Virus record (IMG/VR): IMGVR_UViG_3300037189_000459
Span: 1 to 31,413 of that record
Direction: 5' to 3' (one strand)
Source of the DNA: a virus
DNA: 31,413 bases
Shown here in pieces: positions 1 to 31,413 of the stretch; positions within the stretch are counted from its first letter, which is position 1; the number at the start of each line of letters is the position of its first letter. The translations under genes and the position numbers were made by a program. The notes beneath the pieces are model-generated. The model made no database searches and was not told the DNA's origin. It saw only the letters and a program-made list of their open reading frames with translations.

Positions 1-1793
1 GGATCAACAACTGGATCATTTTTTGGTAGTGCATCTTTTATAGTAGATACAAGTTTTGTAGTAAAGTCACCCATAAAACCGCCACCAGTTTGAGCTGGTG
101 CAGTAGGGTTTGCTTGTGCGTATGCTATGGCTGTGCCTTTACCACCCCAACCTAATTTTTGACGACCATACTTGTCATACAATTTATTTTTTACTTCTCC
201 ACCTTTAGCATACTTATTCATCAACACAGATAAATCTGGCTGATTCTGTTCATAGTAATTGCTGTGTTGAGTAGAAGCTTGCCCACCATCAGAATAATTA
301 ATTATGCCACCCTCAGCTTTACCCTGTGGCTTTGGTGGATAGAAAAAGTCTTTGTAAGTCTTACGATTTTTGTTAGGTGCAAAAGTACCGGGCTGCTTTG
401 GATCAAAAATAGGATTCGCATTCATGTAGCGCATCCATGCCTGACTAGAGCCATCCAAAGTTTTATTGGTAGTAAAGTAGTTACGCAAGAAATTACTTTT
501 CTCTTTTATTGTTTTTGCATAAGCATCCCATGCCAAGCCAATATTTTTGTTAGCCTCATAAGAATTGCTTGGGTTAACAACCGCTTTAAGCAACTGCTTA
601 GCATCAAAGTCAGAAACTGAACCTGTTCCTTCCAATCTTTTTTCAGGTGCAAGCTCAGCAGTAATGTTATCCATTTCTTGAGCAGCAGCTCTGAAGGAAG
701 GTAGTTTTCCAGTAAGAGGGTTGGTTGGGTTTTCTTTATTTAGTTTAAGAAAACGCGCCATCTTTTGCTGAGAGAATTGAGCTTTGTCTGCTGCCTCTTC
801 AACTTTTGCTATTTCAGCTTGCGCACGTTTGCTTGCTTGCAATACTAATTGCTGTTGAGTTTTTTGATCAACATTAGAAAATGGGCTGTCAATCATGACA
901 GGAACACCTAAACGCATACCAGTGTTTTCAGCAGCAGTTAAATTAACTACTGGAGGCGGCTCACCCTTTGGTGCTTTCTGAGGAGGAATGTATGTTTCTT
1001 TTCTTATCTTTGCAGCAGCCGCTTCTCTTACTGCTTGTGGCTGACTAGAATCATTAGCTATGTTTACTAATTCAACAAATTGACCAGAAGGGGTATTAGC
1101 TTTTGTTTTCTTTTCAGTAGTGTATAACTGAATAGCGGCATCCAACTCAGCACGAGCTGGGTCATTCATTGGTAGCGCATCACGCTCTATTTGCATTTGG
1201 CGAAGTCTAGATGCAGATTGACCTCTACCAGTTGCAAGTTTGGTATATACACCAAATTCTTGCTCAGCGTCTTCAGCAGGTTGAGCTGCATTTTGTAATT
1301 GGTATTTTAATTTCAGTGCTTCATAGTCTTGCTTAGCTTTTGTTTGACGATCACTAACACTTGCCATAACTTCAGCAGCATTACCTAATTCTTCACCAAA
1401 TGTACCAAACCTTGTTGGCTTACCAAGAGCAGCAGCAAGTCTAAAATAATCACCACGAGTCCAGCCTTCTTCTGATCTAGCAAGTAAAGCCTCTTGTGCT
1501 TTTTTTAAAATCTCAGCAGTTGTGCTTCTTTCTATTTTCTTTTGCGATAAATAACGCTCGCCAGCTTGACTAGCCTTATTAGCAAATGTTGGATTGCTTA
1601 CATAAGTTTGTTGGCTTATTAAATCAGCATTTGGTTCTTCAGCAACTTCAGCCCTTTGATTAAGGGCTAATAGATCATTATCAGTTGGCATGTCGCTTTG
1701 AAGTAGCTTAGTATTTTCATCCTGTTGAGGAGAAATTAAGCTCTCAAAATCAAACTCTGCCAAGTTATTATTTCTACGAGGTTGATAAGCCAT
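1..1793 (-). CDS. Large internal virion / ejection-type protein, C-terminus cut by window edge
   Basis: An uninterrupted reading frame starts at the ATG at 1793 (MAYQPRRNNNLAEF) and stays open to base 1, giving at least 597 codons with no stop in the window. It is hydrophilic, rich in Ala, Gln, Lys and Glu, and mostly helical in appearance up to about residue 480, with no signal peptide or clear membrane segment. Near residues 493-550 it switches to GG-box peptides (KAEGGIINYSDGGQ and YAKGGEVKNKLYDKYGRQ), which also occur in the proteins at 2815-4350, 13516-15111 and 15128-15427. It follows two other candidate internal proteins after a 19-base gap with a weak AAAGG ribosome site. Position at the end of the virion block, size and composition suggest a large internal/ejected virion protein, but no catalytic motif is visible and no family was recognised with certainty. 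Confidence 0.8.
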   Translation of the reverse strand, partial: MAYQPRRNNNLAEFDFESLISPQQDENTKLLQSDMPTDNDLLALNQRAEVAEEPNADLISQQTYVSNPTFANKASQAGERYLSQKKIERSTTAEILKKAQEALLARSEEGWTRGDYFRLAAALGKPTRFGTFGEELGNAAEVMASVSDRQTKAKQDYEALKLKYQLQNAAQPAEDAEQEFGVYTKLATGRGQSASRLRQMQIERDALPMNDPARAELDAAIQLYTTEKKTKANTPSGQFVELVNIANDSSQPQAVREAAAAKIRKETYIPPQKAPKGEPPPVVNLTAAENTGMRLGVPVMIDSPFSNVDQKTQQQLVLQASKRAQAEIAKVEEAADKAQFSQQKMARFLKLNKENPTNPLTGKLPSFRAAAQEMDNITAELAPEKRLEGTGSVSDFDAKQLLKAVVNPSNSYEANKNIGLAWDAYAKTIKEKSNFLRNYFTTNKTLDGSSQAWMRYMNANPIFDPKQPGTFAPNKNRKTYKDFFYPPKPQGKAEGGIINYSDGGQASTQHSNYYEQNQPDLSVLMNKYAKGGEVKNKLYDKYGRQKLGWGGKGTAIAYAQANPTAPAQTGGGFMGDFTTKLVSTIKDALPKNDPVVD

Positions 1794-1812
1794 TTGTATG
1801 CCTTTAAATTAA

Positions 1813-2811
1813 TTACTTCTTACCAATACCATATATAAGCGCACCAGCCTGAGCAAGCTGTGATAATCCAGATGGGCCTACGGAAGATGCAGGGCCTACT
1901 CCAGTTGCAGTTGATGTAGTAGGGATAGATAAGCCACGAATAGCATTATTTAAGAATGAAATATTCTCTCTTGGATAATCTCTTTGATCAGCAAAATTCT
2001 TGTAAGCCAAATCAAGGTTTCTCTGATTTTGATTTTGCTGTGTAAGACCAACAGCTTCCAATGCAGCAGCCTCATTAAGACCAAGTGACTGCGCCAATGC
2101 ACCAAGAGCGCCAACATTCTGACCAAGTTGAAGTTGTCTAGTAAGGTCTGCTTGAGATATAGCCCCAGTTATTTGACCTAGTTGTCCTTGTCTTGTTAAA
2201 TCAGCTTGGCTTTGAGCCATTGCTTGATTGTAGCCACTAGCTAATGCGCTAGTTTGTTGCGCTAAAGTATCAGCAGATATATCACGCATTGCTTTACCCA
2301 TAGCTGTACCGCTACGGCTACCACCAAACGATCCACCACCAATGAACTGATTCTGAATTGTTGGAATAATGTTTTCAGACAAATTACGCTGAGCCATTTG
2401 ACCGATTCGATTTGTAACCGAATCCATGTATGGGTTCATGTAATTTTGTACATTTGCATAACTAGTTTGAGCTGAATTGTTTAAATAAGGCTGAGCTTTG
2501 CTTAATGCACTAGTATTTCCAAGCTTGTCATATATATTACTTGCTTGATTCATATATGGAAGATAAGAACTAGCAGCTTCAGGTGTTAATGCAAATGCCA
2601 AATTTTGATTATCAGTAAACCCAGCAATACGACTTCCATCGTAAACTTGATATGGTTCTGATGCAATTGCATTAGCCTTACCAATTAAAGCCTGTGTGTA
2701 GTCGTTATACCAAGCAGGTGTTGTGGTAGTTGTAGTTCCATAAGTCTTAACTGATGGAGGTGTAGTACCTCCAAAAAGAAAGTCAGTTACCTTGTCAAGA
2801 ACATTTGCCAT
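1813..2811 (-). CDS. Candidate internal virion (DNA-ejection type) protein
   Basis: This is a 332-residue Ala/Gln/Ser/Asn-rich protein without charged clusters or transmembrane spans. After a Thr-rich N-terminus (about residues 18-32) it has a Gly/Ser stretch near residue 160 (GGGSFGGSRSG). It then has long, low-charge amphipathic segments with repeated QADLTRQ..LGQ units at about residues 200-235. The composition resembles the Gln/Ala-rich proteins that podoviruses store in the head and inject, and similar proteins with the FGGSRSG signature recur in aquatic phages. It sits between two larger candidate ejection proteins, 3 bases after the upstream gene. The ejection role is inferred from composition and context; a tail-fibre-associated role cannot be excluded. 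Confidence 0.75.
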   Translation of the reverse strand: MANVLDKVTDFLFGGTTPPSVKTYGTTTTTTPAWYNDYTQALIGKANAIASEPYQVYDGSRIAGFTDNQNLAFALTPEAASSYLPYMNQASNIYDKLGNTSALSKAQPYLNNSAQTSYANVQNYMNPYMDSVTNRIGQMAQRNLSENIIPTIQNQFIGGGSFGGSRSGTAMGKAMRDISADTLAQQTSALASGYNQAMAQSQADLTRQGQLGQITGAISQADLTRQLQLGQNVGALGALAQSLGLNEAAALEAVGLTQQNQNQRNLDLAYKNFADQRDYPRENISFLNNAIRGLSIPTTSTATGVGPASSVGPSGLSQLAQAGALIYGIGKK

Positions 2812-2814
2812 TTT

Positions 2815-4350
2815 TTAGCCTCTTTGTAAATAAGCTAATGGAGATTTAGCATTAGGAGAAAATTTACCTTTAGCTAAAGATTTTCCTTTTTGCTTTCTTA
2901 AAGATGTTCTCATGCGGTCTAACTGCTTAGCTCCAGCATCCGTTGATCCATTGCCAAGTAATGCAACTGTTTCAGCATCCATCACATACTCGCCATCAGA
3001 AAGAACGGCAGGTATATCATCAGAGCGACCATCAGACAAAGAACTCAAACCACCAGCACGATACCCCTGTGGAGCATTGCCATAGGTGTAATAAGGCGCT
3101 CTAATTTGACCACCAGTTGCTGCTTGTATTGTAGGGTCTGAACTTACAGGAACATATACTGCTGGGTCGTAAAAATTAAACTCACCTGTATTCCCATCAC
3201 GTCTTTCACCATATCTTGTTAAGTCTCCAGTGTATCTATTCCTGTTTCTCTGCATTCGATATTGCTGCATAGGAGTAGTAAATGTAGGACTATTTGCTGG
3301 ATCATTTCTTCTTTGCTCTTCTAAAAGTCTTTCATTTTCTTCTTCTTGTTTTTTCTTAGAATAATAATTTAATCCAAGAGTAGCACCACCAACAATCCAT
3401 GGATTGGTAACATCAACACCAATCATGTCTTTTGAGTATTTACCAACGCTACCTACTGGGTCTTCCCACCAATGATAAGCACCATCTGAAGCTTGTTTTG
3501 CTGCTTCTGTTCCCATATCTACTATTGGTGCTGGATAAGGAACTTGATCAGGTAAAGCACCTAATTCATTTGTGCTTATATCGCTTAAATAATTTTTTGG
3601 TTCTGGGTATATATCTGAAAGTCTTGGTGCTGGTTCTGTATATGCAGCATATTGACCTTTATCAAAACCTAACATGCCATCATCAGTTAAATAAGTTTCA
3701 TTTTTAATAGGCTTATACGGATCAAAATCTATTGGACGATTTGGGTCTAGCAATGAGCTAAATTGATCATTAGCTGGCGCTGCTGACATTAAATCATTAC
3801 CTATGCCATTATCAAGTGATAATTGTTTATTGAAATTATCGCTTGCTGTATCAACTGCTGAAGCTGTTGAAGGTGTTGAGGCATCACTAAATATGTCTGC
3901 AAATGTTGGAGCTTTACTAGTAGCACCTAACGACGAACCAAATGGTTTTGGAGCGCTTGATAAAGCATTTATACCTTCGCTTACTCCAAAATCTAACACG
4001 CCAGCAGTAACACCTGCCCTTAGAGCATCATCAAAATCTCTACCCTGAGCAAGATTAACTGCTGTAGTTGCAAGTCCAGAAGCAATAGCACCCGGGCCAA
4101 CAATGAACGGAATACCAAATGAAGCCGCTGCCGCAGTAATAATAAAACCTAATGGGTCTGCTTTAATTGGTTTAAGAACATAGTCATTTACTAGTTTGCC
4201 AGCATCTTTCCATGTGTCTTCAACAAAATTACCTACATCTTTTACTGACTCTCTTATACCCCTACCTAAATCTTTTGCTGAATCTTCAACCCACTTAGCA
4301 GCTTCTTTAAAAGGTTTGGTTACTTTATTTCTAAATTTTACCCATCCCAT
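2815..4350 (-). CDS. Virion protein with hydrophobic N-terminal segment and conserved LSDGEYV C-terminal box
   Basis: The protein has 511 residues. Residues 1-65 are amphipathic and charged (repeated KDVGNFVEDTWKDAGK-like units). Residues about 67-97 are hydrophobic with many Ala and Gly and could insert in a membrane. The middle is low-complexity and Pro/Asp-rich. The last 100 residues hold a GG-box (YRAGGLSS, about residues 430-437) and then a conserved block: DDIPAVLSDGEYV near 444-456, DAETVALLGNGS near 458-469, and KGKSLAKGKFSPNAKSPLAYL near the end. I know this C-terminal block from many aquatic phage virion proteins, where its function is not established. Membrane-active N-terminus plus position suggest an injected or internal virion protein. 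The start is the ATG 2 bases after the upstream stop. Confidence 0.8.
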   Translation of the reverse strand: MGWVKFRNKVTKPFKEAAKWVEDSAKDLGRGIRESVKDVGNFVEDTWKDAGKLVNDYVLKPIKADPLGFIITAAAASFGIPFIVGPGAIASGLATTAVNLAQGRDFDDALRAGVTAGVLDFGVSEGINALSSAPKPFGSSLGATSKAPTFADIFSDASTPSTASAVDTASDNFNKQLSLDNGIGNDLMSAAPANDQFSSLLDPNRPIDFDPYKPIKNETYLTDDGMLGFDKGQYAAYTEPAPRLSDIYPEPKNYLSDISTNELGALPDQVPYPAPIVDMGTEAAKQASDGAYHWWEDPVGSVGKYSKDMIGVDVTNPWIVGGATLGLNYYSKKKQEEENERLLEEQRRNDPANSPTFTTPMQQYRMQRNRNRYTGDLTRYGERRDGNTGEFNFYDPAVYVPVSSDPTIQAATGGQIRAPYYTYGNAPQGYRAGGLSSLSDGRSDDIPAVLSDGEYVMDAETVALLGNGSTDAGAKQLDRMRTSLRKQKGKSLAKGKFSPNAKSPLAYLQRG

Positions 4351-4351
4351 G

Positions 4352-5005
4352 TTACACCTCGCCTTCAGTTAAATTGTTTTGCAATTGACCTAGTCCACCC
4401 ATAGGTGGTGCAGACATAGAAGGTTGCATTGGTGGCATTTGACCACCACTCATTGGTTGTTGAGGCTGACCAGATTGATTCATCATTCTAGCCATTGCTT
4501 CTTGAGAATTCTTAGGTGGCTCAACATCATAAGGAATTGGCTGCTTTAATTCAGTGCCATTAGGATTACCAATCACAATTCCAATAACATCATCACCATC
4601 GCTGTCTTTATCCATACTGTATTCAATGTCTGGGTTTTTTGGATCGTTTTCAATTATTTCTAAAGCATTAACAAGAGGTTCATTAATGTTCTCTCTTACT
4701 ACTAATAAGAAATAGCCTATTTCATAGGCATCTTTAAAACATTGATAAAGAGCTTGAATAAAATTTTCTTCAGTATCTGCTATTAAAATTCTCATGGAAG
4801 CAATGCCAGCTCTTTTATCATCTCCAAGTAGAACGAATATTGTGTTTCCATATCGAAGGAAATTAGAATTAGGCATCATTCGTTCTTGAACAAATCTAGG
4901 GTATTCAAGCTCTAATGGCAAAACATGATCTTCTTCATTCTCATATGCTTCTTGAATTAGCTCATTTACGCCTAACATTTTTTGTTTGCTGTCAACGATT
5001 GCCAT
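4352..5005 (-). CDS. Conserved phage protein of unknown function, Pro/Met/Gln-rich tail
   Basis: This 217-residue acidic protein has two parts. Residues 1 to about 150 look like a folded alpha/beta domain with many Glu/Asp (for example ENFIQALYQCFKDAYEIGYF). Residues about 160-205 are a disordered Pro, Met, Gln and Gly-rich tail with repeated QPQQPMSGGQMPPM-type sequence. No enzymatic motif or membrane span is visible. It is preceded by an AAAGGAT ribosome site and a 37-base AT-rich gap, and it ends 1 base before the next gene. It lies between the gp10-like tail protein and the candidate ejection proteins, so a virion or virion-assembly role is likely. The precise function is unknown. Confidence 0.75.
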   Translation of the reverse strand: MAIVDSKQKMLGVNELIQEAYENEEDHVLPLELEYPRFVQERMMPNSNFLRYGNTIFVLLGDDKRAGIASMRILIADTEENFIQALYQCFKDAYEIGYFLLVVRENINEPLVNALEIIENDPKNPDIEYSMDKDSDGDDVIGIVIGNPNGTELKQPIPYDVEPPKNSQEAMARMMNQSGQPQQPMSGGQMPPMQPSMSAPPMGGLGQLQNNLTEGEV

Positions 5006-5042
5006 AATTAAATCCTTTTATTTAAAAAAATCGCCAAATAAT

Positions 5043-5270
5043 TTATGCCATTATTTGTGCAAAACGACTAGCCCATTCACGCCAGTCTGAGAAAGAAAGT
5101 GCATCAGGTGGGTTTTTTGAAGTTATGTCAGCAATTGCACATAAAGAGACAGCCCACTCCTGCCACTTTGTCTCATCATCAAGCTGCGGCAAATTGCCAT
5201 AAATATTCAGGTCAAGAACGATCTGATCAGCCCAATCTCTTAATCCTATTATAATAGGTAAAGTTATCAA
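5043..5270 (-). CDS. Small conserved Trp-rich phage protein
   Basis: This 75-residue protein begins at an ATG that overlaps the stop of the gp10-like gene (ATGA). It has a hydrophobic start (MITLPIIIGLRDWADQIV) and two related DW/EW motifs: RDWADQIVLDL near residues 11-21 and SDWREWASRFAQ near residues 61-72, with WQEWAVSLC between them. The repeated Trp pattern suggests a small compact helical protein. Similar small ORFs next to the gp10-like gene occur in related aquatic phages as far as I recall. No function can be assigned; a small tail-assembly or accessory protein is the simplest guess from the tight coupling. Confidence 0.7.
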   Translation of the reverse strand: MITLPIIIGLRDWADQIVLDLNIYGNLPQLDDETKWQEWAVSLCAIADITSKNPPDALSFSDWREWASRFAQIMA

Positions 5271-6898
5271 TTTGTTGCTCCTAACACAGTTCCATCAGCT
5301 TCTTCTATGTGAGCAATTACCTGACCCATTTGGTAGTCGCCATTCAAAGTATTAGACTCAAACCTGAACCGCATCTCTCTTCGTATATCTTTAAAATATA
5401 CAACCTGCTCATAAGGAGTTGTTGGTTCTGCAACTATGGTTTTTACCTCACCAGTTATTTCTTTTGACCTAGCATTTGATCTACCAGTAATTTGCACAGT
5501 CATGTTTCCAGACTGCACAAAATCTGGCTCTAATAATTCACAACGCAATGACTTATCTTGTCCATTTGTTATCAATATACTCATGTCGGCAGTTTCAAAA
5601 TAAGACTGAATAGGTATTACGAAATTAACATCAATCTCATTAACACCAACCTCATGCTCCCAAAGCTTGTAGTTATTTGATTGGAACAAAGTTCTAATAT
5701 CGCCAGAAATGGTCGTTCTTATTAATCCATCCTCAGTTTGACGGATGTCGGCTGCTGGTCTATTAAAGTTATATTCAACACCAGTAAGGAATGGGACTGC
5801 ATAACGAGGGATAAATTCGCCCGCAGAACGCCCCCCATTGGGTAATTCTGTGTCGTACCAAGTATTCTCTTTAACATTGTAAATAATTGCGTGGCTACAC
5901 TCTACAGCATCACCTCTTGGATAGCACCACCAAATTTCACCAAATCTAGGGACTTTGTAAGCAAATACTTTTTGAGCGTATTCCCTGTTTAATCCATCAA
6001 AGAAATAGTTAATATTCAGGACATTTTCTACATCTCTTACAACACCATTAAACATGTAGAAACGGTCAACACCAACCCAGAAATAAACTCCGTCATATTC
6101 AATTATTGACATGGGAGATAAAACTGATGATGCTGAAGTTATGGTGTCAAATTGGAATACCTGCTGTCCACCAACGAATGAAGCTCTGATTACGGCATCA
6201 GTTGACCAATACAATCCTGAAGGAGAATTACCCGGGCCACCTCGAAGGGGCAAACCTCTTACAATTTTTTGAGCAGCAATACGAGCATTACCAGAACCTT
6301 CACCAACTAAGTCAGCAGGGTTTCCGGGGACTGACCAACCTAATGAACCATCAGTTCCAAAAATAGTTAGGTATGGATGTAATACACAAATACCACCACT
6401 AGCAGAAACACCTTCAGGCAATGTAAGCTCAATAAGGCGGTCATTTTCCTGCATGTCTCCATAAAAAACCTGTCCAGATATAGAGTTGTACAAAGAGCTA
6501 AGGTTTGGAGCTGCTTGGGCAATAATCTTATTGCTTGGGACAAGACTGATTGAATCATACAAAACATCAAACTGCCATGAATTATCTAACTGGCTATTTA
6601 ATGTAGCAGGTGTCCTATCATAGACAATACCTGAAAGTCCATCAGCGTCAAGCGTAAATTTTTCTAAAAATGTAGTGCCGCCAGAATGAATGTATGTAGA
6701 TTCATTTTGCGTGAATGACTTCATTCCACGACTAATCTCTGCTAGATAATCGGTTACATTTCTGTACCCATTAATTTTACGAGGCAACCCACGCTGAAAA
6801 CGAACCCATTGTCCATCAACGTAATAGTCACCCTCAAATTTAGTTCCATCGCGTTTAATACCCGCTTTAGAAATTATCCTGACAGGCTTAGCAGCCAT
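5267..6898 (-). CDS. P22 gp10-like DNA stabilisation / tail tube protein
   Basis: This 543-residue beta-rich protein starts MAAKPVRIISKAGIKRDGT and continues YVDGQWVRFQRGLPRKINGY around residues 26-45. That N-terminus is typical of the phage stabilisation (P22 gp10-like) family that plugs the portal after packaging and connects it to the tail hub. The rest has regularly spaced Trp and aromatic residues and short strands, compatible with a propeller-like fold (W.VPG, YFWVGVDRFYMFNG, EIWWCYPRG), as expected for tubular (gp12/gp10-type) podovirus tail proteins. Length fits P22 gp10 (about 470 aa) with moderate expansion. The start overlaps the upstream fibre gene stop by one base. The family call is from motif recall, not a search. 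Confidence 0.75.
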   Translation of the reverse strand: MAAKPVRIISKAGIKRDGTKFEGDYYVDGQWVRFQRGLPRKINGYRNVTDYLAEISRGMKSFTQNESTYIHSGGTTFLEKFTLDADGLSGIVYDRTPATLNSQLDNSWQFDVLYDSISLVPSNKIIAQAAPNLSSLYNSISGQVFYGDMQENDRLIELTLPEGVSASGGICVLHPYLTIFGTDGSLGWSVPGNPADLVGEGSGNARIAAQKIVRGLPLRGGPGNSPSGLYWSTDAVIRASFVGGQQVFQFDTITSASSVLSPMSIIEYDGVYFWVGVDRFYMFNGVVRDVENVLNINYFFDGLNREYAQKVFAYKVPRFGEIWWCYPRGDAVECSHAIIYNVKENTWYDTELPNGGRSAGEFIPRYAVPFLTGVEYNFNRPAADIRQTEDGLIRTTISGDIRTLFQSNNYKLWEHEVGVNEIDVNFVIPIQSYFETADMSILITNGQDKSLRCELLEPDFVQSGNMTVQITGRSNARSKEITGEVKTIVAEPTTPYEQVVYFKDIRREMRFRFESNTLNGDYQMGQVIAHIEEADGTVLGATN

Positions 6899-8025
6899 TA
6901 GAAGCCTCCACCATCAACTGGGTTTAAGCCTAAATTAATTACAGCAGCAGCCGCTGATGTAGCGCCAGTTCCACCCTGAGAAATTGAAATAGGGAATCCA
7001 ACGCCACTACTATCTGCAAACCTAACTTGCGTTCCATTAGAGTACAAAATTGATGCGGTATTAGGATTAATATCAACGCCAGATGCTAGTGTCGTTCTTA
7101 TTGTTAAGGTATAAGCACCTGTGGTTGAATTTGTTACCCAATATTGCTGTACTGTATTCGGTACAATAATAGTTCTGTTGCCAGTTAACAAACCAGTGAA
7201 GTTATAAGAAATACGATTTAATTCAGAGCCAGTTAATGTATAGTTTCCAGAGCCAGCCACATTAATTGATATGTAGTCAAAAGCAAAGCTTGCTGTTTGA
7301 CCTAGACCCAATGTGTAATAGTTTTGTCCATCAGTCATTACAATACAAGAATCTTGTGGCTGCAAATAGATTGAAGTAAACCCATCAATTAAATCTGCAC
7401 CAATAGTGGAAACTAAAACAGTTCCTGAGCCGCCATTTTTAAATTGTACAAACCAATTGTTTCCAGCTTGGACTGCTTCTGGTAATGTAAATACGCCAGC
7501 TCCACCATTCCATAAAAAGGTGTTAGCACGATCAGGTATCAATAAAGTATAGTTTGATGAATACGTTGAGATTGGCATTGATTGAGACAATACAGAGCCA
7601 AGCGCAATAATTCCAGTACCAGCTAAAGCAGCAGCATTGGCAACAGATAATGAAGCACCATATTGATATGCTCTCCAAACACCACCAGTAGTAGTATTAG
7701 ATATTAAATATATCTGCCAAATAGTCCCCGGAATTGGTGCAACTATTAAATTACCAGCCCTATCTTTTACACTAAATTGCTCTCCTCCAACATTGTTAAA
7801 TAAAATTGTAGCTCCAACAGAGGCTTCAGTTGCTGGCGGTAAATAAATTATTCTTCCTGTTGCACTTGGAAATACATCTATTATTGAAGTGGCTAATTGG
7901 ACATCAGCATTAGATTCTAAAGGCCAACTTAAATCTACATCAAAAGATGTCAAATTATAAGATGCATAAGAAACATCAGAAGAAGCAATGTTTGTACCGC
8001 CAAAAATATTAGTATATGTTGTCAT
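6898..8025 (-). CDS. Fibre-like virion protein ending in a GGTGATSAAAA motif
   Basis: This 375-residue Ser/Thr/Asn/Gly-rich protein is composed of predicted short beta strands (GNYTLTGSELNRISYNF, NRTIIVPNTVQQYWV). It ends with ISQGGTGATSAAAAVINLGL and a short PVDGGGF tail. The QGGTGAT(S/T)AAAA..NLG motif is typical of phage tail fibres and often precedes a chaperone or adhesion module, but here the protein stops soon after it. The protein is thus either a short fibre/spike subunit or the proximal part of a fibre. It sits between the second adaptor and the gp10-like protein, consistent with a structural tail component. No enzymatic motif is visible. Confidence 0.7.
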   Translation of the reverse strand: MTTYTNIFGGTNIASSDVSYASYNLTSFDVDLSWPLESNADVQLATSIIDVFPSATGRIIYLPPATEASVGATILFNNVGGEQFSVKDRAGNLIVAPIPGTIWQIYLISNTTTGGVWRAYQYGASLSVANAAALAGTGIIALGSVLSQSMPISTYSSNYTLLIPDRANTFLWNGGAGVFTLPEAVQAGNNWFVQFKNGGSGTVLVSTIGADLIDGFTSIYLQPQDSCIVMTDGQNYYTLGLGQTASFAFDYISINVAGSGNYTLTGSELNRISYNFTGLLTGNRTIIVPNTVQQYWVTNSTTGAYTLTIRTTLASGVDINPNTASILYSNGTQVRFADSSGVGFPISISQGGTGATSAAAAVINLGLNPVDGGGF

Positions 8026-8027
8026 TA

Positions 8028-8681
8028 TTAAGCCTCTTGCCTTGTAGTCGATCTATCTATAATTTTTTTCATGTCTTCAGTATTCAATGAATCAATAGAC
8101 ATTTGATAAAAATTAAGCCATACAGGAATGCGCTCATCATTCTTTAAGAATGGTGTAGCTTCAAGTAAAGTTCCATAAAGCAATGCATTCGGAGCAAAAT
8201 TTGTTAGCCAGTTTTGCTGATTTCCCTCATCAAGCAATTGTGGTAACTCGTAATAAACAATTTCAATCGGATATGCCACATCAGGAGTAGGGGCAAACAC
8301 CCAATGCTGATAATTATAGTCAGCATAAAATACAGGCTGCGCTGTAGCAGTTTCATTAGGCCAATACGTTCTGCAATATTCATAGCTACGAGTAAATAAT
8401 AATTGCCTATTATTTGAACCTGCGCCAGTACCAATATTTATAGATACTGTTTCTCTCCATCTGTCTGGTTTAGCAATAACAGCAACTCCAGCTTGCATAG
8501 CAGTTGTAACAACAGTTTGAAATCCTTGAATCTTTATGTCGCGAGCAATCCTACGCTCAGCGAAGTTAATTAGCTTTGGTATCTGCTCATAGACTATTGG
8601 GTCTGTAGCAGCAGAAGCTCCACGCTCAAGATAATTTCTTACATCATCTCTTAGTGATTGGAATGTCATTGCTACTGGCAT
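8028..8681 (-). CDS. Head-tail adaptor-like protein (phage SU10-adaptor type)
   Basis: The protein has 217 residues. It starts MPVAMTFQSLRDDVRNYLERG and has LINFAERRIARDIKIQGFQ near residues 36-54, where helical bundle residues would ring the portal. A beta-rich middle follows (PDRWRETVSINIG, PVFYADYNYQHWVFAPTP), then a C-terminal helix. This layout matches adaptor proteins of podoviruses with P22/SU10-like connectors. A strong AAGGAG site lies 5 bases before the ATG, inside the end of the peptidase gene, with a TAATG junction. The gp4-like protein at 12460-13446 is a second connector, so this one probably forms another ring. The family call is based on recall of the motif layout. Confidence 0.65.
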   Translation of the reverse strand: MPVAMTFQSLRDDVRNYLERGASAATDPIVYEQIPKLINFAERRIARDIKIQGFQTVVTTAMQAGVAVIAKPDRWRETVSINIGTGAGSNNRQLLFTRSYEYCRTYWPNETATAQPVFYADYNYQHWVFAPTPDVAYPIEIVYYELPQLLDEGNQQNWLTNFAPNALLYGTLLEATPFLKNDERIPVWLNFYQMSIDSLNTEDMKKIIDRSTTRQEA

Positions 8682-9124
8682 TACTTCTCCTTGCTAAAAG
8701 GTCTTGTACCTTTTTTATCAATAATGAGAGCCATTTTTCTAGGCTTCGCATCTTTAGTGTTTGGGATGCTCACATGAGTCCATGAGTCAAATTCTCTTAT
8801 CACCTGATCGTATGGCAAACCTGCTTTTATGATTGCAGATACAACCTCATTGGGAGTCATACCTTTTACTTTAAGGTCTGCTGCAACCCCAAGGCAATGT
8901 TGGCTGGTAGGTTTTCCTCCGACTAGGCGGTTGGCCTCTACACTGCGAAATGCAGAATTTATGCGTAATGGCATGCCAACAACAGTTCGCACTTCTTCCA
9001 AAAATAAAGCTAGGCGACGCAAGTTCATCAACACATCATTATCAGGTGTATTGTCAATACCATGACGCTCCGCTGTTTCACTAGCGGTCATCTCTTCTAG
9101 CGTGAAGTTTGGAGATAAGTTCAT
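8681..9124 (-). CDS. Peptidase M15-type endolysin (cell-wall endopeptidase)
   Basis: The protein has 147 residues. The zinc-peptidase M15 signature is complete: SQHCLGVAADL at residues 74-84 supplies His76 and Asp83, Glu111 lies in VIREFDSW, and WTHVSI supplies His117. The preceding R-x-NSAFRS segment (residues 54-61) is also typical of M15_3 phage peptidases. Such enzymes cut peptide cross-links of peptidoglycan and serve as endolysin. The start (ATG overlapping the holin stop as ATGA) and the adjacent holin-like gene make a standard lysis pair. There is no signal peptide, so export depends on the holin. The C-terminal 25 residues are basic. Confidence 0.85.
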   Translation of the reverse strand: MNLSPNFTLEEMTASETAERHGIDNTPDNDVLMNLRRLALFLEEVRTVVGMPLRINSAFRSVEANRLVGGKPTSQHCLGVAADLKVKGMTPNEVVSAIIKAGLPYDQVIREFDSWTHVSIPNTKDAKPRKMALIIDKKGTRPFSKEK

Positions 9125-9621
9125 TTTTTTAACGCCAATGCATCTGATTTATCTTTGCTGCCTTGTGAGCTACCAAAATAAAAGCTTATGACTTGAGTTG
9201 CAGCACTTGTAAGAAATCCCAAAGCATAGATAACGATATTTTCCTGACTGTCTGGAATATTCACAAACATCAAAATACCAACCAATAGAAATGCCACCAT
9301 CACAATACCCAATGCTAAGATAGGCATAACTAACTTCTCAAGCCAATGCACATTAGGATTTGTTGCTATCGCTATACGTGCAGCTCTTGCATCGCCACGA
9401 TCTTTCACTTCTTGCTCAAACATGAACTCTTCATGTTTCATAGCAGCTTCTTTAAGTGATGCTATCTTTTCATCCGATAGCTTCCCATCGGAATCAGGAG
9501 TTAAAGTTATGCCTAGCTTTTCTTCAACCGCAGAAACACCTTTGTCTAATACAGAATCAACGACCTTCTGCATGCCAGCTCCTGCAAGCTGGGATAGGAT
9601 TGGTACTAGTAGTGGTAACAT
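9121..9621 (-). CDS. Holin-like membrane protein (GTA-holin type)
   Basis: This 166-residue protein has a long helical, charged N-terminal part and two clear hydrophobic spans at about residues 97-121 (KLVMPILALGIVMVAFLLVG) and 129-151 (IVIYALGFLTSAATQVISFY). It ends FYFGSSQGSKDKSD. The FGSS.GS.xK ending is characteristic of the gene-transfer-agent-type holin family (GTA_holin_3TM). The N-terminal segment at residues 1-15 is also hydrophobic and may be a third span. Holins open the inner membrane so the endolysin encoded next can reach the wall. The junctions with both neighbours overlap (TAATG upstream, ATGA downstream), supporting tight co-translation. Confidence 0.75.
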   Translation of the reverse strand: MLPLLVPILSQLAGAGMQKVVDSVLDKGVSAVEEKLGITLTPDSDGKLSDEKIASLKEAAMKHEEFMFEQEVKDRGDARAARIAIATNPNVHWLEKLVMPILALGIVMVAFLLVGILMFVNIPDSQENIVIYALGFLTSAATQVISFYFGSSQGSKDKSDALALKK

Positions 9622-10241
9622 TAATTTGCCCCTTGATCAAACATCCAGTGAATAAACCACGCAAACCCTGCAATAATTGCAGTGATTACAAACCCACCTA
9701 TGCAGTTATATATAATATTTAACGTGCGTTGTAGTTTGCGCTTCTTACGCATTTTTTCTGCTGCTATTGCTAATCTTGCTTCTGTTGCTGCTCGTCTAGC
9801 GTCTTCTGCTTTAGCTTCACGCTCACGACGTAACTTACTTAATCTTTGCCAGAACTCATCCCACATCCCACTCTCATCAAAGTGGTAAATCATTACATGC
9901 TTGATCTGAGCGTAATACTGTGTAATTTCCCTATCTGCCGCCATCATGTCCATCACAAACTCAGCATCACTGATTGGGTCATCTACTGGTTGCCCATTTG
10001 CTATTGCTTCATCTTGCTTTTTCTTTGCATCTTCTAATTGCGATCTATTCTCTTCATATCTACTTGCTGCTGAGAAAAACTTCTTCACAGGCGAAAGTGA
10101 CTGACCTAACTTTTTTCCTGAGTCAACGCACTCTTGGATACTATCAACAGCTTCTCGAGCCTCATCGGCTGCTGATTTAACTGCGTTAACTACGAGCCTT
10201 ACGCCCTGTATAGCTAACCCTATTGTCATCGGGTCGATCAT
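9621..10241 (-). CDS. C-terminally anchored helical membrane protein in lysis cassette
   Basis: This 206-residue protein is largely helical and charged over residues 20-165, with dense Ala/Arg/Glu/Lys heptads near 138-172. It then has one hydrophobic span at about residues 175-200 (LNIIYNCIGGFVITAIIAGF) and a short tail. A C-terminal membrane anchor with a cytoplasmic coiled coil would face inward. The start MIDPMTIGLAIQGVRLVVNAV resembles a family common in aquatic phages next to lysis or virion genes. It precedes the holin with a TAATG overlap. Its role is uncertain: it could be a lysis regulator or an inner-membrane partner. It does not look like an inner-membrane spanin, which carries its anchor at the N-terminus. 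Confidence 0.65.
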   Translation of the reverse strand: MIDPMTIGLAIQGVRLVVNAVKSAADEAREAVDSIQECVDSGKKLGQSLSPVKKFFSAASRYEENRSQLEDAKKKQDEAIANGQPVDDPISDAEFVMDMMAADREITQYYAQIKHVMIYHFDESGMWDEFWQRLSKLRREREAKAEDARRAATEARLAIAAEKMRKKRKLQRTLNIIYNCIGGFVITAIIAGFAWFIHWMFDQGAN

Positions 10242-10250
10242 AATTTACTT

Positions 10251-10472
10251 TCATTTGTCAGCTTTGTTATCTAGCTTGTCAAAAATTTGTTTAAGCATAC
10301 CTTTTACATCATCTATATCACGACGATAATCATCTTTCTGAACATAGGTGCGAGGAAGCTCTGCAACTTTATCTTCAAGACGAATTATTGATCTAGATAT
10401 GTTATTAAGTATCCAGCCACCAAAACATCCAGCAACTGCAAATACAACATTAATTAAAAATTGTGATTCCAT
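10251..10472 (-). CDS. Small N-terminally anchored protein with short coiled coil
   Basis: This 73-residue protein has one hydrophobic segment at residues 5-22 (FLINVVFAVAGCFGGWIL) followed by a charged helical tail (RLEDKVAELPRTYVQKDDYR and on to the end) that probably oligomerises. The layout is that of haemolysin XhlA-like or small holin-accessory proteins of phages: an N-terminal anchor plus a soluble coiled tail. It follows the fibre gene by 2 bases and heads the lysis cassette. The start at ATG 10472 puts the hydrophobic span directly at the N-terminus. Function as holin partner, antiholin or spanin component cannot be separated from sequence alone. Confidence 0.6.
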   Translation of the reverse strand: MESQFLINVVFAVAGCFGGWILNNISRSIIRLEDKVAELPRTYVQKDDYRRDIDDVKGMLKQIFDKLDNKADK

Positions 10473-10474
10473 AA

Positions 10475-12235
10475 TTAAGCAATCCTGTAATAAACATAGG
10501 CACTAGTTCCAGTTCTACGAAACCTAAATAATGCTGAACTTGATGCAGCAATAGAGGTTTGACCAGAGCCAAGTGTAGTGCCAGAACCAGCAGTAATTGT
10601 TACAGCTACTGTAGTTGAGTTATTTATAATAGCTAGATCAAAAGAAGCATTTGTAATGCTGTTAGTAGCCAATATGGGAAACTGTGAATCAATTGAAGCC
10701 CCACTTGGCATTGTCAATGCATATGTACTAGCACCAGTACACGTAAAAATTCCAGTAGCTAGTTGAGCAGCAGTTACGGTTGCGGCAGCACTAAATGCGG
10801 TTGCCGCAGCCTGTCTTTGGAAATTAACGCCATAAGCACTAAAAGATTCAGTTGTGTAAAATATTTCTTTAGTATTTGGATCGCACTGTACTGATCCACC
10901 AGACAAAGATGCTGTGTTAGTAGAATTTCTTGGTGCATTAATAAACACACCTGCATTTAATGGTGTAAATGCAGTTGACTGTGTACTTAATACAATCATC
11001 GTGCCATTAGAGCCATTAATTTGATTGCCAATCAGTATTGATCGAGTAACTGCTGCATTATTTGATCTACCTATAGATATAGTATCAGAGGCAGAAGCTG
11101 AGGTATTAGCACCAAGAGCTATAGCGTTAAGTGCTAGAGCGCTTGCACTTGTTCCAATCGCAACAGCAGAATTATTTGCGCCTGTTCCATTGCCAATTGC
11201 AATTGCACCCGGATTTGAAGTTAAAATTGTTGCGCTTGCTCCAATAGCAATACCATTATTTGATGTTGCACCAACATTTGCTGACGCTCCAATAGCTATA
11301 CCAGATGGGGCAGAGTTTGATGCAGCATTACCAATTGATAATCCACTTGTTCCAGTAGCTTGCACGTCTGCGTTATAACCTAGTGCAGCAGCCCCAGTAG
11401 CTAAAACATTTGATCCTGATCCAAAAGCAGCGCCAGTTCCAACGGATGAGGATGAAGAGCCTATTGCTGTGCCACTTGCACCTGTAACAGATGAACCTCC
11501 TCCTACTGCTGTTCCAGATGCGCCACCAGAACCAATTGTTGACCCAACACCTACAGCGACTGCTGAAGTAGCAGCAGCATTAATTGCCGCATTATTCCCT
11601 AATGAGGTATTAGCTGAAGCACCACTACCAGTAGCACCAAAAACCAAACCAAGAGCAGTAGGGGTAGCAGCTACCGCAACCGCATAGTTTGGAATATTTA
11701 AAGTATTAGATGAGAATGTAGCAGCACCAGAAGTACCAGTAGTCGTCAATGAAATGACACCCTGATACTGAGGAATGTTAAATACATTAGATGAAAATGT
11801 TGCTGCACCAGAAGTGTTAAGAGTAGTCAAACTAACTGGGGATTGAAAATCAGAGTTAGCTACAGCAGCAAAAAGACCGCCACCATTCCCTTTAATTATG
11901 CCTGTAACGCTAGTTGTAAGAGTAATTGCAGGTGTTGTTGTGGCAGTTGCTACCGTTCCAGCAAATCCATTTGCAGAAGCAACGCTTAAACTTGTTACAG
12001 TGCCATTTCCATAAATTGGAATATTTAAAGCATTGCTAACTAAAGTTGCCGCACCACTTGTTCCAGTAGTAGTTAAAGTAATCTCACCAGAAGAAAGAAG
12101 AACAACATTGTTACTTGCATTAAGCGTATATAGTTTTCTGTCCGTTACATTAACCGCTAATTCACCACGAACTAACTGACCTGATGACGGAACTGCACCA
12201 GCAGAAGAACTATTTTTTGTAATAATTACTGGCAT
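10475..12235 (-). CDS. Tail fibre with YadA-like head repeats
   Basis: The protein has 586 residues. The N-terminal module (LVRGELAVNVTDRKLYT, residues 21-37) is a common phage fibre start. Three LTTTGTSGAATFSSN-type repeats (about 53-76, 135-158 and 161-184) flank a SVASANGFAGTVATATTTPA module (84-103) that also occurs in the 749-aa fibre. Residues about 224-403 are about a dozen 14-residue repeats of the SGIAIGASA / AVAIGTSA type, as in the left-handed beta-roll head of trimeric autotransporter adhesins. Residues about 470-586 form a distal Ser/Thr-rich domain, probably the receptor-binding tip. A strong GGAGG ribosome site precedes the ATG. The likely product is a trimeric fibre. Confidence 0.8.
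   Translation of the reverse strand: MPVIITKNSSSAGAVPSSGQLVRGELAVNVTDRKLYTLNASNNVVLLSSGEITLTTTGTSGAATLVSNALNIPIYGNGTVTSLSVASANGFAGTVATATTTPAITLTTSVTGIIKGNGGGLFAAVANSDFQSPVSLTTLNTSGAATFSSNVFNIPQYQGVISLTTTGTSGAATFSSNTLNIPNYAVAVAATPTALGLVFGATGSGASANTSLGNNAAINAAATSAVAVGVGSTIGSGGASGTAVGGGSSVTGASGTAIGSSSSSVGTGAAFGSGSNVLATGAAALGYNADVQATGTSGLSIGNAASNSAPSGIAIGASANVGATSNNGIAIGASATILTSNPGAIAIGNGTGANNSAVAIGTSASALALNAIALGANTSASASDTISIGRSNNAAVTRSILIGNQINGSNGTMIVLSTQSTAFTPLNAGVFINAPRNSTNTASLSGGSVQCDPNTKEIFYTTESFSAYGVNFQRQAAATAFSAAATVTAAQLATGIFTCTGASTYALTMPSGASIDSQFPILATNSITNASFDLAIINNSTTVAVTITAGSGTTLGSGQTSIAASSSALFRFRRTGTSAYVYYRIA
11027..11566 (-). repeat. YadA-like short repeats in 586-aa fibre gene
   Basis: About a dozen degenerate units of roughly 14 codons encode (A/S)xAIGxxAxA-like segments (SGIAIGASAN, NGIAIGASAT, GAIAIGNGTG, SAVAIGTSAS). 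This is the spacing of the trimeric left-handed beta-roll head of YadA/Hia-type adhesins. Confidence 0.75.
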
Positions 12236-12463
12236 TTAAACCTCCAATGGTCTATCTGGTCGAACAAACGGCAATGTAATATTTTCCGTTTGGCGAGCTG
12301 GTAAGCGGTATGGATCAAGATCATCCAAGTCATCACGACAAACCCGAAGTCCGGGGCTGTTAGGGTCTGAATATAAATCAGTAATTGACATCTTTCTACT
12401 GCATCGGTCGCAAAGACCAATGCCATAAGATGACTTGCCTGTTGGATCGTACCAAATGCTCAT
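12236..12463 (-). CDS. Small conserved CxxC protein, possible zinc ribbon
   Basis: This 75-residue protein has CDRC at residues 18-21 and a further single Cys at residue 42 (LRVCRDDLD), followed by DPYRLPARQTENITLPF. A CxxC plus a third Cys could bind a metal, with an Asp or His completing the site, but the second pair is not a clean CxxC as in many zinc ribbons. I recall similar small proteins with the YRLP.R.TENITL ending beside gp4-like genes in related phages. It overlaps the upstream gp4-like stop as ATGA and is followed immediately by the fibre gene. It may be a small structural or assembly protein; the function is unknown. Confidence 0.7.
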   Translation of the reverse strand: MSIWYDPTGKSSYGIGLCDRCSRKMSITDLYSDPNSPGLRVCRDDLDDLDPYRLPARQTENITLPFVRPDRPLEV

Positions 12464-13446
12464 CTTGTATACACCGCAATGTTAGGAGTGAAATAAATTG
12501 GAGAGTTATCACGCTCTTCCATCTCTGCTTCATTAAGCGCCCTTATAGCCTTCTGATCAATAATAGGGATCATTGCTGGGTCAACTTGTGGAAGCTCTTC
12601 TGCAAATCTTGCTGCTAACTGATACACAATAGCTTCATACCAACGCTGTGGGACTTCAATTTCTTGCGTTAATGTACCTACATCCATGATGTAACGCTTC
12701 ACATAGGTAGTGACTTGAGCTATTGCAGTTGATACGCTTGGGACAGGCCATATGTACATGATTGGCTCATCAAGAGTTCTGTCTAACCAAAACTGTAAAG
12801 GTTTACCTTGAAATGCTTTGTTTGGTAGGTTTGCATAGCTGTCTCGATTCAAACGAGCCATTGGTATTTCATTTGGTGTGTTACCAAATACAAATTGAGC
12901 AGGAGAAAAACCTACCCCATAACCAAAAACTCTGATGTATGAAGTGGTTATAGGTACTGGAACGTCTTTCCATGTCCACTTATTAGCTAAACCAGCAGCA
13001 TCCATTACGAGCAGAGTCGTCCAAGTAGTTCCGTTTGTAGAAGTTTGAACTAAATAATTAGTGCTTACACTAGAACCATAAAGCAGACCTACTGTAGATA
13101 TTGAGGTTGGGCTAGTAAAATTTACTGTATATGAATTACTTGTGATAGTAGTGACACCAGTTTGAGCTTCTACTGTGCGGTAATTTGTATTAAGTAAATC
13201 AACAATGCCATTGCCAACTGGGACTTCTGCATTAGCTGGTTGGAGTGGAAGGATTAGCTTTTCAATGCACCATAGCTGAAGCCCTCTGTTTGCCAGAGCG
13301 GATAGCAATAGGTACAAAGTTTCTTGAGCGGTAACCATTTGCTCGCCACCAACCCCTTCAGGCGGCAAACGGCATTTGCGAAACGCATGATCAATAATTT
13401 TGCGAGTATTAAATACAGTTTGAGAAACTGTTCCAGAAACCGCCAC
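12460..13446 (-). CDS. P22 gp4-like head-tail connector with discoidin-like insertion
   Basis: The protein has 328 residues and starts at a GTG (13446) with AAGGAG 7 bases upstream. Residues 1-87 and about 186-328 resemble the helical connector that docks under the portal (P22 gp4/T7 gp11 class): an N-terminal RKIIDHAFRKCRLPPEG helix, then YIMDVGTLTQEIEVPQRWYE and RALNEAEMEERDNSP near the end. Residues about 88-185 form a beta-rich insertion (VQTSTNGTTWTTL, WTWKDVPVPITTSYIRVFGY) with the look of a discoidin/F5-8 type C carbohydrate-binding module. The family's core members are about 170-200 residues, so this protein is long by roughly the size of that insertion. It is the first gene after a possible promoter and hairpin. 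Confidence 0.75.
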   Translation of the reverse strand: MAVSGTVSQTVFNTRKIIDHAFRKCRLPPEGVGGEQMVTAQETLYLLLSALANRGLQLWCIEKLILPLQPANAEVPVGNGIVDLLNTNYRTVEAQTGVTTITSNSYTVNFTSPTSISTVGLLYGSSVSTNYLVQTSTNGTTWTTLLVMDAAGLANKWTWKDVPVPITTSYIRVFGYGVGFSPAQFVFGNTPNEIPMARLNRDSYANLPNKAFQGKPLQFWLDRTLDEPIMYIWPVPSVSTAIAQVTTYVKRYIMDVGTLTQEIEVPQRWYEAIVYQLAARFAEELPQVDPAMIPIIDQKAIRALNEAEMEERDNSPIYFTPNIAVYTR

Positions 13447-13470
13447 TTTTATTCTCCTTCAAGTCGCAGC

Positions 13471-13485
13471 TCGCTGAAACAGCGA
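13471..13485 (-). promoter_or_regulatory. Compact hairpin at 5' end of gp4-like transcript
   Basis: TCGCTG and CAGCGA pair perfectly (6 base pairs) around a 3-base loop. It lies 7 bases from the possible transcription start and 12 bases before the AAGGAG ribosome site. A hairpin at the very 5' end often protects RNA from decay, or it can modulate ribosome loading. It lacks a T-run, so it is not a terminator. Confidence 0.4.
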
Positions 13486-13491
13486 TCTCAA

Positions 13492-13505
13492 GAGACTAGA
13501 TTATA
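13492..13505 (-). promoter_or_regulatory. Possible -10 box (TATAAT) before gp4-like gene
   Basis: On the minus strand, a perfect TATAAT lies at 13500-13505 in a 69-base gap, one of the longest intergenic gaps of the window. It is about 54 bases before the GTG start. No convincing -35 box is visible at a 16-18 base spacing, so sigma-70 use is uncertain; an activator or phage-specific factor could compensate. Transcription would begin near 13493. Confidence 0.3.
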
Positions 13506-13515
13506 AATTAACTTA

Positions 13516-15111
13516 TTAGCATTTAGGGGTGCGATTAAAGGTTGGAACACCTTTTTTCATAGCAGACCCACCTTTGCGCATACCACCCATGGATGACATT
13601 GGAGACATAGCTTCAATTTCTTCATGCTTAATCATCTTTGCAGGAGCGCCAGCCTTTTTAAGCAAAGATATTTCTTTCTTTATAACAGCTTCAGGCTCTC
13701 GCTTCATGCCAACTAGCTTTACACCTTTAACTGGAGCTTTGCCGCCTTTTTTAAGCTCTAAAACAGTACCTTTACCACCTTTATGCTCTTGCTGATCATG
13801 CTGCTTCATAGCTTTTTTGATCATTGCCTTGTCTTGAGCCTTGTCTTTAGCTGAGCTTTCCATAGATTTTGCATTTTTTGATGCTTTAGGATTATCTTTT
13901 GAAACACTACCACCTTCTTTTAACCCAGTATTCGAAGGAAGTGATCTTCCAATCAAACCACGAACTTTTGAAAATTTTGGGGAAATACTTTGTAAAGCTC
14001 TAGTTACATTACTAGAATTTTGAGCTGGAGCTGGCTGCGGATTGGTAGCAAGCGCCCTTCCAATAAAACCACGATTTTGTGAAAAACTCGGAGAAAATCT
14101 TTGCAATGCATTAGTTATATTACCCATATTTTGGGATTGAGCTGGCTGTGGATTGGAATCCCTAAGCGCAGAAGAAATCAAACCAATTTTTGGTTGAATT
14201 TTTTGCATTGCACTACTTAAATTATCTTTAACTAAGGATGGTTGTGTATCTGTTGGTTGGCTATCTTGGCTGCCACGCATATTTTCAACCATTTTTAATG
14301 CTTTAGACAAAATACCACCTGACGCATAACCCTGAACTTCTCCACCTTCTTTCATTCTTACAGGGCTTGGCAGTAAATTTGCCTTACCTTGACCTTCTTC
14401 ATATCGGCTTCTAGATTCAGCAGCTTCTCTTTTTGCGTCTTCAGCTAACTTTAATTTTGTAGCTTTTGCCTTGGCATTCCTTCGTTGAATTGGTGCATCA
14501 TCAAAGTCATACATACCACCTGCCGCATAACCTTTTACCTCACCGCCTTCTTGCATCTTTTTAGCGGAGTTTTTGAAATCTTGTGCAGAAGGAGCGCCTT
14601 TAGAGCCAGCTTTTCTCATTTTCTCACCAGAGCCTTCTTTAATACGCTCTCTTTTTGCATGGATGTTGTCCCACAATCCAACCTTGCCGCCTTTTTGTCT
14701 TGCTATAGGCGCACTGCTACGATCCTGTATAGCATCCATGCTACGTTTTAATGCTGAATATGGGTCTTTACTAGGAGGTATTCTATTCGCTATAGCTTCT
14801 GCTTTATGTCTAGCATCAGTAGCTTTCCTAATCTCCATGTTCCTATCAGTCGCAGCTTTTATCGCAACTGGATCAATTAGAAGCGGGCTTCCTTTTCTAT
14901 TAGGATTTGCATTTGCTTTATTAATAACCGCTTGATTCTCTTTTTGGCGCTGCATAGCGGGGTCAAGAGGAGCAGGAGTTGGCATTGGCTTTTTAGCAGC
15001 CATAGGAGCGGCGACTGGTTCAGTAGCACCACCAAATGCATAGCCTTTTACGGCTGGACGAGGGTTTGGCTTGTTAAAAGTAAACTCACCATACTTAATA
15101 TTTTTGCCCAT
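13516..15111 (-). CDS. Basic low-complexity virion protein with repeated GG-boxes
   Basis: This 531-residue protein is strongly basic, with long Lys/Ala/Pro disordered stretches. It carries GG-boxes at VKGYAFGG (21-28), KGGKVGLW (140-147), EGGEVKGYAAGG (188-199), EGGEVQGYASGG (255-266), KEGGSVS (398-404) and KKGGKAPVKG (454-463). Residues 146-174 contain DNIHAKRERIKEGSGEKMRK, a peptide I recall from several aquatic phage proteins. Three degenerate 37-residue repeats occupy about 297-394. No enzyme motif, coiled coil or membrane span is visible. High basicity suggests nucleic-acid or capsid-interior contact. AAGGAA lies upstream of the ATG. It is probably a structural or ejected protein; the function is unknown. 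Confidence 0.7.
   Translation of the reverse strand: MGKNIKYGEFTFNKPNPRPAVKGYAFGGATEPVAAPMAAKKPMPTPAPLDPAMQRQKENQAVINKANANPNRKGSPLLIDPVAIKAATDRNMEIRKATDARHKAEAIANRIPPSKDPYSALKRSMDAIQDRSSAPIARQKGGKVGLWDNIHAKRERIKEGSGEKMRKAGSKGAPSAQDFKNSAKKMQEGGEVKGYAAGGMYDFDDAPIQRRNAKAKATKLKLAEDAKREAAESRSRYEEGQGKANLLPSPVRMKEGGEVQGYASGGILSKALKMVENMRGSQDSQPTDTQPSLVKDNLSSAMQKIQPKIGLISSALRDSNPQPAQSQNMGNITNALQRFSPSFSQNRGFIGRALATNPQPAPAQNSSNVTRALQSISPKFSKVRGLIGRSLPSNTGLKEGGSVSKDNPKASKNAKSMESSAKDKAQDKAMIKKAMKQHDQQEHKGGKGTVLELKKGGKAPVKGVKLVGMKREPEAVIKKEISLLKKAGAPAKMIKHEEIEAMSPMSSMGGMRKGGSAMKKGVPTFNRTPKC
13930..14223 (-). repeat. Three degenerate ~37-residue repeats in basic GG-box protein
   Basis: Units at residues about 297-330, 331-367 and 368-394 share N(L/I/V)(S/T)xA(M/L)Qx(I/F)(Q/S)P followed by (L/F)I(S/G)(S/R)(A/S)L and a NPQPAxxQN linker. 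Within each unit the pattern is amphipathic-helical. The linker is Pro/Gln-rich. Confidence 0.75.
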
Positions 15112-15127
15112 GATTATTTCCTTTAAT

Positions 15128-15427
15128 TTAACAATCCCACTTGCGTAAGGCTTTATTGATTCTTGAATTAGGGTCTTTTGCAGTCTCAGCAGAAGTTAGC
15201 TTTGCTTTCATGCCACCCATACGAGCGCAGAAGGAACTTCTACGAGAAGCTTTAGCAGGACTCTTTGCAGCAGCCTCTTTAGAGACTGGTGGCTTTAAAT
15301 TACTGCCAGTTGCTTTATTATAAGCATCACGACCTGCTTGGCTTAAACCACCCTCTGGATTTTTATGCTTAACAGTCAAATTAACCTGACCGCCTTTTGC
15401 AAAATGCCAACCTTTAATAATCGCCAT
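15128..15427 (-). CDS. Small basic protein with GG-box and SFCARM...NSRINKALRKW motif
   Basis: I choose the ATG at 15427 (99 aa). An alternative TTG start lies at 15439, but GGAG sits 6 bases before the ATG, and this places the start just after the upstream stop. The protein starts MAIIKGWHFAKGGQVNLTVK, with a GG-box at about residues 9-13 and a second PEGGLSQAGRDAY near 24-36. It ends RRSSFCARMGGMKAKL followed by DPNSRINKALRKWDC. I recall this C-terminal pattern in small basic phage proteins, including cyanophage members of DUF6321-like families. It is probably a virion-associated or nucleic-acid-binding protein; the function is unknown. Confidence 0.7.
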   Translation of the reverse strand: MAIIKGWHFAKGGQVNLTVKHKNPEGGLSQAGRDAYNKATGSNLKPPVSKEAAAKSPAKASRRSSFCARMGGMKAKLTSAETAKDPNSRINKALRKWDC

Positions 15428-15429
15428 GA

Positions 15430-17163
15430 TTAGCTCCAAGTACCAATTTGAGTATTGTCGGTAGTAGCATTAATTGTTTGAACTGGGTAAATCTTTACAT
15501 AAGAACCTGCACCAATTGTTACTACTGTTCCATTTGTAGAATAGTTAAATTGGAAATCAACAGTACCTGAAGAGCCAGACAACATGTCAATTGTTCCACA
15601 AATTCTTAGTGATGTAGAGCCAGCAGCGCCAGAAGGACTCATTACAACTGGAGTAGCAAAGCTAGATAAAACTCTATTACGCATTATGTGCGCATGGCTT
15701 ACCGTAGTTGAAGTTCCAACCTCAGAACTAATTACAGTATATGAATGGGCGCTAAGAACTGCTGTACCACCTAATGCATAACCAATAGTTTTTCCGCCAC
15801 CTGCGGTACAGGTAATAAGTGCGCATATTTCATATGCATACCTAGTATTAGAGGCTAAAGATACAACCCTACCAAACATTGTTTGAGCAGCAGTAGTAGC
15901 ACCATTACCAGATAAATCAGCTCCTAATTGGAAAAACTGTTCTGCTGGCAATACACCGCGATTTGTGCTTTGAGGTGTAAAGTAAGCAGCATATCCATCA
16001 TATTCAAAACCACCAGTTATGGGAGATGATAGTAATGATCCAGCAGTAAATTTAGAAGCTGCAATGCTAGAAGTGCCAGCACCAGCAGTTAGCCAAGCAT
16101 TAGTAGGAATTACACCAGCACCAATAAATCTTGGTGTGTAAATTACTTCACCGACTCTAAATTTTTCAGTAGGAGATGCACCATTAGTCATTGTCCCAAT
16201 ACTAAGAACAAAGTCTTCTGAACCAACTGTGAGGTCAGTTGACTGAGTAAATATTGCAGCTCCAACTTTGATGCCATCATTTGTTTCTGTTGCAAACTCT
16301 ACAGCAGTACCAATACCAACAGCAGCACTGCTTGAAGTAGTATGAGTAAAACGAGAAACAGATACAGCCGAACTATTGTTTGCATCATCAAGAGCAACCT
16401 CAAGAGCAGTAGCTGGAGTATTAGTTCCAACACCAAGCTTCTTATCGCTAGTAAAGCGAGCAACCTCACTAAGAGTTACATTTCTTAATAGCCTAATTAC
16501 AAAATCAAACTTTGATGTTGATACTGAACTTACATCAGTAGCTATCATATTTAATTGACCAACACCAACCCCAGAAGTTGATCCAGCTCCACTAAGATTA
16601 CACTGGAATAATATGCCAGTACCGATACCAGTAGCAGCAGTATTGTCTGTAGTTTTGTGGTTTAAGGTAATTGGAAATGCTATGGAGCTATTTGTGTTGA
16701 TGGCATCAATGTAAAGATTATCAACTAATGTTACTTCAGGAGTGATCGTAACCCTACCATTACTAGCAATTAAAACCTTAGTTGTTGGAGCTGCTCCAGC
16801 TAATGATGTTTTTAATTGCAGGTTCATTGCCTCTGAACCAGAAGTAACATTCTCAGCAACTGATGCTATTGATGCACCATTAAATACACCATTTACATTT
16901 AGCTCTGCACTTAAATTAACAGAAACACCCATGCCAGCAGTAATTGTTGCAGGGTTTGCTGTTGTGTCATGAATAAAGTTTGCTGCTACAGCTACAGTAT
17001 TAATGCTTGAATCAGTAATAATAAATTGCGGATTTAGGTTGACGAATGTTTTAAGCTGATTAGCAGTTAACTTAACTGAAGCAGAAGACTGAACAGCTTC
17101 AAACTGTTCTAGACCAGTAAGTGCTGTTCCTGCGGTTAGCTGCGGTATGGTTATGTATGCCAT
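15430..17163 (-). CDS. Tail fibre protein (577 aa)
   Basis: Residues 1-43 (ITIPQLTAGTALTGLEQF then VQSSASVKLTANQL) follow the same plan as the start of the 749-aa fibre (KISAMTSATTPLTGTELIPV). This suggests a common virion-anchoring module. The middle is a Thr/Ser/Ala-rich beta repeat region, including KKLGVGTNTPATALEV near residues 241-256, a signature common in long phage fibres. The C-terminal third (about 380-577) is beta-rich and aromatic and ends VGTSTTVSHAHIMRNRVL and further strands, probably a receptor-binding or trimerisation domain. There is no enzyme motif. It lies after the conserved 128-aa accessory gene. Confidence 0.75.
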   Translation of the reverse strand: MAYITIPQLTAGTALTGLEQFEAVQSSASVKLTANQLKTFVNLNPQFIITDSSINTVAVAANFIHDTTANPATITAGMGVSVNLSAELNVNGVFNGASIASVAENVTSGSEAMNLQLKTSLAGAAPTTKVLIASNGRVTITPEVTLVDNLYIDAINTNSSIAFPITLNHKTTDNTAATGIGTGILFQCNLSGAGSTSGVGVGQLNMIATDVSSVSTSKFDFVIRLLRNVTLSEVARFTSDKKLGVGTNTPATALEVALDDANNSSAVSVSRFTHTTSSSAAVGIGTAVEFATETNDGIKVGAAIFTQSTDLTVGSEDFVLSIGTMTNGASPTEKFRVGEVIYTPRFIGAGVIPTNAWLTAGAGTSSIAASKFTAGSLLSSPITGGFEYDGYAAYFTPQSTNRGVLPAEQFFQLGADLSGNGATTAAQTMFGRVVSLASNTRYAYEICALITCTAGGGKTIGYALGGTAVLSAHSYTVISSEVGTSTTVSHAHIMRNRVLSSFATPVVMSPSGAAGSTSLRICGTIDMLSGSSGTVDFQFNYSTNGTVVTIGAGSYVKIYPVQTINATTDNTQIGTWS

Positions 17164-17174
17164 GTTTTACTCAT

Positions 17175-17561
17175 TTAATCTAAAGGAATCCAAGAAAGAG
17201 TATTCTCATCCCATAAAGAATTTCCGATATATGGAGTTGGAGCTTCCCATCCACATGTTTCTTCATTTAATGTCCAAGATGGATATGGTTGAGGCTCGTA
17301 AAATGCATCTCTTACTGAATCGTATATATCGCCAAGTCCTGCATAATTTTTACGAAATGGTATGCCATTAAATGCATGCTTACCTAAAAGAGTGTTGTAG
17401 CTTGTACGTTTGCATCCTGCTGCATTCATTTGAGTAGCATAAAACTGCTCCCAATCAACTACATTACCATTTTCATCTAGAGCGTCTTCATGCATGCCTC
17501 TAATAACACTAGTCACAATGTTATTTTCATCAAGCAGAGCATAATATGCGTTAGAACTCAT
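17175..17561 (-). CDS. Conserved fibre-associated protein (cyanophage-type YDSVRDAFYEPQPYPSW family)
   Basis: I use the ATG at 17561 (128 aa), with GGTGAT 5 bases upstream. An earlier ATG at 17573 would overlap the upstream stop by 7 bases. The protein begins MSSNAYYALLDENNIVTSVI and contains RKNYAGLGDIYDSVRDAFYE near residues 70-89, then PQPYPSWTLNEETCGWEAP. I recall this YAG.G..YD..RDAF..P.P.PSW layout from T4-like cyanophages and many marine phage fibre clusters, where its role is unclear. It may be a fibre tip, chaperone or small virion protein. It is placed between two fibre genes. No membrane span or enzyme motif is visible. Confidence 0.75.
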   Translation of the reverse strand: MSSNAYYALLDENNIVTSVIRGMHEDALDENGNVVDWEQFYATQMNAAGCKRTSYNTLLGKHAFNGIPFRKNYAGLGDIYDSVRDAFYEPQPYPSWTLNEETCGWEAPTPYIGNSLWDENTLSWIPLD

Positions 17562-17566
17562 TTTTA

Positions 17567-18514
17567 TCACCATCTAATAGTTCCGTTGCCAGTAAACTTG
17601 TACATTTTATTTCCGGGGTAAGTTGTTGTGTCAAAAGTATATGCACCAGTAATTGTTGTAGCATCTGCAAAGGTACTTGGATAAATTAAAATAACAATAC
17701 CCGTTCCACCTTTACCAGTTAAATAACCTGCTGGCGCAAGGCTATCACCAGAACCACCACCTCCTGATCCAAAACCATCTGCCCCATTAGTAACGCCTAC
17801 GCCACCAGCACTGCCACCGTTGCCCCCACCCCCGACCCCGCCCGTGCCACCAAGACCATAACTAGGTGAATTTGGGCTTCTACCAAAGACGCCTCCACCA
17901 CCACCACCGCCATATGTGTTGCCATTCCAAGCTTGACCAGCGCCGCCATTACCACCTTTTGTTGATGTACCAGTTTCACCAATACCAAGATTTGGAGTGC
18001 CAAGATAAGCACCGCCACCGCCACCCGCTCCACGAGCATCAGTTCCACCACCAGTTGCAAAACCACCACCACCAGTATTACCTTGTGATGGCGTGGTAGC
18101 TGGAGTATTCCCAGCACCGCCAGCCAAAGAGCCACTGCCAGTAGACCTACCAGCCCCACCCCCACCAGATGCTCCAGCTAGACCAGCAGAGCCAACAAAT
18201 GCACCGCCACCGCCACCAGCACAAGAAATACTAACTGCTGTTCCTGTAAATGATGATGGATTTCCAGCAGCTCCCATTGCAGAAGCAGTTCTAGCAGCAC
18301 CACCTGCACCAACTACTATAGTGTATGTAACAGCAGCAGATATAGCTTGAGCTGGGGTTGCTATAACACCGCCCGCACCACCTCCCCCACCATATTGGGT
18401 AGCTCCACTTGCGCCCCCACCAACGACTAAAAGATCAATCGTTGATGGAACTCCACCACTTGGAGTTGTTGGTGTATTAACAGCACCTGCCATTAATCCA
18501 AGTATCCCACTCAT
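17567..18514 (-). CDS. Glycine-rich tail fibre/adhesin (polyglycine-II type)
   Basis: I choose the ATG at 18514 (315 aa), which forms a TAATG junction with the 749-aa fibre gene. A GTG at 18544 is possible but overlaps by 31 bases. After SGILGLMAGAVNTP and STIDLLVVGGGASG the chain is a dense series of GGGG clusters from about residue 35 to 255, separated by short variable loops (QAWNGNTY, FGRSPNSPSYG). It ends GGTGIVILIYP, then a beta domain (DTTTYPGNKMYKFTGNGTI). This resembles phage glycine-rich adhesins such as S16 gp38, whose glycine motifs pack as polyglycine-II helices with variable receptor-binding loops. It is probably an adhesin or tip protein of a tail fibre. Confidence 0.75.
   Translation of the reverse strand: MSGILGLMAGAVNTPTTPSGGVPSTIDLLVVGGGASGATQYGGGGGAGGVIATPAQAISAAVTYTIVVGAGGAARTASAMGAAGNPSSFTGTAVSISCAGGGGGAFVGSAGLAGASGGGGAGRSTGSGSLAGGAGNTPATTPSQGNTGGGGFATGGGTDARGAGGGGGAYLGTPNLGIGETGTSTKGGNGGAGQAWNGNTYGGGGGGGVFGRSPNSPSYGLGGTGGVGGGGNGGSAGGVGVTNGADGFGSGGGGSGDSLAPAGYLTGKGGTGIVILIYPSTFADATTITGAYTFDTTTYPGNKMYKFTGNGTIRW
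17823..17843 (-). other. Dense G-quadruplex-forming motif in coding strand
   Basis: On the minus (sense) strand, GGGCGGGGTCGGGGGTGGGG (with a further G) contains four G-runs of 3, 4, 5 and 5 separated by loops of 1, 2 and 1 base. This satisfies the canonical G-quadruplex rule with very short loops. It lies in the glycine-rich fibre gene. Confidence 0.8.
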
Positions 18515-20763
18515 TATGTCAACCCATTTCCTGAAATGACCCACACAGTTGCTTCAACTTTTAATGCTGTTGCAATACCATTTATAGCTAATGTTCTATT
18601 ACCAGTAGAACCAGCAGAAGTAAGTAATTTTAATGTGCCTGATGTAAGACTAATTGTGTAATTGCCTGAACCGCCATTATTAATGATAGTGATTGCAGTT
18701 CCTATAGGGTACGAGACAGAAGCATCAATGTTAATTGTTCTCGCAGTAGTATCTGAGGAAGGTCTATAGATTGCTTTACCATTGTCAGCCAATACTGTTG
18801 AGTAAGGGTATGAACCAGAAGAGACATTGTTAATTGGTACATTTCTAAAGCCAACTGAATCAGTGCCATCAACAGTCATACCAGATGCAGTACCACTTGA
18901 TGGAGTACCTAATGCACCATTAAATGTTACAGGAGCGCCAGCAGAGCCAACATTTGCAGCTAATGCAGTTGCTACACCAGTTCCTAAACCAGACACACCA
19001 CCAATTGGTAATCCAGTACAAGAAGTTAATGTGCCACTTGTTGGAGTGCCTAATGCACCATTTTGTACAACAAAAGCTCCTGTGCTTCCCGTGTTAACAG
19101 CTAAAGCTGTCGCAACACCAGTACCAAATCCAGACACACCACCAATTGGTAATCCACTACATGAAGTTAATGTTCCTGATGAAGGAGTGCCAAGTGATCC
19201 ATTAAGGGTTACAAAAGCACCAGCAGAGCCTACATTAATACCAAGAGCTGTAGCCACACCAGTACCGAAACTTGTAATGCCTGTGCCGCCTCTATTAACT
19301 GCTATTGTTACGCCATTCCATGTAGCACTTGTAATAGAGCCAGCATAATCAAATGTATTTGTTGACCAAGATACATTTGATGGCGCTCTATCATGCCTAT
19401 CCCAAGAACCAGCAGAAGCTGCATTAGATAATAAAGTTACAGCAACATCACCACCAGATGGTATAGAAACAATTAATCCTCCTGATGCATTATTTACTGT
19501 AATTGCACCACTACTTTGATTATTGTTGAAATTATATACTGCGCCATTTGGTAAAGTTGTTGCATTTGGCAGTTGAATTGTCTGACCACCTGAGCCAGTA
19601 ATAACATAATTGTATGCACTTGCAACAGTCAATGTAGTTGTTGTGCCAGCCGCAGCAATGAATGTGAAATTATCAAAAAATACATTTGCTGAAGCATTTT
19701 GGCTTGCATCACGCAACACAACTGAGCTTGCACCACTTGATGCAGTAACCCCAGTACCACCATTAGCTACAGCTAAAGTGCCAGCCAATGTGATTGTTCC
19801 AGAGCCTGTAATAGGGCCACCTGAAGTAGTCAAACCTGTAGAGCCACCAGACACATCAACAGAAGTTACTGAACCACCACCGCTTGTGGATGATAAAGTG
19901 CCACCAGCAAATGACAATCCGCTACCTACTGTGATTGCAGATATTGCTGTGCCATTGCCCTGCAAGATGCCTGTGATTGAAGTTGATAAAGTAATTGCTG
20001 GAGTTGATGTTGGGTTAGCTACTGTACCTGCAAAACCATTTGCACTTGATACAGAAACAGTTGTAACTGAACCACCGCCAGCCGCTGATGCCAAAGTTCC
20101 TGCTGAGTAAGTTAAGCCTGAGCCTACAGTTACATTACTAAATCCACCAGAGCCATTATTAGCTAACAGTTGAGCATTAGTACCTGTTGGTGCTGCTGCA
20201 TAGTCAGTGCCAGCAGTAGCTGCTGAAATAGCTGTTCCATTACCTTTGAGTAATCCAGTTATGCTAGTGCTGAGTGTAATGACTGGTGTGCTTGTAGCTG
20301 TTGCCACAGTGCCAGCCAAACCATTAGCAGAAGCAACAGACACTGAAGTAACAGAGCCACCACTTGAAGTAGATGCCAAAGTACCAGTAGTGAAAGACAA
20401 TCCTGAACCTATTGTCACAGAGCTAAAGCCACCAGCACCATCACCATAAAGTATTGATGTGCCAGTTGTTGCAGGAGCATAATCAGAACCTGCTACGGCT
20501 GCTGATAGTGCAGTGCCATTACCTTTGATAATGCCTGTGATGGTTGTGCTTAGTGTGATAGCTGGAGTAGTCGTTGCAGTTGCTACAGTACCTGCGAATC
20601 CATTTGCGCTTGTTATGCTTGCAGATGTAACTGTTCCACCGATAGCAATAATATTAGATACAGTTACTTTCCTGTTAGCTCCGCCTTGAACTACTGGTAT
20701 TAGCTCCGTCCCCGTAAGAGGGGTGGTAGCTGAAGTCATCGCCGAGATTTTTAAATCAGCCAT
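18514..20763 (-). CDS. Long repeat-containing tail fibre (749 aa)
   Basis: The N-terminus (residues 1-43, KISAMTSATTPLTGTELIPV then GGANRKVTVSNI) looks like a virion-anchoring module. Three tandem beta repeats of 93, 95 and 66 residues follow at about 44-136, 137-231 and 232-297, each beginning (S/T)VTS.S..SANG(F/L)AGT. Residues 499-626 hold 2.7 direct copies of a 47-residue unit with GTGVATAL and SGTLTSC.GLPIGG. The C-terminal roughly 90 residues (TARTINIDASVSYPIGTAI and on) form a common fibre knob. The repeats could form an elongated shaft. Gene order and composition support a main fibre. AAAGG lies upstream of the ATG. Confidence 0.8.
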   Translation of the reverse strand: MADLKISAMTSATTPLTGTELIPVVQGGANRKVTVSNIIAIGGTVTSASITSANGFAGTVATATTTPAITLSTTITGIIKGNGTALSAAVAGSDYAPATTGTSILYGDGAGGFSSVTIGSGLSFTTGTLASTSSGGSVTSVSVASANGLAGTVATATSTPVITLSTSITGLLKGNGTAISAATAGTDYAAAPTGTNAQLLANNGSGGFSNVTVGSGLTYSAGTLASAAGGGSVTTVSVSSANGFAGTVANPTSTPAITLSTSITGILQGNGTAISAITVGSGLSFAGGTLSSTSGGGSVTSVDVSGGSTGLTTSGGPITGSGTITLAGTLAVANGGTGVTASSGASSVVLRDASQNASANVFFDNFTFIAAAGTTTTLTVASAYNYVITGSGGQTIQLPNATTLPNGAVYNFNNNQSSGAITVNNASGGLIVSIPSGGDVAVTLLSNAASAGSWDRHDRAPSNVSWSTNTFDYAGSITSATWNGVTIAVNRGGTGITSFGTGVATALGINVGSAGAFVTLNGSLGTPSSGTLTSCSGLPIGGVSGFGTGVATALAVNTGSTGAFVVQNGALGTPTSGTLTSCTGLPIGGVSGLGTGVATALAANVGSAGAPVTFNGALGTPSSGTASGMTVDGTDSVGFRNVPINNVSSGSYPYSTVLADNGKAIYRPSSDTTARTINIDASVSYPIGTAITIINNGGSGNYTISLTSGTLKLLTSAGSTGNRTLAINGIATALKVEATVWVISGNGLT
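18886..19269 (-). repeat. 141-base direct repeat, 2.7 copies, in 749-aa fibre gene
   Basis: A 47-codon unit (FGTGVATAL ... LPIGGVSG) occurs at residues 499-545, 546-592 and, partial, 593-626. The spacing of 141 bases is exact; the string agacacacc recurs at 18991 and 19132. Copies have few differences, pointing to recent duplication or recombination. Confidence 0.85.
19873..20634 (-). repeat. Tandem beta repeats in 749-aa fibre gene
   Basis: There are three consecutive units of 93, 95 and 66 codons, each starting with (S/T)VTS.S..SANG(F/L)AGTVA. The third has lost an internal segment. A further diverged SVTSVDVSGG unit follows. The units differ by many substitutions, so they are old repeats still able to recombine. 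Confidence 0.8.
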
Positions 20764-20772
20764 AGTTAACCT

Positions 20773-21006
20773 TTAATTCTGTAATTGAATATACCCACTG
20801 CCAGATTCAAGCAAGATGTTTCCTGAACCATCTACCTCTAGCAAAATAAAATAAGGCGTAGGTGGTGTTCCACCTGTGTACTGGTTAACTACGCCACTAC
20901 CACCAACATCGTCACCTAACCCATTGTTTGCATTAGCAACAGTGTATAGCGCAGCACCAGTAGTGGTGTTCGCTTCATTAGCAACTGAACTTGATCCGAC
21001 AGGCAT
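20773..21006 (-). CDS. Small beta-rich virion protein
   Basis: This 77-residue protein has no charged clusters and is rich in Gly, Ser, Asn and Thr (NEANTTTGAALYTVANANNG). It ends in a strand-like repeat (ILLEVDGSGNILLESGSGYI). The ATG lies at a TAATG junction with the 106-aa gene, so the two are translationally coupled. The start MPVGSSSVANEANTTTG resembles small structural proteins encoded just upstream of fibre genes. It may be a minor head or fibre-base protein; no known family was recognised. Confidence 0.65.
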   Translation of the reverse strand: MPVGSSSVANEANTTTGAALYTVANANNGLGDDVGGSGVVNQYTGGTPPTPYFILLEVDGSGNILLESGSGYIQLQN

Positions 21007-21326
21007 TACGCAATACCAGCCTGAATTAAAGTCAAGGTTGCAGTGCCAGAACCGCCAGTCACATTTATTCTGATTCCAGATACAGGGAATGCATAGTTAC
21101 CATCTGCATTTGAATTAAGACCTGTAATTGTTGGATGATCAAAAAAAGTTACAAAGCCAGTGCCATTGCCAGCCGCATTTGATAAATTATCAAACGTATG
21201 TTGCACAGTGTATGTCGGAGAACCCGTCACAACTACGCCAAAACCTACGTTGAAGGGTGTTGCATTGAGGTTCATCACCAATGGCGCACTCGCACCTGAT
21301 GTACTCGATACAATCATTTGTCTCAT
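21006..21326 (-). CDS. Conserved beta-rich virion protein
   Basis: This 106-residue beta-rich protein has the motifs PTYTVQHTFDNLSN near residues 38-51, TFFDHPTITGL near 60-70 and GNYAFPVSGIRINVTGGSGT near 76-95. I recall this YTVQHTFD...W/FFDHP...NYAFPV..IR.NVT layout in several phage structural gene clusters. It is probably a small capsid or tail structural protein with an immunoglobulin-like or jelly-roll fold. It follows a terminator-like hairpin at 21337-21364 and starts at ATG 21326 with AGAGGC nearby. The decoration or tail-accessory role is inferred from context. Confidence 0.7.
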   Translation of the reverse strand: MRQMIVSSTSGASAPLVMNLNATPFNVGFGVVVTGSPTYTVQHTFDNLSNAAGNGTGFVTFFDHPTITGLNSNADGNYAFPVSGIRINVTGGSGTATLTLIQAGIA

Positions 21327-21336
21327 GATATGCCTC

Positions 21337-21364
21337 TAAAAGAGAAGAAGGGGGCGAACCCCCT
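21337..21364 (-). terminator. Terminator-like hairpin after 152-aa gene
   Basis: On the minus strand, AGGGGG pairs with CCCCCT (21359-21364 and 21349-21354) around the very stable TTCG loop, followed by the pyrimidine-rich TTCTTCTCTTTTAG. The downstream gene starts about 11 bases later. The T-run is imperfect, so termination is probably partial. It is the second of two hairpins bracketing a small gene. Confidence 0.7.
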
Positions 21365-21368
21365 CCTA

Positions 21369-21827
21369 TTACTTCATTGAATACACTACAGTCATTTGCC
21401 AAACACCTTGAGTTGTTGTTGGTGTCGCATTAGGTACAACAGTTGCAACAACAGTGGTGTTAGTGCCGATGTTTGACATTGCGGTTGTTTGTGCAGCCGT
21501 AAATGCCAAAGTTACTCTGCCACCAGTCATAGCAGCAGTTGATGATAGATATTGTGTACCAGCAGAAGCAGTACCAATTGTAAATGGCGCAGAAGCTATA
21601 GTTCCTGTAGGAGCTGTCAATACATCAACTTCAAAGTTAATTATTTGAGAGCCAGCAGGAAGAGTAACTGTGCCATTGTAAGCAGTACCGCCAGCAGTGC
21701 CAGCCACGCTTGTCATAGTAACTGTTTGGCTTAACACTGCAAAGCCACCATTGGTAGCCTCTGTCAATGCATCGCCAGCTACTAAGGTAGAGCCGAAATA
21801 AGTATGAGTAAGACTAGGCGTAGACAT
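21369..21827 (-). CDS. Beta-rich capsid-associated protein between two terminator-like hairpins
   Basis: This 152-residue Thr/Ala/Gly-rich protein lacks charged clusters. It has alternating strands (GTVTLPAGSQIINFEVDVL, AMTGGRVTLAFTAAQTTAM) and ends VWQMTVVYSMK. It resembles small beta-sandwich head decoration or neck proteins. It starts after TAGGAG with a 6-base spacer, and the ribosome site lies directly downstream of the T-rich tail of the terminator-like hairpin that follows the capsid gene. Another hairpin follows its own stop. This placement suggests expression tuned relative to the capsid gene. Function is inferred from composition and position only. Confidence 0.7.
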   Translation of the reverse strand: MSTPSLTHTYFGSTLVAGDALTEATNGGFAVLSQTVTMTSVAGTAGGTAYNGTVTLPAGSQIINFEVDVLTAPTGTIASAPFTIGTASAGTQYLSSTAAMTGGRVTLAFTAAQTTAMSNIGTNTTVVATVVPNATPTTTQGVWQMTVVYSMK

Positions 21828-21835
21828 TACATTCT

Positions 21836-21868
21836 CCTAAAAATTACTAGGGGCGGTTAAGCCCCTAG
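21836..21868 (-). terminator. Terminator-like hairpin after major capsid gene
   Basis: On the minus strand, CTAGGGGC pairs with GCCCCTAG (21861-21868 and 21847-21854, 8 perfect pairs) around a TTAACC loop, followed by TAATTTTTAGG. This is a rho-independent terminator in shape. The next gene's ribosome site (TAGGAG) begins at the end of the T-rich tail, so it probably works as a partial terminator that gives more capsid than downstream transcript. Confidence 0.75.
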
Positions 21869-21876
21869 CAGTTTGA

Positions 21877-22920
21877 TTAAACACCAGCAGTACCGTAAAC
21901 GGTACGTGGGTCAGTGAAACCGGGAATGTAACGCTCGGTTGCCTTGTAACGCATTGAGTCAGTCTCGAAATCGCCTTCCATTGATTTCTCTAAAGCACGA
22001 CGCATCATCAGTTGCAGACCTACTTGCGCATCTGTCTTAATCCACCAAGCGGTAGTTGAAGTCAGACGAGACAAGTTAGCTTGACCACCAGACAACATGC
22101 CCATTGACTTAACTGGGTTGATGTCGTTGTTAGCATTGCCAGTACGCAGAACAGATTTCAGCAGAACTTCAGCTTGGAATACATTCGATGGGCCAACTAC
22201 TAGCTTCTCAGGTGTCAAACGAATACGCTTACCATTGTTGTCAACAGCATTGCGGATTTGAATGAGAATCTGCTCAAGCGATGTTTGTGACAAAGCAGCA
22301 GCAGTAGTCAATTGGTTACTGAATGTACCTGAAGCGATTGGGTGTGATGCATTCACTAAAGATACACCATCACCACCTGCATAAGCACCACCAGTGAACG
22401 AACGATTCAAGATGTTCGCGCAAAGTGTTTCTTTGGTTTCAATCAGAGATTGAGCCAAGTGCTTAGCGTAGGTTTGACCGATAGAGATATGGTCACCGTC
22501 TTCTACCAAGACTTTGGTCAGAGCAAATGCTAAACCATAGACTTTATACACATATCGTGCGTTGAAGAGTACGCCACCAGCTTGGTATGTCACTGGCATG
22601 CCATCTGGCAATTCAGGAGCAGCACCAAAGCCGTATAACACTGGCTCTTCATGGTAGTTACGTGGAATACCTTTACGCTCAGTAAAGACTTGCTTCCATT
22701 CGTCTGCGCGCTGATCGTAGATACCGTCGAACTCTTCGTTCAGGATCGGCTCAACGATTGAGCGGAAGTCGGTGGAACGCATTGGAACTGCGCACATGAT
22801 GAGACCTGTTTTGACCATAAAGTCAAACAGGGAATCACTAATGCTTTGACCAACACGATAAAGGGTACTCTTGATGAAGCCGCTAACCTTCGATAAAGCG
22901 GTATTTAATAATTTAATCAT
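21877..22920 (-). CDS. Major capsid protein (HK97-fold, gpT-like)
   Basis: The protein has 347 residues. Typical capsid segments are FRSIVEPILNEEFDGIYDQ (about 52-70), TFTERKG-like loop residues, GGDGVSLVNASHPIASGTF (about 178-196) and LSQTSLEQILIQIRNAVDNN (about 206-225). A long helix/strand with RLTPEKLVVGP (about 230-240) follows. GGDG..L...HP and LEQ..I.IRN.VD are characteristic of Mu gpT-like HK97-fold capsid proteins. Residues 1-46 form an unusual hydrophobic/amphipathic extension (LNTALSKVSGFIKSTLYR, FDFMVKTGLIMCAVP). AAGGAG lies 8 bases before the ATG at 22920, which supports the long start; the internal Met at 47 lacks a good ribosome site. A strong hairpin follows the stop. Confidence 0.85.
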   Translation of the reverse strand: MIKLLNTALSKVSGFIKSTLYRVGQSISDSLFDFMVKTGLIMCAVPMRSTDFRSIVEPILNEEFDGIYDQRADEWKQVFTERKGIPRNYHEEPVLYGFGAAPELPDGMPVTYQAGGVLFNARYVYKVYGLAFALTKVLVEDGDHISIGQTYAKHLAQSLIETKETLCANILNRSFTGGAYAGGDGVSLVNASHPIASGTFSNQLTTAAALSQTSLEQILIQIRNAVDNNGKRIRLTPEKLVVGPSNVFQAEVLLKSVLRTGNANNDINPVKSMGMLSGGQANLSRLTSTTAWWIKTDAQVGLQLMMRRALEKSMEGDFETDSMRYKATERYIPGFTDPRTVYGTAGV

Positions 22921-22932
22921 GATCCGCTCTCC

Positions 22933-23493
22933 TTAAAATGCGACTCTATCGGCTGTGAACTGATGCTCAGAAATCTCAGCTTGAACAACTACAAAGTTAT
23001 CACCAAAAGCATTATCTGCATAAGGTGTAAGACCAATAATACGTAATTGGGCTGAACCAGAAGTTGTAATCGTTGCAGTATCTAACATCATGTTACTTAA
23101 ACCAGTAACAGTTGAACCAGTACCTGCTGCTGTAGTGTCAGCTTGGTTACCAATGTTGGTTAAAGCAACAGTTGCATTTGTTTGGATTTGATAAACAATT
23201 TGTGGATCAGAGGTTGCATAAGCAACTATATCTGTACCAAGAGTGCTTGCAATCCATTTGTTGGATACACGACGACGACCGTCAGAGTCGGTGAACTCTA
23301 CGCCTTGAAACGTGCCAATGAAAGCTTCGCCAGCAGCAGCAGCTTGTAGTGCGCCGTTAGTACCGATCTTAACGGGTTGGTTTTGTAAAAGAGTAGCAGC
23401 ATAGTTATCCACAAGCGTAAATGCTTGAGGACGAACGCTACCACTAGTGTGGTAAATTGGCTGTAAGCCAAAAGGTGCGCTAGTAGAAGACAT
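22933..23493 (-). CDS. Decoration-like head protein
   Basis: This 186-residue protein starts MSSTSAPFGLQPIYHTSGS and contains PVKIGTNGALQAAAAGEAFIG (about 41-61) and a DSDGRRRVSNKWI loop (about 69-81). It ends with beta strands (AQLRIIGLTPYADNAFGDNF, VVQAEISEHQ). It is beta-rich, with a repeated strand-turn layout similar to head decoration or stabilising proteins found next to the capsid gene in aquatic podoviruses. It directly precedes the capsid gene (12-base gap). AGGAA lies 5 bases before the ATG. The role as decoration or scaffold-linked protein is inferred from position and composition; I did not see a maturation protease motif. Confidence 0.7.
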   Translation of the reverse strand: MSSTSAPFGLQPIYHTSGSVRPQAFTLVDNYAATLLQNQPVKIGTNGALQAAAAGEAFIGTFQGVEFTDSDGRRRVSNKWIASTLGTDIVAYATSDPQIVYQIQTNATVALTNIGNQADTTAAGTGSTVTGLSNMMLDTATITTSGSAQLRIIGLTPYADNAFGDNFVVVQAEISEHQFTADRVAF

Positions 23494-23542
23494 AATAATT
23501 CCTATAAAAATATGTCAGTTCAAACCCTCGCACCCTGCTTGG

Positions 23543-24073
23543 TTAATCAGTAAAGACAGGGCGCTCAGGAACTTTACGCAAATCTGCCATACCATCACCC
23601 TCAATTACTTTTCCACCTGACCGTTCGATTTGATCTCTCATCCCTTCGGTCATAGCAACCAACTTCTCATCCTCGCGCAGTGGCGCGTCAAAGTGAGCTT
23701 CTTGCATATACGCTTCATAAAGGCGCATAGGCAGTTTTAAAGCCACCATTTCATTCACTCCAATGAACCCTGCATATTCGCCCGTCTTCACGGTCACATA
23801 TTCATAGCCCGGAATATCTTCAGGCTTAATAGGTTCATATCCAAGTCTTAAACGAGAATTAATGGAGTCTCGTGGATTTGCTGTTGTTGCCCAAAATGTA
23901 TGGTAATTCGGTATCTTTGGTAAGTCAGGTAATGCGCTTTGCAAAAATTGCATACGAAACATTTCGACTCTTTCCTCATCCGACAACTCGCGGTTCTCAG
24001 TGGTTTCACGATTCTGCGAAGCCCGTGATTCACGCGCAGGGTCTGCAATGCGTTTCAGTCTTTGGTCACTCAT
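23543..24073 (-). CDS. Conserved head-morphogenesis protein
   Basis: I choose the ATG at 24073 (176 aa), with AAGGAG 8 bases upstream. A GTG at 24082 would place the ribosome site too close. The protein has a disordered basic N-terminus (residues 1-30), then a compact alpha/beta region with FLQSALPDLPKIPNYHTFW (about 43-61), RLRLGYEPIKPEDIPGYEYV (about 74-93) and KTGEYAGFIGVNEMVALKL (about 96-114). No catalytic triad or metal site is visible. It lies between the scaffold candidate and the decoration-like gene, so a role in capsid assembly is likely. Similar proteins occur in related phage head modules, without established function. Confidence 0.7.
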   Translation of the reverse strand: MSDQRLKRIADPARESRASQNRETTENRELSDEERVEMFRMQFLQSALPDLPKIPNYHTFWATTANPRDSINSRLRLGYEPIKPEDIPGYEYVTVKTGEYAGFIGVNEMVALKLPMRLYEAYMQEAHFDAPLREDEKLVAMTEGMRDQIERSGGKVIEGDGMADLRKVPERPVFTD

Positions 24074-24088
24074 AGTTCTCACTCCTTA

Positions 24089-25009
24089 TCAGCGAGTTGA
24101 TTTATTTTCACGATCCCACTTCGCGTATTGCTTGAGGTATGGGGCCATTGCTGCCTTGTCACCATACACACCAAGCTGCTTTAAAGCATCTACACGTTCT
24201 GGGCTTAAATATACTTCATTTCTACCTGTGGAAGAAACATACTCACGACCTGAACCAATCGGAGGGCCACCTCTTCCACGTTTAGTTAACTGCTCGGCGC
24301 GTTTATCCAACTCACGCCAATATTCTAGGCTTTCTGGATTATATCCCTCATTTATCAAACCTTTGTCAATTTCTAACATTTTTTTTGATTTTTCATCACC
24401 ACCATTGGGATCAAACCAATCATTGCTTTCTGCCCAATCCTTGGCAAGCTTCATTGAAATTGGCTCAGCCTGTGGTTGGCGCTGCTGCTGTTGGGCTGGT
24501 TGTTGAGCGCGAGCTTTATAACTCTGTAATTGTTTTACAGATTGAATCGCCTCATCACGGATACGGATAGCCTGAGCTACATCCTCTCCATTGCCAGCAT
24601 TGACAGCCTGACTGATGATGTACTCAGCAGCCTTAACTTCTTCAGCAGCCTCTTGTATTCTTTGCTCTAGAGCAACAAACTTCTGTGTCGCAGTATTATG
24701 CTCAAGATTACGCATGCGGCGCTCTTGCTCAGAAACGATCTGACGCAGGTAGTTTAGCTCCTGCTTATCCCGCTCCATAGCAGCCTTACGGCGTTGCGCG
24801 CGTTCTGCCTTCTCTTCTCTACGACGGATACGGATTTGCTCTCGATCCTCATTGTCGTCACTTAAACGGGCATCCTCACCGTCATCCTCATCATTAGCAT
24901 GAGCTTCACTGCGCTCATCCTCGTCTACAACAGCAACATATTCTGTAACCTGCTGCTTATCATCATCACCATCATCTTCTGACAGTGTGTCATCCACTCT
25001 GGTATTCAT
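24089..25009 (-). CDS. Scaffolding protein candidate (acidic, coiled-coil)
   Basis: The protein has 306 residues. The N-terminal 60 residues are extremely acidic (DDTLSEDDGDDDKQQ, NDEDDGEDARLSDDN). Residues about 58-170 form a charged coiled coil (RIRRREEKAERAQRRKAAME, then Gln-rich). The C-terminal part is compact and basic (RAEQLTKRGRGGPPIGSGRE). This composition, a length of about 300, and position between portal and capsid genes fit phage scaffolding proteins, which guide capsid assembly and leave the shell. AAAGGAG lies 6 bases before the ATG. No protease motif is fused to it, so release may not need proteolysis. Confidence 0.75.
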   Translation of the reverse strand: MNTRVDDTLSEDDGDDDKQQVTEYVAVVDEDERSEAHANDEDDGEDARLSDDNEDREQIRIRRREEKAERAQRRKAAMERDKQELNYLRQIVSEQERRMRNLEHNTATQKFVALEQRIQEAAEEVKAAEYIISQAVNAGNGEDVAQAIRIRDEAIQSVKQLQSYKARAQQPAQQQQRQPQAEPISMKLAKDWAESNDWFDPNGGDEKSKKMLEIDKGLINEGYNPESLEYWRELDKRAEQLTKRGRGGPPIGSGREYVSSTGRNEVYLSPERVDALKQLGVYGDKAAMAPYLKQYAKWDRENKSTR

Positions 25010-25027
25010 ATCGACTCCTTTCAGCCG

Positions 25028-25447
25028 TTAGATAAATGCTCGCATCTTTGTTGGGTCGCCTGTTACACGACCTAAGATGTTTAAATCATCAAACATAACG
25101 AATTCAATCTCTTCGTCATCAATTTTTACTGTCCATCTGTCGCCACCGTACTTTGGAGTGCGCACAAACTCACCTACATCACACCAAGAACCTTCAGGCC
25201 ACATCTCCATAGTGTTTCTATTGCGATATGCAAGCGATCCAACCGCAACAACACGAGCTACTTGGGTGTTACTAGCCTCAGTCTTACGTGCCTCTTCAGG
25301 AATATACAGACCGCTCTTGGTTTTGGACTTTGCTCTACGAATTTGAACTATAACTCGTGATCCAAATGGGATAATTCCACAGTCTACTTGCGGGAAAGCG
25401 TCTTCAATTGACTCAAATCCCATTTCTAATGGTGTTTCTAGTAGCAT
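25028..25447 (-). CDS. GroES-like co-chaperonin
   Basis: The protein has 139 residues. Residues 27-70 match the Cpn10 core: PFGSRVIVQIRRAKSKTKSG, LYIPEEARKTEASN (mobile-loop region) and ARVVAVG. Later residues (VGEFVRTPKYGGDRWTVKI and ILGRV near 124-128) match the second half of the beta barrel. The N-terminal 25 residues are an extra extension compared with GroES (about 97 aa). By analogy with T4 gp31, it probably caps the host GroEL to fold phage proteins such as the capsid protein. It sits in the head operon between portal and scaffold genes. GGAG lies before the ATG at 25447. Confidence 0.85.
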   Translation of the reverse strand: MLLETPLEMGFESIEDAFPQVDCGIIPFGSRVIVQIRRAKSKTKSGLYIPEEARKTEASNTQVARVVAVGSLAYRNRNTMEMWPEGSWCDVGEFVRTPKYGGDRWTVKIDDEEIEFVMFDDLNILGRVTGDPTKMRAFI

Positions 25448-25470
25448 TCGCGTCTCCGATTGCTGGTTAA

Positions 25471-25671
25471 TTAAAGGTTATTGTCTTTTTCATCCTGCTC
25501 AGACAACAGTTTTTCTATTTCCTGTAATGCTCGGTCTAAGCCAGCGTAGTAACCGACCCTCTGACCATACGAAAATTCGATGTTTTTACCCTCGGATGGA
25601 GGATATGCCACCGCATTTACTGCTGCTTCTTGCTGCGCTTGCTTGATTTTACCAATGATTTGGCTAATCAC
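25471..25671 (-). CDS. Small hypothetical protein, GTG start
   Basis: This 66-residue protein starts at GTG 25671, overlapping the TGA stop of the preceding 56-aa ORF as GTGA, so translation is likely coupled. It has an amphipathic helix MISQIIGKIKQAQQEAAVNA, a middle with a GQRVGYYAGLDRALQEIEKL segment (about residues 37-56), and an acidic C-terminus. It is soluble, with no metal or enzyme motif. The location between portal and GroES-like genes suggests a head-assembly helper. No family was recognised. Confidence 0.6.
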   Translation of the reverse strand: MISQIIGKIKQAQQEAAVNAVAYPPSEGKNIEFSYGQRVGYYAGLDRALQEIEKLLSEQDEKDNNL

Positions 25672-25838
25672 ATGCCGCCCTTTGGTGTTTTAGCTTCAAA
25701 GGATTTCATCTTAGTCAAATTCTTTGCGTTGCCGCTAGGAATTGGAGCTTTTGGTGCTGGGTCTTTACCACTGCCAACCATTGACGTTGGATATACCTTA
25801 CCCATCGCCATTTGTTTGTGTAACTTAATCGCTTCCAT
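25668..25838 (-). CDS. Very small basic ORF (56 aa) after portal gene
   Basis: This ORF starts at ATG 25838, 9 bases after the portal stop, and ends at TGA 25668-25670. The product is MEAIKLHKQMAMGKVYPTSM and so on, ending KSFEAKTPKGGM. It is basic and Lys/Pro-rich, with a GSGKDPAPKAPIPSGNAK loop near residues 22-39. The tight junctions on both sides and GTGA coupling to the next gene make it a credible gene, although it is below common length cut-offs. No function can be inferred beyond a small basic, possibly DNA- or capsid-binding protein. Confidence 0.55.
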   Translation of the reverse strand: MEAIKLHKQMAMGKVYPTSMVGSGKDPAPKAPIPSGNAKNLTKMKSFEAKTPKGGM

Positions 25839-25847
25839 GTCATTCTC

Positions 25848-28412
25848 CTATGGATTGGGGTTTATGCCTGTGCCTGTTGACACAGCAATCTTTTCACCAG
25901 ACGCAACTTCTAGCGCAGCCAGTTGCTTAGCTGTGTCATTGTCGTCCATGTTCATTTTCATACGAGCTGCAATCTCAATCTGCTTGCGTTGGTCTTCACG
26001 ATCCTGCTTGAGAGTCTCAATCTGTAAGCGCATTTGCTCAAGTTGCTGATCAAGAGCAAGTTTAGCCTGATCAGCTTGCATCTTAACTTGCTCTGACTGT
26101 GCATCCGATTGCATCTTAGTCTGATCCATTTGAGCCTTGGCTTGATCTGCTGCTTGCTTGCGCTGCAAATCAGCCTTAGCCATCTCAACCCGTGGGTCTT
26201 GAGGCTGTGGCTGCAATGATTGTAAGAATTTAATTGTCTCTTCCATGATCTGAGGAATTTGTTGCAGAGTTTCATTGGTTTCAACAACAACAGACTGGCT
26301 TGCTGCTGCCAACATCTTGTCAAACTCTTTCTTTTCTTCTGTATTCATATTTTTTTGTAGCTCAGCTATATTAGAGCCAGCAGCCTCTGATGCCACATCA
26401 ATAGTGTGATTAACATAGAATAGAACCATGTGTTCACGTATATGCTCAAGCAAGATAGGCAAAGCTTTAGGCCCTGACACACGGTTTGCAGCTAACACTG
26501 GTGACTTCATAAAGTCTAAGTGAACCTGCAAGTGAGCAAGATGATCCTGATCTGGGAATGCAGCAATTGGTCTTGCCATTGTTGCTGCTAGATTCTCACT
26601 TACAGCATTCATCTCCTGAACTTCAGGCTTAGGCAATAACAGAGAGTCACCATCAGGAACTTTGAGCTGCTTGAGGAACATCTCCTCTACCTTGCGAACA
26701 TCATAGATCATTGGCATTGCTTGGGCGCGCTGCATTACTGCCTGTACCTGAGCAAAGCGTTGTGTCTCAGAATAGATGTTAGGATCGCTGACAGGGATTA
26801 CATCAATCGGGCCTTCAAAGTCTTTGCGATAAGCAAGCAACTCGCCCGTCTCATCATAGATTTCTTGCTCATCCATGTAATACTTGTTGATGCGGTACAG
26901 CAGCTCAAGCAGCCTACCCATCGCATCATGGACACGAGCATGGATTGAGCTGAACACGACCATGCCCTGCTCCATACGAGCGAGGGTAGTTCCTACTGGT
27001 GTGTTGTTGTTTGTGTCAGACAGCTCTTCAAATGTAGTACGAACAACGCCCTTGGCTGCATCAACTAAGAAGCCAAGCAAGCTAAATAGCACAGGGCTTG
27101 GAGCATTGAATGGCAGTGGCATCATGACCTTGCGGATATCATCCTGACCAAACGAGCCTTCAATCTCTTTGATTTCAGTTGGATCAACTCGATCAGTCTG
27201 ACCACCCGCACCACCCTTGAGCTTGATAAGTCCGGGGAAGTTGTTGATGTGAGCAGAGTCAAGCAGAGAGCGCAAAGCACCAGTAGCACCTGCACTCAAG
27301 CCACCGATCATATGGGTCAGACCGATTGGGTATGCACCACGCCATGGCAGGAATGGGAACTCAATAATCCAATGCAGTTCCATTTGTAGCTCATCATCCT
27401 CTTCCCAGTTACGGTAAATGGACAGGACTCGCTGTGTGGTTTTGTCAATGGTAATGATGTAAGGAGCTGGCTCATCACCTTCAACATCATACTGAACGTA
27501 GATTTCAAAGATGGTGCGCAGACCATCAGCATTGTAACCATCAGCCGAGCGACCTTCAATCTTGTCATTGGCTCGCTCTGAAGCTGAGGTCTCTGGTGTA
27601 ATAGGTGAAGCAATTATATCTACATCTCGGTACATGCCTGAGCTTACACGGCGGTTGTACTCTAAGCTTGTGATGTACTGAACATGAGTCTTGCGCTCAG
27701 CTTGGTAGAAGTTGGTTGCCGCATATGGCAGATACACATCATCTACACTCACGAACATTGGGTTAGGGCGCTTGGTGCGCTTATTCCAAGTAACCTTGAT
27801 GTATTGAACGCCACCGAGTGGCATCTGGGTTGACATCTGCTCTAGCTCTGCTCGGAAGTCAGGCATCTGGCGTGTCATCTGCCAGTTTAAGAATCTTGTA
27901 ATGCGCTGTGCTTTCTCATACTTCGGCTTGGTCATCTTGCCATAAATCTTTTCTTTGGCAGGGCCTGTCGGTGGGAATATCTCCTTCATCACACGGCTTG
28001 AGAAGTCTACGCATGCCTCAGTCAGCATTGGGTGGACAACCTTTGATGCGCCTTGGAATCCAGCACCTCCGGGGGCATCATCACCAAGACCAGTGCGGCG
28101 GATACCTTCCTCATACTGCTTGTCTCGCTTCTCACGAGCTTGCTTGTCTTTCTCAACTAGCTCAGCCAATGCAGAGCCAATGATGGACAGCTCACCCTCA
28201 GACATGTCTTCAGCTAGGTTGGCATAGAACTCAGAGTCACCAAGCAATGGACGATCATCAATCTTGACAATAGCTCCACCATCCTCAGTCTCTTTGATAT
28301 CGTCGTCTTCCTCAACCTCGAATATCTCACCTGTAGGATCAGAGTCCTTCTTGTCCTGTTCGTATTCTTCGTCTTCTGGTGTCATTGAATTTTGCATAGT
28401 CTTAAATCGCAT
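25848..28412 (-). CDS. Portal protein with long coiled-coil C-terminus
   Basis: The protein has 854 residues. A disordered acidic N-terminus (residues 1-50) precedes a portal core with KVVHPMLTEACVDFSSRVMK and PPTGPAKEKIYGK segments near 125-158. HMIGGLSAGATGALRSLLD and RTTFEELSDTNNNTPVGTTL follow in the middle. The last ~110 residues (about 740-837) form a Gln/Lys/Met-rich hendecad coiled coil (ADQAKAQMDQTKMQSDAQSE, KLALDQQLEQMRLQI), as in the barrel of P22-type portals. Size and plan fit a podovirus portal of the P22 type. The start at 28412 overlaps the terL stop by 11 bases; an internal ATG at 28397 is also possible. Confidence 0.85.
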   Translation of the reverse strand: MRFKTMQNSMTPEDEEYEQDKKDSDPTGEIFEVEEDDDIKETEDGGAIVKIDDRPLLGDSEFYANLAEDMSEGELSIIGSALAELVEKDKQAREKRDKQYEEGIRRTGLGDDAPGGAGFQGASKVVHPMLTEACVDFSSRVMKEIFPPTGPAKEKIYGKMTKPKYEKAQRITRFLNWQMTRQMPDFRAELEQMSTQMPLGGVQYIKVTWNKRTKRPNPMFVSVDDVYLPYAATNFYQAERKTHVQYITSLEYNRRVSSGMYRDVDIIASPITPETSASERANDKIEGRSADGYNADGLRTIFEIYVQYDVEGDEPAPYIITIDKTTQRVLSIYRNWEEDDELQMELHWIIEFPFLPWRGAYPIGLTHMIGGLSAGATGALRSLLDSAHINNFPGLIKLKGGAGGQTDRVDPTEIKEIEGSFGQDDIRKVMMPLPFNAPSPVLFSLLGFLVDAAKGVVRTTFEELSDTNNNTPVGTTLARMEQGMVVFSSIHARVHDAMGRLLELLYRINKYYMDEQEIYDETGELLAYRKDFEGPIDVIPVSDPNIYSETQRFAQVQAVMQRAQAMPMIYDVRKVEEMFLKQLKVPDGDSLLLPKPEVQEMNAVSENLAATMARPIAAFPDQDHLAHLQVHLDFMKSPVLAANRVSGPKALPILLEHIREHMVLFYVNHTIDVASEAAGSNIAELQKNMNTEEKKEFDKMLAAASQSVVVETNETLQQIPQIMEETIKFLQSLQPQPQDPRVEMAKADLQRKQAADQAKAQMDQTKMQSDAQSEQVKMQADQAKLALDQQLEQMRLQIETLKQDREDQRKQIEIAARMKMNMDDNDTAKQLAALEVASGEKIAVSTGTGINPNP

Positions 28413-29871
28413 AAGGATTAATTCGTTCGACTACTGGCTTTGGTAACCGCTCAGCAATCGGTATTGTAACTGATAACATTTGCTTGTCACTTAAAAAACG
28501 CACAGCTTGGGTTGCTGAATCCATCAAGTCATCATGCTTAATAGACTTCTCACCTGTGAAACTGCAAAGCTGCGAGACCAATGGCTCTGCCCATGTCTTG
28601 AAGTTCTTGGGGCGCTTCTCCGACTCAACCATCCAAACATGACCATGGAAAAAGATGTGCGAGACTGAATGCAGCCTTGCCAACTTGTCAGCCCGTCCGG
28701 GGTTGTATGGGTATGCCATGATACCTTCTCTTGATAGCATTTGGCGCAAACTTATGCCTGATCCCTTATCCTCAATTAGCAGAACGTCAATTGCTTTGCC
28801 CACAAGGTAGGAAGTTTTCGGGCCAACCAATGGCTTGATCATTGGCTTCATGTCGCCATCGCCATACTGGACTTTCATCTCCTGCTTCACACGAGTGATC
28901 AGATCAGGCAAGCCTAAGTGTTCTTCCCAACAGTCAAGCAGCATCATGCATGCTTTCTTCTCGTGGCGGAACACACCCCATACCGAGCATGCAGTTGGGT
29001 CAGCCTCACCCTTCTTGTCAACCGAGGCTTCAGTAAATGCAGTGTCTAGGCTCATGACAATGAACTCAAAGCTTGGCAGTGGCTTGTCGTGAGGCCATAC
29101 CTTGATCCAACTGCGCTTGATGATGCCATCCTCTTCAGGGTCAATCACCTCAGCGTAAATCTCCTGCCGACCTAGCTTAGTCCCCTCATATTGCAACACC
29201 TGCTTCTTGAACTCAGGTGCTAGGTTCTCAATGTTGTCATAAGTAGAAGCGCGCGTCAGGATCACATCCTTATTCTCACGCTTAATGAGTTGCCTGATCA
29301 GGTCTTTAGGTTTGGGTGTGGTGGATGCTATCAGCCTGATGCGCTTGCCTAGTCGCATGCCAAACATCGACATGTCCCAAGCTTCTTGCATATAGTCCCA
29401 TGCTGCCAACTCATCCATCCAACCCCCATGGAACTGTGGGCCACGAAATCGCTCTGGCTCTGAAGCAGGGATGCCCTTGATCAGGCTGCCATTGGTCAGG
29501 TATATCTCATGCGGCTGTGTCTTGTATTCTTTGATGAGCTGATGAGGTATCACGGACAGCAAGCCTGAGTCACCCTCAAAGCATGTAGCTCTCACATCAC
29601 TCGATGTCGGGGCTGCAACTAACCATCTAGTCTTTGGTTCTGTCCATGCCCACCAACCTATCTGCTCGGCTGCTGTGCGAGTCTTACCTGCACCACGACC
29701 AGCTAGTATCAGCCAGATTGTCCACCAGTCCCCGCTTGGGACTATCTGATGTTGGAATGCTGTGCTGAGCCATTTGAGCCGCCAAGCATATGCAACCTGC
29801 TCATTGGCTGGAAGTGAGCTGAAGCGCTTCTGTACTTCAGGATCACGCAATAGCTCTGCTACATCACTCAT
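28402..29871 (-). CDS. terL: Terminase large subunit (TerL)
   Basis: The protein has 489 residues. The ATPase has Walker A LAGRGAGKT (residues 56-64) and Walker B GGWMDELAAW (149-158, Asp153-Glu154). It also has a coupling motif IASTTPKP (181-188). The nuclease has Asp276 in MSLDTAF, acidic Glu367/Asp368 in LLIEDKGSG, and HDDLMDS (446-452, Asp447/Asp448/Asp451). These are the residues of the viral packaging motor that cuts concatemers and pumps DNA into the procapsid. The length is normal for the family. The start overlaps the preceding 82-aa gene as ATGA, and the end runs 11 bases into the portal gene. Confidence 0.95.
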   Translation of the reverse strand: MSDVAELLRDPEVQKRFSSLPANEQVAYAWRLKWLSTAFQHQIVPSGDWWTIWLILAGRGAGKTRTAAEQIGWWAWTEPKTRWLVAAPTSSDVRATCFEGDSGLLSVIPHQLIKEYKTQPHEIYLTNGSLIKGIPASEPERFRGPQFHGGWMDELAAWDYMQEAWDMSMFGMRLGKRIRLIASTTPKPKDLIRQLIKRENKDVILTRASTYDNIENLAPEFKKQVLQYEGTKLGRQEIYAEVIDPEEDGIIKRSWIKVWPHDKPLPSFEFIVMSLDTAFTEASVDKKGEADPTACSVWGVFRHEKKACMMLLDCWEEHLGLPDLITRVKQEMKVQYGDGDMKPMIKPLVGPKTSYLVGKAIDVLLIEDKGSGISLRQMLSREGIMAYPYNPGRADKLARLHSVSHIFFHGHVWMVESEKRPKNFKTWAEPLVSQLCSFTGEKSIKHDDLMDSATQAVRFLSDKQMLSVTIPIAERLPKPVVERINPYAI

Positions 29872-30116
29872 TCTTTATGCCAAGGTGAGTTAGTGATGCA
29901 TCTTAGCTTTGCTGGAGATACGGGTAATTCGGTGGTCATAGCCAACTGAGTCGTCCCCATCTTGGTTATCGAAAACCCAGTGGGTTTCAATTGGGATGCG
30001 TATTGCTTTGCTAGGCGCAGCTTCAGTGTCTCCACAAGCAAGGTATTGGCTATCTCGCCATACTCGCCTATTAGGGAGTTGTAACAATGCATCAACAGCT
30101 CTTCGTCTGTCATCAT
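29868..30116 (-). CDS. Small hypothetical protein between terminase genes
   Basis: This 82-residue protein begins MMTDEELLMHCYNSLIGEYG and has a helical LLVETLKLRLAKQYASQL segment at about residues 26-43. A polar C-terminus follows that is rich in Thr, Ser and Pro. It overlaps the small-terminase stop and the terL start (ATGA at both ends), with AAGGAG 7 bases before the ATG. An overlapping ORF in another frame at 29890-30231 lacks such junctions and is not supported. It may be a small accessory packaging protein; no family was recognised. Confidence 0.6.
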   Translation of the reverse strand: MMTDEELLMHCYNSLIGEYGEIANTLLVETLKLRLAKQYASQLKPTGFSITKMGTTQLAMTTELPVSPAKLRCITNSPWHKE

Positions 30117-30664
30117 TTGCTTTCTCCTTTACGCTTGAGGTCTTCAAACTTACTAGCCAAGTCCTGAAAGAAGCTAGTATCAACAACCAACGGGTTGTCA
30201 GCATCACCAGATAAGATTTGCCTGTCACCATACTTCTTTGGATTCCATTTAGCTAATAATTTTAATCGAGTTTCAATCTGTAGCTTGCGGTGACCAAGCA
30301 TGTCTTTGCGTGTAATGGTCAAGCCATTTGAGCTGCTAGTCTCTTCCTCACCAATCAGCGGAGTGTCAGCTATGTTGAGCAGGTCTTCAGCAATTGCGTC
30401 ATAACCCACGTCTCGCGCATGCGCGATGGCTGCGGAAAGTCCGACACCCTCAGCACCCAAAGCATCATCCTTATACATCCAGTCATACACAGTGCGCCAA
30501 GCTGGCATACCTTCTGATCTGCATATCTGACGTAGTGGCTCACCATCAGAGAGTCGCTCACATATCTCTTGAGCTATCTCTTTGGTATAGGTAGAGATGT
30601 TGCCCATCTTTTTTGGCTGCTTCTTTTGCGCTGTAGCAATAGTTTTACTTGACTCAGACATCAT
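30113..30664 (-). CDS. terS: Small terminase subunit (Sf6-type)
   Basis: The protein has 183 residues. A DNA-binding helix-turn-helix domain covers about 26-62 (EIAQEICERLSDGEPLRQIC and MPAWRTVYDWM). A central helical domain follows at about 72-150, with the pattern LKLLAKWNPKKYGDRQ near 132-147. The R.ICR.EGMP..TVY.W and KYGD layout is typical of Sf6-like small terminases that recognise the packaging site and regulate TerL. The N-terminal 25 residues are basic and disordered. Two adjacent ATGs (30664, 30661) could serve as start; GGAG lies 5 or 8 bases upstream. It is placed directly before the 82-aa ORF and terL, in standard packaging order. Confidence 0.85.
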   Translation of the reverse strand: MMSESSKTIATAQKKQPKKMGNISTYTKEIAQEICERLSDGEPLRQICRSEGMPAWRTVYDWMYKDDALGAEGVGLSAAIAHARDVGYDAIAEDLLNIADTPLIGEEETSSSNGLTITRKDMLGHRKLQIETRLKLLAKWNPKKYGDRQILSGDADNPLVVDTSFFQDLASKFEDLKRKGESK

Positions 30665-30679
30665 TCAGTCTCCGTGTCA

Positions 30680-30907
30680 CTAAGATGTCGATAGTGTAAC
30701 AGATTCCTTTTTGGGTTTCTTCTGATTTTTTTCATGCCAAACCCTTGCCTCTTTGGTAAGTACATGGTTATACAAATCAGTTAGCTCAGCAATTGCATCT
30801 TGTAATACATCAGCACGAACTATCCATTCTGATGTTTCAAATTCTTGACTAAATGTAATTTTGGTAACATCTGAGTTACCATTCCAACTTATTGTGCATA
30901 CTCTCAT
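30680..30907 (-). CDS. Small conserved phage protein
   Basis: I choose the ATG at 30907 (75 aa), just after the upstream stop. A TTG at 30925 would add six residues and overlap the upstream gene. The protein starts MRVCTISWNGNSDVTKITFS, continues EFETSEWIVRADVLQDAIAE (about 21-40) and LTDLYNHVLTKEARVW, and ends in a basic tail (KNQKKPKKES). It is compact, with a conserved-looking beta start and a C-terminal helix. No domain was recognised. It sits next to the packaging genes but is separated from terS by 15 bases, so it could belong to the preceding accessory operon. Confidence 0.65.
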   Translation of the reverse strand: MRVCTISWNGNSDVTKITFSQEFETSEWIVRADVLQDAIAELTDLYNHVLTKEARVWHEKNQKKPKKESVTLSTS

Positions 30908-30908
30908 T

Positions 30909-31292
30909 TTAAGCTCGGCTCTCAATGTAACTATTCATGATCCCATTCGTAAGAGCTGGAAGTTGTGGTTGCTTTAGCTCTTTTTCGGTAGGGGCTATTG
31001 TTTTTATCCATTCATGGTTCTTAATGACAATCTTCTTGACTGCATGGGTCTTGCCATCAAAGACAATCTTAAAGTCAGCATTTTCAGCTTCAAATACTTT
31101 GTAAATGTGAGTGTTTGCATTTACATAATAGTATTCAACCTTATCTTCTTCTTCCTTTGGTTTGATACGGTACTCAAGGTTGTCAGTCCACTTTGGTACA
31201 TCTACATCTTTCCAATCTGGAGCTGTTTCATATTTGACTTGTATGATTGCGCCATCAGCCCAAGCTTTGATTAGTTCTGCATGTTTCTTCAT
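30909..31292 (-). CDS. Conserved phage protein with KHAELIKAWADGA N-terminal box
   Basis: This 127-residue protein starts MKKHAELIKAWADGAIIQVK and continues to an EYRIKPKEEEDKVEYYYVNA box near residues 40-59. A beta-rich region follows (THIYKVFEAENADFKIVFDG) and then a helical end. The HAELIKAWADGA..Q....W.D......EYRIKP layout recurs in many phage proteins of unknown function, often in early or accessory regions. There is no enzyme motif. The ATG overlaps the upstream TGA as ATGA, implying coupling. It lies at the right edge of the window, before the packaging genes. Confidence 0.7.
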   Translation of the reverse strand: MKKHAELIKAWADGAIIQVKYETAPDWKDVDVPKWTDNLEYRIKPKEEEDKVEYYYVNANTHIYKVFEAENADFKIVFDGKTHAVKKIVIKNHEWIKTIAPTEKELKQPQLPALTNGIMNSYIESRA

Positions 31293-31413
31293 TTCTGCCT
31301 CGCTTCCATCATTGCGTCTGCTATTACGTAGCAGTCCCTTGCGCTTTTTAATATTTCATCTGCTGCTCTTGTCCAACGTACTTCAGGCATAGCTTTAGCT
31401 GCAAAGTAATCAC
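31289..31413 (-). CDS. 3' end of a small phage gene (DYFAAKAMP family), N-terminus outside window
   Basis: This frame is open from base 31413 to a TGA at 31289-31291, giving 40 in-frame codons. The visible product is DYFAAKAMPEVRWTRAADEI followed by a helical end containing CYVIADAMMEARQK. The DYFAAKAM....(A)YxxADAMxxAR pattern is recurrent in small phage proteins of unknown function, and the start codon lies beyond the window edge. The stop overlaps the next gene's ATG as ATGA. No further function can be given. Confidence 0.6.
   Translation of the reverse strand, partial: DYFAAKAMPEVRWTRAADEILKSARDCYVIADAMMEARQK

Follow-up and report, generated by a model that had tools for sequence, protein, structure and literature searches.

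A conserved, directional diglycine box recurs in different late proteins of an environmental phage lineage and may tag them for the head

The window analysed here is the whole 31,413-nucleotide stretch of the viral record IMGVR_UViG_3300037189_000459, in which four proteins of 597, 511, 531 and 99 aa carry the features collected in Table 1. A directional motif with the consensus [Y/F/M]-A-x-G-G-x-[V/A], referred to here as the GG-box, recurs in this phage and its relatives across late proteins of different types. The initial annotation had described a recurring (K/E)GG-x-(V/I) peptide in these four proteins, an observation that was borne out and reaches further than claimed. The strict form [KE]GG.[VI] occurs seven times in the 36 called genes of the window, namely twice in the 597-aa partial protein, four times in the 531-aa and once in the 99-aa protein, for which composition-preserving shuffles expect 0.02, 0.06 and 0.01 boxes, respectively, and it is absent from the remaining 33 genes. 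The 511-aa protein, listed as a further (K/E)GG carrier, contains YRAGG and ATGG and not a single [KE]GG.[VI], and the core common to the relatives is aromatic-A-x-GG instead of K/E-GG. In the 531-aa protein, for which six copies had been given, we counted four strict boxes, three YAxGG boxes and seven [KED]GG in total. FAKGGQV of the 99-aa protein is retained as a box upstream of the DUF6321 domain, and PEGGLSQAG is counted as domain sequence because it lies within that domain. When the phage collection was searched by BLAST with an artificial peptide of repeated boxes, nothing matched.

Table 1. Coordinates of the box-carrying proteins, boxes and modules in the window
Feature	Position	Strand	Remark
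Giant late protein, N-terminal 597 aa	3..1793	-	record ends within gene
Box pair KAEGGIINYSDGGQ, residues 492-505 of 597-aa protein	279..320	-	counterpart in G002
Box YAKGGEV, residues 528-534 of 597-aa protein	192..212	-	kept in G002
511-aa tape-measure-like / ejection-type protein	2815..4350	-	C-terminal stretch matches tape-measure PHROGs
Box YRAGG, residues 430-434 of 511-aa protein	3049..3063	-	GG433-434 invariant
Conserved C-terminal module after 511-aa box, residues 441-509, contains GRSDDIPAVLSDGEYVMDAETVA	2824..3030	-
531-aa basic protein, several boxes	13516..15111	-
Box YAFGG, residues 24-28 of 531-aa protein	15028..15042	-
KGGKV, residues 140-144 of 531-aa protein, abuts LW module	14680..14694	-
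LW module (GLWDNIHAKRERI..GSGEKMRKAGSKGAPS), residues 143-185 of 531-aa protein	14557..14685	-	phrog_16028
Tandem box MQEGGEVKGYAAGG, residues 186-199 of 531-aa protein	14515..14556	-
Tandem box MKEGGEVQGYASGG, residues 253-266 of 531-aa protein	14314..14355	-
Box EGGSV, residues 399-403 of 531-aa protein	13903..13917	-
Module AQDKAMIKKAMKQHDQQEHKGGKGTVLELKKGG, about residues 425-458 of 531-aa protein	13738..13839	-
99-aa protein, DUF6321	15128..15427	-	PF19846
Box FAKGGQV, residues 9-15 of 99-aa protein, before domain	15383..15403	-
DUF6321 domain, residues 21-97 of 99-aa protein, holds GGLSQAG (no box counted)	15137..15367	-

The large protein at the window's left end, annotated as partial, carries boxes as stated and represents the beginning of a giant protein, with a 1922-aa homologue in the relative G002 (E 1e-302); in our reading it continues at the opposite end of G001. 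The G002 homologue has a further box 227 residues before the counterpart of YAKGGEV. A second giant (2209 aa in G002) follows the first, and both contain more boxes. The 597-aa fragment itself has no Pfam match. Among six box-carrying giants scanned, two contain domains of the polyvalent class over the cut-off: a 2204-aa protein of G002 (ART-PolyVal, E 3e-15; PcfJ below cut-off) and a 1791-aa protein of G005 (LPD23, E 5e-12; ART-PolyVal below cut-off). PcfJ is the commonest domain among the box carriers near TerL.

The C-terminal stretch of the 511-aa protein also matches annotated tape-measure proteins of cultured phages, including that of GB2A (E 2e-19) and, weakly, those of Arthrobacter phages (E 0.01), and its C-terminal module matches phrog_3547 (E 2e-4) and phrog_13338 (unknown function, E 3.8e-5). 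If weak matches with long gaps are set aside, this similarity covers residues of about 410-490 and not most of the protein's length. GG433-434 is invariant in 19 aligned members of the 511 family, in which mean column identity is 25%. Modules of the 531-aa protein occur as separate late genes in four relatives inspected by eye (L005, L028, L067 and L074). Its LW module, which is carried by many phage contigs, matches the phrog_16028 profile (E 4.7e-20, 72.6 bits), and the module AQDKAMIKKAMKQHDQQEHKGGKGTVLELKKGG was seen by eye to recur in box-rich late proteins of relatives. The 99-aa protein scores 88.2 bits against a PF19846 cut-off of 28.5 (E 5.7e-25). Seven proteins searched against NCBIfam matched no family at E 0.001.

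The distribution of the box was followed in 24 further genomes chosen by length, 14 from a capsid scan and 10 from a 511 scan, the latter biased toward genomes with a 511 relative; G022 and G029 were left out. Genes were called with our own codon-score script or, for the GB2A late genes, the LW/DUF6321 loci and the leader counts given below, as longest open frames, so some calls will be wrong. Proteins were termed late by gene order, from TerL through the 332-family gene, and giant if encoded by one of up to four same-strand genes of at least 400 aa directly after the 332-family gene; G001 contributes three giant entries, two of which are pieces of one protein. The form [YF]A.GG, picked after relatives had been inspected, is present in 67 of 774 late proteins (mirror motif: 15) versus 10 of 674 other proteins (mirror: 8), and three of these 10 (one in G024, two in G026), encoded shortly past the 332-family gene, are probably late as well. 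Among late proteins, the box is found chiefly in the tape-measure-like, giant and basic ones: carriers include 21 of 25 members of the 511 family, 7 of 8 of the 531 family, 6 of 12 DUF6321 proteins and 18 of 46 giants. None of 178 core proteins in seven classes contains it, these being terminase, portal, capsid, a scaffold-like protein (306 aa, labelled by position, with no family match), an adaptor-like protein (328 aa, SU10_adaptor match below cut-off), the 543-type virion structural protein (named via phrog_3287) and the 332-type ejection protein; with L and M also permitted in first place, one 543-family protein matches.

Forward and mirror occurrences of [YF]A.GG number 104 and 16 in late and 26 and 0 in giant proteins. 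The loose form [YF]..GG is far less one-sided in late proteins (254 versus 210), which counts against the tag proposed below. The capsid protein's own YQAGGVL (26 matches) and a portal mirror match (24) are included in the [YF]..GG.[VIAL] forward and mirror counts and leave those of [YF]A.GG unaffected; they were left out of the table by genome and of the residue-frequency, terminal-position, conservation, HEXXH, tandem and profile tests. A profile scan, as the initial annotation had proposed, came out in the motif's favour. Trained on G001 and G002 only, which both belong to the genus of this phage, and run on the 24 other genomes, the profile found 80 sites in late proteins versus 1 in reversed sequences at score 9 (giant 18 versus 1, other 5 versus 1), 100 versus 7 at score 8 (giant 22 versus 3, other 9 versus 4) and 134 versus 13 at score 7 (giant 28 versus 4, other 25 versus 12). 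The Caulobacter phage GB2A has a capsid protein of 82% identity across the 88% matched; [YF]A.GG is missing from its annotated late genes, and its 511 homologue holds only the M-variant NMARGG; the capsid alone therefore does not require the box, which weakens the idea of a requirement of the capsid type. A tape-measure protein is listed for the RW/GB2A group of Caulobacter phages in the available text of PMC11053796.

Within homologues, the A of the box is kept at 0.70, the two G at 0.82 and 0.79 and both G together at 0.71, compared with 0.26-0.41 at positions -8 to -4 and with 0.41 for both residues of non-box GG. These values derive from 346 cases in 73 proteins and 30 clusters, using at most six pairs per protein at 25-85% identity with alignable flanks; the flank identity of 0.53 refers to aligned positions only, and gaps at near positions were scored as changes. 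Low-complexity drift, which the initial annotation had weighed against its proposal, is rejected because [YF]A.GG strongly outnumbers its mirror in late and giant proteins and not elsewhere, because the profile agrees, and because A-x-GG is kept in homologues as neighbouring residues drift. Furthermore, the codons of the boxes vary in G001 and G002, which argues for selection on the peptide and against boxes as DNA repeats. Boxes also form tandem pairs 8-9 residues apart, of which 27 were found in 11 sequence clusters, some of them (for example near TerL) probably distant relatives of each other, with 2.1 pairs expected from random placement and a maximum of 7 in 500 trials. The proposed short linear signal shared by virion-block proteins is thus supported by the profile, by conservation in homologues and by concentration in certain protein classes. 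Strong terminal placement was rejected: in proteins of at least 300 aa, the last 60 residues hold 13 of 97 boxes, a mild excess over the 7.3 expected, and the first 60 hold 8 of 97, and in shorter proteins 24 of 33 lie near the N terminus (11.1 expected).

The T4 capsid-targeting sequence (CTS) is N-terminal. We described it as a leader of about ten residues, M..(F/Y)..(F/Y/W)(I/L/V/M).E, a pattern written after leaders had been inspected and with T4 in mind. Of 52 LW and DUF6321 proteins from loci that lack window-type virion genes, 14 begin with a CTS-like leader and 4 contain a GG-box. Those of the window-type lineage have no CTS-like start (0/25 and 0/14) and frequent GG-boxes (16/25 and 10/14), and box and leader hardly occur in one lineage. 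Phages that share the cargo modules, T4-like where this could be tested, bear a T4-style leader in place of the box. In two window-type sets, the leader was found at 0 of 289 and 0 of 1111 ATG-type ORF starts and, counted from any Met in the first 60 residues, in 0 of 353 and 1 of 1494 proteins. The gp21-type prohead protease (PF03420) was detected in none of 20 window-type genomes and in 5 of 19 comparison records, all five longer than 100 kb and none among the 14 shorter fragments. Across the 31 loci that carry virion genes of the window type, [YF][AK].GG occurs 91 times versus 13 mirror matches and [YF]A.GG 30 versus 13; in 46 loci without such genes the counts are 12 versus 9 and 4 versus 6. 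Comparing loci in this way led us to reject the box as a general hallmark of all LW/DUF6321 phages.

To our knowledge, how cargo is chosen for the head is poorly known in tailed phages outside the T4 group. Starting from the direct observations of the motif, its direction, conservation, tandem spacing and concentration in late classes, and of the T4-type leader on cargo relatives, we favour a packaging role by comparison with the phages that combine the same cargo modules with that leader. Our tentative reading, of slightly less than even probability and based on sequence comparison, is that the GG-box is a selected docking or packaging motif, CTS-like but unrelated to the CTS, which may tag internal, injected proteins for the head. 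Single or in tandem at 8-9 residues, the box would sit in fast-changing linkers of head-internal, ejected proteins, its passengers being the tape-measure-like 511 protein, small basic cargo proteins and the giants, some of which have polyvalent-type domains. Some part of the procapsid or internal core specific to this lineage (scaffold-like protein, portal or a 511-based core) would bind the box and recruit these unrelated passengers, as the CTS does in T4. We infer the presence of the carriers inside the virion, the binding by the box and the identity of its partner. Several results count against a tag: the strict form is missing in 28 of 46 giants, four of the six giants scanned have no polyvalent domain, the box has no fixed position within proteins, and [YF]A.GG is absent from all 25 members of the 332-family "DNA ejection protein", which is likely internal. 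In addition, PcfJ is not named in the available text of PMC5512222 (0 occurrences). In favour of a tag, that text proposes packaging and injection for the polyvalent class, whose ART-PolyVal and LPD23 domains occur in two of the box-carrying giants.

An unlikely alternative is that the box acts as a non-binding hinge or turn between modules, or as a weak self-association sticker, and is kept because its carriers must unfold for passage via portal and tail. Boxes do sit in fast-changing stretches, and none of 24 hand-placed [YF]A.GG boxes in eight proteins falls within a Pfam match, against an expectation of about 2. The AlphaFold model of the 511-aa protein is poor (mean pLDDT 45.9) and places the box in a low-confidence part, which would fit a hinge, as would the C-terminal module after the box being common to tape-measure proteins. 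A plain linker, however, needs neither the one-way aromatic-A-x-GG of late and giant proteins nor a favoured 8-9 residue repeat across different proteins.

Less probable again is a protease site, at which a GG-specific enzyme would cut, either before ejection or after it, the linkers of the giants and the tail end of the 511 protein. With a conserved residue two positions ahead of GG, the box looks like a double-glycine cleavage site. Other phages process large virion proteins, as the available texts describe for P1 DdrB (PMC5512222) and for head proteins of SPN3US (PMC10052503). Processing had been offered by the initial annotation as one possible role of the shared signal and fares worse than packaging: the T4-type prohead protease is absent from all 20 genomes, boxes are stacked in tandem, and one small G011 protein holds three within about 21 residues, which is odd for cleavage. 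The sole peptidase match among 20 window proteins scanned with Pfam is M15, which we read as lysis-type. HEXXH occurs in late proteins of just 4 of 26 genomes, and zincin autoprocessing is rejected as a general rule.

It is very unlikely that the boxes bind and help to condense packaged DNA with the aid of nearby basic residues: lysine makes up 12.8% of the 531-aa protein and position +4 is enriched in K, R and H, but the residue preceding GG is often acidic (E 0.14 and D 0.10, next to K 0.21 and R 0.10), and 14 late proteins of N4 that were scanned contain no box. Functionless linker sequence hitch-hiking on recombination during late-gene module swaps, to which the mosaic look of the carriers and an extra box plus 227 residues in G002 that are missing from the window's 597-aa protein would correspond, is the least probable, since box codons differ inside one genome and the peptide is retained in diverged homologues above neighbouring linker residues.

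Returning to the packaging motif, it is possible, though we would not count on it, that the GG-box represents a second, independent capsid cargo tag, an internal and repeatable diglycine serving many anti-host passengers in a large phage lineage, with T4-like phages giving these cargo modules an N-terminal leader. If so, injected late proteins of unknown function could be predicted from sequence in a group of environmental phages, and proteins of choice could be loaded into a capsid other than that of T4; the comparison of the same cargo under different tags renders the question directly testable. Among the papers listed for shared packaging motifs, diglycine processing of head proteins and PcfJ with polyvalent virion proteins, no title or opening of an abstract describes such a motif, and among those listed under various spellings of the box letters none concerned phages by title.

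The T4 CTS is a short peptide common to otherwise unrelated anti-defence head proteins, according to the available text of PMC3012670, and the GG-box is likewise a short peptide on otherwise unrelated proteins; CTS-like starts were found on LW and DUF6321 proteins of other phages. Unlike the CTS, the GG-box is internal, often repeated and different in sequence, and T4-like records encode a gp21-type protease, which GG-box phages lack. The giants with boxes that match ART-PolyVal or LPD23 share these domains with the polyvalent proteins of Iyer et al. (2017) and occupy the end of the late block; the available text of PMC5512222 describes no shared short tag for that class, and the GG-box is found in small proteins and PcfJ proteins as well. 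The DGEYV-type C-terminal module of tape-measure proteins (phrog_3547, phrog_13338) also follows the box in the 511-aa protein, but only about 80 residues match, and the box is reused in proteins without this module. Finally, the 99-aa protein belongs to DUF6321 (PF19846) and the 531-aa protein, through its residues 143-185, to LW (phrog_16028); in other lineages these modules mostly occur without the box.

The initial annotation described a recurring (K/E)GG box in four proteins of the window. Among its 36 called genes, the strict form [KE]GG.[VI] occurs seven times, with two copies in the 597-aa partial protein, four in the 531-aa basic protein and one in the 99-aa DUF6321 protein, and is absent from the remaining 33 genes; shuffles of these three proteins are expected to yield approximately 0.1 strict boxes in all. 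By this count the description holds for these three proteins but not for the 511-aa tape-measure-like protein, which contains YRAGG without K/E. In the 99-aa protein, the second GG listed as a box is part of the DUF6321 domain. The window, a virus record of 31,413 bases, encodes terminase, portal, GroES-like, capsid and SU10-type adaptor proteins, and its sequence is contained in the 53,264-base record G001. The relative G002, of 53,409 bases, is bounded by a repeat suggestive of a complete genome. The 597-aa protein represents the beginning of a giant protein, which comprises 1922 aa in G002 and is followed by a 2209-aa giant that matches ART-PolyVal and, under the cut-off, PcfJ. Both G002 giants contain further boxes. 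The window and G001 terminate at an identical spot, where assembly may have broken off within a proline-threonine repeat that is present in G002.

Coordinates of features in the window and in the relative G002
Feature	Record	Positions	Observation
Terminal stretch of 597-aa partial protein	window	1-212	one box in this stretch
Corresponding giant	G002	32829-38597	two boxes, separated by 227 residues, in place of that one
Adaptor-like protein	window	12460-13446	discoidin-type (F5/8 C) match, residues 104-173, E 4.2e-6, just below Pfam cut-off
phrog_16028 module of 531-aa protein	window	14557-14685	43 residues; neighbouring gene encodes DUF6321
325-aa late protein	window	17567-18544	32% glycine; perhaps tail-associated
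Phage GroES-like co-chaperonin	window	25028-25447	close to portal and scaffold-like genes; also annotated in phages CRP-901, HTVC023P and QDWS535

Twenty-four further genomes were chosen by length, regardless of box content, via related capsid genes (14) or 511-family genes (10). Genes were called by codon score; those from TerL to the 332-family ejection protein were classed as late, the large ones immediately following as giant and the remainder as other. In the resulting 26 genomes, [YF]A.GG was found 104 times in late proteins (reversed 'mirror' motif 16, shuffled 16.6), 26 times in giant proteins (0 and 1.8) and ten times in other proteins (8 and 4.2), with at least one late or giant occurrence in every genome. 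The loose form [YF]..GG was less one-sided, with 254 late (mirror 210, shuffled 152.8), 61 giant (13 and 20.2) and 43 other occurrences (44 and 45.8). Furthermore, a profile trained on G001 and G002 only (37 sites) and scanned on the other 24 genomes detected 80 late, 18 giant and five other sites at score 9 (one reversed site each), and 134, 28 and 25 at score 7 (reversed 13, 4 and 12).

Overall, [YF]A.GG was identified in 67 of 774 late proteins (mirror 15) and 10 of 674 others (mirror 8). It was absent from all 178 core proteins summed over seven classes, namely TerL (0/25), portal (0/25), scaffold-like by position (0/26), capsid (0/26), adaptor-like, the window's member with an SU10_adaptor match below cut-off (0/26), the 543 family, structural by phrog_3287 (0/25), and the ejection-type 332 family (0/25). 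Carriers were 21/25 members of the 511 family, 7/8 of the 531 family, 6/12 DUF6321 proteins and 18/46 giants; the lack of the strict [YF]A.GG in 28 of the 46 giants, and likewise in the 332 family, counts against reading the box as a tag. A Pfam scan of 16 box-bearing or giant proteins identified PcfJ in five of the six scanned proteins encoded near TerL, DUF6496 in three, and ART-PolyVal or LPD23 above cut-off in two of six giants. Polyvalent proteins, for which packaging and injection have been proposed (PMC5512222), contain domains such as ART-PolyVal and LPD; PcfJ does not occur in that paper.

Conservation was assessed in 346 box-by-homologue comparisons (73 proteins, 30 clusters). Identity was 0.70 for the A and 0.82 and 0.79 for the two G residues, compared with 0.26-0.41 at positions -8 to -4 before the box and 0.53 in more distant aligned flanks, and both G residues were retained in 0.71 of boxes versus 0.41 of other GG pairs. 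Identity of the aromatic residue itself was only 0.45; this position is mostly M, Y or L in the 511 family, where G433 and G434 are invariant among 19 aligned members, including that of Caulobacter phage GB2A, at a mean column identity of 25%. Box codons differ within G001 and G002. The cluster-weighted consensus of 122 distinct boxes (38 clusters) is G-[Y/F]-A-[K/E/R/D]-G-G-x-[V/A]-[K/R], in which [Y/F], A and GG were required. With the pattern [YFM][AKSHQN].GG, 27 of 124 consecutive box pairs, from 11 sequence clusters, some of them probably distant relatives, are spaced by 8 or 9 residues, versus 2.1 expected from random placement (maximum 7 in 500 trials). Such pairs include MKEGGEVQGYASGG from the window's 531-aa protein, FSQGGQVRGYAEGG from a protein of 803 aa and YALGGLVQKYAAGG from a PcfJ protein.

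Counter-evidence comes from further phages. The capsid of GB2A is 82% identical over the matched part, and its annotated late genes (47,991 bases read) contain no [YF]A.GG, the sole variant found being NMARGG in the 511 homologue. Roseobacter phage CRP-901 (49,914 bases read) also lacks [YF]A.GG and has three [YF]..GG.[VIAL] sites, of which a 759-aa protein contains two and its portal-like protein the third; CRP-804 (37,835 bases) has neither pattern. Matches in Pelagibacter phage HTVC033P (35,999 bases) are confined to glycine runs; HTVC023P has, besides such runs, a few box-like sites, such as FKRGGDV, which lies in a small late protein, and FNRGGIA, which lies in an open frame of 872 residues. 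Alcaligenes phage QDWS535 has two box-like sites in one giant and two elsewhere, and none of 14 late N4 proteins scanned carries the box.

The cargo modules of the box carriers also occur with another putative tag. A search with the whole 531-aa protein gave 57 records, with the listed matches lying in its phrog_16028 (LW) module, and DUF6321 was found in 303 records. In CRP-804, the LW module stands alone as a gene of 50 aa, located between those for scaffold and capsid, and an HNH gene follows. One scan of genome contigs returned 89 LW pattern matches, with a relative at only two loci; the module looks phage-borne. In 46 comparison loci that share the module but lack window-type virion genes, leaders resembling the T4 capsid-targeting sequence (CTS) were present at 44/582 ORF starts versus 3/3488 internal methionines, and 29 loci contained at least one. 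Their LW/DUF6321 proteins carry the CTS-like leader in 14/52 and the GG-box in 4/52 cases, whereas those of the window-type lineage carry the leader in 0/25 (31 loci) and 0/14 (26 genomes) and the box in 16/25 and 10/14, respectively. Of 19 tested comparison records, all five exceeding 100 kb encode both the gp21-type protease of T4 and gp23 capsid, and none of the 14 shorter fragments encodes either; the T4-type protease was absent from all 20 window-type genomes tested. CTS-like starts occur on many different proteins in L013, L020, L025, L047, L049, L063, L071 and other loci sharing cargo modules, and by eye include nucleotidyltransferase-like, HAD-like and DUF6321 proteins. These proteins of other, partly T4-like phages likely form an injected set. 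T4 internal proteins are described in PMC3012670 as highly diverse defence proteins in which the targeting sequence alone is conserved.

The simplest account of the GG-box is that of a docking tag for proteins inside the head, which would make it the local counterpart of the T4 targeting sequence. We infer that the carriers lie inside the virion and that a component reads the tag. The 511 protein, also present in a cultured relative, may have been the original user of the box, with passengers having copied its signal, and the phage group appears to us to be podovirus-like. Among the papers listed, our literature search, largely confined to open-access text, found no function described for a GG-box-like motif. 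Membership of the CTS family was rejected, because neither an N-terminal leader nor the matching protease was found in the window-type loci and genomes tested. The GG-box would be a cargo tag outside that family.
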